Below are positions 1 to 64,000 of a stretch of 64,000 bases of DNA, one piece after another. The notes beneath the pieces are model-generated. The model was given only the letters and a program-made list of their open reading frames with translations, was not told the origin of the DNA and ran no database searches. Position 1 is the first letter of the stretch. Every line of letters begins with the position of its first letter. The translations under genes and the position numbers were made by a program. Origin of the DNA: Pararhodobacter aggregans (lineage in GTDB: Bacteria; Pseudomonadota; Alphaproteobacteria; Rhodobacterales; Rhodobacteraceae); the NCBI RefSeq assembly GCF_003075525.1, contig NZ_QDDR01000008.1, forward strand, positions 124,001 to 188,000, given 5' to 3'.

Positions 1-3000
1 GCCGCCGCCGCTGGTCAGGCGGGCGAAGAAGGCGGTGGGCGGCAGCTGGCGCGGGTCGCCCACCACCACCACCTGCCGGGCGCGGGCCACGGCGCCCAGC
101 GCGTCGACCGGCTGGATCTGGCTGGCCTCGTCCATCACCAGGAGGTCGAAGTCGATCAGCCCGGCGGGCAGGAATTGCGCGACCGACAGGGGGCTCATCA
201 TGAACACCGGCTTCAGCGCCTGCAGCGCGGGGGCGGCGCGTTCGATCAGCTTGCGGATCGGCATGTGGCCGCGCTTTTTCTGCAGCTCGTTGCGCAGCGT
301 GCCGAGGGGGCCGATGGCACCGCCCTCACGCGGGGGGACGCGGCTGTAATGGGCCTTGACCGTCTCGTCGGCCGAGACGCGGATACGGCGCTGGTCGAGG
401 TCGGCGAATTCCGCGACCTTGCGGGAATGGAGCGAGCCGTCGAAGCGCCCGAGTTCGGGCTCGCGGCGGATCAGCGCACCGTGCAGCGCCTCGTAATAGG
501 CCATCTCGAAGGCAGGGATGACGCGGGCGGGCGTGAGCCTGCCGTCGGACAGGCGGTCGACCAGTTCGGCGCAACCCAGCGCGCGGCCCCGTTCGGCCCG
601 GTCGCGATAGGCGGTCCAGCGGAACAGGCTTTCGCCGCCCATGCTCCAGTCCCGCAGGGTGCCGGTCAGGCGATGCGAGGGCAGGTTTTCCAGCGGGGCG
701 CCGAAGCGGGCGGCGAGATCGAGGTCGAGGTCGGCGGCAATCGCCCCTGTGTCCGAGACGAGGCCGGGCCAGCGGCTTTCGATGCTGTCGGCCAGCGTCC
801 CCAGCCGGTCGCGGTCGGTGATGGCCGCGGCGAGGGGCAGGATATCGGCATTGGTCCGCACCCAGTTGCCCGCCGCGCGCAGGCGGGGCCAGTCCGAGCC
901 CTCGCCCTGCCAGAGGGCGCCGAAACCGGCGGCGGCGAGGGCATCGGCCCCGGCGATCTGCTGCGCGGCGATCCGGCCTTCGTCGAGCGTCGCCAGCCGC
1001 TCCAGCCGCTCGCCCAGGGTCGGTGGCGGCGGGGTCAGCAGCGCCCGGGTCGCGGCCTCGCTGGCGGTCAGGGCGGCGGCGAGGCGGGCGCAATCGGGCG
1101 CGGTCATGTCGGCCGCGGCGGGGCCCAGCAGCGCGCCGAGGCGGCGGTCAAGCTCGCGCAGGCGGGGCGCCGCGGCGAGGCGCGGCAGCAGGCGGGCAAG
1201 CGCCGCGGAATCGGTCTCGCGGGCGACGATCCGGCGCACGAGGCGCCCGTTCTGGCCGAGGCCCTGCGCCCAGGTGACGGCCGCCGACAGCGTGGCAAGG
1301 TCCGAGCGTTCGCCGCGCCAGGGGGCGCCGAAAGCCTCGCGCCCCAGCGACTCGTCGCGCTGCACCTCGGCCCGGGCGGCGCGGCCCTTCTGCAGCTGGT
1401 CGAGCTGGGCCAGCGTCTGGGTCAGCGGCTGATCGGGCTGGCAGAGATAGGTGCGCACCAGCCGGTTGGCCCGCCGCCACTCGCCGCTGAGAAAGCGCAA
1501 CAGGCCGGAGCCATGCGAGGCCAGCGTCGCGCGGCAGGCGCCGAGATCGGCCTCCCAGGCGGATTCGGTGAGTTTGCCGTCAAGCGCCGCTTTCGCGGTT
1601 TGCAGCCGGTCGAGGGCGGCGACCAGATCGGCGGGCGCGCCCGGCAGGTCGTCCCAGACCGGGGCGGCGAGGGCCTGCGGCGCAAGGGGCGGGGCGGCGA
1701 CGACGGCCGTGGCGGCCTCGGTCAGCGTCGCGAGCGCGTCCACGGTCCGGGGCGCGCCTTCGCCCAGCAGCGCGGCGAGGCTCAGCGCGGCGTCGAGCGC
1801 CTCGGGCAGGGCGTCGGCCAGGTCGGCGATGGCGGCGAAATCGGCGGCATTGGTGGCGGCGGGCAGGGCGGAAAGGGTCTGGTGATCCGGCCCGGTCGCG
1901 ACCTGCCAGGCCTCGGCGGTGACGCGGCCCGCAAGGTCTTCCCGCGCCGCGGCGAGCCTTTCGCCCGCCGCGACGATCTCCAGCAGCTGCGCGGGATCGT
2001 CGTGCCAGGCGGGGGTCGCCAGCGCCGCGGGGGACAAGGGGGCAGCGGTGATGCGCCGCGCGGTCGCGATCAGCGGGTCGGCGGCGGCGCGGGTTTCGGG
2101 CGGGGCGGTGCCGAGGAGCGCGGCGAGCCCCGCCGCGGCCTCGTCCAGCGCGGCGCTGTCGGCGGCGGCGGCGGCCAGCCGTTTGGCGAGGCGCTCGCCC
2201 TCCATCGGCGTGATGCCGGTGATCCGCACCCCGTGCCACAGATGCGCGGCGGGGGTGCCGATCTCCTCGACCCGCTCGGCCAGTTCCCGCAGCACGGCAT
2301 GGCGCTCGGCAAAGGCCTCGGCGGTCCAGCTCTCGGGCGCGTCGAGGGCGATGTCGTTGGGCTCCTCGCCCTCGGCGCGCAGGCGCACCAGCTGGCCCTG
2401 CACCTGATAGGGCGTGAGCCCCGAGGGCTGGTGCAAGGCATGCAGGCGCGCGGCATGGCCGTTCAGCTCGTCGCGCAGATCGCCCAGACGGGCGTTGAGC
2501 GAGCCGATATCGCCGGTGCGCGGCGCGCCATTCTCCCAGGTGCGGCGGATTTCCTCGAGCACCGCCTTCTTGTTGGCCTTGTGGCTGTGGAGTTCCAGAC
2601 AGGCGGCGCCGACGCCGCTGGCGTCGAGGCGGCGCTTCACCACCTCCAGCGCCGCCATCTTCTCGGCCACGAACAGCACGGTCCTGCCATCGGCGATGGC
2701 GGCGGCGATCAGATTGGCGATGGTCTGGCTCTTGCCGGTGCCGGGCGGGCCCTGGATCACCAGATTGCGCCCGCGCCGGACCTCGTGCACCGCCAGGCTC
2801 TGCGAACTGTCGCTGTCGAGGATGTGGTGCAGGTCGGCGGGGGCGATGATCGGGTCGATGGAGATATTGTCGGGATAAAGCGCCTCGCCCGCCTCGAACC
2901 CGTCGGCAAGGAGGCTCTTCAGCAGCGGCTTGTCGGTGATCGAGGCCCCGTCCGGCCAATTGGCCGGGTCAAGGTCGCGATACATCATGAATTTCGCGAA

Positions 3001-3801
3001 GGAGAAAAAGCCGAGCAGGATGACATCGGGCTCCACCGCCCAGCCTTCCTTGCCCTCGATGGACCGGGCCACGATGTCGAAATAGGCGGTGGGGTCGAAG
3101 CCTTCGGTGTCGATCTCGGGCAGGCGGATGCCGTGCAGCCGGTCGAGAAAGGTCTCAAGCGAGAGGTTGGTCGCGAAATCCTCGGGGCGGGCCCGCAGGC
3201 GGAAGCGTTCGCCGGCCGAGCCGCGCTCAAGCGAGACGGGCAGCAGCAACAGGGGCGCGCGGCGGATGTTCTTCTTGTCGGCCGGATCGACCCAGCGCAG
3301 CGCGCCGAGCGTGAGGTAAAGCACGTTGACGCCCTGTTCGTCCTCCAGCGTCTTCGCGTCGTAATAGAGGTCGAGCAGCCGCTTTTGCAGGCCTTCGGGG
3401 GTGAAACGGGTCTGGAACTTGGTGTCCGAATGGCGCCCGGCGATGCCGCGCTCGTCCAGCGCGTCATCCTCGGGCAGGGCCAGTTCCTGGATGATGTCGC
3501 TCTCTTCCTCGGGATCGTCGCCCTCGACGGGCGGATCGTCGGGCGAGGCCGCCTTGCGCGACGGCGTGCCGGGCAGGAAGGTGAAGGCCTTCGATTCGGT
3601 GACCAGCAGGCGGAAGATCTCGGCGCTGATCTCGTCCACCACCTCGATCGTCTTGGCGGCCTTGCCCGATTTGGGCATGTTGAGCAGCCGGTTGCGGGCC
3701 GAGAGGTCCAGAAGCTCGGTGCGCGCGCGATCCAGCTTGTCAGCCACGCCGCCGGGCCCGGCATAGACCGAGGCATCGCCCGCAGTGAGGAAATCGTCCA
3801 T
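1..3801 (-). CDS. DUF4011-type superfamily 1 helicase/ATPase, 3' end outside window
   Basis: A very large P-loop protein; 1267 codons are present and the reading frame runs off the left edge, so the C-terminus is missing. The start ATG at 3801 has a GAGG seven bases upstream. The N-terminal third (about residues 1-280) matches the DUF4011 region, with a typical LLDLSARNRLLN stretch near residue 30. A Walker A motif, QGPPGTGKSQT, lies near residue 350 and is followed by VLFVAEKMAALEVVKRRL, characteristic of this helicase family. Close to the window edge are a Walker B-like DEASQ and VGDPRQLPP (helicase motifs II and III). Family members are predicted DNA/RNA helicases, some with nuclease domains at the C-terminus, which cannot be judged here. 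Substrate and role are not known; a link to defence is possible but nothing nearby supports it. Confidence 0.85.
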   Translation of the reverse strand, partial: MDDFLTAGDASVYAGPGGVADKLDRARTELLDLSARNRLLNMPKSGKAAKTIEVVDEISAEIFRLLVTESKAFTFLPGTPSRKAASPDDPPVEGDDPEEESDIIQELALPEDDALDERGIAGRHSDTKFQTRFTPEGLQKRLLDLYYDAKTLEDEQGVNVLYLTLGALRWVDPADKKNIRRAPLLLLPVSLERGSAGERFRLRARPEDFATNLSLETFLDRLHGIRLPEIDTEGFDPTAYFDIVARSIEGKEGWAVEPDVILLGFFSFAKFMMYRDLDPANWPDGASITDKPLLKSLLADGFEAGEALYPDNISIDPIIAPADLHHILDSDSSQSLAVHEVRRGRNLVIQGPPGTGKSQTIANLIAAAIADGRTVLFVAEKMAALEVVKRRLDASGVGAACLELHSHKANKKAVLEEIRRTWENGAPRTGDIGSLNARLGDLRDELNGHAARLHALHQPSGLTPYQVQGQLVRLRAEGEEPNDIALDAPESWTAEAFAERHAVLRELAERVEEIGTPAAHLWHGVRITGITPMEGERLAKRLAAAAADSAALDEAAAGLAALLGTAPPETRAAADPLIATARRITAAPLSPAALATPAWHDDPAQLLEIVAAGERLAAAREDLAGRVTAEAWQVATGPDHQTLSALPAATNAADFAAIADLADALPEALDAALSLAALLGEGAPRTVDALATLTEAATAVVAAPPLAPQALAAPVWDDLPGAPADLVAALDRLQTAKAALDGKLTESAWEADLGACRATLASHGSGLLRFLSGEWRRANRLVRTYLCQPDQPLTQTLAQLDQLQKGRAARAEVQRDESLGREAFGAPWRGERSDLATLSAAVTWAQGLGQNGRLVRRIVARETDSAALARLLPRLAAAPRLRELDRRLGALLGPAAADMTAPDCARLAAALTASEAATRALLTPPPPTLGERLERLATLDEGRIAAQQIAGADALAAAGFGALWQGEGSDWPRLRAAGNWVRTNADILPLAAAITDRDRLGTLADSIESRWPGLVSDTGAIAADLDLDLAARFGAPLENLPSHRLTGTLRDWSMGGESLFRWTAYRDRAERGRALGCAELVDRLSDGRLTPARVIPAFEMAYYEALHGALIRREPELGRFDGSLHSRKVAEFADLDQRRIRVSADETVKAHYSRVPPREGGAIGPLGTLRNELQKKRGHMPIRKLIERAAPALQALKPVFMMSPLSVAQFLPAGLIDFDLLVMDEASQIQPVDALGAVARARQVVVVGDPRQLPPTAFFARLTSGGG

Positions 3802-4101
3802 ACTCGCACCTCGTGCCGTCACCGTGAATTGCCCGGACCTTGGCACGGCCCCGACGCCTCGGGCAACGGCGAAAACTCGCGCTGCGGCGTGATTTCGCTG
3901 GCCGATCAGGGCGCGGTCAGGGCGGGTGCGGCGGGCCGGGACCAGCGATTCGTGCCGGTCAGGAGCCGAGCGGATCGCGACAATTTCGCCCGGGGGGCCC
4001 CGTGGCAGGCAGAAAGCGATTTGCCGCCCCGCCGACTTGGCGTATCGAACCCCCAGCCGAGCCGGACCGCCCTTCTGGCGGCAGCAAGGAGCCAGCGCCC
4101 C
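3802..4101. other. 300-bp intergenic region between divergent genes
   Basis: This stretch separates the helicase gene (minus strand) from the flippase gene (plus strand), so it must hold both promoters. Apart from the two ribosome binding sites at its ends (GAGG for the helicase, AAGGAG at about 4087-4092 for the flippase) I see no convincing palindrome, promoter pair or small gene. Confidence 0.4.
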
Positions 4102-5499
4102 GTGTCACGAAAGATCCTTTTCGCGCTGAAGCGCTATGGCCCGATCCTGCTGGCCGGCGCCCTCTTCGCGATGGGGATCTATGCGCTGGTGCATCTGCTG
4201 CGCCCGGTCCATCCCGGGGACATCATGGCGCAGGTGCGGGCGATGCCCGCCGCGTCGCTGGCGCTGGCCTTCGGGGCGACGGCCGCCGCCTATGCGGCGC
4301 TGGTCTGCTACGATTGGTTCGGGCTGCGCTTCATCCGGCGCGAGCTGCCGGGCGGGGTGGTGGCGCTGGGGGGCTTTCTGGCCTTCGCCTTCGGCAACAC
4401 CATCGGGGTCAGTGCCATTTCGGGCGGCGCGGTGCGCTACCGGCTCTATTCGGCGGTGGGGCTGAGCGCGATGGAGGTGGCGGCGGTCTCGGCCTATGTC
4501 GCCATGGCGCTTGGCACCGGACTGACGCTGGTGGGACTGGGGGCGCTGGCCATCCATCCCCATGCCATCGCTGGCTATCTGCCCTATGGGACGGGGACCA
4601 TCCGGCTGATCGCCGCGGCGGCGCTGGTCGGCACGCTGGCGGTGATCCTGACCGTCTCGATCCGGCAGAGCAACCTGCACCTGTTCCGCGTCACCATGCA
4701 CATGCCGCCGCCGCGCGACCTGCTGGGGCAGGCGGTGGTCACGCTGATCGACATCGCCGCGGCCTCCTTCGCGCTCTGGATCCTGCTGCCCGCGGGCAAG
4801 CCCGATTTCGCCACCTTCCTCGCGGTCTATTCCGCCGCCATCATGATCGGCGTGCTCAGCCATGTGCCGGGCGGCGTCGGCGTATTCGAGACCGTGGTGC
4901 TGGGCGTCATGCCTGCCGCGGTGCCGGTGAGCGAGGCGGCGGCGGCGCTGCTCCTGTTCCGGCTGATCTATTACCTCGTGCCCTTCGCGCTGGGGTTCCT
5001 GGTCGTGGCGCTGACCGAGGCCCGGGCCATCAGCCGCTTCGCCCGCCGCCTGCTGCCCCGCGCGCCCGAGCCGATGCAGCCGGTGCTGGCGGCGCTGCAC
5101 GGGCTGGCGCCGTCGCTGGTGGCGGCGGTGGCCTGTGGCTATGGCCTCTATCTGGGCCTGATCTCGCTGGTGCCGGGGATGCGCAGCGACGCGCTGGCCG
5201 GGGGCGATCTGGCGGCGATGATCCTGACCCAGGGCGGCACGCTGGCCTCGGCGCTGGCCGGTGCCGGGCTGGTGGCGCTGTCCTTCGGGCTGGTGCGGCG
5301 CCTGCGCAGCGCCTTCGTCGCCACGCTTCTCCTAATGCTGGCCGGGGCGGGGATCGCGCTGGCCGATCGCGTCGATCTGGAGAATGCCGCGTTCCTGGGT
5401 CTGGGTGTGCTGCTACTGCTGCCGTTCCGGGGCGCGTTCGACCAGCCGGTGCGGGCGGGGCGCGATCTGCCCCCGGGCCGGACCGGTCCCGGCGCTTGA
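4102..5499 (+). CDS. mprF: MprF-like lipid flippase, C-terminal synthase domain absent
   Basis: A 465-residue polytopic membrane protein matching the N-terminal flippase part of MprF (LPG_synthase_TM family) including the additional membrane helices that normally lead into the cytosolic synthase. Recognisable stretches include a GNTIGVSAISGGAVRYR motif near residue 100 and SHVPGGVGVFETVVLG near residue 255. Translation starts at GTG 4102, after AAGGAG. Full MprF (about 850 residues) adds lysine or alanine to phosphatidylglycerol and flips the product. Here the frame ends shortly after LLLLPFRGAF, just where the DUF2156 synthase domain should begin, with a short unrelated tail. No synthase domain follows before the cupin gene. 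It may therefore be a stand-alone flippase for another lipid, or a truncated gene. Confidence 0.8.
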   Translation: MSRKILFALKRYGPILLAGALFAMGIYALVHLLRPVHPGDIMAQVRAMPAASLALAFGATAAAYAALVCYDWFGLRFIRRELPGGVVALGGFLAFAFGNTIGVSAISGGAVRYRLYSAVGLSAMEVAAVSAYVAMALGTGLTLVGLGALAIHPHAIAGYLPYGTGTIRLIAAAALVGTLAVILTVSIRQSNLHLFRVTMHMPPPRDLLGQAVVTLIDIAAASFALWILLPAGKPDFATFLAVYSAAIMIGVLSHVPGGVGVFETVVLGVMPAAVPVSEAAAALLLFRLIYYLVPFALGFLVVALTEARAISRFARRLLPRAPEPMQPVLAALHGLAPSLVAAVACGYGLYLGLISLVPGMRSDALAGGDLAAMILTQGGTLASALAGAGLVALSFGLVRRLRSAFVATLLLMLAGAGIALADRVDLENAAFLGLGVLLLLPFRGAFDQPVRAGRDLPPGRTGPGA

Positions 5500-5550
5500 A
5501 TGCGGCGGGGGGCGGGTTAGCTTGCCCCGGGACCAGCACAGGAGCCCGCC

Positions 5551-5964
5551 ATGCAGATCATTCGCGCCGCAACCGCCCCCTCGGCCGAGGGCAATGCCGC
5601 CTATTTCACCGGCCGCGTGCGGCTCGACCCGCTGATCGCCTCCGAACTGACCGGGCGGATCAGCTCGGCCGCGGTGACCTTCGAGCCGGGCGCGCGCACC
5701 GCCTGGCATACCCATCCCGCCGGGCAGATGCTGATCGTGACGCAGGGCGTAGGCCGGGTGCAGCGCGAGGGCGGTCCGGTCGAGGTGATCCGCCCGGGCG
5801 ATGTGGTCTGGTTCGCCCCGGACGAAAAGCACTGGCACGGCGCGGCGCCGGGGAACGGCATGACCCATATCGCCGTGCATGAAGTGGTGAACGGCTCGGC
5901 CGTGACCTGGATGGCGCCGGTGTCCGAGGCCGAATATACCGCCGAGCCCGCAACCGGGGGCTGA
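5551..5964 (+). CDS. cupin-domain protein
   Basis: A 137-residue single-domain cupin. The metal-binding motif is visible as W-H-T-H-P near residue 51 with a following Gln/Glu region, and the second cupin motif as PGDVVWFAPDEKHWHGA near residue 87. This form resembles the small cupins often annotated as quercetin-dioxygenase-like or as partners of carboxymuconolactone decarboxylases. GGAG-type ribosome binding site (AGGAG) lies about ten bases before the ATG. It follows the flippase gene by 51 bases on the same strand and could be cotranscribed. Substrate is unknown. Confidence 0.85.
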   Translation: MQIIRAATAPSAEGNAAYFTGRVRLDPLIASELTGRISSAAVTFEPGARTAWHTHPAGQMLIVTQGVGRVQREGGPVEVIRPGDVVWFAPDEKHWHGAAPGNGMTHIAVHEVVNGSAVTWMAPVSEAEYTAEPATGG

Positions 5965-6104
5965 GCAGCGCCCGCACGATGGGCAATTCCGCAGCAAGGG
6001 CGCGGATTCCGGGGCCGTTTCGGGAGCGTCCACGACAGGACGGCTTGACCGGGCCCGTGCTGCGTCGCAGCATTGCGTCAGCAGCAACGGATGGGAGCCC
6101 CGCC

Positions 6105-6557
6105 ATGGGCCATGAACTCTCCGCCATCGTCGCGCGCGGGCCGGGCAAGGTGGCGGCCGCGCGGCGGCTGGGGCTGGCGCTGGTCGAGGCGGGCGCCTTC
6201 GTCATCGTGCCGCTGGGGGCGGACGAGGAGGGGGCGCAAGGTCCGGATTACCGCCGCCTCTCCGACCTGCTGGCCGATCGCCCCCTGACCCTGCGGGTCG
6301 CGGCCGAGCTGGGCTTCGACCGCTTCGCGCTGATCCAGAGCTCGGAGTCAGGCGGGCCGGGAACGCAACGGGCGACGGTCTATCACGGGCTGGAACGGAC
6401 CATGCCCGCGCGCGAGGGGATGGCGGCGATCAACGACGCGCTGGAGCGGATCGGGGTGCTGCCGGACGCGGGCCGGGACGCTTTCGAGACCATCGGGCTG
6501 GGCGGCATGCGCCATGCCGACCTGTTCCACGACGGCGGCAGCGCGGTGGCGGGCTGA
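6105..6557 (+). CDS. conserved hypothetical protein, 150 residues
   Basis: I do not recognise this family. The chosen ATG at 6105 has GGAG eight bases upstream; a longer reading from 5979 would add 42 low-complexity residues and is unlikely. The protein is soluble, without signal peptide or membrane segment, mixed alpha/beta in character, with a repeated hydrophobic/Arg pattern at the N-terminus (AARRLGLALVEAGAFVIVPL) that could be a beta-alpha unit. It is followed by a 28-bp perfect palindrome that separates it from the convergent NIPSNAP gene. Confidence 0.6.
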   Translation: MGHELSAIVARGPGKVAAARRLGLALVEAGAFVIVPLGADEEGAQGPDYRRLSDLLADRPLTLRVAAELGFDRFALIQSSESGGPGTQRATVYHGLERTMPAREGMAAINDALERIGVLPDAGRDAFETIGLGGMRHADLFHDGGSAVAG

Positions 6558-6566
6558 CGGGTCGGG

Positions 6567-6594
6567 GTAGGATGGGCAATATTGCCCATCCTAC
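6567..6594. terminator. 28-bp perfect palindrome, probable bidirectional terminator or REP-like element
   Basis: GTAGGATGGGCAAT is followed directly by its exact reverse complement. It lies between two convergent genes (stop at 6557 and stop at 6638), where a two-way terminator is expected. There is no T-tract, so it may instead act as a REP-like mRNA-stabilising element. A related hairpin sits at 9469-9492. Confidence 0.6.
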
Positions 6595-6637
6595 GTCAGC
6601 GGCGCCTTGCCCGGTGCGACGGCGACAGGGGCGGCGA

Positions 6638-6955
6638 TCAGACGCCGGGGCCGCCGGTCACGCGCTTCAGAAAGGTCCGGTCCTCGCGCAGGATGAAGCC
6701 TTCGCGTTGCGCGAAGAGGTAGGTCTCGCGGCCCAGCGGATCCTCGGACAGGCGGGCGCGATAGGCCTCGTACGCGGCGAGGCTCGCGATGGTGTAGATG
6801 CCATAGGCCAGGGTCGACGATCCTTCATGCGGGGCGAAATAGCCGATGAGATCGGCGCCCGCCCGCGGGATCGCCTCGTTCCAGTTGCGGGCATATTCCT
6901 CGAAGGCGGCTTTGCGGGTCGGGTTGATCTGGTAGCGGATGATACAGGTCAGCAT
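6638..6955 (-). CDS. NIPSNAP family protein
   Basis: A 105-residue protein of the NIPSNAP (dimeric alpha/beta barrel) family, recognised by its opening MLTCIIRYQINPTRKAAFEEYA, the NWNEAIPRAGADLIGYF segment and the ending typical of the family. Members are small dimeric proteins of uncertain activity, some acting on toxic organics. It is divergently transcribed from the winged-helix regulator at 7026, and the two share a 70-bp control region with a palindrome, so the regulator probably controls this gene. Confidence 0.85.
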   Translation of the reverse strand: MLTCIIRYQINPTRKAAFEEYARNWNEAIPRAGADLIGYFAPHEGSSTLAYGIYTIASLAAYEAYRARLSEDPLGRETYLFAQREGFILREDRTFLKRVTGGPGV

Positions 6956-7003
6956 GGGATTTCCTTTCGTGACCCGGGCTTCATAGCCGCTTGTTGACCG
7001 CGA

Positions 7004-7027
7004 ATGCTTCGGTTAGCATCGAAGTAT
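7004..7027. promoter_or_regulatory. imperfect palindrome in the NIPSNAP/regulator control region, candidate operator
   Basis: ATGCTTCGGTTA faces GCATCGAAGTAT, an inverted repeat with eight of the first ten positions complementary. It overlaps the start codon of the winged-helix gene (7026). A possible promoter for that gene is TTGTTG (6991-6996) and TAGCAT (7014-7019), 17 bp apart, which would put the transcription start almost on the ATG and make the message leaderless. A repressor bound here would block both divergent genes. Confidence 0.5.
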
Positions 7028-7709
7028 GAAAGACGGACCTGACATCGCCCGCCTCGCCGCGCTGATCGGCGACCCCGCCCGCGCCAACATGCTGAGCGCG
7101 CTGATGGCGGGCAAGGCGCTGACGGCGAGCGAGCTGGCCGCCGAGGCCGGGATCGCCGCGCCCACCGCCAGTTCGCATCTGGCCCGGCTGGAGGCGGGGG
7201 GACTGGTCCGCCAGCGCCGTCAGGGGCGGCACAAATACGTGACGCTGGCGGGCGACGAGGTGGCGCGGGTGCTGGAGGGGCTGATGGGGCTGGCCGCCGG
7301 CACCGGCCATCTGCGCACCCGCCCGGGGCCGCGCGATGCGGCGCTGCGGAAGGCCCGGGTCTGCTACAACCATCTGGCGGGCGATCTGGGCACAAGGCTT
7401 TACGACAGCCTCGCCGCCCGCGCCCTGATCCGGGCCGAGGGCGAGAGCGTCAGCCTGACGCCCGAGGGCGCGGCGGCGATGGCGGCTTTCGGCATTGATG
7501 TGGCGGGATTGTCGCGCGGCCGGGCGCCGCTGTGCCGCGCCTGCCTCGACTGGTCGGAACGGCGCACGCATCTGGCGGGCTCGCTGGGCCGGGCGCTGCT
7601 GACCCGGATCGAAGAGCTGGGCTGGGCGACGCGGCAGGGCGAGTCCCGGATCGTGCGTTTCTCGCCCGCCGGCGAAGCGGCGTTCCGGCGCGATCTGGCG
7701 CCGATCTAG
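7026..7709 (+). CDS. ArsR-type winged-helix transcriptional regulator
   Basis: A 227-residue DNA-binding protein. Residues 1-90 form an ArsR-like winged helix: IARLAALIGDPARANMLSAL, then a recognition region ELAAEAGIAAPTASSHLARL and a wing with RQGRHKYV. The C-terminal half (about residues 100-225) is longer than in small ArsR metalloregulators and contains a second, weaker winged-helix-like pattern plus two Cys (LCRACLDW), a possible metal or redox site. No Shine-Dalgarno sequence precedes the ATG, consistent with a leaderless message. It sits head to head with the NIPSNAP gene and is probably autoregulated. Confidence 0.85.
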   Translation: MKDGPDIARLAALIGDPARANMLSALMAGKALTASELAAEAGIAAPTASSHLARLEAGGLVRQRRQGRHKYVTLAGDEVARVLEGLMGLAAGTGHLRTRPGPRDAALRKARVCYNHLAGDLGTRLYDSLAARALIRAEGESVSLTPEGAAAMAAFGIDVAGLSRGRAPLCRACLDWSERRTHLAGSLGRALLTRIEELGWATRQGESRIVRFSPAGEAAFRRDLAPI

Positions 7710-7825
7710 GCCCCCGGGTCGATGGCGGCGGCCGGGGCGCAAGACATCGCCCGGCGCCCTTGCCGAACGGCGGCGCGGCTCTACCCTCGGGCGCAGGGCG
7801 CGCAAGGCGTCCGCTGGAGGGTCGG

Positions 7826-8335
7826 ATGCGCTTTTGGGTTGTCGCTTTGCTGCTGATGCTGGCCTTGCCGGCACGGGCTTTCACCTTCACCGCCATCGAC
7901 GGCGCGACCTATGACCTCGACGATTGGCGCGGTCGGCCGGTGCTGGTGGTCAACACCGCCTCGCTGTGCGGCTTCACCCCGCAATACGCCGATCTGCAGG
8001 CGCTCCATGACCGCTATGCGGCGCGCGGGCTGGTGGTGCTGGCCGTGCCGTCGGACGATTTCCGGCAGGAACTGGACGATGACGCCGCCGTCGCGCAATA
8101 TTGCCGCGTCGAGCTGGGCGTCGAGGTGCCGCTGACCCGCATCACCCCGGTCCGCGGCCCGGACGCGCATCCCTTCTACCGCTGGCTGGCCCAGCAACAC
8201 GGGGTCGAACCGACGTGGAATTTCAACAAGGCGCTGATCGGGCCCGAGGGCGAGTTTCTGGGCTTCTGGGGTTCGACCACCCGGCCGACCAGCGCCCGGA
8301 TCACCGATCTGATCGAACCCCTGCTGCCCCGCTGA
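7826..8335 (+). CDS. glutathione peroxidase, exported
   Basis: A 169-residue thiol peroxidase of the glutathione peroxidase family. It starts at ATG 7826 behind GGAGGG. Residues 1-18 form a cleavable signal peptide ending in ALPARA, so the enzyme should act in the periplasm. The peroxidatic residue is Cys48 in NTASLCGFTPQY (Cys, not selenocysteine); the WNFNK motif near residue 131 supplies the Trp/Asn of the active site. Such Cys enzymes usually use thioredoxin-like reductants. Its stop codon overlaps the likely start of the next gene, so the two are probably translationally coupled. Confidence 0.9.
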   Translation: MRFWVVALLLMLALPARAFTFTAIDGATYDLDDWRGRPVLVVNTASLCGFTPQYADLQALHDRYAARGLVVLAVPSDDFRQELDDDAAVAQYCRVELGVEVPLTRITPVRGPDAHPFYRWLAQQHGVEPTWNFNKALIGPEGEFLGFWGSTTRPTSARITDLIEPLLPR

Positions 8336-9468
8336 GCGCCCCGCGTTTCATCGGCTCCGAGATCTATCGGGCCAGCCCCTTCGGCCCCCGGCACCCGCTG
8401 GCGATCCCGCGGGTCTCGACCGTGACGGATCTGGCGCGGGCGCTGGGATGGCTGCCGGGCGGGGCCTATGTCACCTCGCCCCGGGCAAGGCCCGCGGCGT
8501 TGACCAGCTTCCACACCCCCGAGTATGTCGCGGCGCTGCTGGCCGCCGAGGCCGAGGGCGCGGTCACCGAGGCCGTGCGGGTCCGCCACGGGCTGGGGAC
8601 GCTTTCGAACCCCGTGCACGGGTTGATGTTCCGCCGTCCCGCGACCAGCGCCGGGGGCGCGCTGCTGGCGGCCGAGATGGTGCGGGCGGGGGGCGTGGTC
8701 ATGGTGCCGGGGGCGGGCACCCATCACGCCTTCGCCGACCGGGCGGGCGGGTTTTGCTATCTCAACGATCCGGTGCTGGCGCTTTTGCACCTCAGGCGGC
8801 TGGGGCTGCGGCGGCTGGCCTATGTCGATATCGACGCGCATCATTGCGACGGCGTGGCAGCGGCCTTCGAGGGGGACCGCGATCTCTTGCTGATCTCGGT
8901 CCATGAGGAGGACCGCTGGCCCCGGACCGGCGCCCTTGGGGACGAGGGCGGCGGCACCCATCTGAACCTGCCGGTGCCGCGCGGCTTCAACGATACCGAA
9001 ATGGCGGCGGTGCGCGACGGGGTGATCCTGCCCGGGCTGGAGGCCTTCCAGCCCGAAGCGGTGATCGTGCAATGCGGCGCCGATGCGGTCGAGGAAGATC
9101 CGCTGTCGCGGCTGGCGCTGTCCAACAATGCGCATGTGGCGGCAGTGCTGGCGATCGGGGCGCAGACCGACCGGCTGATCGTGACGGGCGGCGGCGGCTA
9201 CAATCCCTGGTCGGTGGCGCGTTGCTGGACCCGGGTCTGGGGCGCGCTGACCGGACAGCAGGCGCCGGAGCGGCTGGAGGGTGCGGCGCGGGCGGTGCTG
9301 GAGGGGCTGGTCTGGCCGGGGCGATCGGCGGGGCGCAACCCGCCTGCGGCCTGGTCGCGGACGCTGGCCGATCCCCCGCGCGAAGGGCCGATCCGCGCCG
9401 AGGTGGCGGCGCGGATCGCGGTGGTGCGGGACCGGCTGCCGGGCTTGCGGCAGCGGGTCTGGGGCTGA
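8332..9468 (+). CDS. histone deacetylase/AcuC-family amidohydrolase
   Basis: A zinc amidohydrolase of the arginase/deacetylase fold (bacterial histone-deacetylase-like, AcuC/acetylpolyamine amidohydrolase group). Visible active-site elements are GAGTHHAFADR (tandem His), YVDIDAHHCDGV (Asp/His zinc ligands), and CGADAVEEDPL with the late GGGGYN loop. Homologous starts resemble MxxPRFIGSEIYR, but no ATG, GTG or TTG lies in frame there; the best fit is CTG at 8332, overlapping the peroxidase stop (CTGA). A GTG near 8213 would give 40 residues read inside the peroxidase gene. The natural substrate could be an acetylated polyamine or an acetylated protein. The end is followed by a hairpin. Confidence 0.82.
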   Translation: MSAPRFIGSEIYRASPFGPRHPLAIPRVSTVTDLARALGWLPGGAYVTSPRARPAALTSFHTPEYVAALLAAEAEGAVTEAVRVRHGLGTLSNPVHGLMFRRPATSAGGALLAAEMVRAGGVVMVPGAGTHHAFADRAGGFCYLNDPVLALLHLRRLGLRRLAYVDIDAHHCDGVAAAFEGDRDLLLISVHEEDRWPRTGALGDEGGGTHLNLPVPRGFNDTEMAAVRDGVILPGLEAFQPEAVIVQCGADAVEEDPLSRLALSNNAHVAAVLAIGAQTDRLIVTGGGGYNPWSVARCWTRVWGALTGQQAPERLEGAARAVLEGLVWPGRSAGRNPPAAWSRTLADPPREGPIRAEVAARIAVVRDRLPGLRQRVWG

Positions 9469-9492
9469 AGGGTGGGGTGAAACCCCACCTTA
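9469..9492. terminator. hairpin behind the deacetylase gene
   Basis: The arms AGGTGGGGT-like and ACCCCACCTT pair around GAA, directly after the stop at 9468 and before the convergent 30-residue gene ending at 9508. It resembles the 6567-6594 palindrome in type and placement. No T-tract follows. Confidence 0.5.
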
Positions 9493-9507
9493 CGGGGCCC
9501 CGGCGCC

Positions 9508-9600
9508 TCAGAAATGCGCGGTGAACATGGCCGCGACGGAATTGAGGAGCGAGACGGCGAGCAGGATCGCAAAGATCGCCCGGCTGGTTGTCTTGAACAT
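9508..9600 (-). CDS. 30-residue single-span membrane protein (first of a pair)
   Basis: A very short gene: MFKTTSRAIFAILLAVSLLN and ten further residues ending FTAHF. Upstream of its ATG lies GAGG at a good distance. Residues 8-25 form one hydrophobic helix after a basic N-terminus. A second gene of exactly the same length lies 135 bp upstream on the same strand (9736-9828) and begins with the same MFK; both have their own ribosome binding site. Together these argue for real translated microproteins. Function is unknown; such proteins often regulate a membrane complex. Confidence 0.6.
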   Translation of the reverse strand: MFKTTSRAIFAILLAVSLLNSVAAMFTAHF

Positions 9601-9735
9601 GGAAACCTCGTGGAAAGGGGATCTGGCGCTGCCCCGGCGTGCGCGGAGACGCCCATCCGGCGCCCTGGGGCGCGGAGCGGAGCAGGCCGGGTGAGGGAGG
9701 GCTGGCGGGCAGGGGCATGCGGCCCCGGCCGCGCG

Positions 9736-9828
9736 TCAGCCCGGGTGCACGATCATCGTGGCCACGGCATAGACCATGAAGGCCAGCATCAGGATGATGA
9801 AGACCATGAGAGTCGGGTATTTGAACAT
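9736..9828 (-). CDS. 30-residue single-span membrane protein (second of a pair)
   Basis: A 30-residue protein opening MFKYPTLMVFIILMLAFMVY and ending MIVHPG, preceded by GAGGA eight bases before its ATG. Residues 7-26 form a single hydrophobic helix. Length, the MFK start, the position of the helix and a His close to the C-terminus match the neighbour at 9508-9600. The intervening 135 bases hold no further gene that I can see. Confidence 0.6.
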   Translation of the reverse strand: MFKYPTLMVFIILMLAFMVYAVATMIVHPG

Positions 9829-10172
9829 GATGTCCTCGCAAGGGTGATGGGATCACGGGTTTGCGGGACGGAATGCGGGGGCGCGCGGGGCTGGGCGGGC
9901 CGGTGAAGCGGCCGCGGCCCGGGGGCCCTGGGATGCGGCGAGGGGCCGCGGCGGCGTGCCTTCTGCGGCCCCTGCAGCCGCAGCGGCGGCGGGGCAAGGG
10001 CGGCAAGCAACGGCGGCAGCGGCTGGGGGTGCTGGGGCTCGGGCGTTGGCGCGAAGGCGGTGACCGGCGGCAAGATCGCCCCGTCGACCGGCGCCAGAGG
10101 GCTCCGGCCCGGCGCCGAGAGCATCAGCACCAGAAGCAGAAGGGGGACAAGACGCAGGATCTGCGCCATCAT
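9789..10172 (-). CDS. possible secreted proline-rich protein
   Basis: The reading begins MMAQILRLVPLLLLVLMLSA, a good signal peptide, followed by about 100 residues very rich in Pro, Ala and Arg. Third positions are G/C as in real genes here, but no ribosome binding site is visible before the ATG and the 3' end overlaps the start of the 30-residue gene at 9736-9828. The product may be real, frameshifted or spurious. No family recognised. Confidence 0.35.
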   Translation of the reverse strand: MMAQILRLVPLLLLVLMLSAPGRSPLAPVDGAILPPVTAFAPTPEPQHPQPLPPLLAALAPPPLRLQGPQKARRRGPSPHPRAPGPRPLHRPAQPRAPPHSVPQTRDPITLARTSCSNTRLSWSSSS

Positions 10173-10266
10173 CGGGAAACCCCGCGCGAGTCGAACGCTG
10201 CCACCCAGCGACATTTCCGCACCTTCCGCAAGGGGTCACTTGTGCCGATCACGGAGCCCTGAGCCG

Positions 10267-10863
10267 ATGCCGCATCAGAACCGCGTCGACCCGCTGGGAG
10301 ACCTGCACGCGACCCCCGAGCGCGGCGCCTGGTTCGGCAACCGGGGCTGCCTGCACGATGACGGGGGTACGATCCGGCGCCATCATCAGGGCACGCGCTG
10401 GCTCTGCTGTCTGACCGAGTTCCCGCCACGCAGACGGACGCTTCTGGTGCCCGGGCGCTACACCGAGCTGTTCTTTCTGGACGAGGCCACCGCCTATGCC
10501 GCGGGCCACCGACCCTGCGCCGAATGCCGCCGCCCGGCGTTCAGGGCCTTCGAGGCCTTGTGGCAAAAGCACTTCGGCGAGACGGGCGTCGCCGCCATCG
10601 ACCGGCGGCTGCAGGCCGCGCGCTGGCAGGAGGGCGCGCGGCGGCTGGTGCCGGTGCGCGCCGGGGACGTGCCGCCCGGGGCGATGGTGCAGGCGGGCGG
10701 CGAGATCCTGCTGCGCGGCATTGAAGGCTGGTGGCGCTGGTCGTTCCAGGGCTATGCGCCGGCAGCGGGTCCCGGCCCCGGCCTGCGGCTCGTCACGCCC
10801 GAGCCGGTCGCCGAACTGATGTGGCGCGGGCTGGAGGTACAGCGGCACCGCAGCGCGGAATGA
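10267..10863 (+). CDS. conserved hypothetical protein with GHRPCAECRR motif
   Basis: A 198-residue soluble protein of a widespread bacterial family of unknown function, recognised by the opening NRVDPLGDLHATPERGAWFGNRGCLHDD, by RYTELFFLDEATAYAAGHRPCAECRRPAF near residue 70-95 and a Trp-rich C-terminus. The CxxC pair within PCAECRR resembles the metal-binding Cys motif of the Ada N-terminal domain, so a zinc- or DNA-related role is thinkable but unproven. The upstream region overlaps the opposite-strand proline-rich reading. Confidence 0.75.
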   Translation: MPHQNRVDPLGDLHATPERGAWFGNRGCLHDDGGTIRRHHQGTRWLCCLTEFPPRRRTLLVPGRYTELFFLDEATAYAAGHRPCAECRRPAFRAFEALWQKHFGETGVAAIDRRLQAARWQEGARRLVPVRAGDVPPGAMVQAGGEILLRGIEGWWRWSFQGYAPAAGPGPGLRLVTPEPVAELMWRGLEVQRHRSAE

Positions 10864-10918
10864 TTGCTTTGTTCACTACTATCTGATTTGGTCCGGCCGT
10901 GATCCGGGAGGAATGACC

Positions 10919-12328
10919 ATGACCGAAACGCCCCGCCTCGATTGGGACGAATTCACCCGCCTCGGCGCCGAGATCGCCGAATGGGGCGCGGCCTATCACC
11001 GCTCCTTGCCCGACCGGCCGGTGCGCGCGCCGCTGACCCCGGGCGCCGTCGCCGCGCGCTTTCCCAAGGCGCCGCCGGAACAGGGGCAGGGGCTCGACGG
11101 CGTGCTGGCCGAGCTGGACGACAAGGTCGTGCCCGGCCTGACCCATTGGCAGCACCCGCGGTTCTTCGCCTATTTCCCGGCCAATGCCACGCCCGCCTCG
11201 ATGCTGGCGGATTTCGCCGCCTCGATCCTGGCGCAGCAATGCATGCTCTGGCAGACCTCGCCCGCCGGGACCGAGGTCGAGACCTTGATGCTGGACTGGC
11301 TGCGGCAGGGGCTGGGCCTGCCCGAGGGGTTCCACGGCGTCATCCAGGACAGCGCCTCGTCCGCGACGCTGGCCGCGGTGCTGGTGATGCGCGAACGCGC
11401 GCTGAACTGGGCGGGGAACCAGCAGGGCCTGCCGGGGCAGCAGCGGCTCAGGATCTATGCCTCGGACGAGGTTCACACCTCGGTCGACCGGGCGATCTGG
11501 GTGGCGGGGATCGGGGCCGACAATCTGGTGCGGATCCCGACGCAGGGGCCGCTGAGGGCCATGGACCCGGTGGCGCTGAAGGCACAGATCGCCAACGACC
11601 GGGCGGCGGGCTACCTGCCCGCGGGTGTGGTGGCCTGCACCGGCGGCACCGGGACCGGCGCCTGCGACGATCTGCGGGCGGTGCTGGCTGTCGCCCGGGC
11701 CGAGGGGCTCTATTCCCATGTCGATGCCGCCTGGGCCGGGGCGGCGATGATCTGTCCCGAGTTCCGCGACCTGTGGCAGGGGATCGAGGCGGCGGATTCG
11801 CTGGTCCTGAACCCGCATAAATGGATGGGCGTGCAGTTCGATTTCTCGGCCCATTACCTGAAGGACCCGGAACCGCTGGTGAAGACCCTCGCCATCCAGC
11901 CCGAATATCTGAAGACCCATGGCAAGGACGGGTTCATCAATTATTCCGAATGGTCGGTGCCGCTGGGCCGCCGCTTCCGGGCGCTGAAACTGTGGTTCGT
12001 GCTGCGCGCCTATGGGCTGGAGGGGCTGCGCGCGGTGATCCGCGATCACGTCCGCTGGTCGCAGGCCCTGGCCGAGGAACTGCGCGCCGATCCCCGCTTC
12101 GAGATCGTCACCGAGCCGGTTCTGTCGCTCTTCACCGTGGCGCTGAGGGGCGCGGATGACGCGGCGATGATCGAGTACGTGAACCGGGTGAACGAGGACG
12201 GGCGCATCTACGTCACCCAGGGGCGCACCGGGGGCCGGATCGTGGTCCGCTTCTCGGTCGGCAGCTTCGCCTGCACCGAGGCGGATGTGCAGCTGGCGGG
12301 GCAGGTGCTGAAACAGATGGCGGGCTAA
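10919..12328 (+). CDS. PLP-dependent group II amino acid decarboxylase
   Basis: A 469-residue pyridoxal-phosphate enzyme of the aromatic-L-amino-acid/glutamate decarboxylase family. Landmarks are the HWQHPRFFAYFPAN substrate loop near residue 80, the DSASSATLAA phosphate-binding segment, the His-stacking YASDEVHTSVDRA, the HVDAAWAGAAM Asp that holds the pyridine nitrogen, and the Schiff-base lysine in LNPHKWMGVQ near residue 300. These features fit aromatic amino acid decarboxylases (Tyr, Trp, Phe, Dopa) better than glutamate decarboxylases. Two ATGs are available; 10919 has GGGAGG at 10906-10911 and ideal spacing, whereas 10913 is too close. It is the last gene before the metal transporter operator. 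Confidence 0.9.
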   Translation: MTETPRLDWDEFTRLGAEIAEWGAAYHRSLPDRPVRAPLTPGAVAARFPKAPPEQGQGLDGVLAELDDKVVPGLTHWQHPRFFAYFPANATPASMLADFAASILAQQCMLWQTSPAGTEVETLMLDWLRQGLGLPEGFHGVIQDSASSATLAAVLVMRERALNWAGNQQGLPGQQRLRIYASDEVHTSVDRAIWVAGIGADNLVRIPTQGPLRAMDPVALKAQIANDRAAGYLPAGVVACTGGTGTGACDDLRAVLAVARAEGLYSHVDAAWAGAAMICPEFRDLWQGIEAADSLVLNPHKWMGVQFDFSAHYLKDPEPLVKTLAIQPEYLKTHGKDGFINYSEWSVPLGRRFRALKLWFVLRAYGLEGLRAVIRDHVRWSQALAEELRADPRFEIVTEPVLSLFTVALRGADDAAMIEYVNRVNEDGRIYVTQGRTGGRIVVRFSVGSFACTEADVQLAGQVLKQMAG

Positions 12329-12353
12329 GAGAACCCTTCCCTTTCTACAAAGT

Positions 12354-12367
12354 GTAGCCTAGGCTAC
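12354..12367. promoter_or_regulatory. 14-bp perfect palindrome before the metal transporter operon, candidate metalloregulator operator
   Basis: GTAGCCTAGGCTAC is its own reverse complement and ends five bases before the ATPase start codon. Its core resembles DtxR/MntR-type half sites (AGGCT/AGCCT) used by manganese- or iron-dependent repressors; which regulator binds is inference. A repressor here would cover the start of transcription or translation. Confidence 0.6.
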
Positions 12368-12372
12368 GAATC

Positions 12373-13140
12373 ATGAAGAATCTCCATGAACCGCATATCG
12401 CCTGCCACGTCGAGGATCTGACCGTCAGCTATCGCGAGCGGCCGGTGCTGTGGGATATCGACCTCGATATCCCACCCGGGGTGATGGCCGCGGTGGTCGG
12501 GCCCAATGGCGCCGGGAAATCCACGCTCATCAAGGCGATCCTCGGGCTGGTGCCGCCGGTCGCGGGCCATGTCCGCGTCTTCGGCCAGCCGGTGGCCGAG
12601 GCGCGCCGCCGCATCGCCTATGTGCCGCAGCGCCAGTCCGTCGATTGGGACTTTCCGGCGACCGTGCGCGACGTGGTGCTGATGGGGCTTTACGGCACGC
12701 TGGGCTGGCTGCGCCGCCCGGGCCGGGCCGAAAAGGCCAAGGCCCAGGCCGCGCTGGAACAGGTCGGCATGCAGGATTACGCCGCGCGGCCGATCAGCCA
12801 GCTTTCTGGCGGGCAGCAGCAGCGGGTCTTCATCGCCCGGGCGCTGGTGCAGGAGGCGGATCTGCTGTTTCTGGACGAGCCGATGGCGGGCGTCGACGCG
12901 GTGACCGAGGCCGCCATCGTCTCGTTGCTGAAGGCGCAGCGCGACGCCGGGCGCACGGTGGTCGTGGTCCATCACGATCTGCAGACCGTGGCGCGCTATT
13001 TCGACTGGCTGGTGATGCTGAACCAGCGGATCATCGCGCAGGGCCCGGTGGCCGAGGTCTATACCGAAGACAACCTGCGCGCCGCCTATGGCGGACAACT
13101 GGCGCTGATCGGCACGCTGAGGCTGGCAGACGATGCTTAG
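12373..13140 (+). CDS. metal (Mn/Fe/Zn) ABC transporter ATP-binding protein
   Basis: A 255-residue ABC ATPase of the TroB/SitB/ZnuC/MntB family. Walker A is GPNGAGKSTLIKAILG near residue 47, the Q-loop YVPQRQSVDWDFP is the form typical of metal-type importers, the signature is LSGGQQQRVFIARAL and Walker B LLFLDEPMAGVD. The ATG follows a palindrome by only five bases and no Shine-Dalgarno sequence fits, so the message may be leaderless. It overlaps the first permease gene by eight bases. The usual periplasmic metal-binding protein gene, normally first in such operons, is missing here. Confidence 0.9.
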   Translation: MKNLHEPHIACHVEDLTVSYRERPVLWDIDLDIPPGVMAAVVGPNGAGKSTLIKAILGLVPPVAGHVRVFGQPVAEARRRIAYVPQRQSVDWDFPATVRDVVLMGLYGTLGWLRRPGRAEKAKAQAALEQVGMQDYAARPISQLSGGQQQRVFIARALVQEADLLFLDEPMAGVDAVTEAAIVSLLKAQRDAGRTVVVVHHDLQTVARYFDWLVMLNQRIIAQGPVAEVYTEDNLRAAYGGQLALIGTLRLADDA

Positions 13141-14227
13141 TCCGACACTCATCACCGTGGCGCTGGCGGCGGCAATGATCGGCGCGCTGGCCGGGGTGCT
13201 GGGCTCGTTCCTGGTGCTGCGCGGCCAAAGCCTTCTGGGCGATGTGATCGCCCATGCCTCGCTGCCGGGCGTGGTGGCGGCTTTCCTGATCTCCGGCGGG
13301 CGCGGGTTCTTTGCCATCCTCGCGGGGGCGCTGATCGCGGGCGCGCTGGCAGGGCTTTCGGTTCAGGCGCTGCGGCGCGGGGCGGGGGTCAAGCCCGACG
13401 CGGCGCTGGGGGTGGTGCTGAGCCTCTTTTTCGCGGCGGGCGTCGTGTTGCTGACCCTGGCGCAGACGCGGGGCGGCTCGGCGGGCCTGACCGTCTTCCT
13501 GTTCGGGCAGGCGGCCTCGGTCCTGCGGGCGGATCTGGTGCCGATGGCACTGGTCGGCGGCGGGGTGCTGGTCGTGCTGGCGCTGTTGTGGAAGGAATTC
13601 CAGTTCCTGGCCTTCGACCCCGAGGGCGCCCGCGCCCAGGGCTTGCCGGTGGCGCGGCTGGAGGTGCTGCTCACGCTCCTTATCGCCGTGACCATCGTGT
13701 TGGGGCTGACGCTGGCCGGCGTGGTTCTGATGGTGGCGCTGCTGATCGCCCCCGCCGTCGCCGCCCGGCAATGGGTGCGGGGGCTGGCGCCGATGGTCTG
13801 GCTGGCCGCGCTTTTCGGCGCGCTGGCCGGGACCGGGGGCGCGGTGATCTCGGCCATCGGGCAGGGGGTGGCGACCGGGCCGGTCATGGTGCTGGCCGCC
13901 GTGGCTCTGGCCGCGCTGTCCCTGCTGCTGGCGCCCGAACGCGGGATTCTCGCCCGCCGCAACCGGCAGGCGCAGGCGCGGAAATCCCTGCGCGGTCGGC
14001 AGGTTCTGGCAGCGCTGGGGGGGCTGGGGGCCGATCACGCGAACCCGGGCTATGCGGGCGATCAGGCGATGCTGGACGCCTATCTCGGCGCCGATGCGGG
14101 CCCGGTTTTGGCCCGGTTGCAGCGCGAGGGCTATGTGCGCCCGGTCGCGCTGGCCCCCGAACCCGGCGCGCGGCGCTGGGAGCTGACCGAGGCCGGACGC
14201 CAGCGGCTGGAGGCCCCCGATGCTTGA
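13133..14227 (+). CDS. metal ABC transporter permease 1 with C-terminal winged-helix-like tail
   Basis: A 364-residue inner-membrane permease of the TroC/ZnuB family (ABC-3). About eight membrane helices occupy residues 5-265, with the family's GDVIAHASLPGV motif near residue 36. The last 95 residues are soluble and basic at first, then helical, ending YLGADAGPVLARLQREGYVR and WELTEAGRQRLE, a pattern resembling the end of a winged helix (LTEAGRxRL). Normal permeases of this family end near 280-290 residues. The tail recalls the chlamydial YtgCR permease-repressor fusion. Eight-base overlaps with both neighbours indicate tight translational coupling. Confidence 0.87.
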   Translation: MLSPTLITVALAAAMIGALAGVLGSFLVLRGQSLLGDVIAHASLPGVVAAFLISGGRGFFAILAGALIAGALAGLSVQALRRGAGVKPDAALGVVLSLFFAAGVVLLTLAQTRGGSAGLTVFLFGQAASVLRADLVPMALVGGGVLVVLALLWKEFQFLAFDPEGARAQGLPVARLEVLLTLLIAVTIVLGLTLAGVVLMVALLIAPAVAARQWVRGLAPMVWLAALFGALAGTGGAVISAIGQGVATGPVMVLAAVALAALSLLLAPERGILARRNRQAQARKSLRGRQVLAALGGLGADHANPGYAGDQAMLDAYLGADAGPVLARLQREGYVRPVALAPEPGARRWELTEAGRQRLEAPDA

Positions 14228-15356
14228 CGCCGTGGCGCTGATGATCCTGGGCACCGGCGCGCTGGTGGCCATCTCGGGCGCGCTGCTCGGCACCTTCCTG
14301 GTGCTCAGGGGCGAGTCGATGTCGGGCGACGCGATCAGCCATGCCATCGTGCTGGGGATCGTGCTGGCCTGGATGCTGACCGGGGCCCGGGCCGGGCTGG
14401 TGCCGGTGGCGGGGGCGGTTCTGGCGGGCGTCGGCGCGGTCTTCGGCGCGCAGGCGCTGGCGCGCAGCAAGCTCCTGGGCCAGGACGCGGCGACGGGCAT
14501 CGTCTTTCCGGCGATGTTCGCGCTGGGGGTGCTGCTGATCAACCTCAACGCCCGCAACCTGCATCTCGATATCGACACCGTTCTGCTGGGCGAGATCGGC
14601 TTCGTCTGGCTGAACACGGTGGTGATTTTCGGGATCGACTGGCCGGTGGCGGGGGTGACGCTGGCGGCGGTGGGGGCGCTGAACGTGGCGGTCGTGGCGC
14701 TGTTCTGGAAGGAATGGAAGATCGCCGCCTTCGATCCGGGGCTGGCCTCGGCCCTGGGGCTGCGGCCCGGGGCGATGGGCTTCCTGCTGCTGGCCCTGAC
14801 CGCGGCCACGGCGGTGGCGGCCTTCGACGCGGTGGGCGTGGTGCTGTTCCTGGCCTTCCTGATCGTGCCGGCGGTGACCGGGCGGCTGGTCGCGGCCTCG
14901 GTCGGCGGCATGCTGGCGGTGGCGCTGGTGTCGGGGCTGGCGGCGGTCGGGATCGGCTATGCGGCGGCGTTCCGGGCGGACGTGTCGCTGGGCGGCGGCA
15001 TGGCGCTGGCCACGGGGCTGGGGCTGGTGCTGGCGCTGGTGGCCTCGCCGCGTTCGGGCGTGGTGGCGGCCTGGGTCCGGCGGCGGGCGCTGCGCGAAGA
15101 GGGGCTGGTCGCGGTGCTGATCGCCCATCTCGCCGCGCATGAGGGGACGGCCGAGGAAGCCGAGGAATCCGGCCCCGCCGCGCTGGTCGAGCATCTGGGC
15201 TGGCGCGCGGCCCAGGCGCAGACGGTGGTCGCCGCCGCCCTCGACCGCGGGGTGATCCGGCGCGAGGGCGAGCGGCTGTCGCTCACCGAGGCAGGCCGGG
15301 CGCTGGCCCGCGCCGAAGTCCGCCGCAACGACCGTCGCAGGGCGCTGGCGGATTAG
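14220..15356 (+). CDS. metal ABC transporter permease 2 with C-terminal winged-helix-like tail
   Basis: A 378-residue paralogue of the preceding permease (TroD/SitD type), with GDAISHAIVLGIVLA in the first cytoplasmic loop and about eight helices to residue 275. The remaining 100 residues are soluble: LREEGLVAVLIAHLAAHEG, a helical middle and RRRGVIRREGERLSLTEAGR-like ending, again a winged-helix signature. The stop TAG (15354-15356) overlaps the opposite-strand stop of the broken transposase, so insertion of that element may have set the present C-terminus. Confidence 0.87.
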   Translation: MLDAVALMILGTGALVAISGALLGTFLVLRGESMSGDAISHAIVLGIVLAWMLTGARAGLVPVAGAVLAGVGAVFGAQALARSKLLGQDAATGIVFPAMFALGVLLINLNARNLHLDIDTVLLGEIGFVWLNTVVIFGIDWPVAGVTLAAVGALNVAVVALFWKEWKIAAFDPGLASALGLRPGAMGFLLLALTAATAVAAFDAVGVVLFLAFLIVPAVTGRLVAASVGGMLAVALVSGLAAVGIGYAAAFRADVSLGGGMALATGLGLVLALVASPRSGVVAAWVRRRALREEGLVAVLIAHLAAHEGTAEEAEESGPAALVEHLGWRAAQAQTVVAAALDRGVIRREGERLSLTEAGRALARAEVRRNDRRRALAD

Positions 15357-16107
15357 GCCGCGGCCTCATGGAACCTGAGCCAGAGGCGTGATGATGCGAG
15401 GAGGACAGCTGCGAGGTGATTGCGGGCCGTCTTGTCGTGTCGTGGTGCGACCTTTCGGAAGTGCTTGAGCTTGTTGAAGAACCGCTCGACGAGACTGCGC
15501 CGTCGATAGAGCTCGGCATCGACGGAACGCTGAACCTTGCGGTCGCGCTGCGTGGGAATATGGCCCCGCCCGCCATCAGATCGAGGAGGGCGCGGGCGTC
15601 ATACCCGCCATCGGCGATGACATCGCCGGGCGCGCAATGGGCCGCGAGGAGATCGCCACCGGCAGCCTTGTCGGAGGCCTGCCCAGGCGAGAGCGTGACC
15701 GCCACCGGCAGGCCACGATGATCGACCATCGCGTTGATCTCGGTGCTCAATCCGCCACGAAAACGGCCAATGGTGTCATCTTCACCCCTCTTTGCCCGCG
15801 GCCGCATGCTGGTGGGCGCGGACGATCGAGCTGTCGATGAACTGTAGGCTATCAGGGGATTTTTCCGCAAGGGTTTCAAAGACCTGCATCCAGACGCTTG
15901 CCTTGGCCCAGCGGTTGAAGCGGTCATAGACGGTGGTGTGGGGGCCATAGCGTCCGCGCAGGTCGCGCCGGGGCGAGCCGGTTCGGAGCACCCGGAAAAT
16001 CCCGTTCAGCACCCGGGGTCATCCACCCGAGCCACCCCGCGCGGCTTATTGGGCAGGAGGGGCTGGATCAGCCCCCTCTCGACATCGGTCAGATCGAAAC
16101 GTGCCAT
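15353..16107 (-). pseudogene. IS5-family transposase, multiply frameshifted
   Basis: Reading from 16107 towards 15353 gives a full-length IS5/IS427-type DDE transposase in pieces: MARFDLTDVERGLIQPLLPN, then VLNGIFRVLRTG and RYGPHTTVYDRFNRWAKASVW, then GRFRGGLSTEIN and SPGQASD, and finally LVERFFNKLKHFRK with HDKTARNHLAAVL. The frame is lost near 16013 (a stop after VDDPGC), again near 15793 (after HAAAGKEG; possibly the programmed frameshift of this group) and once more near 15565. At least two breaks are true damage. No terminal inverted repeats are recognisable, so the element looks old. Confidence 0.85.
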
Positions 16108-16916
16108 GGTCACCTCCGTCGTTGGACGTGAATTACGGACGGGCGCCGCCGGAAATCCTCTTCATGGGTTCAGAGCCTGGTGGCGGACGGGGGGCGCGGG
16201 AAGCGAGGGTGCCGGCGCCAGAGACCGGTGGGCCAGCCCCCTCGGCTCCCGGCCGCGCCACTGGTCCGTTTCCGGTGCGCCGATCCCCCCCGCCAAAGGG
16301 GACCCTCGGGCCCCTTTGGAAACCCCCGAGGATATTTTTTCGAACAAAGATGGAGGTTAAGAGGGTACTAAGCCCCATCTTTGTTCTTCAAATATCCTCG
16401 GGGGGTGAATGCCCGCAGGGCAGAGGGGGGCAGACGGCCCCCCTTTCTGTTTCGGCGCGGCGAAGCCGCGCCGCTGGTCGCCCGCGGCGCCCGCGACAGC
16501 GGGCAACGAGGGCGAAACCCCTCGGCCTTGCAGCATCCCCGCGGGATCGGGATCCTCGGCGGGGCCAGCGCCGTCCTGACTGCGTGCATCACCGTCAACC
16601 GGATCGACTGTTGCAGGAAGCCCCTTCCTCACGGCCGCCCGCAACTGGGCCCGGTGCTGACCGAGCCGCCAAGGCTGTCCACCACGTCGCGCACCGGCTT
16701 GGTCACCCGCGTCAGCAGGTCGTCGTCATGCCGCCCGGTTCCGCCCTGTCGCAGGAAAGCGGTTGGTGCGCAGGTTGCCCGTACCGACATGGCCGTGGCA
16801 CTTGCCCCGCGCATGGCCTGTCACTCCTGCGCGGGTCTTGAAATCGGGCAGGCTGCCAGCGGCGGCGACACGTCACACGGGGCACCGGCGGCGATCTTGC
16901 GCCTGCGATCGGGGCG
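16108..16916. other. decayed intergenic region containing a repeat locus
   Basis: About 800 bases without an intact gene. Positions 16230-16525 are a double copy of the dispersed structured unit. The remainder, especially 16550-16900, has codon-like composition and opposite-strand fragments such as LLTRVTKPVRDVVDSLGG, but is broken by stops in every frame. I read it as the remains of one or more genes and cannot name them. Confidence 0.5.
16230..16525. repeat. dispersed structured unit, locus 1 (two units tail to tail)
   Basis: The conserved tails are 16323-16352 (plus sense) and 16375-16404 (minus sense), facing each other over the loop GGTTAAGAGGGTACTAAG. Outer parts are GC hairpins, including a CAAAGGGG/CCCCTTTG stem on the left and TGCCC/GGGCA, GGGGGG/CCCCCC and GGCGCGGC/GCCGCGCC stems on the right. 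Unlike most other loci it is not adjacent to intact 3' ends, only to a broken transposase and decayed sequence. It belongs with locus 8 to one loop subfamily. Confidence 0.85.
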
Positions 16917-17633
16917 TCAGATGGTCGGGATCACCGCCGAGCGGGCGCGGACCAGCGCCGCGAGGCTGCCGTAATCGCCCAGCCGCACGGCGCGTTCGGC
17001 GAGGTCGGTGAGCGAGGGGTCGCGCAGGGTCTGGCCGACCGAAGCGAGGAATTGCGCCGCATAGCGCTGCTGACCCCTGTCCGCGGACCCGTTCAGAAGC
17101 TCGGTCGCGCGGCGCAGATCGTCGCGCAGCGCCATCGGGTCGCCGCCCGCGTAGCGCTCGCGCAGGACCTCGGCCCGGGGCGGCCAATCCGCCAGGCCGT
17201 CGCCCAGGGGCTCGCCGATCAGCAGCGCCAGATGGCGCGCGAGGCTCACGGGTTTGGCGAGGAAGGCGTCGGCGCCCGCGGCCATCGCTTCCCCCTCAAG
17301 CCCCGCGTCGCCGCTGATCGCCACCAGACGCTGCGGCCGCAGGGACGTGGGGGCGAGGGCGGCGATCAGGTCGAGCCCCGATCCGTCCGGCAGGCCCAGA
17401 TCCACCAGCACGATATCCGGCCGGTAGACCCGCAGATGCAGCGTGGCCGAGGCCAGCGATTCGGCGCGGCGCAGCCGGATCCCGGCGTTGCGGCAGATCA
17501 GCCGCACCGCTTCGGCGGCAAGGCGGCTGTCCTCGACCAGCAGCAGCGTGCGGGGCGGCATGGCGAAGGCCGCGGCCGCGGCACGGGCGGGCAGGGGACG
17601 CGGCTGTTCTGCCGCACAGGGCGCGATGGGCAT
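16917..17633 (-). CDS. response regulator receiver protein with helical C-terminal domain
   Basis: A 238-residue protein beginning with a Pro/Ala-rich stretch and then a CheY-like receiver (about residues 27-140): LLLVEDS acidic pocket, phospho-acceptor Asp in DIVLVDLGLPDGSG, conserved Lys in DAFLAKPVS. Instead of a DNA-binding domain, the C-terminal 90 residues are helical (MALRDDLRRATELLNG to LAALVRARSAV), like an Hpt or phosphatase-type helical module but without an obvious phospho-His motif. The ATG at 17633 has GGAGG five bases upstream; a longer reading is not needed. No kinase gene is adjacent. Confidence 0.8.
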   Translation of the reverse strand: MPIAPCAAEQPRPLPARAAAAAFAMPPRTLLLVEDSRLAAEAVRLICRNAGIRLRRAESLASATLHLRVYRPDIVLVDLGLPDGSGLDLIAALAPTSLRPQRLVAISGDAGLEGEAMAAGADAFLAKPVSLARHLALLIGEPLGDGLADWPPRAEVLRERYAGGDPMALRDDLRRATELLNGSADRGQQRYAAQFLASVGQTLRDPSLTDLAERAVRLGDYGSLAALVRARSAVIPTI

Positions 17634-17703
17634 GGGCACCTCCGATTCTGACCCCGATCCTGGCAGCCAATGGTTCACGCCCGGTTAAACTGCGGCCTCG
17701 CGT

Positions 17704-17732
17704 CGCTTGCTTTCCGCGCCGCGGCCTATATT
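17704..17732 (+). promoter_or_regulatory. candidate promoter of mce
   Basis: A clear -10 box TATATT lies at 17727-17732 in otherwise GC-rich sequence, with a weak -35 (CGCTTG, 17704-17709) 17 bp upstream. It would start transcription about 25 bases before the epimerase ATG. Confidence 0.4.
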
Positions 17733-17761
17733 CAGGCAGCGACACCGCAGAGGAAGAGACC

Positions 17762-18166
17762 ATGATCGGACGCCTGAACCATGTCGCCATCGCCGTGCCG
17801 GACCTCGAGGCCGCCGCGGCCCAGTACCGCATGACGCTGGGGGCCGAGGTCGGCCCGCCGCAGGACGAGCCCGACCATGGGGTGACCGTGGTTTTCATCA
17901 CCCTGCCGAACACCAAGGTGGAACTGCTCTATCCCCTGGGCGAGAGCAGCCCGATCCAGGGCTTTCTGGACAAGAACCCCTCGGGCGGGATCCACCACAT
18001 GTGTTTCGAGGTCGACGACATCCTCGCCGCGCGCGACCGGCTGAAGGCCGAAGGCGCGCGGGTGCTGGGAACCGGCGAGCCCAAGATCGGCGCCCATGGC
18101 AAGCCCGTGCTCTTCCTGCATCCCAAGGATTTCAACGGCTGCCTGATCGAACTGGAACAGGTCTGA
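17762..18166 (+). CDS. mce: methylmalonyl-CoA epimerase
   Basis: A 134-residue VOC-fold enzyme that interconverts (2R)- and (2S)-methylmalonyl-CoA in propionyl-CoA metabolism, and in this family also in the ethylmalonyl-CoA pathway. Metal ligands are visible: His in LNHVAIAVPDL (residue 7), His in GGIHHMCFEV and Glu in the final CLIELEQ. GVTVVFITLPNTKVELLYPLG is typical. The length is exactly that of the family. AGGAAGAG precedes the ATG. Its stop overlaps the start of the next gene (TGATG), so both form an operon ending in an intrinsic terminator. Confidence 0.95.
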   Translation: MIGRLNHVAIAVPDLEAAAAQYRMTLGAEVGPPQDEPDHGVTVVFITLPNTKVELLYPLGESSPIQGFLDKNPSGGIHHMCFEVDDILAARDRLKAEGARVLGTGEPKIGAHGKPVLFLHPKDFNGCLIELEQV

Positions 18167-18444
18167 TGATCCCGCTTTTTTCCGCCTTCGTCCTTTACGC
18201 CTTCATCTGGTTCCTGACGCTGCTGGTCGTCCTGCCCCTGCGGCTGACCACCCAGGGCGAGGCGGGTCAGATCGTCGCCGGCACCCCGGAATCGGCGCCG
18301 CATGATCCCAGGATCGGCCGCAAGATGCTGGTGACCACCATCGCCGGGACGCTGATCTGGGCCGTGGTGGTGGCGATCATCGTCTCGGGCTGGATCTCGA
18401 TCGAGGATGTGGACATCCTGCACCGCTACATGGGCGCCCCGTAA
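18166..18444 (+). CDS. DUF1467 family membrane protein
   Basis: A 92-residue inner-membrane protein with two hydrophobic helices (residues 4-26 and 55-77) joined by a loop GEAGQIVAGTPESAPHDP, the hallmark of DUF1467. This alphaproteobacterial family is regularly found directly behind mce, as here where the start codon overlaps the mce stop. Function is not known. Confidence 0.88.
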   Translation: MIPLFSAFVLYAFIWFLTLLVVLPLRLTTQGEAGQIVAGTPESAPHDPRIGRKMLVTTIAGTLIWAVVVAIIVSGWISIEDVDILHRYMGAP

Positions 18445-18459
18445 AGGGCGCCCCTTTTT
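18432..18459 (+). terminator. intrinsic terminator of the mce operon
   Basis: GGGCGCCC (18432-18439) pairs with a second GGGCGCCC (18446-18453) around the DUF1467 stop codon, followed by CTTTTT. It fits into the 14-bp gap between two convergent genes. The T-run suits only plus-strand transcription. Confidence 0.75.
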
Positions 18460-19148
18460 CAGCGCATCGCGATGCGGTGGAACAGGTGGGTGAAGGCCGC
18501 CACCCCGAACACCGGCACGAACAGGTTCAGCACCGGCACGCTGAGCGGGATGGCAAACAGCACCCCGGCGATCCAGAGCGTGCCCATATTGGCCTGGCGC
18601 ATCCGCGCAGCCTCGACCGGGCCCATGCGGCGCAGCGCCACGGTGGTGAAATATTCCCGCGCCAGCAGGAAGCCGTTGATCGCCCAGAACACCACGAAAC
18701 CGAGCCCGGCGGTGAAGACGACGATGATCAGTCCGATCAGGTTGAGCAGGATGAAAAGCCCGGTGTAGCGCAGCGCGTCCTTGAGCGAGTCCCAGAAGCC
18801 CGCCCTGTCGGCGGGGGGCAGCTGGGGGTAATGCTCGGCCTCGACGGCATCGGCGACCTCATCGAGGAAGAACCCGCTGAAGGCCGAGGCGACGGGCACC
18901 ATCAGGAAGATGCTGAGCACCAGCATGACCGGGATCGAGGCCAGCGTCAGCGCCGTGTCGAGCCCGCCGACCGGGCCGACCCAGGGCAGGCCCACGCTGT
19001 CGGGCACCAGCAGCTGGATCGCCAGCACCAGGAGCCAGTAAAGCGCGAAAAGCAGCGCCACCGACAGGGCGAGCCCCAGCCAGACCACGCGGCGGAACCG
19101 CGGGTCGCCGAATTGGCCAAGGGCCGCGAAGATCGCACCGAGGATCAT
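18459..19148 (-). CDS. EI24/CysZ-like membrane protein
   Basis: A 229-residue inner-membrane protein with about five or six hydrophobic segments and the EI24 signature GFFLDEVADAVEAEHYP near residue 95 and the FTAGLGFVVFWAINGFLLAREYFTTVALRR segment typical of CysZ-like proteins. CysZ mediates sulfate uptake in some bacteria; in alphaproteobacteria the role of these homologues is not established. The start overlaps the nitroreductase stop (ATGA), forming a two-gene operon. Confidence 0.85.
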   Translation of the reverse strand: MILGAIFAALGQFGDPRFRRVVWLGLALSVALLFALYWLLVLAIQLLVPDSVGLPWVGPVGGLDTALTLASIPVMLVLSIFLMVPVASAFSGFFLDEVADAVEAEHYPQLPPADRAGFWDSLKDALRYTGLFILLNLIGLIIVVFTAGLGFVVFWAINGFLLAREYFTTVALRRMGPVEAARMRQANMGTLWIAGVLFAIPLSVPVLNLFVPVFGVAAFTHLFHRIAMR

Positions 19149-19720
19149 GCTGAAACCCGGGTGACGATGGCGGCGAGGTCAGGCCGGGGCCGGTCGCCCA
19201 CCGCCGTCGCGCAACTGCCGAGATGGACGAAGCCCGCCACCTGTTCCTGCGGGGCAAGGTCCAGGCCACGGCTCATGAACTCGCGGTCGAAAGCCGCCCA
19301 GCCGGTGATCCAGGCCGCGCCCCAGCCCGAGGCCAGCGCCGCATTGACCAGCGCGGCGCAGACCGCGCCGGCCGAGAGGATCTGCTCCAGCTCGGGGGCC
19401 TTTTCCGAGGGCACGGGCGCGGCGATCACCGCCACGACCAGCGGCGATTTCTCCCACAGGCTGGCCGATTTCTCGACCTTGACGGGATCGACGCCAAGCA
19501 GCGGACCGCGCTCGCGCACCAGCCCGGCGAGGCGCTGGCGGGCGGGGGCTTCGAGCACCAGGAAGCGCCAGGGCGCCAGCGCGCCGTGGTCGGGCACCCG
19601 GGCGGCGGCGGTCAGCAGTTGCTCCAGCGCCGCGCCCTCGGGGGCGGGGGCGGTCAGGGCGGCGGCGGGTTTCGAGCGGCGGGTGAGGAGAAAATCCATC
19701 ACCGGATTGGCTTGGGTCAT
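19145..19720 (-). CDS. nitroreductase family protein (YdjA-like)
   Basis: A 191-residue FMN-dependent oxidoreductase of the nitroreductase family. The N-terminal FMN-binding RRSKPAAALTAP, the VPDHGALAPWRFLVLE segment and the C-terminal SGWGAAWITGWAAF and PQEQVAGFVHLGSC stretches match the compact YdjA-type group. The start ATG at 19720 has GGAGG upstream; a longer reading from 19852 would cross the divergent promoter region and is rejected. Physiological substrate unknown. Confidence 0.88.
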   Translation of the reverse strand: MTQANPVMDFLLTRRSKPAAALTAPAPEGAALEQLLTAAARVPDHGALAPWRFLVLEAPARQRLAGLVRERGPLLGVDPVKVEKSASLWEKSPLVVAVIAAPVPSEKAPELEQILSAGAVCAALVNAALASGWGAAWITGWAAFDREFMSRGLDLAPQEQVAGFVHLGSCATAVGDRPRPDLAAIVTRVSA

Positions 19721-19826
19721 CGGGTACCTCCGGCGTCTCAGATCGCAACTCTGCACCGGAGATTCAAGGCCGCTTGCCGCGGGCGCCAAAAGTGCGACAT
19801 TGAGCCCGGAACAGGGAGGGTGGCTC

Positions 19827-20621
19827 ATGCTGATGGCCGATCTGGGCGACATACGCCTGAACTACCAGCTGCATGGCGATCCCGAGGGGCCGCCGCTGGT
19901 GCTGATCCATGCGCTGGGGACGGACCTGAGGCTCTGGGACAAGATCCTGCCGCTTCTGCCCCGGGGGCTGCGGGTGCTGCGCTATTCGCTGCGCGGGCAT
20001 GGTCTCTCGGATGCGCCGAACCCGCCCTATCCGATGGGCACGCTGGTGCGCGATGCTGAGCGCCTGATGGAGCATGTGGGGATGCGCGACGCGCTGGTCG
20101 TGGGGCTGTCCATCGGCGGGCTGGTGGCGCAGGGGCTGGCGGTCAAGCGGCTGGATCTGGTGCGCGCGCTGGTCCTGTCCAACACCGCCGCCAAGATCGG
20201 CACCGCCGAGATCTGGCGTCAGCGCATCGCCCTGATCGAGGACAAGGGGCTGGAGGCCATCGCCGACGCCACGCTGGAACGCTGGTTTCCCAAGCCCTTC
20301 CGCCAGACGGACGAGGCCCTTGCCTGGCGTCACATGGTCACCCGCACGCCGCGTCACGGCTATGTCGGCTGCGCCCATGCCATCGCCGGGACCGATTTCT
20401 ACACGCCGACCAGCGGGCTCAGGCTGCCGGTGCTGGCCATCGCGGGCAGCGAGGATGGTTCGACCCCGCCCGATCTGGTGCGCGAAACCGCCGAGCTGGT
20501 GCCGGGTTCGCGCTTTCACCTGATCCGGGGCGCGGGCCATCTGCCCTGCGTCGACAAACCGGCCGACTATGCCGAGGCGCTGACCGCCTTCATCCACGAA
20601 ACCGGGCATCTGGCGGCGTGA
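19827..20621 (+). CDS. pcaD: 3-oxoadipate enol-lactonase-like alpha/beta hydrolase
   Basis: A 264-residue alpha/beta hydrolase most like PcaD, which hydrolyses beta-ketoadipate enol-lactone in the protocatechuate branch of aromatic degradation. The nucleophile Ser95 lies in GLSIGG, the acid in the AGSEDGSTPP region and the His in RGAGHLPCVD. The opening with LNYQLHG and the LRYSLRGHGLSDAP motif support PcaD over generic hydrolases. GGGAGGG precedes the ATG. No other pca gene is nearby, so a related hydrolase activity is possible. Confidence 0.82.
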   Translation: MLMADLGDIRLNYQLHGDPEGPPLVLIHALGTDLRLWDKILPLLPRGLRVLRYSLRGHGLSDAPNPPYPMGTLVRDAERLMEHVGMRDALVVGLSIGGLVAQGLAVKRLDLVRALVLSNTAAKIGTAEIWRQRIALIEDKGLEAIADATLERWFPKPFRQTDEALAWRHMVTRTPRHGYVGCAHAIAGTDFYTPTSGLRLPVLAIAGSEDGSTPPDLVRETAELVPGSRFHLIRGAGHLPCVDKPADYAEALTAFIHETGHLAA

Positions 20622-20653
20622 CCCCGCCCCGACACCCCCAGACCGGCTGAAAC

Positions 20654-21862
20654 ATGCGCCAATCGCTGCCCGTCGTCTTCATTCTCGTCACGCTGATGCT
20701 CGATGCCATCGGCTACGGGCTTATCATGCCCGTCATGCCCGACCTGATCCGCGAGGTGACGGGCGAGGATCTGTCGCATGCCGCGCTCTGGGGCGGGTTG
20801 CTGACCGGCGGTTTCGCGGTCATGCAATTCCTGTTCGGCCCGGTGATCGGCAACCTGTCGGACCGCTACGGGAGGAAGCTGGTGCTGCTGCTGTCCCTGG
20901 GCATGCTGGCCGCGGATTACCTGGTGCTGGCGCTGGCGGGCAGCATCTGGCTGATCTTTCTGGCGCGGCTGGTCAATGGCGTGACCTCGGCCACCTATGG
21001 CACGGCCAGCGCCTATATCGCCGATATCTCCACCCCGCAGCAGAAGGCGCAGCGCTTCGGCCTGATCGGCGCGGCCTTCGGGGCGGGGTTCATCCTCGGC
21101 CCGGCGGTGGGCGGCATGTTGGGCGAGTTCGGCACCCGTGCGCCCTTTCTGGCCGCGGCGGCGGTGGCGGCGCTGAACCTCGTCTTCGGCGCCTTTGTCA
21201 TGCGCGAATCGCTCAAACCCGAGAACCGCCGCCCGTTCGACTGGCGCCGGGCCAACCCGTTCGGCGCCTTCAAGAACATCGGCCGCCTGCCGGGTCTGGG
21301 CCGGTTCCTGACCGTCTATTTCGCCTTTGAATTCGCCTTCACCGTCTATCCGGTCATCTGGGCCTATTTCTCGACCGCGCGCTTTGGCTGGAGCGCGGGG
21401 CAGGTCGGGCTGTCGCTGGCCTATTACGGGCTGGGCATGGTGCTGGTGCAGGGCGTGCTGATGCGCGGGGCGATCCGCTGGCTGGGCCGGGGCGGCGCCA
21501 TGGCGCTGGGGGCGGCGGCGGCGCTGGTGTCCTTCTCCTTCCTCACGGTGGTGGAGAGCGGCGTGCTGGCGCTGGTGCTGATCCCGATCTCGTCCCTGTC
21601 GGGGCTCATCAACCCCGCGCTCAGGGCCGAGATGTCGGATCGGGTCGAGGCCAGCCAGCAGGGCGAATTGCAGGGCGCGCTGGCCTCGTTGCACGCCCTG
21701 GGGATGATCGTCGCGCCCTTCGTCTATACCCAGGTCTTCGCCGCCTTCACCGGGGCCGGGGCGATCATCGAGCTGCCGGGCATGGTCTTTGCCCTGCCCG
21801 CGCTCCTGAGCCTGATCGCCCTGATCCTGTTGCGACCCCAGACCGAAAGGAGTCCCGCATGA
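20654..21862 (+). CDS. MFS transporter, TetA-like multidrug/tetracycline exporter family
   Basis: A 402-residue, 12-helix major facilitator of the DHA1/TCR-TetA group. Motif A GNLSDRYGRKLVLLLSL lies in the 2-3 loop and the exporter motif C GAGFILGPAVGGMLGE in helix 5; LDAIGYGLIMPVMPDLI at the N-terminus is typical of TetA relatives. It is a drug or metabolite/proton antiporter by family; no specificity can be read from sequence. The stop overlaps the next start codon (ATGA), so the oxidoreductase behind it may make or consume the exported compound. Confidence 0.88.
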   Translation: MRQSLPVVFILVTLMLDAIGYGLIMPVMPDLIREVTGEDLSHAALWGGLLTGGFAVMQFLFGPVIGNLSDRYGRKLVLLLSLGMLAADYLVLALAGSIWLIFLARLVNGVTSATYGTASAYIADISTPQQKAQRFGLIGAAFGAGFILGPAVGGMLGEFGTRAPFLAAAAVAALNLVFGAFVMRESLKPENRRPFDWRRANPFGAFKNIGRLPGLGRFLTVYFAFEFAFTVYPVIWAYFSTARFGWSAGQVGLSLAYYGLGMVLVQGVLMRGAIRWLGRGGAMALGAAAALVSFSFLTVVESGVLALVLIPISSLSGLINPALRAEMSDRVEASQQGELQGALASLHALGMIVAPFVYTQVFAAFTGAGAIIELPGMVFALPALLSLIALILLRPQTERSPA

Positions 21863-23169
21863 ACCTTGCCGCCCTGGCCCGTGCCCGCGCCGAGGCGGGC
21901 CGCCCCGTCAGCGTCGCCCTGATCGGCGCGGGGAAATTCGGCTCGATGTTCCTGGCGCAGGTGCCGCATATCGCCGGGCTTTCCGTCACCCATATCGCCG
22001 ATCTGAACCCCGACCGCGCCCGCGCCGCCTGTCGCGCGGTGGGCTGGAGCGCGGAACGCATCGCCGCCACGACCTTCCTTGAGGACGGGCTGGAGGTGGC
22101 GCGGACCCCGGCCGAGGTGGTGATCGAGGCCACCGGCGCCCCCGAGGCCGGGCTCAACCATGCCCGCGCCGCGCTCGACGCCGGCAAGCATGTGGTCATG
22201 GTGAATGTGGAGGCCGATGTGCTGGCGGGTCCGGTGCTGGCGGCGCAGGCGCGGGCGGCGGGGCTGGTCTATTCCATGGCCTATGGCGATCAGCCCGCGC
22301 TGGTGGCCGAGATGGTCGATTGGGCCCGCGCGACCGGCTTCGAGGTCGCGGCGGCGGGCAAGGGGACCAAGTTCCTGCCGCTCTATCATTCGGTCACGCC
22401 TGATGGCGTCTGGCCGCATTACGGGCTGACGGCGGAACAGGCGGCCGAGGCGGGGATGAACCCGCAGATGTTCAACTCCTTCCTCGACGGCACCAAATCG
22501 GCCATCGAGATGTCGGCAATCGCCAATGCCTGCGGCCTCGACGTGCCCGAGGACGGGCTGGCCTTCCCGCCCTGCGGCGTCGACGATCTGGCGCAGGTGC
22601 TGAGGCCCCGGTCGCTGGGCGGGCAGCTGGAGCGGGACGGGATGGTCGAGGTGGTCTCGTCCCTCGAACGCGACGGGCGGCCGGTGTTCCGCGATCTGCG
22701 CTGGGGCGTCTTTGTCGTGCTGAAGGCGCAGAACGATTACGCGGCGGGCTGTTTCCGGCAATACGGGCTGCCGACCGATTCGACCGGGCAATACGCCTCG
22801 ATGTACAAACCCTTCCACCTGATCGGCATGGAGCTGTCGGTGAGCGTGCTGTCCGCCGCACTGAGGGGCGAGGCCACGGGCCAGAGCAGGGCTTGGCGGG
22901 GCGATGCGGTGGCGGTGGCCAAGCGCGACCTGAAAGCGGGCGAGATGCTGGATGGCGAGGGCGGCTATACCGTCTGGGGCAGGGCCTGCCCGGCCTCGGT
23001 CTCGGCGGCGAAGGCGCTGCTGCCCATCGGACTTGCCCACAGGGTGCGGATGCGCTGCGCCCGGCGGAAAGGCGAAATTCTGGGCATGACGGATGTGGAA
23101 CTCACCGAATCGCACACCGGCGTCCGGCTGCGCAGAGAGATGCTTGCCGCATCCTTGGGCGCTGGCTAG
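21859..23169 (+). CDS. NAD(P)-dependent oxidoreductase with SAF domain
   Basis: A 436-residue protein with an N-terminal Rossmann fold (VALIGAGKFGSMFLAQV near residue 20, then HIADLNPDRA) resembling homoserine dehydrogenase, a catalytic middle with GKGTKFLPLYHSVTPD and a C-terminal SAF domain (VAVAKRDLKAGEMLDGEGGYTVWG, residues about 350-400). Such SAF-oxidoreductases occur in sugar-acid and polyol catabolic clusters; the exact substrate is unknown. It is translationally coupled to the MFS gene. Confidence 0.85.
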   Translation: MNLAALARARAEAGRPVSVALIGAGKFGSMFLAQVPHIAGLSVTHIADLNPDRARAACRAVGWSAERIAATTFLEDGLEVARTPAEVVIEATGAPEAGLNHARAALDAGKHVVMVNVEADVLAGPVLAAQARAAGLVYSMAYGDQPALVAEMVDWARATGFEVAAAGKGTKFLPLYHSVTPDGVWPHYGLTAEQAAEAGMNPQMFNSFLDGTKSAIEMSAIANACGLDVPEDGLAFPPCGVDDLAQVLRPRSLGGQLERDGMVEVVSSLERDGRPVFRDLRWGVFVVLKAQNDYAAGCFRQYGLPTDSTGQYASMYKPFHLIGMELSVSVLSAALRGEATGQSRAWRGDAVAVAKRDLKAGEMLDGEGGYTVWGRACPASVSAAKALLPIGLAHRVRMRCARRKGEILGMTDVELTESHTGVRLRREMLAASLGAG

Positions 23170-23337
23170 ACTTTGGGCACTTTCGCTCTCGGCGGGGGCA
23201 AGGAAAGGCCCGATACCCCCGCACGACGCACAATCCTTGCTTGAGGTTTTGATCATATTTTCGCACAGTTTTGGTCAAGGACCTTCAGAGTCCAGCCAAA
23301 GTACCCCCGAAAGGGGCCCAACGGAGAGTGAAAGCGC

Positions 23338-24429
23338 ATGCGCAAACTGCTGAGCACGACCCTGCTGGTCGCCACGGCCGCGACCGGCGGCCTTGCCCAG
23401 GCCCAGAACGTGGTCAATGTCTACAACTGGTCGGATTACATCGCCGAGGAAAACCTCGCCGCGTTCACCGAACAGACCGGCATCACCGTCAACTATGACG
23501 TCTACGATTCGAACGACACGCTCGAAGCGCGGATGCTGGCCGGGTCCTCGGGCTTCGACGTGGTGGTGCCGACCGGCAATTACCTGCAACGTCAGATTTC
23601 TGCCGGCGTCTATCAGCCGCTGAACCGCGACCTGATCCCGAACTGGTCGAACCTCGACCCGCGCCTGATGGAACTGGCCTCGGCCTTCGACGAGGGCAAC
23701 GAACACGCCGTCGTCTACATGTGGGGCACCACCGGCATCGGCTACAATGTCGAGGCGGTGCGCGAGCGGATGGGCGAGGATTACGCGGTCGACAGCTGGG
23801 CGCTGGTCTTCGATCCCGAGATCGCGGCGAAATTCGCCGATTGCGGCATCGCCTTCCTCGATGACCACACCGAGATCCTGCCGCCCGCGCTGCGTTACCT
23901 CGGCCTCGACCCGCTCTCGACCGCCGAGGCGGATCTGGAGCAGGCGGTGGCGATGCTGGAAACCATCCGGCCCTCGCTGCGCTATTTCCACTCGTCGCAA
24001 TACATCTCGGACCTCGCCAATGGCGAGATCTGCGTGGCGGTGGGCTGGTCGGGTGACATCCTGCAGGCCGCGGCCCGCGCCGAAGAGGCCGGCAACGGCA
24101 TCGAAGTCGCCTATGCCATCCCGAAAGAGGGCGCGAACCTGTGGTTCGACATGATGGCCATCCCCTCGGATGCGCCGAACCCCGAGGCCGCGCATGCCTT
24201 CATCAACTTCATGATCGACGCCCATGTGGCGGCGGCGAACACCAACTACATCCAGTATCCGAACGCGGTCGCGGCCTCGAACGAGTTCATCGACGAGGCG
24301 GTGCTGAGCGATCCGACCATCTATCCCCCGGCCGAGACGCAGGCCAATTTCTGGACCCTGCGCCCGCATGACAGCCGGACCGACCGGATGATCACGCGGC
24401 TCTGGACCCGCGTGCGGACCGGTCAGTAA
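23338..24429 (+). CDS. potF: putrescine-type ABC transporter substrate-binding protein
   Basis: A 363-residue periplasmic binding protein of the PotD/PotF group. Residues 1-22 are a signal peptide ending LAQAQ; the mature part opens VVNVYNWSDYIAEENL as in PotF. The acidic and aromatic ligand-binding residues sit in stretches such as VGWSGDILQAA and ANLWFDMMAIP. It heads a complete potFGHI operon. The 170 bases upstream are unusually AT-rich (GAGGTTTTGATCATATTTTC region near 23242-23262) and probably contain the promoter. A strong hairpin follows its stop, which should raise its expression over the transporter genes. Confidence 0.92.
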   Translation: MRKLLSTTLLVATAATGGLAQAQNVVNVYNWSDYIAEENLAAFTEQTGITVNYDVYDSNDTLEARMLAGSSGFDVVVPTGNYLQRQISAGVYQPLNRDLIPNWSNLDPRLMELASAFDEGNEHAVVYMWGTTGIGYNVEAVRERMGEDYAVDSWALVFDPEIAAKFADCGIAFLDDHTEILPPALRYLGLDPLSTAEADLEQAVAMLETIRPSLRYFHSSQYISDLANGEICVAVGWSGDILQAAARAEEAGNGIEVAYAIPKEGANLWFDMMAIPSDAPNPEAAHAFINFMIDAHVAAANTNYIQYPNAVAASNEFIDEAVLSDPTIYPPAETQANFWTLRPHDSRTDRMITRLWTRVRTGQ

Positions 24430-24436
24430 GCCCCTT

Positions 24437-24465
24437 GCCCCGCCCGCATCCCCTGCGGGCGGGGC
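24437..24465 (+). terminator. hairpin between potF and potG
   Basis: GCCCCGCCCGCA pairs perfectly with TGCGGGCGGGGC around TCCCC and is followed by TTCCCTTTCT. Placed after the binding-protein gene inside the operon, it is probably a partial terminator or an mRNA 3'-end stabiliser, as in other binding-protein-dependent operons. Confidence 0.65.
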
Positions 24466-24503
24466 TTCCCTTTCTGCCGAGGCCTTTTTGAGAAGGTGTT
24501 TCG

Positions 24504-25640
24504 ATGACCAGCAACCCGGCGATTGCCGCGAACACCCGGCCCTGGCGCGACCCCGACGCCAAGCCCTTCATCTCGATCCAGCATGTCACCAAGCGCTTCG
24601 GCGATTTCACCGCGGTGAACGATGTCTCGCTGGATATCTTCCGGGGCGAATTGTTCTGCCTGCTGGGCGGATCGGGCTGTGGCAAGTCCACGCTGCTGCG
24701 GATGCTGGCCGGGTTCGAGACGCCGACCGAGGGCAAGATCCTGATCGACGGCGTGGATCTGGCGGGCACCCCGCCCGACCGCCGCCCCACCAACATGATG
24801 TTCCAGTCCTACGCCCTTTTCCCGCATATGTCGGTCGAGAAGAACGTGGCCTACGGGCTTCTGCGCGAAGGGAAATCCAAGGCCGAGGCGATGTCCCACG
24901 CGGCCGAGATGCTCAAGCTGGTGAAGCTGGAGAAATTCGCCAGACGCAAGCCGCACCAGCTGTCGGGCGGGCAGCGGCAGCGGGTGGCGCTGGCCCGGGC
25001 GCTGGCCAAGCAGCCCAAGGTCCTGCTGCTGGACGAGCCGCTGGGCGCGCTCGACAAGAAACTGCGCGAGGAAACCCAGTTCGAGCTGATCCGCATCCAG
25101 GAGACTTTGGGTGTGACCTTCATCGTCGTGACCCATGACCAGGACGAGGCGATGACGCTCGCCACCCGCATCGGCGTCATGACCGAGGGGGTGATCGAGC
25201 AGGTGGGCGAGCCGCGCGAGATCTACGAGACGCCGAAATCCCGCTTCGTCGCCGATTTCATCGGCTCGGTGAACCTGTTCGAGGGCCGCGTCGGCCCCGC
25301 CGCGCCAGACCTGATGCGCGTCGAAACCGAGGATCTGGGCCCGGTCGTCGCCCCGCCGGTGGCGGGACTGACCCAGGGCCAGACGATCTGGCTGGCGATG
25401 CGGCCCGAACGCGCCTGGCTGACCCGCGAGCGGCCGGCGGAATCGGTCAATTGCGTGCCGGGCGTGGTGCAGGACATGGGCTATGTCGGGCATATGTCCT
25501 CCTACATGGTGAAGCTGGCCAATGGCCGGCTGGTCCGGGTGACCCAGGCCAACGAGGGGCGCCGTGACAACCCGATCTCATGGGACGAACAGGTCCACGT
25601 CAGCTTCGAGCCGGCGGATTTCCGGGTGCTGACCGAATGA
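24504..25640 (+). CDS. potG: putrescine ABC transporter ATP-binding protein
   Basis: A 378-residue ABC ATPase. Walker A GGSGCGKSTLLRMLAG, Q-loop MMFQSYALFPHM, signature LSGGQRQRVALARAL and Walker B VLLLDEPLGALD are all intact, and the C-terminal TOBE domain (from about residue 290) is present, as in PotA/PotG. FEGRVG and the AMRPERAWLTRE segments are typical of PotG. GAGAAGG lies before the ATG. The stop overlaps the potH start. Confidence 0.93.
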   Translation: MTSNPAIAANTRPWRDPDAKPFISIQHVTKRFGDFTAVNDVSLDIFRGELFCLLGGSGCGKSTLLRMLAGFETPTEGKILIDGVDLAGTPPDRRPTNMMFQSYALFPHMSVEKNVAYGLLREGKSKAEAMSHAAEMLKLVKLEKFARRKPHQLSGGQRQRVALARALAKQPKVLLLDEPLGALDKKLREETQFELIRIQETLGVTFIVVTHDQDEAMTLATRIGVMTEGVIEQVGEPREIYETPKSRFVADFIGSVNLFEGRVGPAAPDLMRVETEDLGPVVAPPVAGLTQGQTIWLAMRPERAWLTRERPAESVNCVPGVVQDMGYVGHMSSYMVKLANGRLVRVTQANEGRRDNPISWDEQVHVSFEPADFRVLTE

Positions 25641-26698
25641 GCGGGGCCGAGGTACCGCGCCGCGCAGGCCTGCCGCTGCGGATGCTGGCCGTGGGGCTGG
25701 CGGGACTGGGCGGGGCGGTGGCGGTCAGTTTCCTGACGCTCAACCCGACCAGCGCCCTGCTGCTTTCGGCCCTGTTCGGGGCCGGTCTGCTTTATTTCCT
25801 TCTCAGCCGGTTCATGGGCTGGTCGGACCGCTGGATGGTGATCGCCGTGCCGCTGCTGTGGCTGGGGATCTTCTTCCTGGTGCCGTTCTTCGTGCTGGGC
25901 CGCATCTCGCTGTCCGAGACGATGATCGCCCGGCCGCCCTATTCGCCGCTGTGGGAAACCGACGCGCAGGGCAATGTCGAGATCATCGCCAGCCTGCAGA
26001 ATTACTGGTTCATCCTGGGCGACGCGCTCTATCGCAACGCCTATCTGTCGTCGATCAAGATCGCCGCCATCTCGACCGTCTTCGCGCTGCTGCTGGGCTA
26101 TCCGATCGCCTATTTCATCGCCCGCTCGCCCGAGCCGCGCCGCTCGTTCCTGCTGCTGCTGGTGGTGCTGCCCTTCTGGACCTCGTTCCTGCTCAGGGTC
26201 TACGCCTGGATCGGCTTCCTCAGGCGCGACGGGGTTATTAACAACACCCTGATCTGGCTGGGGGTGATCGACGAGCCGCTGGTGATGATGCAGACCGATT
26301 TCGCGGTCTATATCGGCATCGTCTATACCTATCTGCCCTTCATGATCCTGCCGCTCTACGCCAACCTCGTGAAGCTGGACGGCGCGCTGCTGGAGGCGGC
26401 GTCCGACCTCGGCGCCACGCCCATGGTGACCTTCTTCACCGTGACGCTGCCGCTGTCCTTGCCCGGGGTCATCGCCGGGTCGATGCTGGTCTTCATCCCG
26501 GCCATCGGCGAATACGTGATCCCGGCGCTTCTGGGCGGGCCCGATACGCTGATGATCGGCCGCACGCTCTGGGACGAGTTCTTCTCGGCCCGCGACTGGC
26601 CGGTGGCCTCGGCGGTGGCGATCATCATGCTGATCCTGGTGGTGATCCCGATGATGTGGCTGCAAGCGGTGCAGAACCGGCAGGAGGAGGGGCAATGA
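25637..26698 (+). CDS. potH: putrescine ABC transporter permease
   Basis: A 353-residue permease, with a long N-terminal region containing two or three additional hydrophobic stretches before the usual six helices. The EAA loop is EAASDLGATPMVTFFTVTLPLSLPG near residue 250. WTSFLLRVYAWIGFL is characteristic of PotH/PotB. The ATG at 25637 overlaps the potG stop; the extension read from 25580 is rejected. The N-terminal extension of about 60 residues is longer than in E. coli PotH. Confidence 0.9.
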   Translation: MSGAEVPRRAGLPLRMLAVGLAGLGGAVAVSFLTLNPTSALLLSALFGAGLLYFLLSRFMGWSDRWMVIAVPLLWLGIFFLVPFFVLGRISLSETMIARPPYSPLWETDAQGNVEIIASLQNYWFILGDALYRNAYLSSIKIAAISTVFALLLGYPIAYFIARSPEPRRSFLLLLVVLPFWTSFLLRVYAWIGFLRRDGVINNTLIWLGVIDEPLVMMQTDFAVYIGIVYTYLPFMILPLYANLVKLDGALLEAASDLGATPMVTFFTVTLPLSLPGVIAGSMLVFIPAIGEYVIPALLGGPDTLMIGRTLWDEFFSARDWPVASAVAIIMLILVVIPMMWLQAVQNRQEEGQ

Positions 26699-27498
26699 GA
26701 CGCGGCTGGTTCCTGCCCATCGTCGCCACCTTCGGTTTCTGCTTCCTCTACGCGCCGATCGTGTCGCTGGTCATCTTCTCGTTCAACGAGAGCCGTCTGG
26801 TGACGGTCTGGGGCGGGTTCTCGACCCGCTGGTATGGCGAGTTGCTGGCCGACGGGCAGATGCTGGCCGCGGCCTGGATCAGCCTCAAGGTCGGCGTGCT
26901 GGCGGCCAGCATCGCCACGGTGATCGGCACGCTGGCGGCCTTTGTGCTGACCCGCTTCGGCAAGTTCCGGGGCAAACTGCTGCTGACCGGAATGGTCACC
27001 GCGCCGCTGGTCATGCCGGAAGTCATCATCGGCCTGTCGCTGCTGTTGCTCTTCGTGGCCATGGAACTGGTGCTGGGCTGGCCGGCCGGGCGGGGGCTCA
27101 CGACCGTGGTGATCGCGCACGCGACCTTCACCTCGGCCTATGTCGCGGTCATCGCCCAGTCGCGGCTGCGTGACATGGACGAAAGCCTCGAGGAAGCGGC
27201 GCGCGACCTTGGTGCGGGGCCGGTGCGGGTGTTCTTCGACATCACCCTGCCGGTGATCGCCCCGGCACTGGTCTCGGGCTGGCTGCTGGCCTTCACGCTG
27301 TCGCTCGATGATCTGGTGATCGCCAGCTTCGTCTCGGGGCCCGGCGCCTCGACCCTGCCGATGGTCATCTTCTCGAAGGTGCGGCTGGGGGTGAGCCCGG
27401 ATGTGAACGCGCTGGCCACCATCATCATCGTCATCGTCGCGGTGGCGGTGACCATCGCCGGGCTGCTGCTGATGCGGCAGTCGAAGAAGACCGGGTAA
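26695..27498 (+). CDS. potI: putrescine ABC transporter permease
   Basis: A 267-residue six-helix permease. It shows the PotI/PotC opening (FLYAPIVSLVIFSFNESRLVTVWGGFS), and the EAA loop EEAARDLGAGPVRVFFDITLPVIAP near residue 160; SLDDLVIASFVSGPG near the C-terminus is typical of this subunit. The start overlaps the potH stop (ATGA). The operon ends here, followed at once by a single copy of the dispersed structured unit. Confidence 0.92.
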   Translation: MRRGWFLPIVATFGFCFLYAPIVSLVIFSFNESRLVTVWGGFSTRWYGELLADGQMLAAAWISLKVGVLAASIATVIGTLAAFVLTRFGKFRGKLLLTGMVTAPLVMPEVIIGLSLLLLFVAMELVLGWPAGRGLTTVVIAHATFTSAYVAVIAQSRLRDMDESLEEAARDLGAGPVRVFFDITLPVIAPALVSGWLLAFTLSLDDLVIASFVSGPGASTLPMVIFSKVRLGVSPDVNALATIIIVIVAVAVTIAGLLLMRQSKKTG

Positions 27499-27499
27499 A

Positions 27500-27597
27500 G
27501 GCGGGGGGCTGCTCGCCCCCCGCACCCCCTCGCCAAAGGGGGGAGCACGCTCCCCCCTTTGGAAACCCCCCGTGGATATTTAGAGAACAAAGATGGG
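27500..27597 (+). repeat. dispersed structured unit, locus 2 (one unit behind potI)
   Basis: One unit in the sense of potI: hairpin GGGGGGC-tgctc-GCCCCCC, a second stem CCAAAGGGGGGAGC/GCTCCCCCCTTTGG (27533-27562), then CCCCCCGTGGATATTTAGAG and AACAAAGATG. Its end touches the convergent mbfA stop at 27599. Probable transcription terminator or 3'-end element. Confidence 0.85.
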
Positions 27598-27598
27598 G

Positions 27599-28576
27599 TC
27601 AGCCGCCGCCGATCAGGGCGCCGGCGGCGAAGACCAGCGCGCCGCCGAGCACCACCTGGAAGGTGGCGCGCAGGAACGGGGTCTGCATGAAGCGGTTCTG
27701 GATCCAGACGATGGCCCAGAGTTCGACGAAGACCACCACCATGGCGATCGCCGTCGCGGTCCAGAAATGCGGGATCAGATAGGGCAGCGCGTGGCCGAGG
27801 CCGCCGAGGGCGGTCATCACCCCCGCCGCGATGCCGCGTTTCAAGGGAGAGCCGCGGCCCGAGAGCTGGCCGTCGTCGGACGCCGCCTCGGTGAAGCCCA
27901 TGGAGATACCGGCGCCCACGGAAGCCGCGAGGCCCACCAGGAAGGTCGTGTGGGTGTTCTGGGTGGCGAAGGCGGTGGCGAAGATCGGCGCCAGCGTCGA
28001 GACCGAGCCGTCCATCAGCCCGGCGAGCCCCGGCTGCACCCAGGTCAGCAGGAACTGGCGGCGCGCGGTTTCGTCCTCGGACGAGCGTTCGTCATCGCCG
28101 AGGTTCTTCTGTTCCAGCCGGTGGGCGTTGTGTTCATGCGAGGCCTCGGCGGCGGCGAGGTCGCCCAAGAGGCGCCGCGTTTCCGCGTCCGAGGTGCGCT
28201 GCGCCGCGACGACGTAGAATTGCTCGGCCTGGCGTTCCATCGCCTCGGCCTCGCCGCGGATCTGCTCCAGCGTCATCGTGTCCATCAGCCAGACCGGCTT
28301 TCTGGCGTAAAAGCCCGCGACATGCTCACGCCGGATCAGGGGGATCACCTCGCCGAAGCGGATCCGGTGCAGGGCGATCAGGCGCTGGCGGTGGCGGTCC
28401 TCTTCCTCGGCCATGCCGTCGAAGACCGCGGCCGAGGCCGGGTAATCGGCGCGCAGCCGTTCGGCATAGGTCCGGTAGATGCGGGCGTCGTCCTCCTCCG
28501 AGGAGATCGCCAGCGCGAGGACTTCCTGTTCCGAAAGATCGCGGAAGCGGCGGCGGGAGCCGTAATTGGGCAGCAT
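27599..28576 (-). CDS. mbfA: membrane-bound ferritin MbfA, iron/manganese exporter
   Basis: A 325-residue fusion of an N-terminal ferritin-like (Er/rubrerythrin type) four-helix domain, residues 1-165, and a C-terminal VIT1-like membrane domain, residues 170-325. Di-iron ligands are visible in AISSEEDDARIY, MAEEEDRHRQ and AEASHEHN; the transporter part starts at VQPGLAGLMDGSVSTLAPIFATAF. MbfA exports iron and protects against iron and peroxide stress in Agrobacterium and Bradyrhizobium, where Irr represses it. Irr is encoded 6 kb away, but I see no ICE-like operator upstream. The ATG at 28576 is preceded by GAAGG. Confidence 0.9.
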   Translation of the reverse strand: MLPNYGSRRRFRDLSEQEVLALAISSEEDDARIYRTYAERLRADYPASAAVFDGMAEEEDRHRQRLIALHRIRFGEVIPLIRREHVAGFYARKPVWLMDTMTLEQIRGEAEAMERQAEQFYVVAAQRTSDAETRRLLGDLAAAEASHEHNAHRLEQKNLGDDERSSEDETARRQFLLTWVQPGLAGLMDGSVSTLAPIFATAFATQNTHTTFLVGLAASVGAGISMGFTEAASDDGQLSGRGSPLKRGIAAGVMTALGGLGHALPYLIPHFWTATAIAMVVVFVELWAIVWIQNRFMQTPFLRATFQVVLGGALVFAAGALIGGG

Positions 28577-28808
28577 GGGGGGCCTTCGGGCTGAGGTCTG
28601 CGACGCGAGTCTAGGCAGGGGCCGGATGCGGGGCAAGGGGACAGGGTGTCCCACGCGTGGGGAAGCCCTGAGATCGCCGGGAAAACAAGGGCTTGGGCGG
28701 GTGCGTTGACCGGTTGGCAGGATTGTTCCCTGCGCAGGGCTCCGGCGCGGGCGTTGACGCGACTCGGGGGCGGTGTTTCCCTGAGGTCAGGCAGTGGCGG
28801 AGGCTTGC

Positions 28809-29996
28809 ATGGGTCGGGCGTGGAGACGGGCAGGGATCGCGGGTCTGGCGCTGCTGGCGCTGGCGGGGCCGGGGGCGGCGCAACAGGGGCCCTGGCGGCT
28901 GCTGGGTCACCTGCAGCTGGCCCCGGGCGAGGAGATCGGCGCGCTGAGCCTGTCGCCCGGGGGCGACCGTGTGGCGGGGACGGTCATGGGCGGCGGCGCC
29001 TTCACCGGCGGGGTCTGGCGGCTGGCCGATGGCAAGCGGGAGGCGCGGCTGGAGGGGGGCTTTCCCCTCTATGCGCTCTTTCGTTTCCTGGAAGGATCGC
29101 GGGTCTTCTCCTTCGACCGCGAGGGGCTCAGGCTCTGGGATCTGCCCGGGGGGCCGCCGGTCGCCGATCTGCGGTTTGACGCCGACCTCAGGGTCAATGA
29201 CGTGATCCACGATCCCGACCGCGGCACCTTGCTGGTGGCGCAGGATCTGGGGCCGCTGCTGGTGCTGGACCGCGACGGGCGGGTCGGGGGCCGGATCGAG
29301 ACCGATGCCATGCGCCCGCACCGGCAGATCTGGCTGGTGGAGGGCGGAACGCGGCTGGTGGTCGATTCCGAGGCCTTCACCCTGACCGCGCGGATGGAGG
29401 GCCTGCCGCAGGGCTGCGCCGATCCGGCCTGCGAGGCGGCCTATGCGGCGCTGCCGGGCGCCTATGGCCCCTATGAGGAGCTGGCCGCCGTCGATCCCCA
29501 GAGCGGGCGTTTCGCCACGCTGCCGCCGGTCGATCCGGCCCGGGCCGGGCAGCAGGACGGGGTGTTCCGGCCGGTCGCCATGCCCTCGCTGCGGATCTGG
29601 CTGGGGGTGGAGGACTGGGCGCCCGCCGATCTGCCGCTGGCGGAATTGCCGCTGGGCGAGGCGCCGGTGCGGGTCGAATTCTCGGCCGGGGGGGCGCTGT
29701 TGCTGGCGGTGACGACGGGGGGCGAGGTGACGCTCTGGGATGTGGCGAGCGGCGGGCAGCGGCTGGCAATGCGGCATCCGCCCGGGGATTGGTACGCCGA
29801 GGCGCGGTTCATCCCCGGCTCGAAACTGCTGTTCCTGCGCACCGGGCTGGGTCGGGCCTTCGCGCTCCAGATCGGCGACGGGGCCGTGGTGCAGGAATTT
29901 CCCGAGCCGAACACCGAGGTGCTCTTCACCCCGGACGGTCGCACGATCATCACGGCCCAGCTGGGGGCGGGACCGGCGCGGCTTTGGCAGCGATGA
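28809..29996 (+). CDS. exported beta-propeller-like protein of unknown function
   Basis: A 395-residue protein with a signal peptide (MGRAWRRAGIAGLALLALAG then PGAAQQ). The mature part contains repeated units with GDRVAGT, RVFSFDREGLRLWDL, VTLWDVASGGQR and VLFTPDGRTIITA, spacing and W-D ends resembling WD40 or YVTN-type blades, so a periplasmic beta-propeller is likely. Four or more blades are evident. GGAGG at 28799-28803 fits the start at 28809. Its last 47 bases overlap the convergent RDD gene. Function unknown. Confidence 0.72.
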   Translation: MGRAWRRAGIAGLALLALAGPGAAQQGPWRLLGHLQLAPGEEIGALSLSPGGDRVAGTVMGGGAFTGGVWRLADGKREARLEGGFPLYALFRFLEGSRVFSFDREGLRLWDLPGGPPVADLRFDADLRVNDVIHDPDRGTLLVAQDLGPLLVLDRDGRVGGRIETDAMRPHRQIWLVEGGTRLVVDSEAFTLTARMEGLPQGCADPACEAAYAALPGAYGPYEELAAVDPQSGRFATLPPVDPARAGQQDGVFRPVAMPSLRIWLGVEDWAPADLPLAELPLGEAPVRVEFSAGGALLLAVTTGGEVTLWDVASGGQRLAMRHPPGDWYAEARFIPGSKLLFLRTGLGRAFALQIGDGAVVQEFPEPNTEVLFTPDGRTIITAQLGAGPARLWQR

Positions 29997-30696
29997 CCCT
30001 TGTGCCCGACAGGCGGTCGTGGCGGCTTTGCCCGGTCCAGTGGGCGAAGGGCCAGAGGTAGTACCAGGTCAGTGCCAGGGCGATTGCCGCCATTGCGGCC
30101 AGCACCGCGCCCGGCCCCCAGGTGACGATGGCGCCCAGGCCGGGCCACAGCGGCGCGCTGCCGAGGATCAGCAGCGGGCCAAGGCGCAGGATTTCGCGCC
30201 GGATCGGGCGCGGGGTCCCCACCGGTTGCAGCCTGAGGCCCAGAAGCCGCTTGCCCGGCGTGGACCAGCCGAACGCCGTGAAAAGCGCCGAGGCCAGGCC
30301 CAGCAGCGCCAGCGGCAGAAGGTCGATCCAGGGACGCGCCGGGACCACCCGCAGCGCCGCATCGACCGGCACGACGAACCGTCGGCTGGTGCGCAGTGCC
30401 CCCTGGCGGGTGTCAGACAGGATCACGCGCAGCTCATGCCCGTTGGGCAGGCCGAAGAGGGTGGTGGCACAATGGCGCAGCGAATAGGCGCCGATCTGCC
30501 CCAGCGCCTGCTCCAGCCAGTCGGGCGCCTGCTCGACCTCGGTGCAATCGTAGCCACGGATGGCGATCACCGGCACGGGCAGGCGCAGTCCCCGCTCGGT
30601 GAAGGACAAGAGCAGCACCACGACCAGGGCCCAGGCCAACAGCGAATCCACCGCCAGAGCCAGCAAGCGACGTACGAGGTGGCGGGGCGGGATCAT
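29950..30696 (-). CDS. RDD family membrane protein 1
   Basis: A 248-residue membrane protein with the RDD-domain opening PPRHLVRRLLALAVDSLLAWALVVVLL (Arg and Asp in the first helix) and a later STPGKRLLGLRLQPVG loop. It contains four to five hydrophobic helices and a loop with two or three Cys (GYDCTEVEQ, RHCATTLF). It is a clear paralogue of the next gene, which it overlaps by four bases (ATGA). RDD proteins include Na+/H+ antiporters, but most are uncharacterised. Confidence 0.8.
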   Translation of the reverse strand: MIPPRHLVRRLLALAVDSLLAWALVVVLLLSFTERGLRLPVPVIAIRGYDCTEVEQAPDWLEQALGQIGAYSLRHCATTLFGLPNGHELRVILSDTRQGALRTSRRFVVPVDAALRVVPARPWIDLLPLALLGLASALFTAFGWSTPGKRLLGLRLQPVGTPRPIRREILRLGPLLILGSAPLWPGLGAIVTWGPGAVLAAMAAIALALTWYYLWPFAHWTGQSRHDRLSGTRVIAAKAAPVPPPAGP

Positions 30697-31487
30697 CGGC
30701 GGACGACCGTGGTCTGGGCGAGCCGATCCCAGGGCGCAGGGCGGCGCAGGGCAACCAGCAGCAGGGCCAGCAGGGCATAGCCTGCCAGCGCCCAGGAGAT
30801 GGCTCTTTGCCAAGACGTGCCGATGAACCAGCTCGTGTTGAGATAGGCCTCGATCAAGGCCCGGTCTTCCGACGGCGGCCTTGAGGGACGGAGCCAGTCG
30901 ACGATCCACGGATCGAGGGCGCAGATCAGACCGTAGATCAGGAAGGGCCCCGAGCGCAGCGCCTCGCGCAGTCGGGGGCGCGCACCGGCGATGCGCAGGC
31001 CGAGCAGCCGCTTGCCGGGTGTGTCGAGGCGCAGCAAGGCGGCGAGCAGCATCAGGCCAGCAACCAGCGCCAAGGTATGATCGCGCGCAGGCTGGATGGT
31101 TCCGGTGGCATCGACGGGAACAATCTCGATGTATCCAAAGGGGAAAACCCTGAGAAGCGACGGGTAGGCGAGGCGGAAATAGGCATAGTGCAGGATGCCG
31201 AAGATCCGTACCTCACAAAGCGAAGTCTCCGGCGAAAGCCGCCCCAGGCTGGGATCACGTTGGCCGTTCTCCCGGATCTCGATCCACAGGCGCGTATACG
31301 GATTGTCCGCGAAGGTCTCCGCGGTGACGGGCCCGCAGGTGCCGGGCCCCAGCAGCCGCGGGGACAGCGGCAGCGAGGCGACGCGCCCCAGCGGTGTGGC
31401 AGCGATCAGCACCACCAGGACCAGCCCGGCGATCAGGAGGTCGAGCGCCAGTGCCGCCAGTCGGCGGATCAGCAGGCTCGGCGGCAT
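30693..31487 (-). CDS. RDD family membrane protein 2
   Basis: A 264-residue paralogue of the preceding protein: PPSLLIRRLAALALDLLIAGLVLVVLIA at the start, LDTPGKRLLGLRIAGA in the second half and a periplasmic region with two Cys. It begins five bases after fabI on the same strand and overlaps its twin, so fabB-fabI-RDD2-RDD1 can be one transcript. A link to membrane lipid synthesis is suggested only by position. Confidence 0.8.
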   Translation of the reverse strand: MPPSLLIRRLAALALDLLIAGLVLVVLIAATPLGRVASLPLSPRLLGPGTCGPVTAETFADNPYTRLWIEIRENGQRDPSLGRLSPETSLCEVRIFGILHYAYFRLAYPSLLRVFPFGYIEIVPVDATGTIQPARDHTLALVAGLMLLAALLRLDTPGKRLLGLRIAGARPRLREALRSGPFLIYGLICALDPWIVDWLRPSRPPSEDRALIEAYLNTSWFIGTSWQRAISWALAGYALLALLLVALRRPAPWDRLAQTTVVRR

Positions 31488-31492
31488 GACGA

Positions 31493-32281
31493 TCAGATAT
31501 TCTCGGGCTGGGGCATGCCCAGCACGTGGTAGCCCGAATCGACCATGATGACGTCGCCGGTGGTGCATTTGCCGTAATCCGAGCACAGGAACACCGCCGC
31601 GCCGCCCACCGATTCCAGCGTGGCGTTGTGGCGCAGGGGGGCGTTGGCCTCGGTATGGCGGAAGGTCTTGCGCGCGCCGCCGATGGCCGCGCCCGCCAGC
31701 GTCTTCATCGGACCGGGCGAGATGGCGTTGACGCGGATCGCCTGCGGGCCGAGGTCGTTGGCAAGGTAGCGCACGCTGGCTTCCAGCGCCGCCTTGGCCA
31801 CGCCCATGACGTTGTAGAAGGGCGTGACCCGGTTCGAGCCGCCATAGGTCAGGGTGACGATCGAGCCGCCCTCGGGCATCAACTCGGACGCCCGGCGCGA
31901 CACGTCGATCAGCGAGAAGCAGGAAATGTCCAGCGAATGCTTGAAGTTGCCGCGCGAGGTGTTGATGAAGCGCCCGGCCAGTTCCGACTTGTCGGAATAG
32001 GCGATGGCATGGACCAGGAAGTCGATGCTGCCCCAGCGCTCCTTGATCCGGGCGAAGGCCGCGTCGAGGCTCTCGTCGCTGGTGACATCGACATCGACCA
32101 GGAAATCCGACCCGACCGAGGCGGCGAGCGGTTCGACCCGCTTGCCGAACGCCTCGCCCTGATAGGAGAACGCCAGTTCCGCGCCCTCGGCCGCCAGCGC
32201 CGAGGCGATGCCCCAGGCGATGGAGCGTTCGTTGGCGACGCCCATCACCAGCCCGCGCTTGCCCGTCATCAGATCGGCCAT
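31493..32281 (-). CDS. fabI: enoyl-ACP reductase (NADH)
   Basis: A 262-residue short-chain-dehydrogenase-fold enzyme that reduces trans-2-enoyl-ACP in type II fatty acid synthesis. The FabI-type nucleotide site GVANERSIAWGIA, the SDKSELAGRF segment and the catalytic Tyr/Lys pair in YNVMGVAKAAL are intact, so it should be triclosan-sensitive by family. GGAG overlapping the fabB stop region serves as ribosome binding site; the gap to fabB is five bases. Confidence 0.95.
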   Translation of the reverse strand: MADLMTGKRGLVMGVANERSIAWGIASALAAEGAELAFSYQGEAFGKRVEPLAASVGSDFLVDVDVTSDESLDAAFARIKERWGSIDFLVHAIAYSDKSELAGRFINTSRGNFKHSLDISCFSLIDVSRRASELMPEGGSIVTLTYGGSNRVTPFYNVMGVAKAALEASVRYLANDLGPQAIRVNAISPGPMKTLAGAAIGGARKTFRHTEANAPLRHNATLESVGGAAVFLCSDYGKCTTGDVIMVDSGYHVLGMPQPENI

Positions 32282-32286
32282 CGGCG

Positions 32287-33516
32287 TTACTCCGCGAATT
32301 TCGACATGACGAGGGTGGCATTGGTGCCACCGAAACCAAACGAGTTCGACAGCACCGAGTCATGCTCGACGCCCTCGCGCAATTCGGTGCAGATTTCCGC
32401 GGGCTTGATCTCGGGGTCGAGCGCGGTGACGTTGATCGAGGGGGCGATGAAATTCCCCTGCATCATCAGCAGCGAATAGATCGCCTCATGCACGCCGGTC
32501 GCGCCGAGGCTGTGGCCCGTCATCGACTTGGTCGAGGCGATGGGCGGCACGTTGTCCTCGCCGAAAACCCGGCGCACGGCCTTCACCTCGGTCACGTCGC
32601 CCGCCGGGGTCGAGGTGCCATGGGCGTTGATATAGGTGATCTTGCGGTCCTTCGGCAGGGTGGCCATGGCCAGCCGCATCGACCGCTCGCCACCCTCGCC
32701 CGAAGGCGCCACCATGTCGTGCCCGTCCGAGGTGGCGCCGTAGCCTGTGACTTCGGCATAGATCTTCGCACCCCGGGCGCGGGCGTGCTCCAGCTCCTCC
32801 AGCACCACGACCCCGCCGCCGCCGGCGATGACGAAGCCGTCCCGGCTGGCGTCGAAGGTGCGCGAGGCTAGCTCGGGCGTGTCATTGTACTTGGACGACA
32901 TGGCCCCCATCGCGTCGAAGAGGCACGACAGGGTCCAGTCCAGCTCCTCGCCACCACCGGCGAAGACGATGTCCTGCTTGCCCATCTGGATCAGCTCGGT
33001 GCCGTTGCCGATGCAATGGGCGCTGGTCGAACAGGCCGAGGTGATCGAATAATTGACGCCCTTGATCTTGAAGGGCGTGGCGAGGCAGGCCGAATTGGTC
33101 GACGACATGCAGCGCGTGACCATGAAGGGGCCCATGCGTTTGGGGCTGCCCTTTTCGACGACCGTGTTGTGGGCGACGAAGAAATTCGAGGTGGACGGGC
33201 CACCCGAGCCCATGATGAGGCCCGAGCGTTCGTTCGAGACCTCGGCCTCGGTCAGCCCGGCATCGGCGATGGCCTGCTGCATGGCGAGGAAGTTGTAGGC
33301 GGCTCCGGGCCCCATGAAGCGCAGGTCGCGCTTGTCGATATGGGCGGCCAGGTCGATCTGCGGCATGCCGTGGATCTGGCTGCGGAACCCCCGCTCGGCG
33401 TATTCCGGGGCAAAGACGATCCCCGACCGGCCGGCGCGCAGGCTGGCCTCCACCTCGGCGGCGGAATTCCCGATGGGCGAGATGATGCCGATCCCGGTGA
33501 TGACGACGCGGCGCAT
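32287..33516 (-). CDS. fabB: beta-ketoacyl-ACP synthase I
   Basis: A 409-residue condensing enzyme. The thiolase-fold catalytic triad is visible: Cys in [11 protein letters not shown] near residue 163, His in [11 protein letters not shown] near 300 and His in GHSLGATG near 335. It elongates unsaturated intermediates delivered by FabA. A GGGAGA site precedes the ATG. In related bacteria it is cotranscribed with fabA and fabI; here fabA has been moved 1.8 kb away and turned round, and fabB has its own AT-rich upstream region. Confidence 0.95.
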
Positions 33517-33557
33517 GAGATCTCCCTGTTTTTGGAGCCGGTTTCGCTGGCGGTGGG

Positions 33558-33586
33558 TATGTAGCTATCCTGAGGCGAAATTGCTA
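33558..33586 (-). promoter_or_regulatory. candidate fabB promoter
   Basis: On the minus strand TACATA (-10) and TAGCAA (-35) lie 17 bp apart, about 45 bases before the fabB ATG, in an AT-rich stretch. It would drive fabB-fabI and the two RDD genes. Confidence 0.4.
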
Positions 33587-33621
33587 CCGATTATTTGCAA
33601 GGGTGGCGGTTGTCGCCGCGG

Positions 33622-33899
33622 CGGGCCGGGTCATGCGGGGGGCCAGCCCCCCGCACCCCCCGCCAAAGGGGACCCTCGGGCCCCCTTTGGAAACCCCCGA
33701 GGATATTTAGAGAACAAAGATGTAAGTTAAGAGGGCGCCAACCTGCCATCTTTGTTCTCCAAGTATCCTCGGGGGGTGAATGCCCGCAGGGCAGAGGGGG
33801 GCAGACGGCCCCCCTTCCTCGGCGCCGCGGAACGCGGCGCCGCTGGTCGCCCGAGGCGCTCGTGCCGAAGGCGCGGGCAACGAGGGCGAATCCCCTCCA
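33622..33899. repeat. dispersed structured unit, locus 3 (two units tail to tail)
   Basis: Tails at 33694-33722 (plus sense) and 33747-33775 (minus sense) enclose TAAGTTAAGAGGGCG and a short spacer. The right unit follows rlmJ in its own sense. The left unit points away from fabB and has no plus-strand gene before it. The first 115 bases are identical to those of locus 5 apart from a single base, which suggests recent copying or gene conversion. Confidence 0.88.
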
Positions 33900-33900
33900 C

Positions 33901-34671
33901 TCACGCGAAGATCGCCGAGACGCGGGCGGCTTCGCCACTCAGGCCCCAGGGCGGGTTGATGACGAAAAGGCCCGAGCCGGTCATTCGGTGGCCCTCGCGC
34001 GCGGGGGGAAAGCGGATTTCGTGGCGCAGGGCTTCGGGGTGCGCGGCCTCCAGCGCGGCCAGCATCCCCCCGTGGCGCGGCTCGCGCAGCAGCGGATACC
34101 AGAGCGCCAGCACGCCGACGTTCCATTTCCGCGCCACCTGGCCCAGGAAGCGGGGGATCGCCTCGTATTCCGCCGGGCTTTCGAACGAAGGATCGACCAG
34201 CAGCATGCCGCGGCGGGGATTGGGCGGGGTCAGTTCCAGCACCTTGGTCAGCCCGTCGGCCTTATGCACCCGCACCGGGTAGGGCATCATCGCCTCGGCC
34301 AGCGCCGCGTGTTCCTGGGGGTGTTTCTCGGCCAGATGCACGCTGTCCGTGGCCCGCAGGAGCCGCGCCGCGATCAGGGGCGAGCCGGGATAGGCGTCCT
34401 GGCCGTGATCGGCCCGCACCGCGTCCAGCACCCGGCGATAAGGGTGGTCCGGGGGCAGGCGGGTTTCGAGGCGGGCGATGCCCTGCGCCGCCTCGCCGGT
34501 CTTCAGCGCCTCGGGCGCCGCCAGATCGTAAAGCCCCCGGCCGGCGTGGCTTTCGAGATAGGTGAGGGGCTTGTCCTTCTGCGTCAGGTAGTCGAGCATC
34601 CAGGCGAGAAGCGCGTGTTTGTGCACATCCGCCAGATTCCCGGCGTGATAGAGGTGCTGGTACGAGAGCAT
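33901..34671 (-). CDS. rlmJ: 23S rRNA (adenine2030-N6)-methyltransferase
   Basis: A 256-residue SAM-dependent methyltransferase of the RlmJ family. MLSYQHLYHAGNLADVHKHALL at the N-terminus is diagnostic, ESHAGRGLYDL is the SAM-binding motif, and the catalytic motif reads LLVDPSFES instead of the more common DPPYE, with NPPWGLSGE near the end. It modifies A2030 of 23S rRNA. It lies between irr and the repeat locus 3 and is not normally part of the fab cluster. Confidence 0.92.
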   Translation of the reverse strand: MLSYQHLYHAGNLADVHKHALLAWMLDYLTQKDKPLTYLESHAGRGLYDLAAPEALKTGEAAQGIARLETRLPPDHPYRRVLDAVRADHGQDAYPGSPLIAARLLRATDSVHLAEKHPQEHAALAEAMMPYPVRVHKADGLTKVLELTPPNPRRGMLLVDPSFESPAEYEAIPRFLGQVARKWNVGVLALWYPLLREPRHGGMLAALEAAHPEALRHEIRFPPAREGHRMTGSGLFVINPPWGLSGEAARVSAIFA

Positions 34672-34717
34672 GTGGGGCTGCCCCTTCGCTGAGGATGTCG
34701 GGGAGGGTAGGGCTGCG

Positions 34718-35158
34718 TCAATCGCGGCGGCGCAGGCGGATCACGACATCCACCCGGGCGATCTCGCAGCCTTCGGGGACATCGGGCAGGCGCAGGATTT
34801 CCAGCTGGTCCGAGGGGGCGTCGGTCAGCTTCTGGCTGTCTTCCCAGAAGTAATGCGGGTGATCGTCGGTGCGCGTGTCGAAATAGGAGCGCGAGGCGTC
34901 CACCGTGATCTCGTTCAGCAGCCCCGCCTCGCAGAAGGCGCGCAGCGTGTTGTAGACCGTCGCGAGTGAGACCTTCTCGCCCCGGTCGGCGGCGGCGGCG
35001 AACAGGCTTTCGGCCGTCACATGCCGGTTCTCGCCATCGCCCATGACCAGCGCGGCCAGCGCCAGACGCTGGCGGGTCGGCCGCAGCCCGGCCTGGACCA
35101 GCCAGTCTGAGGCGCGCGCGCGGGCTACCTGGGTCTGGGGAGCGAATTCGCGGATCAT
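34718..35158 (-). CDS. irr: iron response regulator Irr (Fur family)
   Basis: A 146-residue Fur-superfamily regulator. The winged helix is formed by GLRPTRQRLALAALV and SLATVYNTLRAFCEAGLL; the dimer/metal region has YFDTRTDDHPHYFWEDSQK rather than the Fur His cluster, the pattern of Irr. In alphaproteobacteria Irr senses iron through haem and controls haem synthesis and iron transport. It is divergent from fabA across a 162-bp region. Likely targets in this window would be mbfA and hemF, but I see no clear ICE box. Confidence 0.92.
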   Translation of the reverse strand: MIREFAPQTQVARARASDWLVQAGLRPTRQRLALAALVMGDGENRHVTAESLFAAAADRGEKVSLATVYNTLRAFCEAGLLNEITVDASRSYFDTRTDDHPHYFWEDSQKLTDAPSDQLEILRLPDVPEGCEIARVDVVIRLRRRD

Positions 35159-35249
35159 GCGGTCATTTTAAGCCGAGCCGCGGCGGGATTCAATGCCCTG
35201 ACCGTGGTTTGGCCCGGGCACGGTGGCGAGGGGCCCTAGAGCCTGCGGC

Positions 35250-35277
35250 TTGTCAGGGCGGAAAGCGGGATGCTAGA
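35250..35277 (+). promoter_or_regulatory. candidate fabA promoter
   Basis: TTGTCA (35250-35255) and GCTAGA (35272-35277) form a -35/-10 pair with a 16-bp spacer, 45 bases before the fabA ATG. Confidence 0.45.
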
Positions 35278-35320
35278 GGAGGAAAAACGCCATAAGAAAG
35301 TATCCAGGGAGCCTGCCGCC

Positions 35321-35830
35321 ATGTCGTCCTATCCGTCGTCCTTTGACAAGGAAGCCCTGCTGGCCTGCGCCCGGGGTGAGCTCTTCGGTCCCGGCAATGC
35401 GCAATTGCCGGCGCCGCCGATGCTGATGATGGACCGCATCACCGAGATCTCGGGCGACGGCGGGCTGCATGGCAAGGGGCATGTGGTGGCGGAATTCGAC
35501 ATCACCCCCGATCTGTGGTTCTTTGACTGCCATTTCCCGGGCAATCCGATCATGCCCGGTTGTCTGGGGCTGGACGGGCTCTGGCAGCTGACCGGCTTCA
35601 ACCTCGGCTGGCGCGGCTGGCTGGGCCGGGGCTATGCCCTGGGTGTGGGCGAGGTGAAGCTGACCGGCATGGTGCGGCCCGACCGCAGGATGCTGACCTA
35701 CAAGGTCGATTTCACCAAGGCGATCCAGACAAGGCGGCTGACCATGGGCGTGGCCGATGGCATCGTCGAGGCCGATGGCGAGGTGATCTATCAGGTCAAG
35801 GACATGAAAGTGGCCTTGAGCGAGAGCTGA
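35321..35830 (+). CDS. fabA: 3-hydroxydecanoyl-ACP dehydratase/isomerase
   Basis: A 169-residue FabA, which dehydrates 3-hydroxydecanoyl-ACP and isomerises the product to start unsaturated fatty acids. The catalytic His lies in [14 protein letters not shown] and the family segment [11 protein letters not shown] follows with the active-site Asp. The start ATG at 35321 has GGGAG upstream and gives the usual length; the 17-residue extension read from 35270 is rejected. It is divergent from irr and followed by a single structured unit. Confidence 0.94.
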
Positions 35831-35953
35831 GGGGTTTCGCCCTCGGTGCCCTCGGGCGACCGAGGCGGGGGGCTGCCGCCCCCCGCACCCCCTGCTTCAA
35901 GGGGGGCACGCCCCCCTTGAAAATCCCCGTGGATATTTGGGGAACAAAGATGG
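35831..35953 (+). repeat. dispersed structured unit, locus 4 (one unit behind fabA)
   Basis: Sense orientation to fabA: GGGTTTCGCCCTCGG-type outer stem, GGGGGGC/GCCCCCC hairpin, then TTCAAGGGGGGC/GCCCCCCTTGAA (35896-35921) and the tail GTGGATATTTGGGGAACAAAG. The 5' part is the same as the outer end of loci 1, 3, 5 and 8, so this unit looks like a hybrid of two subtypes. Confidence 0.85.
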
Positions 35954-36023
35954 GGCGGGGGGCGGCGTTGATGCGGGGCGCGGGATGCGGTATGGGGCGG
36001 GGTTGCTTGACAGGATCGCCCGC

Positions 36024-37358
36024 ATGACCGCCCCCGTTTCCGCGCCGAAGAAGCTGTTCATCAAGACCTATGGCTGTCAGATGAATGTCTATGACAGCGA
36101 GCGCATGGCCGAAGCCATGGGCGCCAACGGTTACGTCACCACGGATCGGGCGGAAGACGCCGACATGATCCTTCTGAACACCTGCCATATCCGCGAGAAG
36201 GCGGCCGAGAAGGTCTATTCCGAGCTGGGCCGGCTGCGGCCGCTGAAGGACGCCAATCCCGAGTTGAAGATCGGCATCGCCGGTTGCGTGGCGCAGGCCG
36301 AGGGGGCGGAGATCCTGCGCCGGGCGCCGGTGGTCGATCTGGTGGTCGGGCCGCAGACCTATCACCGCCTGCCCGAGATGGAGGCGGCGGCGCGGGCCGG
36401 GGCTCGTCCCGTGGACACCGATTTCCCCGAGGAAGACAAGTTCGAGCGGTTGCCGAAGGGGCCCCGTGCGAGCCGGGGGCCGACGGCGTTTCTGACCGTG
36501 CAGGAGGGCTGCGACAAGTTCTGCGCCTTCTGCGTCGTGCCCTACACTCGCGGCGCCGAGGTCAGCCGCCCGGTCGAGCGGCTGCTGCGTGAGGCGCGGG
36601 ATCTGGTCGAGCGCGGGGTGCGGGAGCTGACGCTTCTGGGGCAGAACGTCAACGGCTACCATGGGCTGGGGCCGGATGGCGCGGTCTGGTCGCTGGCTCG
36701 GCTGGTGCAGGAACTGGCGGGGATCGAGGGCCTCTGGCGCATCCGCTATACCACCAGCCACCCGAACGACATGTCGGACGACCTGATCGCCGCGCATGGC
36801 GAGATCGACAAGCTGATGCCCTATCTGCATCTGCCGGTGCAATCGGGCTCGGACAAGGTGCTGAAGGCGATGAACCGCAAGCACCGGGCCGAGGATTACC
36901 TGCGGCTGATCGAGCGGCTGCGCGCGGTGCGGCCGGATCTGGCGCTGTCCGGCGACTTCATCGTCGGCTTCCCGGGCGAGACGGAGGCCGACTTCGAGGA
37001 GACGCTGGGGCTGGTCCGGGCGGTGGGCTACCATTCGGCCTTCACTTTCAAATACAGCGCGCGCCCGGGCACGCCCGCCGCCGAACGCCCGGTCCTGCCG
37101 GACTCGGTGCTGGACGACCGCCTGCACCGCCTGCAGGCGCTGATCGCCGGGCAGCAGCGCGCGGCGCAGGAGGCGATGGTCGGGCGCGAGGTGGGGGTGC
37201 TGATCGAGAAGCCCGGGCGCATGGCGGGGCAGATGGTGGGCAAGTCGGACCACCTGCACGCGGTCCATGTCGCTGACTGCGAGGCGAAACCGGGCGATCT
37301 GATCCGGGTGCGGATCACCGGCTCGGCGGCCAATTCGCTGGCGGGGCGGGCCCTCTGA
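36024..37358 (+). CDS. miaB: tRNA-2-methylthio-N6-dimethylallyladenosine synthase
   Basis: A 444-residue radical-SAM methylthiotransferase acting on i6A37 of tRNAs. The N-terminal UPF0004 domain holds the three Cys of the auxiliary cluster (TYGCQMN, NTCHIRE, AGCVAQA). The radical-SAM Cys triad is [11 protein letters not shown] near residue 165, followed by PYTRGAE. A C-terminal TRAM domain is present. The ATG at 36024 gives the typical N-terminus; a longer reading would start in the repeat. Confidence 0.95.
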
Positions 37359-37429
37359 CGCCGGCGGAATTGAACACCCGGGCCGGGATTCGGTCAAGGC
37401 CGGGCAGCACGGATAGCGGTCGAAAGCGG

Positions 37430-37444
37430 CATGTGCACCACATG
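37430..37444. promoter_or_regulatory. inverted repeat upstream of ybeZ
   Basis: CATGTG and CACATG are separated by three bases, 100 bases before the PhoH-family gene. It could be an operator; nothing else supports this. Confidence 0.25.
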
Positions 37445-37545
37445 TCGCATTTCTGCACCGCTGCGGAACAAGATTCAGCTTTGGCGCGTTCCATGCCTAA
37501 TTGTCATGCGAACGTTGCTTGCGACAGGTGCAATTGAGGGGCAGC

Positions 37546-38604
37546 ATGGACATATCTCAGCCGGACCCGTCCGCAGAGACCGCCAGAGAGGAGACCCGCT
37601 TGGGCATAAGTGCGCTGACCCCCCCGCCCGCCGCCGGCGACAGCATGCAGACCCTGCTTGAGTTCGCCGACAACAGATTGCTGGTAGACCTGTGCGGCGA
37701 ATACGACCGCAATCTGGTCAAGCTGGAAGAGGAACTGGGCGTCCAGATCATCCACCGGGGGAACCAGCTGCACATCATGGGTCAGGAGCATGTCCGCGCC
37801 CGGGCCGCCGAGACGCTGAAATCGCTCTATGCGCGGCTGAAGGACGGCAAGGGGATGGAGCCCGGCGATGTCGATGGCGCGGTGCGTCTGTCGGCGGGCG
37901 AGGCCGGTGAGCGGCAGCTGGAGATGTTCCGCACCGGTCAGGTCGAGATCCGCACCCGCAAGAAGAACGTGGCGCCCCGCACCAAGGCGCAGCAGGATTA
38001 CGCCCGCTCGCTCTTCGAGAACGAGATGAATTTCGGCATCGGCCCGGCGGGCACCGGCAAGACCTATATCGCCGTGGCCGCGGCGGTGCATTTCCTGACC
38101 GAGGGGCATGTGGACCGGATCATCCTGTCGCGCCCCGCCGTCGAGGCGGGCGAGAAGCTGGGGTATCTGCCGGGCGACATGAAGGAAAAGGTCGATCCCT
38201 ACATGCAGCCGCTCTATGACGCGCTGAACGATTTCCTGCCGGCCAAGTCCTTGCAGAAATACATGGAGGAAAAGCGCATCGAGATTGCGCCCTTGGCCTT
38301 CATGCGGGGGCGGACGCTGGCCAGTGCCTTCGTCGTGCTGGACGAGGCGCAGAACGCGACCGAATTGCAGATGAAGATGTTCCTGACCCGTCTGGGCGAG
38401 GGCTCGCGCATGGCGATCACCGGTGACCGCAGCCAGGTCGACCTGCCGCGCGGCGTGACCTCGGGGCTGGCCTCGGCCGAGCGCATCCTGCAGGGGATCA
38501 AGGGCATCGGGTTTTCCTATTTCACCTCGGTCGATGTGGTGCGGCACCCGCTGGTGGCGCGCATCGTCGAGGCCTATGATCGCCAGTCCCCCTCGCAGGT
38601 CTGA
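37546..38604 (+). CDS. ybeZ: PhoH family ATPase YbeZ
   Basis: A 352-residue PhoH-type P-loop ATPase: Walker A GIGPAGTGKTYIAVA near residue 168 and Walker B FVVLDEAQNATELQMK near 265. It starts at ATG 37546 with GAGGGG upstream. YbeZ works with the endoribonuclease YbeY in 16S rRNA maturation and ribosome quality control; both genes lie in the usual order ybeZ-ybeY-ybeX-lnt. Confidence 0.92.
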   Translation: MDISQPDPSAETAREETRLGISALTPPPAAGDSMQTLLEFADNRLLVDLCGEYDRNLVKLEEELGVQIIHRGNQLHIMGQEHVRARAAETLKSLYARLKDGKGMEPGDVDGAVRLSAGEAGERQLEMFRTGQVEIRTRKKNVAPRTKAQQDYARSLFENEMNFGIGPAGTGKTYIAVAAAVHFLTEGHVDRIILSRPAVEAGEKLGYLPGDMKEKVDPYMQPLYDALNDFLPAKSLQKYMEEKRIEIAPLAFMRGRTLASAFVVLDEAQNATELQMKMFLTRLGEGSRMAITGDRSQVDLPRGVTSGLASAERILQGIKGIGFSYFTSVDVVRHPLVARIVEAYDRQSPSQV

Positions 38605-38640
38605 GGGGCCCAAGTCTGAGGGGCGCGGGGCGCCTGAACC

Positions 38641-39183
38641 ATGTCTGTGACACTCGACATCAACGCGGAAGAGCCGCGCTGGGGGGACCTCGACCATCTG
38701 GCGCGCTCAGCCATTGACGCCACGCTGGCCCATCTGGGCCATGACCCGGCCTGTTTCGAGGTGAGCCTGCTCGCCTGCGACGATGCCCGGATCAAGGGGC
38801 TGAACGCGGGCTTTCGCGACAAGGACAAGGCGACGAATGTGCTGTCCTGGCCCGCCTGGGACCTCTCGGCCGAGACGCCCGGCGACCTGCCAGAGGCGCC
38901 CGAAACCGGCACGCCCGAGGAGCCCGAGGCGCTGGGAGACATCGCGCTGGCCTATGAGACCTGCCTGCGCGAGGCGGGCGAACAGGGCAAGCCCTTCGCC
39001 GAGCATGTGACGCATCTGATCGTTCATTCGGTGTTGCATCTTCTGGGTTACGATCACGAAACCGACGAAGATGCCGCTTTGATGGAGAAAACCGAGGTCG
39101 CCATCCTTGCAACCATGGGGATCGCAGATCCATATGCAGGGGACGAGTCGGAGCCGGTCGCACCCGCGACCGGGGCGGATTGA
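38641..39183 (+). CDS. ybeY: endoribonuclease YbeY
   Basis: A 180-residue zinc endoribonuclease for 16S rRNA 3'-end maturation. The zinc site HSVLHLLGYDHE near residue 125 and the NVLSWP motif near 66 are intact. The C-terminal 25 residues are an acidic tail. It follows ybeZ by 36 bases. Confidence 0.95.
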   Translation: MSVTLDINAEEPRWGDLDHLARSAIDATLAHLGHDPACFEVSLLACDDARIKGLNAGFRDKDKATNVLSWPAWDLSAETPGDLPEAPETGTPEEPEALGDIALAYETCLREAGEQGKPFAEHVTHLIVHSVLHLLGYDHETDEDAALMEKTEVAILATMGIADPYAGDESEPVAPATGAD

Positions 39184-39210
39184 TTTTTGAGATGATTCCG
39201 GAAAGGACCC

Positions 39211-40122
39211 ATGACTGACCTCACTTCCGGTTCGGTGCCCTCGGCAGAGGCCGATGGCAGCGCGGACCAGAGTCCGGACGGCAGTACCCGAGAACGGGGC
39301 CTGCTGGGACGATTATTCGACGCCATCGCCCCGCATGAAGCGGGTGAGGCCGAAAGCGCGCTCAACGCCTCGATGCGGCGGGTTCTGCCGGGGCTTGCCA
39401 ATCTGAGGCGCCTGCGGGTCGCCGATGTCTCGATCCCCAAGGCCGAGATCGTCGCCATTCCCAAGGATATCGACCGTGACGGTCTGATCGCGGTGTTCCG
39501 CGAATCGGGTTTCTCGCGCTTGCCGGTCTATAACGAGACGCTGGACAAGCCGATCGGTCTGCTCTTGCTCAAGGATCTGGTGCTGAAGCAGGGGTTCGAT
39601 CTGGGCGGCGAGATTGACGTCTCGTCCCTGCTGCGGCCCTTGCTCTATGTACCGCCGTCGATGCCGCTGGTGGTGCTGTTGCAGAAGATGCAGACCGAGC
39701 GGACCCATATGGCGCTGGTGATCGACGAATACGGCGGCGTGGACGGTCTGGTGACGATCGAGGATCTGCTGGAGCAGGTCGTGGGTCAGATCGACGACGA
39801 GCACGACACCGAGGATGAACACCTCTGGGCCGAGGATGGCGAGGGGGTCTGGCTGATCCAGGCCCGCGCCATGCTGGACGACCTGAAGAATGCGCTGGGG
39901 TTCGACCTGCGCCAGGGTCTGGAAGACGAGGACGTCGATACGATGGGCGGCCTCGTCTATCTGCTGCTTGGCCGGGTGCCGGCGCGGGGCGAGGTGATCG
40001 AGCATCCCGTCGGCCACGAGATCGAGGTGATCGACGCCGATCCCCGCCGCGTCAAGCGCGTGCGCCTGCGCAAGGCCGGTTCGGCCGATGAAGCCCCGGC
40101 CGCGGTGACGGATGCCGGCTGA
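39211..40122 (+). CDS. ybeX: CBS-domain protein of the CorC/YbeX family
   Basis: A 303-residue cytosolic protein with two CBS repeats (about residues 75-200; DVSIPKAEIVAIPKD, then TERTHMALVIDEYGGVDGLVTIEDLLEQVVG) and a C-terminal CorC_HlyC domain. The family is linked to Mg/Co efflux and, as YbeX, to ribosome metabolism. It overlaps lnt by 11 bases. Confidence 0.92.
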   Translation: MTDLTSGSVPSAEADGSADQSPDGSTRERGLLGRLFDAIAPHEAGEAESALNASMRRVLPGLANLRRLRVADVSIPKAEIVAIPKDIDRDGLIAVFRESGFSRLPVYNETLDKPIGLLLLKDLVLKQGFDLGGEIDVSSLLRPLLYVPPSMPLVVLLQKMQTERTHMALVIDEYGGVDGLVTIEDLLEQVVGQIDDEHDTEDEHLWAEDGEGVWLIQARAMLDDLKNALGFDLRQGLEDEDVDTMGGLVYLLLGRVPARGEVIEHPVGHEIEVIDADPRRVKRVRLRKAGSADEAPAAVTDAG

Positions 40123-41662
40123 ACGCCGCTGGCCGGTGATCCTGCAGGCCCTGGCCGCCGGGGCGCTGGCCGCCCCGGGGCAGGCGCCTTGGGGGCTCTG
40201 GCCGCTGACGATCCTGGGGCTGGCCTGGGCCTTCTGGCTGGTGGCCCGCGCGCCCTCGGCGCGGGGCGCCTTCGGCCGGGCTCTGCTGGCCGGGCTCGGG
40301 CATTTCCTGCCGGTCATGGCCTGGATCGTCGATCCGTTCTTCGTCGACCCCGAGGTGACGGGCTGGATGGCCCCTTTCGCGCTGGGGCTGATGGCGGCGG
40401 GCATGGCGCTGTTCTGGGCCTTTCCCGCCTGGCTGGCGTCCCTCGGCACCCCGCGGCCCACGGCCCGCGTCTGGCGGTTCGCGCTGGCGTTTCTGGCCTT
40501 CGAGGACCTGCGCGGGATGCTGTTCACCGGCTTCCCCTGGGCCCTGAGCGGGCATGTCTGGATCGGCACGCCCCCTGACCAGCTGGCCGCCCTCGGCGGC
40601 GCGTTGCTGCTCAGCGCGCTGACGCTGTCGCTGGCGGCGGCGCTGGCGGTGGCCGCTCTGCGCTGGCAGGGCGGGCGGCGCGGTCTGGCCGGGCTCGCGC
40701 TGGGGCTTGGCGGGCTGGCGCTGGCGGGCGCCTGGGGCTGGGGCAGCCTGCGTCTGGCGCAGCCCTTGCCCGAGGGGCCGGGGATCCGGCTGCGGCTGGT
40801 GCAGGCCAATGTGCCGCAGGACCAGAAATGGCAGCGCGACCTGATCGGGATGTTCTTCGAGCGTCATCTCGACCTCTCGACCGGCGAGGCGCCCGTCGAT
40901 CTGGTCATCTGGCCGGAAACCGCGGCGCCCTTCCTTCTCGACAACCCCGGCGCCGGGCTGGAGATGGCGGCCGAGGCCGCGGGCGCCCCCCTGGTCATGG
41001 GCATCCAGCGGCGCGAGCGCGACGCGGCCGGGATCAGCCGGTATTTCAATTCGCTGGCGGTGATCGGGCAGGGCGGCTCGGTCGGCGCAATCTATGACAA
41101 GCACCATCTGGTGCCCTTCGGCGAATACATCCCCCTGATCGGCGAATGGGCCCGCGAACAGGGCTGGGGCGGGCTGGCCCAGCAACTGCTCGACGGCTAC
41201 ACGCCCGGTCCGGGGCCGGAACTGATGGATCTGGGCGGGGCAGGGCGGGCGCTGCCGCTCATCTGCTACGAGGCGGTCTTTCCCCGCGACCTGCGCGGCA
41301 CCGAACGCCCCGACTGGCTGCTGCAGGCGACGAACGACGCCTGGTTCGGCAACCTGATCGGCCCCTACCAGCATCTGGCGCAGGCGCGGCTCCGGGCGGT
41401 CGAGACCGGTCTGCCGCTGGTGCGCGCCGCCAATACCGGGATCTCGGCGGTGACCGATGCGCGGGGGCGGGTGCTGGCCTCGCTGCCGCTCGACGTCACC
41501 GGCGCGCTGGATGCGGACCTGCCCGGCGCCCTGCCGCCCACGCCTTATGCGCGCTGGGGCGACGGGCCCTGGCACGCGCTTCTGGCCCTTGGAATGCTGG
41601 GTCTGGCGCTGGCGGCGCTGCGCCGCAGGCAGTCGGGAAAAGGCCCCGGACAAAGCGGTTGA
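40112..41662 (+). CDS. lnt: apolipoprotein N-acyltransferase
   Basis: A 516-residue inner-membrane enzyme that adds the third acyl chain to lipoproteins. The N-terminal 220 residues contain about six to seven helices; the periplasmic nitrilase-like domain shows Glu in WPETAAPF, Lys in YDKHHLVPFGEY and Cys in LICYEAVFP, the complete catalytic triad; a last helix closes the protein (HALLALGMLGLALAAL). Its stop overlaps the -35 of the metK promoter. Confidence 0.93.
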   Translation: MPAERRWPVILQALAAGALAAPGQAPWGLWPLTILGLAWAFWLVARAPSARGAFGRALLAGLGHFLPVMAWIVDPFFVDPEVTGWMAPFALGLMAAGMALFWAFPAWLASLGTPRPTARVWRFALAFLAFEDLRGMLFTGFPWALSGHVWIGTPPDQLAALGGALLLSALTLSLAAALAVAALRWQGGRRGLAGLALGLGGLALAGAWGWGSLRLAQPLPEGPGIRLRLVQANVPQDQKWQRDLIGMFFERHLDLSTGEAPVDLVIWPETAAPFLLDNPGAGLEMAAEAAGAPLVMGIQRRERDAAGISRYFNSLAVIGQGGSVGAIYDKHHLVPFGEYIPLIGEWAREQGWGGLAQQLLDGYTPGPGPELMDLGGAGRALPLICYEAVFPRDLRGTERPDWLLQATNDAWFGNLIGPYQHLAQARLRAVETGLPLVRAANTGISAVTDARGRVLASLPLDVTGALDADLPGALPPTPYARWGDGPWHALLALGMLGLALAALRRRQSGKGPGQSG

Positions 41663-41687
41663 CGCTGCCTGCAAGGAGGGATAGCCC
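41659..41687 (+). promoter_or_regulatory. candidate metK promoter
   Basis: TTGACG at 41659-41664 overlaps the lnt stop codon. A weak -10 (TAGCCC, 41682-41687) lies 17 bp downstream. The transcript would begin just before the riboswitch. Confidence 0.4.
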
Positions 41688-41697
41688 CATCATACTC

Positions 41698-41745
41698 CTG
41701 TCACAACGGCTTCCTGGCGTGACGGGCGACATGCAATGGAGCACA
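41698..41745 (+). promoter_or_regulatory. SAM/SAH-type riboswitch of metK
   Basis: The run TCACAACGGCTTCCTGGCGT followed by GAC, and later ATGGAGCA, matches the SAM/SAH riboswitch class found upstream of metK in Rhodobacterales. Stem P1 is GTCAC (41700-41704) with GTGAC (41719-41723). The GGCTTCC loop can pair with GGAGC at 41738-41742 to give the pseudoknot. GGAG is also the Shine-Dalgarno of metK, so ligand binding should hide it and turn translation down when SAM is plentiful. Confidence 0.92.
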
Positions 41746-41750
41746 TCCCC

Positions 41751-42917
41751 ATGAGCCGACAGAACTACGTTTTCACCTCGGAATCCGTCGCCGAGGGGCA
41801 TCCGGACAAGGTCTGCGACCGGATCTCGGACGCCATCCTCGATGCGTTCATGGCCGAGGATCCCTATTCGCGCGTGGCCTGCGAGACCTTCGCCACCACC
41901 GACCGCGTGGTGATCGGCGGCGAAGTGCGCGGCCCGGCCTCGGTCATCGCCCGGGTCGAGGAGATCGCCCGCGACTGCGTGCGCGACATCGGCTACGAAC
42001 AGGACGGGTTCCACTGGGCCAACCTCAAGGTTGACAGCTACCTGCATGCCCAATCCGCCGATATCGCCCAGGGGGTGGATGCGGCCGGCAACAAGGACGA
42101 GGGCGCGGGCGACCAGGGCATCATGTTCGGCTATGCGACCGACGAGACGCCCGAACTGATGCCGGCGCCGATCCTCTACGCCCATGCGATCCTCAAGCGC
42201 CTGGCCGAGGTGCGCAAGAACGGCACCGAGCCGAAGCTGGGGCCGGACGCCAAGTCGCAATTGTCGATCCGCTATGTCGACGGCAAGCCGATGGGCGTGA
42301 CCTCGATCGTGCTCTCGAGCCAGCATCTGGACCCGTCGCTGAGCTCGGCCGATGTGCGGGCCATTGTCGAACCCTATATCCGCGCCACCCTGCCGGACGG
42401 CTGGATCGACGCCGCCACCGAATGGCACGTCAACCCGACCGGCAAGTTCGTGATCGGCGGACCGGACGGGGACGCCGGGCTCACCGGGCGCAAGATCATC
42501 GTCGACACCTACGGCGGCGCCGCGCCCCATGGCGGCGGGGCGTTTTCGGGCAAGGATCCGACCAAGGTCGACCGCTCGGCCGCCTATGCCGCGCGCTATC
42601 TGGCGAAGAACGTGGTGGCGGCGGGGCTGGCCAAGCGCTGCACGCTGCAGCTGAGCTACGCCATCGGCGTGGCCAAGCCGCTGTCGATCTATGTCGATAC
42701 GCATGGCACGGGGTCGGTGGACGACGCCGCCATCGAGACGGCCGTGGCCCGCAGCATGGACCTGACCCCGCGCGGCATTCGCACGCATCTGGGGCTGAAC
42801 CGGCCGATCTTCGCCCGGACCTCGGCCTATGGTCATTTCGGCCGCGCGCCCGAGGCAGACGGCGGCTTCTCCTGGGAGAAGATCGACCTCGCCGGGGTTC
42901 TCAAGAGCGCGGTCTGA
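41751..42917 (+). CDS. metK: S-adenosylmethionine synthetase
   Basis: A 388-residue enzyme making SAM from methionine and ATP. Motifs: [17 protein letters not shown] with the catalytic His, [12 protein letters not shown] near residue 118, and [16 protein letters not shown] near 262. The start at 41751 lies ten bases after the GGAG contained in the riboswitch. Translation is probably under direct SAM control. A double structured unit follows. Confidence 0.96.
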
Positions 42918-42919
42918 GA

Positions 42920-43190
42920 CGGGCCGGGTCATGCGGGGGGCCAGCCCCCCGCGCCCCCCGCCAAAGGGGACCCTCGGGCCCCCTTTGGAAACCCCCGAGG
43001 ATATTTAGAGAACAAAGATGTAAGTTAAGAGGGCGTTAAGCCGTCTTCTTTGCGCTTCAAATATCCTCGGGGGGTGAATGCCCGCAGGGCAGAGGGGGGC
43101 AGACGGCCCCCCTTCTTCGGCGCGGCAACGCCGCGCCGCTGGTCGCCCGAGGCGCCCGCGGCAGCGGGCAACGAGGGCGAAACCCCTCCC
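42920..43190. repeat. dispersed structured unit, locus 5 (two units tail to tail)
   Basis: The left unit follows metK in sense orientation (tail 42992-43020); the right unit follows the PIN gene in its minus-strand sense (tail about 43042-43072, with several changes). Loop TAAGTTAAGAGGGCG is shared with locus 3. Right-hand stems are TGCCC/GGGCA, GGGGGGC/GCCCCCC and GGCGCGGC/GCCGCGCC. Confidence 0.88.
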
Positions 43191-43191
43191 T

Positions 43192-43707
43192 TCAGCTCTC
43201 CAGCGCGCGGCCCAGCCGGGGCAGTTCCGCCTTCTTCAATGCGTTGCGCAGCGGGCGGCCCTCGAGGCCGGGCCAGACGCGGGCGACCTCGGCCTCGACC
43301 GCCTCGCGCCCGGCGAGCCAGAGTTCCATGCAGAGATCGTCGGGCGGGACCGCGCGCAGCCCGTGCGGGGCGAGGCTGCGGCGGGGGAAATCGCGCAGGT
43401 TCAGCGTGACCAGCAGCGCCGCGCCGCCTTCGATGGCGCCGGCCAGCACGTGCCGGTCACCGGGGTCGGGGAGGTCGAGCCACTCGGCCTCTGCCGCCGC
43501 GACTTCCGCCCCGGGCCAGCGGGCGCGCATCCGCGCCAGCGCCTCGGCGGCGCCGGGTTCGCCCTTGCGCGCCGTGGTGTGCAGCCATTCGGCCGCCACG
43601 CTTTCCGACCAGAGCGGCTGGTAGAGCCCGCGGTCGGCGAGGCCCAGCAGCAGGTCGCGCAGGATCGGCGGGTAGAGGACGCAGGTGTCGAGGAAGGCCT
43701 TAGTCAA
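43192..43707 (-). CDS. PIN-domain protein (RSP_2648 family)
   Basis: A 171-residue PIN-fold protein: MTKAFLDTCVLYP at the start carries the first catalytic Asp, with further acidic residues in SESVAAEWLH and DPGDRHVLAGA. It resembles toxin-type nucleases, but there is no antitoxin gene beside it; instead it overlaps the rRNA methyltransferase gene by eight bases, a pairing conserved in Rhodobacteraceae, which points to a housekeeping RNase role. Confidence 0.82.
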   Translation of the reverse strand: MTKAFLDTCVLYPPILRDLLLGLADRGLYQPLWSESVAAEWLHTTARKGEPGAAEALARMRARWPGAEVAAAEAEWLDLPDPGDRHVLAGAIEGGAALLVTLNLRDFPRRSLAPHGLRAVPPDDLCMELWLAGREAVEAEVARVWPGLEGRPLRNALKKAELPRLGRALES

Positions 43708-44902
43708 GGCGGAAGGCGAGTGACTTCAGGTAGCCGCTTTCGGCCAGCTGCGGCAGCATCGGGTGGTCGGGACCGGCGAAGCCCGTATGGATCAGCTGCC
43801 CGCGCCGGCCGCCCTTGCCGATGCCCCGGGTCGAGGCGGCGCGGAACTGCGACAGATCCGCGGCATGCGAGCAGGAGCAGAGCACCAGATAGCCGCCCGG
43901 CGCCACCAGCGGCGCCGCAAGCCGCGCCACGCGTTCATAGGCCCGCAGCCCCGCGTCCAGCGCCTGGCGGTGCGGTGCGAAGGCGGGCGGGTCGCAGACC
44001 ACCAGCTCGAAGCGCTCGCCCTCGGCTTGCAGCGCTTCCAGCGTCTCGAAGGCGTCGCCCTGGCGGCGGGCGAAGCGCTCCGCCAGGCCCATGGCGGCGG
44101 CGCCCCTTTCGGCCAGCACCAGCGCCGGTTCCGAGCCATCGACGGCCAGCGCGCTCTCCGCCCCCGCCGCCAGCGCCGCGAGGCCGAAGCCGCCGACATG
44201 GCTGAAGACATCGAGGACGCGCCCGCCCTTGGCCAGCCGCGCGGCGAAGGCGTGGTTGTCGCGCTGGTCGTAGAAGATCCCGGTCTTCTGCCCGCCGGTC
44301 AGGTCGGCCATATAGCTGGCGCCGTTCATCCGCACCGGCACCGGCCCGTCGAGCGCGCCTTTCAGGACCAGCGTCTCTTCGGTCAGGCCTTCGAGGCTGC
44401 GGGCTCGCCCGGTGCCGTTCTTGACCACGATGCCGACCCCGGTCACCGCTTGCAGCGCCGCCACCAGCATGTCGAGATGCGCCTCGGCCCAGGCGGCATT
44501 GGGCTGGATCACCGCCGCATCGCCGAAGCGGTCGATGACCACGCCCGGGAAGCCATCGGCCTCGGCATGGACCAGCCGGTAGAAGGGTTCGCTGTAGAGC
44601 CGTTCGCGCAGCGCCAGCGCATGGGCGAGCCGCGCCTCGAACCAGGCGCGGTCCAGCGCCGCCCCGGTGTCGCGGTCCAGCATCCGGGCGACGATCTTCG
44701 ACTTCGGGTTGACGGTCACCAGCCCCATCGGCCGCCGCTCGCCATCCTCCAGCACGGCCAGCGCGCCCGGTTCCAGCGCATTGGTGCGCCGGTCGAGGAC
44801 CAGCTCATCGGCATAGACCCAGGGGAAACCGTGGCGGATGGCGCGGGCTTCGGCCTTGGGGCGCAGGCGGACAACGGGGCGGCTGGAGGGGAGCGAGGTC
44901 AT
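43700..44902 (-). CDS. RlmI-like SAM-dependent RNA methyltransferase (RSP_2647 family)
   Basis: A 400-residue protein with N-terminal PUA domain (residues 10-80) and a class I methyltransferase domain related to RlmI/RlmK (23S rRNA m5C). YMADLTGGQKTGIFYDQRDNH, VLDVFSHVGGFGLAAL (SAM site), VVCDPPAFA and LCSCSHAADL are recognisable, the last containing the catalytic Cys. It is translationally coupled to the PIN gene. Confidence 0.87.
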   Translation of the reverse strand: MTSLPSSRPVVRLRPKAEARAIRHGFPWVYADELVLDRRTNALEPGALAVLEDGERRPMGLVTVNPKSKIVARMLDRDTGAALDRAWFEARLAHALALRERLYSEPFYRLVHAEADGFPGVVIDRFGDAAVIQPNAAWAEAHLDMLVAALQAVTGVGIVVKNGTGRARSLEGLTEETLVLKGALDGPVPVRMNGASYMADLTGGQKTGIFYDQRDNHAFAARLAKGGRVLDVFSHVGGFGLAALAAGAESALAVDGSEPALVLAERGAAAMGLAERFARRQGDAFETLEALQAEGERFELVVCDPPAFAPHRQALDAGLRAYERVARLAAPLVAPGGYLVLCSCSHAADLSQFRAASTRGIGKGGRRGQLIHTGFAGPDHPMLPQLAESGYLKSLAFRLD

Positions 44903-44970
44903 CGGTCAATCCTGAGAGGGCTGCCCCACCCATAGCGGCCCGGCGCCCGGGGCGGAAGGCCAAAGCGACA

Positions 44971-45002
44971 CCGCCCCGCCCGGGAACTCCGGGGCGGGGC
45001 GG
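44971..45002 (-). terminator. strong GC hairpin behind the 55-residue gene
   Basis: CCGCCCCGCCC (44971-44981) pairs with GGGCGGGGCGG (44992-45002) around ten bases. It lies 45 bases after the stop of the minus-strand gene at 45048 and before the next minus-strand gene, where a terminator is expected. Confidence 0.5.
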
Positions 45003-45047
45003 CTGCTCGGCGCGGGGCGAGGGACCCCGGCTTTCCTGTGATCGGTA

Positions 45048-45215
45048 TCAGGCGGTGCGGGCAGCGGTGCCGCGGCCGAAGAGGCCGGCGATGCCGCGGC
45101 GCAGCGCTGCGAAGGATTCGACCAGCGCCTGGGCCTGCATGGCGCGCGCCTGGCGCTCCAGCGCGATCAGGTCCAGGTCTTCCATCTTGCTGAGTTCATA
45201 GGGATAAGCGGTCAT
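45048..45215 (-). CDS. small basic protein, 55 residues, DUF1127-like tail
   Basis: A short soluble protein opening MTAYPYELSKMEDLDLIALE, followed by a helical region (RQARAMQAQALVESFAALRR) and a basic end GIAGLFGRGTAARTA. The helix-plus-basic pattern resembles DUF1127/YjiS-type small proteins that bind RNA-related partners, but the match is weak. The ATG at 45215 has AAAGGA eight bases upstream, better than the ATG at 45224. It is divergent from edd. Confidence 0.55.
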   Translation of the reverse strand: MTAYPYELSKMEDLDLIALERQARAMQAQALVESFAALRRGIAGLFGRGTAARTA

Positions 45216-45313
45216 GTCTGACATCCTTTGCTCGGGGGCGTCGTTAGTCTTTGTCTGAACCCAAGTTACGCCGCGATGCAGCAATCCGCCAGTGCCGATG
45301 CGGCAAAGCCGTA

Positions 45314-45328
45314 TTGCACGCCGTGCAA
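45314..45328. promoter_or_regulatory. perfect palindrome between the 55-residue gene and edd
   Basis: TTGCACG-C-CGTGCAA is a perfect 7+1+7 inverted repeat, about 100 bases from both starts. It could be an operator; no regulator is implied. Confidence 0.3.
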
Positions 45329-45366
45329 GGCTCGCCGCCGGGTGCCGGGACGGGCGCCTGCCGCCC

Positions 45367-45395
45367 TTGCGGCGTTAGCGATAACGGCGTATAGG
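45367..45395 (+). promoter_or_regulatory. edd promoter with LacI-type (CceR-like) operator in its spacer
   Basis: The -35 TTGCGG (45367-45372) and -10 TATAGG (45390-45395) are 17 bp apart. The spacer begins with CGTTAGCGATAACG (45373-45386), a palindrome with one mismatch and a central CG, the form of LacI-family sites. In Rhodobacter, CceR represses Entner-Doudoroff genes including edd through such a site, so this is a likely CceR operator by inference. Confidence 0.6.
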
Positions 45396-45435
45396 GGGCG
45401 CAAACCCCTCCCGTTCTGAACCGACGAGGCCCGCC

Positions 45436-47241
45436 ATGCCCCTCGATGCCCGTATCCGTGACGTCACCGACCGGATCATTGAGCGTTCGCGTCCCGCGCG
45501 CGAGGCCTATCTCGCCCGGCTCGACCGGGCGGCGGCGCAGGGCCCGGCGCGGGCGCATCTGTCCTGCTCCAACGCCGCCCATGCCTACGCGGCGATGGGC
45601 GAGGACAAGGCGGCGCTGGCCGCCGACCGGCAGCCCAATCTGGGCATCGTCACCGCCTATAACGACATGCTCTCGGCCCATCAGCCGTTCGAGACCTATC
45701 CCGCCCTGATCCGCGAGGCGGCGCGGGCGGCGGGGGCCACGGCGCAGGTGGCGGGCGGGGTTCCGGCGATGTGCGACGGGGTCACGCAGGGCAGGGCGGG
45801 GATGGAGTTGTCGCTGATGTCGCGCGACACGATCGCGCTGGCCTCGGCCGTGGCCATGTCGCACGATTGCTTCGACGCGGCGCTCTGGCTCGGGGTTTGC
45901 GACAAGATCGTGCCGGGGCTGGTGATGGCGGCGGCGACCTTCGGCCATGTTCCGGCGGTCTTCGTTCCGGCGGGGCCGATGACCTCGGGCCTGCCCAACG
46001 ATGAGAAAGCCAAGGTCCGCGTGGCCTTCGCCGAGGGCAAGGCCAGCCGTGCCGATCTGATGGCGTCCGAAATGGCCAGCTACCACGGTCCGGGAACCTG
46101 CACCTTCTACGGCACGGCCAATACCAACCAGATGCTGATGGAGATCATGGGCCTGATGCTGCCGGGCGCGGCCTTCGTCAACCCGGGCACCGGCCTGCGC
46201 GAGGCGCTGACGCGGGCGGCGGTGTCCCGCGCCGCGGCGATCACCCTTCTGGGCAACGACTGGCGTCCGGCCGGGCGGATCCTTGACGAGCGCGCCTTCG
46301 TCAACGGCATGGTCGGGCTGATGGCGACGGGGGGCTCGACCAACCTGATCCTGCACCTGCCCGCCATGGCCAAGGCCGCCGGGATCACCCTCACGCTCGA
46401 GGATTTCGATGCCGTGGCCCGGGCCGTGCCCTTGCTCGCCAAGGTCTATCCCAACGGCCTGGCCGATGTGAACCATTTCCACGCCGCCGGGGGGCTGGCC
46501 TATCTGGTGGGGCAACTGCTCGACGCGGGCCTGTTGCACGAGGATGTGGAGACCGTCGCCGGAACCGGCATTGCCCGCTACGCGCAGGAACCGAGGCTGA
46601 TCGACGGCACTCTGTCCTGGGTCGAGGGGACGGGCGAAAGCCTCAACGACCGGATCCTGCGCCCGGCCCGCGATCCTTTCGCGCCCACCGGCGGGCTGAA
46701 ACAGCTCAACGGCACCCTCGGGCAGGGGGTGATAAAGGTCTCGGCCGTCAAGCCCGAGAACCATGTGATCGAGGCCCCGGCCCGGGTGTTCCACGATCAG
46801 GAGGCGGTGAAAGCCGCCTTCAAGGCCGGGGAATTCACCGGCGATGTGGTGGTGGTGGTTCGCTTCCAGGGACCGCGGGCCAATGGCATGCCGGAACTGC
46901 ATTCGCTGACCCCGGTGCTGTCGGTGCTGCTCGACCGCGGGCAGAAGGTGGCGCTGGTCACGGACGGGCGGATGTCGGGCGCCTCGGGCAAGGTGCCCGC
47001 CGCGATCCATGTCGCGCCCGAGGCCGCGGCGGGCGGGCCCATCGCCCGGGTGCGGGACGGCGATCTGGTGCGGCTCGACGCGGTGACGGGACGGCTCGAG
47101 GTGCTGGCCGAGGGCTTCGCCGACCGCCCGGCGGTCACCGCCGATCTCAGCGCCAATGATGTGGGCGTCGGCCGCGAACTCTTCGCCCGGCTGCGCCTCG
47201 GGGCCAGCGACGCCACCGAAGGCGCCTCGATCCTGTTCTGA
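45436..47241 (+). CDS. edd: 6-phosphogluconate dehydratase
   Basis: A 601-residue iron-sulfur dehydratase of the IlvD/Edd family that makes 2-keto-3-deoxy-6-phosphogluconate in the Entner-Doudoroff pathway, the main sugar route in these bacteria. Cluster Cys are visible in [13 protein letters not shown] and [34 protein letters not shown] near the C-terminus is diagnostic. GAGG precedes the ATG. It stands alone (zwf, pgl and eda not in the window). Confidence 0.95.
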
Positions 47242-47265
47242 ACGCGGCCGCGCCACGCCCTTTTT

Positions 47266-47393
47266 CCATCTTTGTTCTGAAAATATCCTCCGGAAGGGGT
47301 CCGGGGAGGGTGGAAAACCCTCCCCGGGCGGGGGCGGGTGGCAACCCGCCGGGCGCCGGGGGGCTCGATGCCCCCCGGCGCCCGCCCTCCCTG
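47266..47393 (-). repeat. dispersed structured unit, locus 6 (one unit behind ggt)
   Basis: Oriented with ggt: from its stop outward come GGGCGCCGGGGGGC/GCCCCCCGGCGCCC, GGCGGGT/ACCCGCC, CCGGGGAGGG/CCCTCCCCGG (47301-47327) and the tail GAGGATATTTTCAGAACAAA plus GATG. It ends 25 bases from the convergent edd stop. Confidence 0.85.
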
Positions 47394-48980
47394 TCAGTAT
47401 CCCAACGCGCAGCCATCCTTGCGCGGGTCCGAGGCGCCGACCAGAACCCCATCCTCCCGGATCTCGATGGCCTGGGCGCCGCCCAGCGGTTCGGGCGACC
47501 AGCGGGTCTTGTGGCCCATCGCCGCCAGCGCCTCGGCCACGGCCGGGGTATGACCCTGCTCCAGCGCCAGCCCGTCGACGCCCGAGAAGAGCCCGGCGAA
47601 GGCCCGGGGCGCGTCCAGCGCCGCCTGCAGCTCCATGTCGAAATCCAGGAGGTTCGACACGACCCGCGCGTGCCCGCAGGGCTGATAGGCCCCGCCCATC
47701 ACGCCGAAGGGCATCACCACCTTGCCACCTTTGCGCAGCATCCCCGGGATGATCGTGTGCATCGGCCGCTTGCCGCCGGCGGCCTCGTTGGCGTGGCCCG
47801 CCTCCAGCGTGAAACCGGCGCCCCGGTTCTGGAACAGGATCCCGAACCGGTCCGAGGCGATGCCGGCGCCGAAATCATGAAAGATCGAATAGATCAGCGA
47901 TACCGCCATCCGGTCGCGATCCACCACCGACAGGGTGATCGTCTCCTTGTGCACCGCTTCGGTCAGGGGCGCGGGTTCGGCCATGGCGCGCCCGGGGTCG
48001 ATCAGCGCCGCCAGCCCGGCCGCCGTCTCGGGCGCCAGCATGTGCTCCAGCCGCGTGACGTGATCGGCATCGGCCAGAAACCGGTTGCGGGCGTCATAGG
48101 CCAGCCGCGTCGCCTCGGCCTCGATATGGGTGCGCTCGACACCGGACGGATCCAGCCGCGACAGGTCGAAATGCGACAGGATGTTCAGCAGCAGGATCGC
48201 CGTGGCGCCCTGGCCGTTCGGCGCGTGTTCGATCAGCTCGACGCCCCTGTAGCTCCCGCTGACCGGCTGGCCGAGATGGCCCGCGACGGCGGCGAAATCC
48301 TCGGCCGTGTGGCTGCCGCCCTGGGCGCGGAGCGCGGCGAGCATGTCCTCGGCCACCTCGCCCTCGTAGAACCCCTTGCGCCCCTCGCGGGCGATGCGGC
48401 GCAGGACCTCGGCCTGTCCGGGCAGGGCGAAGCGCTGGCCGGTGACCGGCGCCCTGCCACCCGGAAGGTAGTGCATCCCGGCAGCGCCGTGCAGCGGGCG
48501 GGCCTGGGCCCAGTCCTGGGCGACGCGGGGCGCGACCGGCACACCGGCCTCGAAATAGGCGATCACCGGGGCCAGGATCTGCGCCAGTTCCAGCCTGCCC
48601 CAGGTCTCGTGCATCCGGCAGAAACCATCGACCGCGCCGGGCAGGGTCACCGAGTCAATCCCGTGGACCGGGACCGTGGCCAGCCCCCGCGCGCGCATCG
48701 CCGCGGCCGACAGACCGGCGGGCGCGCGGCCCGAGCCGTTCAGGGCATGGACGCTCTCCTCGCCCGCCGGTTTGACCAGCGCAAACAGATCGCCGCCAAG
48801 GCCGGTCATCTGCGGTTCGAGCAACCCTTGCAGGATGGCTGCGCCGATGGCGGCATCGACGGCATTGCCACCCTCCTGCAGGAGCCGGATCGCCAGCTGC
48901 GAGGCCAGCGGATGCGAGGCGGCGACCATGCCGTTGTCGGCATAGACGGCCGACCGCCCGGGTGTCTGGAAATCGCGCAT
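47394..48980 (-). CDS. ggt: gamma-glutamyltransferase family protein
   Basis: A 528-residue Ntn-hydrolase of the gamma-glutamyltransferase family. The self-processing Thr is in KETITLSVVDRDRMAVSLIYSIF (about residue 350), corresponding to the usual T-T-H-x-S region but with variation around it; the C-terminal FGVMGGAYQPCGHARVVSNLLDF is typical. No signal peptide is present, so the enzyme is cytosolic, a subgroup that includes acylases and oxamate or glutathione-related hydrolases. The exact substrate is open. Confidence 0.87.
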   Translation of the reverse strand: MRDFQTPGRSAVYADNGMVAASHPLASQLAIRLLQEGGNAVDAAIGAAILQGLLEPQMTGLGGDLFALVKPAGEESVHALNGSGRAPAGLSAAAMRARGLATVPVHGIDSVTLPGAVDGFCRMHETWGRLELAQILAPVIAYFEAGVPVAPRVAQDWAQARPLHGAAGMHYLPGGRAPVTGQRFALPGQAEVLRRIAREGRKGFYEGEVAEDMLAALRAQGGSHTAEDFAAVAGHLGQPVSGSYRGVELIEHAPNGQGATAILLLNILSHFDLSRLDPSGVERTHIEAEATRLAYDARNRFLADADHVTRLEHMLAPETAAGLAALIDPGRAMAEPAPLTEAVHKETITLSVVDRDRMAVSLIYSIFHDFGAGIASDRFGILFQNRGAGFTLEAGHANEAAGGKRPMHTIIPGMLRKGGKVVMPFGVMGGAYQPCGHARVVSNLLDFDMELQAALDAPRAFAGLFSGVDGLALEQGHTPAVAEALAAMGHKTRWSPEPLGGAQAIEIREDGVLVGASDPRKDGCALGY

Positions 48981-49437
48981 CGAATCCTCCTGAGGCTTGG
49001 ACCGGCAGGATGCGGTGCGGGGCCGGGATTGAAAAGTCCCGGATGGCGGAAAGCATGTTGACCGGCCCGGTCAGCAGGAACCGGGCCGGCCAGAGAATCG
49101 CTTGGGCAGCGACCGCCGACGCCGCAAACGGCGCCAGCCTGAAGGTCCGACGGGCGAGTGACGCAAGAAGGCGCGGCCGCTGATGAAATCACTCCCGCCA
49201 CCGATCCGTGATCCTGGGGACCACACCCGACAGCGACAGTTCGCTGGCCTTCCTGACGCGACCCGACGGAAAAAGGATTGAGTAAAAAATCCTGGGTGCT
49301 GAAACGAGTCCGACGATGACCGGATTCGTCGTTATCGGCTTCACCCATTCGGGTTAAAACGCTCGCCAGAGCAGGAAAACTGGGGCATTCTTGACCCCCG
49401 CCTGTTCAGGGCCGTGCCGTTTGACCATGAGGGTTTC
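48981..49437. other. 450-bp intergenic region with two hairpins
   Basis: Between divergent ggt and the LuxR-hydrolase gene. It contains CCGGCCCGGT/ACCGGGCCGG (49062-49071 and 49080-49089, loop eight bases) and AGGATT/AATCCT (49274-49279 and 49288-49293). The second is in a rare AT-rich patch that may be part of a promoter. No gene is convincing. Confidence 0.4.
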
Positions 49438-51231
49438 GTGACCGCCGAGCATTCCGTTCCCGCCTACAGCGTCGCATCCCCCGACGCGGCCGAGGCGCTG
49501 GACCCCGGCCGCGCGCGCCTTATCGGCAGCATCTACGAGGTGGTGCTGAACCCCGAGCATTTCGACAGTTTCATGGCCGATTGGTCGGATTTCGTCGATC
49601 AGCTGGCCCGGCGGCTGGGCGAGATGCAGGTGACCGACGAACCCTCGGCCCGCACGCTCGAGGATCCGGTGATCGAGGCGCATTTCCGCCGGGCCTTCGC
49701 GCTGTTCGAACGGATGGGGCGCGGCGAGACGGTGCTGCCCGGGGCGGGCGACGGCCGGGGGCCGCTGGTCCGGCTGGGGCGGGGCGGTGTGGTGCTGTCG
49801 GCCGGGGCCGAGGCCGAGACGCTGTTCGGCAGCCCGGTCACCGCCGAGGGGATCCGCGCCGCGCTCGAGCCCGACAGCGTCGCCCGGCTTGCGGCCTATC
49901 TCACCGCTGCCGACCGTGCCCCGGCCTCGGGACGGTTCACCGTCCTGTCGCTGGCCGAGGCGCCGGCCCAGGCGGCGCTGCCTGGCGGCGGGCTGGTGGC
50001 GGCGGTGACGGTCCGCGCGCCCGAGGGCGAGGGTTTCGTCACCGAACTGAAAGCGCTGAGCGTCGGCTGGAGCCCGGCGCTGTCGGGCATTCTGGTCGAG
50101 AGTTTCCGCCTGACCCCGCGCGAGGTCGAGCTGGTGCGCGAACTGACCCGGGGCGGCGATCTGCCCGCCGTCTCGCTGCGCAGCGGGCGCTCGCTCAACA
50201 CGCTGAGGGCGCAGCTGAAATCGGTCTTCGCCAAGACCCGCACCGGCGCGCAATCCGAGCTGATGCGGCTGGTCGCGGCGCTGGTGCTGCATGGCCCTGA
50301 CGGTGACAGCCGCCCCGACGCCGCCCCCGCCGCCAGCGAGCAGGAGATCGTCGTCGATGTCGGCGACGGGCGGCTGATGCCGGTGCTGACCACCGGTCCC
50401 GCGGACGGCCTGCCGGTGATCTTCGTGCATGGCATGCTGGAGGGGCTGGCCTCGCTCTCGCAGCTCGGGCCGGCGTTGCAGGCGGCCGGGATCCGGCTTT
50501 ACGCGCCGATGCGGGCCAATTTCGGCGCCTCCTTCGTCGATCCGCGGATCCGCGAGGCGCCGGGCCTTTTCGCCCGCGACCTCGGCATCGTGCTGCAATC
50601 GCTGAACCTGCCGCGGGTGGTGCTGCTGGGACATATGGCCGGGGCGATCTATGCCTATGCGGCGGCGGGGCGGCTGGGGCGCGCGGTGGCGGGGATGGTG
50701 GGGGTGGCGGGGTGCGTGCCGATCACTTCGATCGAGCAATTCGCCGCCATGACGCCGCGCCAGCGGGCCGTGGCCTATACCGCGCGTTTCGCCCCGGCGC
50801 TGCTGCCTGCGGTGCTGCGCGCGGGCATCGCCCAGATCGATTCCAGCAGCGCCGAGAAATTCATGACGCCGCTCTATCCGACCGGCTCGCGCGACCGCGA
50901 GGTGGTCAGCCGCCCGGCCATCGCCGAGCGCATCATCGAAGGCTATCGCTATACCGTGGCCCAGGGCCAGAAGGCCTTCCAGATCGACGCCTGGCACGTG
51001 ACCCGCGACTGGTCGGCGCTGGTGGCGGGTTCGGATTGCCCGCTGCATCTGATCCATGGCGAGCTGGACCCGGTGGTCAGCCTGCGCAGCGTGCGGGAAT
51101 TCGCCCAGGCCCGGGCCCGCGCCCATGTCATCGAGATCGAGGGCGAGGGGCAGCTCTTGCTCTACGCCAAGCCCGGCCCGGTGCTGGCCGAGGTCGCGGA
51201 TTTCGCGCGCCGCTGCCTGGCGACGCCCTGA
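49438..51231 (+). CDS. LuxR-type HTH regulator fused to a degenerate alpha/beta hydrolase
   Basis: A 597-residue fusion. Residues about 1-215 resemble a divergent PAS-like sensory region; 222-285 form a LuxR-type helix-turn-helix (RLTPREVELVRELTRGGDLP to NTLRAQLKSVFAKTRT); residues 300-597 are an alpha/beta hydrolase. The nucleophile elbow reads GHMAG (398-402), so the usual Ser is Met; the catalytic His position reads EGEGQ, while the Asp in HGELDP remains. It is therefore probably a ligand-sensing rather than hydrolytic domain. GTG 49438 has GAGGG five bases upstream; GTG 49414 is an alternative. Confidence 0.8.
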   Translation: MTAEHSVPAYSVASPDAAEALDPGRARLIGSIYEVVLNPEHFDSFMADWSDFVDQLARRLGEMQVTDEPSARTLEDPVIEAHFRRAFALFERMGRGETVLPGAGDGRGPLVRLGRGGVVLSAGAEAETLFGSPVTAEGIRAALEPDSVARLAAYLTAADRAPASGRFTVLSLAEAPAQAALPGGGLVAAVTVRAPEGEGFVTELKALSVGWSPALSGILVESFRLTPREVELVRELTRGGDLPAVSLRSGRSLNTLRAQLKSVFAKTRTGAQSELMRLVAALVLHGPDGDSRPDAAPAASEQEIVVDVGDGRLMPVLTTGPADGLPVIFVHGMLEGLASLSQLGPALQAAGIRLYAPMRANFGASFVDPRIREAPGLFARDLGIVLQSLNLPRVVLLGHMAGAIYAYAAAGRLGRAVAGMVGVAGCVPITSIEQFAAMTPRQRAVAYTARFAPALLPAVLRAGIAQIDSSSAEKFMTPLYPTGSRDREVVSRPAIAERIIEGYRYTVAQGQKAFQIDAWHVTRDWSALVAGSDCPLHLIHGELDPVVSLRSVREFAQARARAHVIEIEGEGQLLLYAKPGPVLAEVADFARRCLATP

Positions 51232-51296
51232 GCCCGGGCGCCATTGCCGGATCGGCAGGGCACCCCATATAGTCAGGGCAACCCGGGAAAACCCTG

Positions 51297-52016
51297 ATGC
51301 CCTCCAGCAATGACCTGATTATCGGCTCGTACAACGTGCACAAGGCCGTCGGCACCGACCGGCGGCGCGATCCGCATCGCACCATCGCGGTGATCCGCGA
51401 GCTGGGGGCCGATCTGGTGGCGTTGCAGGAGGTGGACCGCCGCTTTGGCGACCGGCGTGGCATCCTGGATCTGGCCGAGCTGGAGCGCACGACCGGGCTG
51501 GTGCCGGTGCCGCTGACCAGCCGCAAGGGCGCGCTGGCCCATGGCTGGCACGGCAACCTCCTGCTGTTTCGCGGCGCCGAGCTGGAAGAGGCGCGGGTCA
51601 TCGACCTGCCGGGGCTGGAGCCGCGCGGCGCCATTGTCGCCGACCTGCGCTTCGGCACCCTGCCGATCCGGGTGATCGCCGCGCATCTGGGATTGCTGAA
51701 GAACTCCCGCCTGCAACAGGCCCGGCGCCTGGCCGATGAGATCAGCCCCGACCGGCCCACGCTGATGATGGGCGATCTGAACGAATGGCGGCAGGGGCCC
51801 GGCTGCTCGCTGATGCCGCTGAAGACCGGGCTCGACGCCGTGGACCGCGCCGCCACCGTGGCGAGCTTCCCGGCCGGGCGGCCGATGCTGGCCCTCGACC
51901 GGATCATCGGCTGCACAAGGGCCGAGGTGCTGGACCTCTCGCCGCATGTCTCGCCGTTGGCGCGGCTGGCCTCCGACCATCTGCCGATCCGCGCCCGGCT
52001 GAGGGTCGCTGCATGA
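51297..52016 (+). CDS. endonuclease/exonuclease/phosphatase family protein
   Basis: A 239-residue protein of the EEP (DNase I-like) fold. Visible active-site residues are Asn in GSYNVHKAVG, Glu in ALQEVDRRFG, His in IAAHLGLL, the MMGDLNEW motif and the final SDHLPI. These form a complete metal-dependent phosphoesterase site. It overlaps the following PLD gene by four bases, so the two enzymes are coexpressed, perhaps acting on a phospholipid or membrane-linked phosphodiester. Confidence 0.87.
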   Translation: MPSSNDLIIGSYNVHKAVGTDRRRDPHRTIAVIRELGADLVALQEVDRRFGDRRGILDLAELERTTGLVPVPLTSRKGALAHGWHGNLLLFRGAELEEARVIDLPGLEPRGAIVADLRFGTLPIRVIAAHLGLLKNSRLQQARRLADEISPDRPTLMMGDLNEWRQGPGCSLMPLKTGLDAVDRAATVASFPAGRPMLALDRIIGCTRAEVLDLSPHVSPLARLASDHLPIRARLRVAA

Positions 52017-53536
52017 ACCCATGGCTCGAAGGGGCGCTCTGGGCGCTCGGCATCCTCGTCGTGCTGACGTTGGCGGGGCTCTGGCTGGCCGGGCGCTTTG
52101 CCAAGACGCGGCATGGCAAGGCCTCGAGCGTGCTGCCGCAGGGCTCGGATACCGAATACGACCGCCTGCTGGAGCCGCTGGAGCGCGGGCATCTCGGCCG
52201 CTCTGGGATGCGGCTGGTGCCCGATGAACGCGAGGCGCTGGCCCTGCGCCTGTCGCTGGCCCGCGGCGCCGAGCGCAGCCTCGATCTGATGTATTACATC
52301 TGGGAAGACGACGTGACCGGCCGGCTGCTGGCGGGCGAGGTTCTGGCCGCCGCCGACCGCGGCGTGCGGGTGCGCATGTTGATCGACGACGTGAACCTGA
52401 TCCGCCGGGTGCCGGCCTACCGGGCGCTTGACCGTCACCCCTCGATCGAGGTGCGGCTCTTCAACCCGATCCGCAACCGTGACCGCAGCCTGTTGCGCGG
52501 GCTGGAGATGGTGGTCAACCTGCTGCCCTACAACCGGCGGATGCACAACAAGATGTTCCTGGCCGACAACCGGCTGGCCATCACCGGCGGGCGCAATGTG
52601 GGCGATCCCTATTTCGGGGCGCAGCGCGGGGCAGGGATCACCTTCGACGACCTCGACGTGATCCTGGCCGGGCCGGTGCTGCGCTCGATGGGTGATCTCT
52701 TCGACGCCTTCTGGAACTCGAATGTGGCGCTGCCGGTGCGCTCTCTGCGCATCGGCCGGGCGACCCGGCTGCGCCGCTTCCGCCTCTACCTGCAGCGCTT
52801 CCTCAGCGAGCCGCGCAACAGCAGCCTGATCGAGCGCCTGCGCCTGCCCCCGGCCGAGACGGCGATCGAGAGCCTGGGCATCGAGCGGCTCGACTGGATC
52901 GAGGGGATCGAGTTCATCGGCGACCCGCCGGAAAAGGCGCTGCAACGGCGGCGCGAGGGCTGGATGCCGGGCTCGATCATGCCGGTGGTCCGCTCGGCCA
53001 AGCGCAAGCTGCGCATCATGACGCCCTATCTGGTGCCCGGCAAACGCGGCATGGCGGCGCTGATCGAACTGGCCGGGTCCGGGGTCGAGATCGAGATCGT
53101 GACCAACGGCCTTGGCCGTTCGGACAGCGTGCTGGTCTATGGCGCCTATCGCTGGTATCGCCCGCGGCTGCTGAAGGCCGGGATCCGGCTGATCGAATAC
53201 GCGCGGCCCGACCAGCCGGACACGATGCTGCACGCGAAAAGCTTCATCGTCGATGATGAGCGCGCCTTCGTCGGCTCATTCAATTTCGACCTGCGCTCGG
53301 CCTTCCTGAACACCGAACTGGGCATCCTGTTTGACGATCCCGACCAGATCCGCCGCCTCGACGCCATCATCGACGAGGCCTGCGCGCCGGGGCAGGGCTG
53401 GCGGGTCAGCCGCGACCGACATCTGTTGCTCTGGACCCGGGGCGAGGAACGCACCCATCAGGAACCCGGCACCAATTGGTGGAAACGGGCGCTGACCTTC
53501 TGCATCGGCCATCTGCCGATCCACGGCTTCCTATGA
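52013..53536 (+). CDS. cardiolipin synthase-like phospholipase D family protein
   Basis: A 507-residue protein with one N-terminal membrane helix (residues 5-27) and two HKD motifs: RMHNKMFLADNRLAITGGRN near residue 180 and LHAKSFIVDDERAFVGSFNFD near 410. This arrangement fits ClsC-type cardiolipin synthases or other transphosphatidylases. It is coupled to the EEP gene. Its stop overlaps the convergent aat stop by six bases. Confidence 0.9.
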   Translation: MNPWLEGALWALGILVVLTLAGLWLAGRFAKTRHGKASSVLPQGSDTEYDRLLEPLERGHLGRSGMRLVPDEREALALRLSLARGAERSLDLMYYIWEDDVTGRLLAGEVLAAADRGVRVRMLIDDVNLIRRVPAYRALDRHPSIEVRLFNPIRNRDRSLLRGLEMVVNLLPYNRRMHNKMFLADNRLAITGGRNVGDPYFGAQRGAGITFDDLDVILAGPVLRSMGDLFDAFWNSNVALPVRSLRIGRATRLRRFRLYLQRFLSEPRNSSLIERLRLPPAETAIESLGIERLDWIEGIEFIGDPPEKALQRRREGWMPGSIMPVVRSAKRKLRIMTPYLVPGKRGMAALIELAGSGVEIEIVTNGLGRSDSVLVYGAYRWYRPRLLKAGIRLIEYARPDQPDTMLHAKSFIVDDERAFVGSFNFDLRSAFLNTELGILFDDPDQIRRLDAIIDEACAPGQGWRVSRDRHLLLWTRGEERTHQEPGTNWWKRALTFCIGHLPIHGFL

Positions 53537-54163
53537 CCAGAAGGCCCCGTCCTCGCGGTCGGGATTGACCGGGACGAAGGCCAGATCCGGCCGCGCCTCG
53601 GCCTCCAGCGCCTCGGCCAGCAGGGTGCGGTACGCGTGGCGGGGGATCTCGATCCCGCCCAGGCTCGCCAGATGCGGGGTCAGGTATTGCGTATCGACCA
53701 GCCGGAACCCGCCGCGGCGAAGCCGGGCCATCAGCTCGGCCAGCGCCAGTTTCGAGCCGTCGGTGACCCGGCTGACCATGCTCTCGGCAAAAAAGGCGCC
53801 GCCCAGGGCCAGCCCGTAGACCCCGCCCGCCAGCGTTCCGTCGGGGCTGCGCACCTCGATGGAATGGGCAAGACCCAGCCCGTGCAGCGCCTCGAAGACG
53901 CCGAAGATCTCGGCGTTGATCCAGGTGACGGGACGGTCGGCGCAGGCCCGGACCACGCCCGTGAAATCGCCGTCGCAGGAGAAGCGGAAATGCCCCCGCC
54001 TGCGGCTGCGCGCCAGCGAGCGCGAGGCATGGAACCCCTCGATCGGCAGGATGCCGCGGCGCTTGGGTTCGAACCAGTGGATGTCGGAATCGGTGGCGGT
54101 CTCGGCCATGGGGAAGACCCCGCCCGCATAGGCCCTGACGATCACCTCAGGCGTCAGCCGCAT
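53531..54163 (-). CDS. aat: leucyl/phenylalanyl-tRNA-protein transferase
   Basis: A 210-residue enzyme that adds Leu or Phe to proteins with N-terminal Arg or Lys, marking them for ClpAP degradation. AYAGGVFPMAE, WFEPKRRGILP, VTWINAEIFGVFEALHGLGLAHSIEV and FAESMVSRVTDGSKLAL are all family signatures. The start lies seven bases beyond the repeat of locus 7, with GAGG in between. Confidence 0.94.
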   Translation of the reverse strand: MRLTPEVIVRAYAGGVFPMAETATDSDIHWFEPKRRGILPIEGFHASRSLARSRRRGHFRFSCDGDFTGVVRACADRPVTWINAEIFGVFEALHGLGLAHSIEVRSPDGTLAGGVYGLALGGAFFAESMVSRVTDGSKLALAELMARLRRGGFRLVDTQYLTPHLASLGGIEIPRHAYRTLLAEALEAEARPDLAFVPVNPDREDGAFWS

Positions 54164-54170
54164 TCCGCCT

Positions 54171-54298
54171 CATCTTCGTTCTGAAAATATCCTCGGGAGG
54201 ATTTTCAAGGAGGGTGGAAAACCCTCCTTGAAGCAGGGGGTGCGGGGGGCGGCAGCCCCCCGCCCATTGTATGAACTTGGGGCGGCAGCCCCCCGCTT
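54171..54298 (-). repeat. dispersed structured unit, locus 7 (one unit behind accC)
   Basis: Oriented with accC: GGGGGGCTGCCGCCCC-type hairpin (two copies, 54243-54262 and about 54279-54295), stem TTCAAGGAGGG/CCCTCCTTGAA (54204-54232), tail CGAGGATATTTTCAGAACGA then AGATG. The tail abuts the ribosome binding site of aat. Confidence 0.85.
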
Positions 54299-54312
54299 GC
54301 ACTCGACCCGTC

Positions 54313-55659
54313 TCACCCCAGCTCGTTGGCCAGGAACTTCTCCAGCCAATGGATGTCATAGCGCCCGGCCAGCACATCCGGGTTGTCGAGGAGCGCATCG
54401 AACAAGGGCACCGTGGTGTCGATCCCGTCGATGATCAGCTCGCCCAGGGCGCGTTTCAGCCGGGCCAGCGCCTCGGGCCGGTCGCGGCCGTGGACGATCA
54501 GCTTGCCGATCAGGCTGTCGTAATAGGGCGGGATCCGGTAGCCGGAATAGAGCGCCGAATCCATCCGCACGCCCAGGCCGCCGGGCGCGTGGAAAGTGTT
54601 CACCCGGCCGGGGCTGGGGGTGAAGTTCGGCAGCTTCTCGGCGTTCAGCCGCACCTCGATGGCATGGCCGCGGATCGTCAGATCCTCCTGCCGGAACGAC
54701 AGGCGGTTGCCGGCGGCGACCATGATCTGTTCGCGCACCAGATCGACGCCGAAGATCGCTTCGGTCACCGGATGCTCGACCTGCAGCCGGGTGTTCATCT
54801 CGATGAAATAGAACTCGCCGTCCTCGAACAGGAATTCGACGGTGCCGGCGCCCGAATACTGCATCTTGCCGATGGCATTGGCGCAGATCGCGCCGATGCG
54901 GGCGCGCTGTTCCTCGGTGATGACCGGGCCGGGTGCCTCTTCCAGCACCTTCTGGTGGCGGCGCTGCAGCGAGCAGTCGCGTTCGCCCAGATGCACCGCG
55001 CCGCCCTTGCCGTCACCGAAGACCTGGATCTCGATATGGCGCGGCTTCTGCAGGTATTTCTCGATATAGACCTCGTCGTTGCCGAAGGCGGCCTTCGCCT
55101 CGGAGCGCGCGGTGCGGAAGGCGATTTCCAGCTCGGCCTCGGACTTGGCGACCTTCATGCCGCGCCCGCCGCCACCCGCCGTGGCCTTGATGATGACCGG
55201 ATAGCCCATCTCGCCCGCCGTCTTCTTGGCGGTTTCCATGTCCGGCACGCCGCCGGGCGAGCCCGGCACAACCGGGATCCCCAGCGCCTTGGCGGTGTCC
55301 TTGGCGGTGATCTTGTCGCCCATCTGGCGGATGTGCTCGGCCCGGGGGCCGATGAAGGTCAGGTCGTGATCCTCGACCATCTGCACGAAATTGGCGTTTT
55401 CCGACAGGAAGCCATAGCCCGGGTGGATCGCCTGGGCGCCGGTGATCTCGCAGGCCGAGATGATCGCCGCCATATGCAGATAGCTGTCGACCGAGGGGGC
55501 GGGGCCGATGCAGATCGCCTCGTCGGCCATGCGGACATGCATGGCGTCGGCATCGGCGGTCGAATGCACGGCGACCGACTGGATGCCCATCTCGCGGCAG
55601 GCGCGGATGACGCGCAGCGCGATCTCGCCCCGGTTCGCGATGAGGATTTTGTCGAACAT
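54313..55659 (-). CDS. accC: acetyl-CoA carboxylase, biotin carboxylase subunit
   Basis: A 448-residue ATP-grasp enzyme that carboxylates the biotin of AccB at the entry of fatty acid synthesis. The N-terminus [20 protein letters not shown], the glycine-rich ATP loop [14 protein letters not shown] near residue 160 and [26 protein letters not shown] near 280 are textbook. It follows accB by ten bases and forms an accBC operon. Confidence 0.96.
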
Positions 55660-55669
55660 TGCCAGGGCC

Positions 55670-56164
55670 TTATTCGATGATCATCAGGGGCGCGCCGTAT
55701 TCAACGGGCGTGCCATCGGTCACCAGGATGCGCTTGACCACGCCCGAGGCCGGGGCCGGAATGTGGTTCATGGTCTTCATCGCCTCGATGATCAGCACGG
55801 TCTGCCCGGCGCTGACCTGCTGGCCGACGGCGACGAAGGGATCGGCGCCCGGTTCGGCCGCGAGATAGGCCGTGCCCACCATCGGCGAGGAGACGGCGCC
55901 GGGATGGTCGGCCGGATCGGCCGAGGCCGGAGCGGCGGCTGCTGCTGCCGGGGCCGAGGGCGCGGCCGAGGGCGCCGCGGCCGGGGCCGCGTAGCTGACC
56001 GGCGCCGCCTGGACGATCTGCGATTGCTTGGCAACCTTGACGTTCAGCGTGTCATTCTCGCCGTATTCGCGCTTGACCGAGATCTCGGTCAGCTCGTTCT
56101 GGTTCAGAAGTTCCGCCAATGCCTTGATGAAGGCGACGTCGGAGGTGATGTGATCTTTGCTCAT
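55670..56164 (-). CDS. accB: acetyl-CoA carboxylase, biotin carboxyl carrier protein
   Basis: A 164-residue carrier. An N-terminal helical part (residues 1-50) is joined by a long Ala/Pro linker (about 55-90) to the biotinyl domain, with the biotinylated Lys in [13 protein letters not shown] (usual form EAMKMMN; here Met is replaced by Thr after the Lys). ATG 56164 has GAGG six bases upstream and is preferred to 56170. Confidence 0.94.
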
Positions 56165-56374
56165 GGACATCCTCGTTGCGGCGGGTGCTGTCCCGGCCTG
56201 CGATGTTGTCTGACGCGTCCCGCGTTGTGCCGCGGGGTTATACGTCAGGCCCCGTCGCGTGAAAAGTGCCATTCTCCCGGTCGGGGATTCCATCGGCGCG
56301 CGCGGGGTCGGGCGGCGGCGCTTGCGTGCCGGTCGGCCGCATGGTGTAACAGCGGGATCGAGGAGGCAAGGGCC

Positions 56375-57706
56375 ATGCCCAGACCCGCACCCAGACCCGC
56401 CTTGTCCGGCACGCGCATCCGCGCCCTGCGCACCGCGCGGCGGCTGGGGCAGGCGGATCTGGCGCGGATGGCCGGGGTCTCGCCTTCCTACCTCAACCTC
56501 ATAGAACACAACCGCCGCCGGGCGTCGGCCCCGGTGCTGGAGGCCATCGCCAGGGCCCTGCAGATCCCGGCCGAGGCGCTGGACGAACGGGCGGGCGACG
56601 CGCAGATCCAGGCCCTGCGCACCGCCGCCGCCCGGGCCCAGCCCGGCACCGAGCCCGAGGTCGACCGCGCCGATGAACTGGTCGGCCGTTTCCCCGGCTG
56701 GGCGGCACTGCTGGCGCAATTGCAGACCCTGGCCGAGGCGCAGGAGCGGATCATCGAGCGGCTCTCCGACCGGATGGCGCATGACCCGAATCTCTCGGCC
56801 TCGCTGCACGAGATCGTCTCGGCGGTGACCTCGGTTCAATCCACCGCCGCGATTCTGGCCGAATCCGAGGATCTTGAGCCCGAGTGGCGGGCGCTCTTCC
56901 ACCGCAACGTTCACGATGATTCCGTGCGGCTGGCCAATGCCGCCGAGGCGCTTGTCGCCTTCCTCGACACGTCGAGCGAGGAAACCGGCCTCGCCGCCCC
57001 GCAGGAGGAGCTGGAAAGCTGGCTCGAGCGGCAGGGCTTCCACGTCGCCGCGGTCGAAGCGGGCGGCGATTGGGCGGCGCTGATCGCCGGGCAGGCGGAA
57101 CTCGCCTCGGCCGCGGCGCGCAGTCTGGCCGAGGATTGGCTGGCCCGCGCCCATGAGGATGCCCGCGCCCTGCCGCTGGGGCGGCTGATGCCGGTGCTGG
57201 TGCGGGTCTTCACCGCCGGGGCCGGTTTCGCGCCCGAGGAACTGGCGCGGCATTTCGGCGTCGGCTTGGCGCAGCTGTTCCGGCGGCTGGCGACGCTGCC
57301 GCCCGAACCGGGGATCCCGCGCTTCGGGCTGGCGATCTGCGACGGGTCGGGCACGCTGACCTTCCGCCGCCCGATCGAGGGCTTCCAGCTGCCGCGCTTC
57401 GGCGGTGCCTGCCCGCTCTGGCCGCTTTACGAGGCGCTGTTGCGGCCCGACCGTCCGGTGCGCGCCCCGGTGGAATTCGCCGGTCGCCCGCCGGGGCGGT
57501 TCATCGCCCATGCCGTGGCAGGCGCCCGCGACCCGCTGCGGTTCGAGCCGCCCTTCGTCTGGGAGGCCAGCATGCTGGTCACGCCCGCCTCGGTCGCAGG
57601 CGGCGCGGCCGAGGGCGAGGCGGTGCGGGCGCTGGGATCGAGCTGCCGGGTCTGCCCGCGCGAGTTCTGCCCGGGGCGGCGCGAACCCTCGATCGTCTCG
57701 GGCTGA
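56375..57706 (+). CDS. XRE-type short-chain fatty acyl-CoA regulator (ScfR/PccR family)
   Basis: A 443-residue regulator with an N-terminal Cro/CI HTH (residues 10-65, IRALRTARRLGQADLARMAG, SYLNLIEHNRR) and a long ligand-binding part ending in the DUF2083 domain with the Cys cluster CRVCPREFCPGR. Family members such as PccR of Rhodobacter sphaeroides respond to short-chain acyl-CoAs and activate propionyl-CoA or acetate/glyoxylate genes. AGGAGG lies eight bases before the ATG. It stands beside accB-accC and upstream of a signalling cassette; whether it controls either is not visible. Confidence 0.88.
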   Translation: MPRPAPRPALSGTRIRALRTARRLGQADLARMAGVSPSYLNLIEHNRRRASAPVLEAIARALQIPAEALDERAGDAQIQALRTAAARAQPGTEPEVDRADELVGRFPGWAALLAQLQTLAEAQERIIERLSDRMAHDPNLSASLHEIVSAVTSVQSTAAILAESEDLEPEWRALFHRNVHDDSVRLANAAEALVAFLDTSSEETGLAAPQEELESWLERQGFHVAAVEAGGDWAALIAGQAELASAAARSLAEDWLARAHEDARALPLGRLMPVLVRVFTAGAGFAPEELARHFGVGLAQLFRRLATLPPEPGIPRFGLAICDGSGTLTFRRPIEGFQLPRFGGACPLWPLYEALLRPDRPVRAPVEFAGRPPGRFIAHAVAGARDPLRFEPPFVWEASMLVTPASVAGGAAEGEAVRALGSSCRVCPREFCPGRREPSIVSG

Positions 57707-57827
57707 GGGGCAGGGCGCGCCGCCTCACGCAGCCTTTGACAGCTTTGTGAATTGCCGCGATAGTTTCCGGGGCAGGCCGGCCGGGAGGGACGCGCCGCCC
57801 GGGTGGACCACCGGGGAGGACCATCGC

Positions 57828-58271
57828 ATGAGCCACGACGGGGCCGAAGCCTCGGGGGGCGGCGGCACGGCGTCGATGGCGCCGCTGCCGGGCAGGCGCG
57901 GCGTCGGACGCCGCGTGCTGGTGGTCGAGGACGAGCCCAACATCTCGGAAGCGATCCGTTTCATCCTGCGCCGCGACGGCTGGGAGGTGGCGATCGAGGC
58001 CACCGGCACCGGCGCGCTGGCCCGCATCCGGGCCGAGGTGCCCGATCTGGTGATCCTGGACGTGATGCTGCCCGGCGCCAGCGGCTTCGACATCCTGCGC
58101 GCCTTGCGCGGCCAGCCGGGCACCGCTCCCCTGCCGGTGATCCTGCTGACCGCCAAGGGCTCGGCCCAGGTGCGCGAACAGGCGATGGCGGCGGGCGCCT
58201 CGATGTTCATCGCCAAACCCTTTGCCAATGCCGAATTGCTGGCTGCGGTGCGCCAGCTGGTCGGTGTATGA
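57828..58271 (+). CDS. single-domain response regulator
   Basis: A 147-residue protein: a 35-residue Gly-rich leader, then a receiver domain with VLVVEDEPNISEAIRF, phospho-acceptor Asp in LVILDVMLPGASGFD (about residue 77) and Lys in FIAKPFAN. No output domain follows. GGGGAGGA precedes the ATG. It leads a three-gene cassette ending with a symporter-kinase and is probably its phosphorylation partner. Confidence 0.88.
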   Translation: MSHDGAEASGGGGTASMAPLPGRRGVGRRVLVVEDEPNISEAIRFILRRDGWEVAIEATGTGALARIRAEVPDLVILDVMLPGASGFDILRALRGQPGTAPLPVILLTAKGSAQVREQAMAAGASMFIAKPFANAELLAAVRQLVGV

Positions 58272-58278
58272 TCGGCGC

Positions 58279-58575
58279 ATGAAGCCGCCCCGCGCCCCCC
58301 TGTTCCTCCAACGCGAGACCTATCGCCGCCGTCGCATCATGGATGCCGCGCGGATCCTGCCGGTGGTGGGCTTCGTGCTGATCCTGCTGCCGGTGCTCTG
58401 GACCCGGGGGCGGGCGCTGAGCACGGCGGCAGAGGCGGTCTATCTGTTCGTGCTCTGGCTGGTGCTGGTACTGGCGGCGGCGGCGCTGTCGCGGCCCCTG
58501 CGCGCGGCGCTGAAGCGCGATGCCGAGGCGGCCGAGCGGCGGGCCAGCCCCGCCCCCGATGAGGGCGCGCCATGA
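58279..58575 (+). CDS. small two-helix membrane protein
   Basis: A 98-residue protein with a basic N-terminus (MKPPRAPLFLQRETYRRRR), two hydrophobic helices (residues 25-40 and 52-72) and a charged tail. It starts seven bases after the receiver gene and overlaps the kinase start by four bases. Small two-helix proteins (DUF4212 type) accompany solute:sodium symporters, so it may be a subunit of the symporter-kinase; the sequence match itself is weak. Confidence 0.7.
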   Translation: MKPPRAPLFLQRETYRRRRIMDAARILPVVGFVLILLPVLWTRGRALSTAAEAVYLFVLWLVLVLAAAALSRPLRAALKRDAEAAERRASPAPDEGAP

Positions 58576-61310
58576 CCCTCAACATCCTGGTCCCGGCGGC
58601 GCTGGCCTATGTGATCTTCCTGTTCACCATCGCCTCGCTGGCCGAACGCCGGGCCGAGGCGCTGCGCGCCAGCGGGCGGCAGGCCCGGTTCCTGCGCTCG
58701 CCCCTGGTCTATACGCTGTCGCTGTCGGTCTATTGCACGGCCTGGACGTTCTACGGTGCGGTGGGCTATGCGGCGCGCTCGGGCCTCGAATTCATGACCA
58801 TCTACCTGGGCCCGACGCTGGTCTTCGTCGGCTGGTGGTGGCTTCTGCGGAAGCTGGTCAGGATCGGCAAGGCGCAGCGCGTGACCTCCATCGCCGACCT
58901 GATCTCGTCGCGCTATGGCAAGTCGAACGCGGTCGGCGTCATCGTCACGGTGATCGCGGTCATCGCCACCACGCCCTATATCGCCCTGCAGCTGCAATCC
59001 ATCGCCCTCAGCTTCGGCGCCTTCACCGCGGGCGAGACGCTGGCGCCGCAGCAACTTGCGATGTGGGTGGCGGTGGGTCTGGCGCTGTTCACCATCCTTT
59101 TCGGCACCCGGAACCTCGATTCCAACGAGCAGCACCACGGTGTCGTCACCGCCATCGCGGTCGAGGCGGTGGTCAAGCTGGTGGCGCTCTTGGCGGTGGG
59201 GATCTGGGTGGTCTGGGGCCTGGCCGAGGGGCCCACCGACATGCTGGCCCGCATCGCGCAGGCCGAGCGGCCGGAATGGGCCATCGAACCCGGACGCTGG
59301 ATGGGGCTGACCTTTCTGGCGGGCGTGGCGATCCTGACCCTGCCGCGCATGTTCCAGGTCATGGTGGTCGAGAACGCCGACGAGAGCCATCTCGCCGTCG
59401 CCTCCTGGGCCTTTCCGCTCTATCTGATGGCGATGAGCCTCTTCGTGCTGCCCATTGCCGCGGCGGGGCTGATGCTGCTGCCGGAAGGATCGAACCCCGA
59501 CCTCTTCGTGCTGACCCTGCCGCATGCGCTGGGACAGAACGGTCTGGCGATGCTGGCCTTCCTGGGGGGATTTTCCGCCGCCACCTCGATGGTCATCATC
59601 GCCGCGATTGCGCTGGCGACGATGGTGTCGAACCATATCGTCGTGCCGATGTGGCTGGCGTCCCGCCAGCGCGCCGCCGACCGGGGGCTGGCGCCCGCGC
59701 GCGATGCCAGCGACATGCGGGGGCTTGTGCTGAACGCGCGCCGTCTGTCCATCGGTGTGATCCTGGGGCTGGGTTACCTCTATTTCGCCATCTCGGGCGG
59801 GTCACGGGCGCTCGCCGCCATCGGCCTCATCTCGTTCGCCGGCATGGCGCAGGTGCTGCCCGCGCTGATCGGCGCGCTCTATTGGCGGGGCGCGAGCCGC
59901 ATCGGCGCCGCGGCGGGGCTGGTGGTGGGCGGGCTTGCCTGGCTCTACACGCTGTTCCTGCCGTCCTTCGGTCCGGGCGTGATCCTCGGCGCCGAGCTGA
60001 TGGCCGAGGGGCCCTTGGGCATCGGCTGGCTGAGGCCGCACGCGCTTTTCGGGGTCGAGGGGCTGGACCCGCTGCTGCACGCGCTCTTCTGGTCGCTGGC
60101 GCTCAACGCCACCGCCTTCATCACCGGCTCGCTGCTGAGTTTCCCCAGCCCGGTGGAACGCGTGCAATCGGCGCAATTCGTCAATGTCTACGACATCGGC
60201 CAGGGCGACGAGAGCCCCGGCGCCCGCGGCTGGTCGCGCGAGGCGGCCGAGAACGAGGCCGAGGATCTGCTGGCCATGTCCCAGCGCATCCTGGGCGCGG
60301 CCGAGGCGCAGAGCTTTTTCGAGGCCCAGACCCGCGGCCAGGGCAAGGCGGGGTTCCTGCCCGACCCGACGCCCGATTTCCTCGACAAGCTGGAGCGCGA
60401 GCTGGCGGGCTCGGTCGGCGCGGCCACGGCGCATGCGATGATCGCCCAGATCGTCGGCGGGCGGCTGGTGACGGTCGATGACCTGATGGCCGTGGCCTCG
60501 GAAACCGCGATGATCATGGAGCATTCGGCCCAGCTGGAGGCGAAGTCCGAGGAACTGGCCCGCACCGCCCGCCAGCTGCGCGAAGCCAATGAGCTTTTGC
60601 AAAAGCTCTCGGTGCAGAAGGACAGTTTCCTCAGCCAGATCAGCCATGAACTCCGGACGCCGATGACCTCGATCCGGGCCTTTTCCGAGATCCTGATGGA
60701 CGACGAGGTGACCGGCGACGAGATCACCCGCTACGCCCGCATCATCCACGACGAATCGATCCGGCTGACCCGGCTGCTTGATGACCTGCTGGACCTGAGC
60801 GTGCTGGAGAACGGGCAGGTCAATCTCGACATACAGCGGGCCCTGCTGGGCGATCTGATCGACCGGGCGCTGATGGCCTCGAATTCGGTTCTGCCGCACC
60901 GCCACTTCACCCTGCGCCGCCAGAGCGCGGATGAAGAGATCGCGCTCAGCACCGATATCGGCCGGCTGACGCAGGTGTTCATCAATGTGGTGTCGAACGC
61001 CCGGAAATATTGCGATGCGACGGCGCCGGAGCTGCGCATCGCCGTGCGCCAGCGGGGCGGCAAGGTGGTGGTCGATTTCATCGACAACGGTTCGGGGATC
61101 CCCAAGAAGAGCCAGATGCTGATCTTCGAGAAATTCGCCCGGCTGACCGATACCCATCAGGCCGGCGGCGCGGGCCTCGGCCTCGCCATCTGCCGGGAGA
61201 TCATGCACAATCTGGGCGGCGACATCGCCTATCTGCCGGGCCAGGGGGGCGCCGCCTTCCGCGTGAGCTTCCCGGCGCGGCTGGAGGCCCGGGCGCGGGC
61301 TGCTGAATAG
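58572..61310 (+). CDS. solute:sodium symporter-histidine kinase fusion
   Basis: A 912-residue sensor. Residues 1-540 form a complete SSS/PutP-like transporter of about 13 helices (FYGAVGYAARSGLEF, then FGTRNLDSNEQHHGVV near 180). A coiled coil near residue 650 leads to HisKA with the phospho-His in SQISHELRTPMTSIRAF (about 692) and a HATPase domain with VSNARKY, DNGSGIP and GAGLGLAI. This is the CbrA type of architecture, in which a transporter domain senses or carries a nutrient such as an amino or organic acid. A double structured unit follows. Confidence 0.93.
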   Translation: MTLNILVPAALAYVIFLFTIASLAERRAEALRASGRQARFLRSPLVYTLSLSVYCTAWTFYGAVGYAARSGLEFMTIYLGPTLVFVGWWWLLRKLVRIGKAQRVTSIADLISSRYGKSNAVGVIVTVIAVIATTPYIALQLQSIALSFGAFTAGETLAPQQLAMWVAVGLALFTILFGTRNLDSNEQHHGVVTAIAVEAVVKLVALLAVGIWVVWGLAEGPTDMLARIAQAERPEWAIEPGRWMGLTFLAGVAILTLPRMFQVMVVENADESHLAVASWAFPLYLMAMSLFVLPIAAAGLMLLPEGSNPDLFVLTLPHALGQNGLAMLAFLGGFSAATSMVIIAAIALATMVSNHIVVPMWLASRQRAADRGLAPARDASDMRGLVLNARRLSIGVILGLGYLYFAISGGSRALAAIGLISFAGMAQVLPALIGALYWRGASRIGAAAGLVVGGLAWLYTLFLPSFGPGVILGAELMAEGPLGIGWLRPHALFGVEGLDPLLHALFWSLALNATAFITGSLLSFPSPVERVQSAQFVNVYDIGQGDESPGARGWSREAAENEAEDLLAMSQRILGAAEAQSFFEAQTRGQGKAGFLPDPTPDFLDKLERELAGSVGAATAHAMIAQIVGGRLVTVDDLMAVASETAMIMEHSAQLEAKSEELARTARQLREANELLQKLSVQKDSFLSQISHELRTPMTSIRAFSEILMDDEVTGDEITRYARIIHDESIRLTRLLDDLLDLSVLENGQVNLDIQRALLGDLIDRALMASNSVLPHRHFTLRRQSADEEIALSTDIGRLTQVFINVVSNARKYCDATAPELRIAVRQRGGKVVVDFIDNGSGIPKKSQMLIFEKFARLTDTHQAGGAGLGLAICREIMHNLGGDIAYLPGQGGAAFRVSFPARLEARARAAE

Positions 61311-61324
61311 GGTCGGACGGGTGG

Positions 61325-61658
61325 GGAGGGGGCGGGGGGCCAGCCCCCTCGACTCCCGGCCGCGCCAAGGGCGCGGCGTTCGCGGCCGAAACGCGCCACT
61401 GGCGCGTTTCCGAGACGCCGCTCACCCCCCGCCAAAGGGGACCCTCGGGCCCCCTTTGGAAACCCCCGAGGATATTTGAAGAACAAAGATGAAGGTTAAG
61501 AGGGTACTAGGCCCCATCTTTGTTCTTCAAATATCCTCGGGGGGTGAATTGGCCGTCAGGCCAAGAGGGGGGCAGAAAGCCCCCCTTCTTCGGCGCGGCG
61601 GCACGCCGCGCCGCTGGTCGCCCGAGGCGCCCGCGTCAGCGGGGGGCGAGGGCGAAAA
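61325..61658. repeat. dispersed structured unit, locus 8 (two units tail to tail)
   Basis: The clearest copy: the tail at 61463-61491 and its partner at 61515-61543 are a perfect 29-base inverted repeat around a 23-base loop. The left unit follows the kinase gene in its sense, the right unit follows hemF in the minus sense. Right-hand stems include TTGGCC/GGCCAA where other loci have TGCCC/GGGCA, and GGGGGGC/GCCCCCC. Confidence 0.9.
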
Positions 61659-61661
61659 CCC

Positions 61662-62528
61662 TCAGATCCATTTGGCCAGCGGCGGCAGGCTCATCAGCAC
61701 CGCATTCGCGTCATGGCCGGTCTCCAGGCCGAACTTGGTGCCGCGGTCGTAGACGAGGTTGTATTCGGCATAGAGGCCACGGTGGACCAGTTGCGCGTCG
61801 CGGTCGGCCTCGGACCATGCCGCGCCCCGGCGCTTTTCGCACAGCGGCGCGAAGGCGGGCAGGAAGGCTTCCCCAACGGCACGGGTGAAGGCGAAATCCT
61901 TCTCCCAGTCGCCGGTGTTGAGGTCGTCGTAGAAGATCCCGCCGACGCCCCGGGCGCGGCCGCGGTGGGGGATGAAGAAATACTCGTCCGCCCAGGCCTT
62001 GAAGCGCGGGTAGTACTCCGGGTCATGGGCGTCGCAGGCTGCCTGCATCCGGCCGTGGAAATGCGCCGTGTCCTCAGCGTATTCGAGGCAGGGGTTGAGG
62101 TCGGCGCCGCCACCGAACCACCAGGCGCCGGGGGTCCAGAACATCCGCGTGTTCATGTGCACCGCCGGGCAATGCGGGTTGCGCATATGGGCGACGAGGC
62201 TGATGCCCGAGGCCCAGAAGCGGGGATCCTCGGCCATGCCGGGCACGCCGCGGGCGGCCATGGCTTTCTGCGCGCGCTCGCCCAAAGTGCCATGTACCGC
62301 CGACCAGTTCACGCCGACCTTCTCGAACAGCCGGCCGCCGCGCATCACCGACATGATGCCGTCGCCGCCGCGGCCTTCGTCGCGGGTGGTCGGCGTCACC
62401 TCGAACCGGCCGGGGGGCAAGTCGCTGTCGGTCGTGTCCTCGAGGGCCTCGAAAGCCTGGGTGATGGTGTCGCGCAGGCTGCGGAACCATTCGGCGGCCT
62501 GGGTCTTGCGGGCTTCGGTCTGGTCCAT
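61662..62528 (-). CDS. hemF: oxygen-dependent coproporphyrinogen III oxidase
   Basis: A 288-residue HemF converting coproporphyrinogen III to protoporphyrinogen IX with O2. FWASGISLVAHMRNPHCPAVHMNTRMF, WWFGGGADLNPCLEY and RGVGGIFYDDLN are diagnostic. Upstream I see no FnrL-type box (TTGAT-N4-ATCAA). It is followed by its own structured unit. Confidence 0.95.
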   Translation of the reverse strand: MDQTEARKTQAAEWFRSLRDTITQAFEALEDTTDSDLPPGRFEVTPTTRDEGRGGDGIMSVMRGGRLFEKVGVNWSAVHGTLGERAQKAMAARGVPGMAEDPRFWASGISLVAHMRNPHCPAVHMNTRMFWTPGAWWFGGGADLNPCLEYAEDTAHFHGRMQAACDAHDPEYYPRFKAWADEYFFIPHRGRARGVGGIFYDDLNTGDWEKDFAFTRAVGEAFLPAFAPLCEKRRGAAWSEADRDAQLVHRGLYAEYNLVYDRGTKFGLETGHDANAVLMSLPPLAKWI

Positions 62529-62582
62529 CGGCGGTCCTCGGGTCTGGCGTCGGAAGAAGGGCGTATTTTCAGCAGAATGAAA

Positions 62583-63608
62583 TCAGAGCGCGCGCCAGTC
62601 GATCCAGCGGCCGTGGAAATCGGCCCGGCCGAGTTCAATGGTCAGATCGCCGGGCCAGAGCCGCAGCGTGAGCGCGGCGCCGGGGCTCTGGCCGTCGTTT
62701 TCGTAGCGGAACCAGGCGAGGGGGGCGGTCGCGGTCGCGTGCTGGCCCGCGGCCTCGATCAGGGCGGTGCCGCGTTTCTGGCCTGCTTCGGGGATGTATT
62801 GCCAGGCGATTGTCGACCAGATCAGATGCAGTTGGCCCTCGCGCGGGGTCGCGAGGCGGGTTTGCAGCCAGTCGATGGCGTCGGCCTGCTCGGGCAGGGG
62901 CGGGCCTGCGGCAAGCGCGGCTTCGGTCAGGGCGAGGCGTTCGGGCTGGTCGGCCCAGAGATAGGCGAGGAGCCGGAGCCGTTGCGCGGGATCCCTTGCG
63001 TCGATCGGGTTGAGGTCGACGCCCGCCCGTTCGGCCACCGTGATCCGGGCCGCGGGCGGGGGGGCGCCCTGCCAGTCGGGGCGCAGGGTGAGGCGTGCGT
63101 CGCCCGGGCCGAAGCGTTGCTCGCCCAGCGCCAGGGCGAAACGGTCCCAGTTCAGGTTCAGCCCGGCGCTGGCGCCGAGTTCGGAGAAGGTGAGGGGCAG
63201 CCCGTGGCGCGCGGCCAGCCATTGGCCGGTGGCGATGAGGGCGGCGGAGCGGCGGACCTCGTTGGTCTGCGGCGGGCTGTCGAGGAAACGGTCGATGAAG
63301 CCCTGCTGGCGGTCCATCGCCCCGGCCACCGCCGTCCAGAGCGTCGGGTCATCGACCTGCTGCGGCGGATAGGCCTCGGCCAGAGGATCGCCCTGCAGGA
63401 CCAGCGCATGCAGCGCGCCTGCGAGGCGCAAGGGCACGGAGTCGCCGCGCGGCGTCAGGTCGCCCTGCCAGGCGAAGAGGCGGCGGGTGAGGGGGCTGTC
63501 GGGCGCCAGCCGCTCGGCCAGCAGGGTGCAGAGCCGGGCCATGAAGGGCGAGCCGAGGCTGTCGCAGGCCTGGGCCTGGGCGCGGAAGGCGTCAGCGAGC
63601 GCGGTCAT
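62583..63608 (-). CDS. DUF2332 family protein
   Basis: A 341-residue soluble protein of the DUF2332 family: [29 protein letters not shown] at the start, [41 protein letters not shown] in the middle (a SAM-methyltransferase-like ELGASAGLN loop) and [17 protein letters not shown] near the end. The glycine loop suggests a methyltransferase fold, but activity is unknown. It overlaps pth by four bases. Confidence 0.87.
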
Positions 63609-64000
63609 CGGAACCTGTCCGCGAGGCGCTGGAGGGGGGAGCGGGTGTCCTCGGTCGCCGGGGGCGGAGGCGTCTGTTCCGGGGCTGGCGCGGGCACGGC
63701 CGGTTTATCGCGGCCGGCGTTGCGGGCGGGGGCGGTGCGGGCGGCGACCGCGTTCTGGAACCGCGGGCCGTCACCGGCGGCGAGCGCATCGGCCCCGTCC
63801 GAGATGCCGCGCAGCAGATCGTCCAGCCATGCCTCGTCCGCCTTGGCGAAATCATGCAGCACATAGCCTGCCACGCGGTCCTTGTGTCCGGGATGGCCGA
63901 TGCCGAGGCGCACGCGGCCATAGGCCTCGCCGATATGCTGGTGGATCGAGCGCAGGCCGTTGTGACCGGCGTGCCCGCCGCCCTCTTTCAGGCGCAGCTT
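63605..64000 (-). CDS. pth: peptidyl-tRNA hydrolase, 5' end outside window
   Basis: Only the C-terminal 131 residues are present; the gene begins beyond the right edge. [19 protein letters not shown] with the conserved GGGHxGHNGLxS motif and [21 protein letters not shown] identify Pth, which recycles peptidyl-tRNAs. The C-terminus carries an extra Pro/Ala-rich tail of about 45 residues after the usual end. Confidence 0.92.

Follow-up and report, generated by a model that had tools for sequence, protein, structure and literature searches.

At gene ends of the Rhodobacterales, we find a recurrent module in which GC hairpins are followed by a conserved two-part tail, and the reading that we prefer, with a little less than even confidence, is that it is a transcript 3′-end module with a tail that a sequence-specific trans-acting factor reads; that RNA ends at the tail and that such a factor exists is what we infer. 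The module stands 3′ of genes with a bias of direction at tandem junctions, has a set architecture, is written in lineage dialects, and occupies sites that are partly shared between orthologs. We favor a 3′-end signal with sequence-specific recognition because of its placement at gene ends, the stems kept despite sequence change, the fixed word with a variable spacer, and the lineage-wise change at shared sites. Counting against a factor-read module are the coexistence of dialects, thin ortholog statistics, exceptions in other genomes, and the small number of gene ends that bear tails.

The window, that is, the whole 64 kb stretch of DNA analyzed here (contig C8, NZ_QDDR01000008.1:124001-188000, of a 5.08 Mb genome), carries 12 units at 8 loci, all where a preliminary description of this DNA had put them, and the conserved tail claimed there is confirmed: exact GAGGATATTT-N(0-12)-AACAAAGATG has 7 matches in the window vs. 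0 in 100 dinucleotide shuffles, and GAGGATATTT at no more than one mismatch has 12 vs. a shuffle mean of 0.67. The common 24-base tail, GAGGATATTT-N3-GAACAAAGATG, fits 11 of the 12 units, and the twelfth has a 4-base spacer. Tail-to-tail pairs had been described at metK/PIN and kinase/hemF, where they stand, but they are not limited to those two junctions, since four window loci (16.3, 33.7, 43.0, and 61.5 kb) hold pairs, with single units at 27.6, 35.9, 47.3, and 54.2 kb. Each plus-strand tail starts at the lower, and each minus-strand tail at the upper, of the two coordinates given here. At 16.3 kb, a plus-strand unit (16293-16352) with a class A hairpin (16293-16319), then AAACCCCC, and the tail with the 4-base spacer (16328-16352) is paired with a minus-strand unit (16376-16455) with its tail at 16376-16399 and a class B double hairpin at about 16400-16455, and this pair adjoins IS4/5-type transposase remnants. 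A single class A unit follows the potI-like gene (27533-27595, plus; tail 27572-27595, a GTGGATATTT variant). In the 33.7 kb pair, the class A arm (33663-33722, plus; tail 33699-33722) has rlmJ on one side and a beta-ketoacyl synthase gene on the other, two genes that share a strand, and is antisense to each, and the class B arm (33747-33826, minus; tail 33747-33770) lies 3′ of rlmJ. Another single class A unit follows fabA (35896-35952, plus; tail 35929-35952). The metK/PIN pair joins a class A arm 3′ of metK (42961-43020, plus; tail 42997-43020) to a class B arm 3′ of the PIN gene (43045-43124, minus; tail 43045-43068) with a different second half, GCGCAAAGAAG, a second dialect that recurs in the genome (10/58 sampled tails). 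Further on come a single unit 3′ of the ggt-like gene (47267-47327, minus; tail 47267-47290, hairpin 47301-47327), a single class A unit 3′ of accC (54171-54232, minus; tail 54171-54194, hairpin 54204-54232), and the last pair, with a class A arm 3′ of a histidine kinase gene (61432-61491, plus; tail 61468-61491) and a class B arm 3′ of hemF (61515-61594, minus; tail 61515-61538).

Nine of these units had been said to follow intact genes in the sense of the gene, and profile searches of the genes bear this out for all nine. Most of the gene names also hold, with profile matches to RlmJ, FabA, MetK, the RSP_2648-family PIN, AccC, and the oxygen-dependent coproporphyrinogen oxidase; the gene 5′ of the 27.5 kb unit is a PotI-like permease (its 357 bits fall short of the PotI cut-off, 476), the ggt-like gene is a gamma-glutamyltranspeptidase by Pfam and slightly under the NCBIfam cut-off, and the gene 5′ of the 61.5 kb plus-strand arm, named a symporter-kinase, is a histidine kinase whose profile matches are to kinase domains only, with none for the symporter part. 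The claim that the units are always in sense is true of the nine but uninformative at convergent junctions, where either strand counts as sense; therefore, we judged direction at tandem junctions alone.

Genome-wide, the 24-base tail at no more than 3 mismatches has 256 copies (122 on the plus and 134 on the minus strand), with 0 in the reversed control. Placement was studied in 864 kb (17% of the genome), made up of 800 kb of contigs C1-C3, chosen regardless of copies, plus the window; genes were called with a simple coding-potential caller trained on this sample, which can miss genes, and a pattern slightly wider than the 24-base tail gave 59 units. Random placement had been named beforehand as the outcome that would speak against the preliminary description, and it is not what was found: none of the 59 units lies inside a called gene or at a divergent junction, with 35 at convergent and 24 at tandem junctions. 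Counting junctions with a gap of at least 60 bases, 23/62 convergent, 20/224 tandem, and 0/115 divergent ones are occupied (Fisher p 1.4e-12 for convergent vs. divergent). With direction relative to the upstream gene, the claim stands in part, since only the single units at tandem junctions speak to it, 12 being sense vs. 4 antisense (one-sided p 0.04), while the paired units there are 4 sense and 4 antisense by construction; the absence from divergent junctions in the window's genome is stronger evidence than direction. A sense upstream gene was present for 49/55 units, with a median of 123 nt from stop codon to tail. Against a factor-read module, just 48/385 gene ends with at least 50 bases of flank bear a tail, and the same genome has T-tract terminators too. 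In smaller samples of other genomes treated with the same caller, G016 has a sense upstream gene in 13/18 units and an antisense one in 5/18, and 3/18 units, all among those five, lie at junctions called divergent, a less clean picture than in the window's genome; 3/4 units are sense in G071, 2/4 sense and 2/4 antisense in G010, and 0/1 sense in G026.

This placement bears on a highly improbable alternative, that the tail serves the self-recognition of DNA, as a word comparable to the Neisseria DUS or the Pasteurellaceae USS, and stands at gene ends because they tolerate it. In favor of such a word are the species dialects, which DUS also has in the excerpted text of PMC3630211, and the association with terminator-like hairpins, as in the excerpted text of PMC1852404; yet it leaves the absence from called genes unexplained, which is why we disfavor it, and the direction bias at tandem junctions and a count of 256 copies, vs. 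the thousand or more that the latter excerpt gives as typical of uptake words, also stand against it.

Read outward from the gene, a unit opens with a GC hairpin, or with two in succession, and continues with a C-tract, GRGGATATTT, a spacer of three free bases, and GAACAAAGATG. Class A hairpins have a single stem, such as CCAAAGGGG..CCCCTTTGG or TTCAAGG..CCTTGAA, and class B hairpins have two, such as GGGGGGCCGTCTGCCCCCC, then TTGGCC..GGCCAA, then TTCACCCCCC; by a simple sequence rule, the 59 units divide into 29 A, 17 B, and 13 other. The hairpins are real, as a perfect stem of at least 8 bp occurs in 40/59 units vs. 6.2% of shuffles; this shuffle control is the support for the stems, and a covariation set was dismissed because its arms were preselected for complementarity and its 270 upstream stretches had been gathered with a loose pattern. 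Information content is 1.1-2.0 bits at the fixed tail positions, partly by construction given that units were found by their tail with up to 3 substitutions, and 0.3-1.1 bits in N3, 0.0-0.6 downstream, and at most 0.9 in the hairpin region, the low flanking values not being of that making. Thus, within the 864 kb, it is supported that the tail is more conserved than the hairpin and that the module lies at 3′ ends genome-wide and is no normal terminator; the lack of a T-tract, also claimed beforehand, is borne out by five T in a row in 1/59 units. The end of the longest stem lies 11-15 bases from TATTT in 46/59 units, 17 in 2, and 5 in 11, where the stem reaches the C-tract, and this distance, together with the lack of T runs, is a misfit with canonical intrinsic termination. 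Three tails end in an ATG at which the caller starts the following gene. Base pairing between GAGG and the hairpin was considered and dropped, being weak and inconsistent in 20 folds. Rfam gave SAM-SAH alone for the window at the gathering score, with no family for the units, and one tRNA and nothing else for 10 loci at E up to 1.

It is unlikely, in our judgment, that RNA polymerase alone, or with NusA, NusG, or Rho, reads the module as a terminator, in which ATATTT would be a weak U-tract, the purine-rich half downstream DNA, and the dialects drift within a loose requirement, with no dedicated factor. Hairpin, 3′ position, and TATTT do recur across the genomes examined, which suits such a terminator, as do the 11/59 longest stems that end 5 bases before TATTT, but the 46/59 stems that end 11-15 bases away and the near absence of five-T runs do not suit it. 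Moreover, N3 varies within a genome whereas the dialect half is conserved to about the same degree as TATTT, a pattern that loose drift would not yield, and a plain terminator is disfavored because it leaves the dialect half unexplained. An RNA processing or stability signal, in which transcription would read through, an endonuclease such as RNase E would cut the AU-rich tail, and the hairpin would block 3′ exonucleases, is decidedly unlikely: TATTT is unpaired in 50/59 predicted folds, and the R. sphaeroides RNase E prefers AU-rich sites, but just about 2% of its cleavage sites fall in 3′ UTRs (both from the excerpted text of PMC6238624), and an AU preference needs no 11-base lineage-specific word.

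In the 864 kb, 27 units are single and 32 are paired (16 pairs), class A being joined to class B with a common loop in 14/16 pairs and the loop measuring 23-24 bases in 15/16. A long-palindrome function was rejected, as the N3 triplets of both arms are not complementary beyond chance (6/48; shuffled mean 7.4), and therefore, the arms of a pair look like separate sites and not like the halves of a single long hairpin. The preliminary description suggested that the module may spread by copying, which the A/B composites with their common loop favor and which the single units, with almost nothing in common 3′ of the tail, do not. We consider a REP/BIME-type repeat family, one that spreads by copying, tolerates gene ends, and has no role of its own, its subfamilies appearing as dialects, to be unlikely: besides the composites, it would account for the near-identical hairpins at many loci, the several subfamilies per genome (G077 included), and the AAAGGCAAAG subfamily of G113, whose spacer is mostly fixed as GGA among the matches listed, but against it stand the bare 3′ flanks of single units and the retention of some orthologous sites. 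Membership of the REP/RAYT class was rejected after a search for PF01797 (Y1_Tnp, RAYT) in 15 genomes, which found it in 2 and not in the other 13, the window's genome included. A copying repeat is disfavored because it leaves unexplained why genes and divergent junctions are avoided in the window's genome (0/59) and why some sites are shared.

The loops of the pairs often read TTAA-N7-TTAA, as does TTAAGAGGGCGTTAA, a full box of CtrA type located between the tails in the metK/PIN pair (43025-43039, no strand assigned; box definition as excerpted from PMC6180460). This box occurs 9 times in the 864 kb vs. 0.3 expected from base composition, 8/9 being in pair loops, and TTAA spacings of 3-6 and 8-11 occur once altogether. 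It is present in 12/18 pairs of the window's genome and in 6/16 script-found pairs elsewhere, some with a different N7, and absent from both G016 pairs examined. TTAA-N7-TTAA is the CtrA full site in the excerpted texts of PMC6180460 and PMC4046655, and the exact box in many pair loops is thus a putative CtrA site, although here it lies between paired tails at gene 3′ ends and not at a promoter. The box, the lineage dialects, and the order-wide range are all points absent from the preliminary description.

With regard to range, the first half CACCCCCGAGGATATTT at no more than 2 mismatches is present in 101/121 Rhodobacterales genomes, a sample drawn entirely from the window's family, with at least 3 matches in 61/121 and one or two in 40, and single reversed-control hits in 5. 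Not all of these matches are units, since those at L366 and L367 resemble coding sequence. At no more than 1 mismatch, in 190 class-wide genomes, it is present in 2, both of the window's family, and absent from a third member of that family and from all 187 genomes of other alphaproteobacterial families. When one pair was run by BLAST on 72,556 plasmids, 25 records matched, from Paracoccus, Leisingera, Tritonibacter, Pelagovum, Salipiger, Ruegeria, and Marinibacterium, and the five examined are all Rhodobacterales (Paracoccaceae, Roseobacteraceae), four of them with gene annotation: the unit lies 3′ of a RidA gene and in its sense in Leisingera aquaemixtae, the pair lies between convergent genes in Paracoccus aminophilus, the Salipiger unit is antisense and upstream of a transporter gene, and the Pelagovum unit is flanked by two genes in its own sense, at about 470 bases past the first. 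A phage origin was rejected, with exact tail words in just 1 and 3 stretches of a viral collection, and BLAST of one pair against phage records gave none.

The first half takes the forms GRGGATATTT, GAGTATTT, or GCGTATTT, and it is the second half that varies by lineage, the copy numbers given here being pattern matches at set limits and hence lower bounds. The window's genome uses GAACAAAGATG, plus GCGCAAAGAAG and GCAGAATGAAAG (at least 9). Elsewhere, the second half is GACAGAAGAAG in G002 (at least 105), CCAGAATGAAAG in G051 (at least 26), and CCAAAATGAAAG in G021 (at least 17), and, within a set of at least as many matches as stated, AACAGAAGAAG in G005 (35), GACAGATGAA in G028 (21), GCTCGATGAAAG or near variants in G016 (78), and CCACAATGAAAG in G010 (23). 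Among the matches listed, G158 has GACAGAAAATG and CCAGAATGAAGG, G113 has AAAGGCAAAG and CCAGCAAGAAG, G119 has CCAGAAAGAAG, and G148 has AACAGGCGAAG and GGCCGATAATG, several dialects being able to occur in one genome. The word of the window's genome, at no more than 2 mismatches, is in 9/17 genomes of its genus and in none of the other 8, of which G071 has GACAG-type words such as GACAGATGAAG among the matches listed. Three words tried on 61 family genomes matched 33, some by a single match, and the unmatched genomes may use other words. A guide RNA with a complementary word was also sought, and no candidate emerged, as the main second half is never free of the tail in the 864 kb, four apparent exceptions being tails with a mutated first half.

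For a comparison of orthologous sites, the eligible genes comprised 37 with a tail and 98 without, of which 15 of each kind were drawn, matched by junction type, and 3 tail-free ones were dropped for query length. In the congeneric G077, GNNTATTT lies within 260 bases of the stop in 7/15 orthologs of tail-bearing genes vs. 1/10 controls (one-sided p 0.065), a contrast that is suggestive of retained sites. All 7 shared sites carry another dialect in G077, where the second half is of the GACAGATG type five times, GACAGAAAATA once, and GCAAGATGAAGG once, vs. GAACAAAGATG five times and GCGCAAAGAAG twice in the window's genome. Elsewhere in G077, there are 51 copies within 2 mismatches of the word of the window's genome, both loci examined being of the GAGCAAAGATG kind, and therefore, dialects coexist and not every site of a genome shifts. 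The clearest shared site is P07, where gene order and the inner hairpin AGCACGCT are the same in both genomes, the outer stem is altered on both sides, CCCCCCGTGGATATTT is kept, the next gene begins, again in both, at the final ATG of the tail, and GAACAAAGATG corresponds to GACAGATGATG in G077. At P13, the hairpin class differs as well as the tail, so replacement of the whole unit is possible there. More distant genera have few sites in common, with a tail at 1/9 examined orthologs of tail-bearing genes vs. 0/8 controls in G002 and at 0/7 vs. 0/7 in G051. A less stringent survey, covering 251 upstream genes, yielded 43 similar pairs, including the window's metK and fabA with tails in other species, and these pairs give no rate, the loci having been preselected for tails.

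Taken together, the earlier interpretation is partly supported, and the 3′-end module read by a trans-acting factor would work as follows. RNA polymerase leaving a gene would transcribe one or two strong GC hairpins, a C-tract, and the tail GRRTATTT-N3-(a dialect half of about 11 bases); the factor would read the tail beyond the hairpin, either as downstream DNA or as unpaired RNA; transcription would stop, or the RNA be cut, at the tail; and the hairpin would shield the new 3′ end. The dialect half would track the specificity of the factor, so that sites of the same dialect would shift jointly between species, and back-to-back units would serve convergent genes. A wider proposal, which we hold as doubtful and which draws on analogy, is that many Rhodobacterales transcripts may end with such a sequence-addressed signal, a dedicated factor and a bipartite word co-evolving into species dialects, so that many same-dialect sites shift jointly. 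Functional analogues of a sequence-addressed end signal are the eukaryotic TTF-I/Reb1 or polyadenylation signals. The hairpin with its two-part conserved sequence suggests an undescribed signal marking the ends of messages, and no description of the element was found among the top results of full-text searches of open-licence papers. If a factor does read the tail, this would be a sequence-specific, factor-dependent 3′-end signal at many gene ends of a large, ecologically important order, its natural dialects would make specificity and co-evolution directly testable, and it would help to explain gene ends lacking a T-tract in GC-rich genomes and provide usable terminator parts; even as a repeat family, it would be a large class of elements unrecognized by the Rfam searches made.

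Among known systems, the intrinsic (Rho-independent) terminator is likewise a GC hairpin at gene ends, placed back-to-back at convergent genes, but the units have no T-tract by the stem and carry instead, farther 3′, a long sequence-specific tail written in lineage dialects. REP/BIME repeats with RAYT transposases are dispersed extragenic hairpins, single or in inverted pairs, and the units resemble them in this and in their lineage subfamilies, whereas they differ in having a conserved word 3′ of the hairpin, in being tied to gene ends, and in that RAYT was not found in 13/15 genomes. DUS also occurs in coding sequence. The units, with none in called genes of the sample, 256 copies, and a word outside the hairpin, differ from DUS/USS, although they too form a word that occurs across the genome, has species dialects, and is associated with terminator-like hairpins (PMC1852404 and PMC3630211, as excerpted). 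Finally, the HRC-8-4 motif of Rhodobacterales is, like the units, an order-restricted terminator-like stem between genes, but in the excerpted text of PMC8632094, it belongs mainly to one locus type (ccoP/ccoG) and has a run of U and a conserved stem tip, in all of which it differs from the units described here.

In the sampled 864 kb of the P. aggregans genome, which comprises stretches of three contigs together with the window, eight of the nine TTAA-N7-TTAA boxes counted lie in pair loops, that is, in the short spacers between two tail-to-tail units, as at 43025-43039 in the window and in other such loops. As judged from the motif, these would be CtrA-type sites located in pair loops and not at a promoter, which is unexpected. 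At C1:173403, C2:40535 and C3:106854 of the same genome, the following gene was called as starting with the final ATG of the tail, and the first of these overlaps was also found in G077, another genome of the genus.

Minus-strand IS4/5-type transposase remnants (about 15357-16012; DUF4096 and DDE_Tnp_1 pieces) occupy part of the stretch that separates the ABC permease gene from the pair at 16.3 kb. A SAM/SAH riboswitch, a family already known from Rhodobacterales, precedes metK (41695-41743, plus strand; 57 bits).

Gene-end hairpins of the types GTAGGATGGGC..GCCCATCCTAC and GTAGGGTGCGTGCTCGCACGCACC were also seen, at 6558-6637 of the window and on contig C1 of the P. aggregans genome. We observed a further dispersed element at gene junctions in C1:1-200000 of the congeneric G071 (L183-L192), a GCGTCC-NNNNNN-GGACGC-like palindrome accompanied by AATTAACCGCAATGAAA at a distance of some bases.

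The core of the class B hairpins, GGCTGTCTGCC/GGCCGTCTGCC, is a recurring one, seen in taxa ranging from Paracoccus to Leisingera (L352, L353 and other loci), and it resembles the Neisseria uptake word GCCGTCTGAA, a likeness that is probably due to chance.
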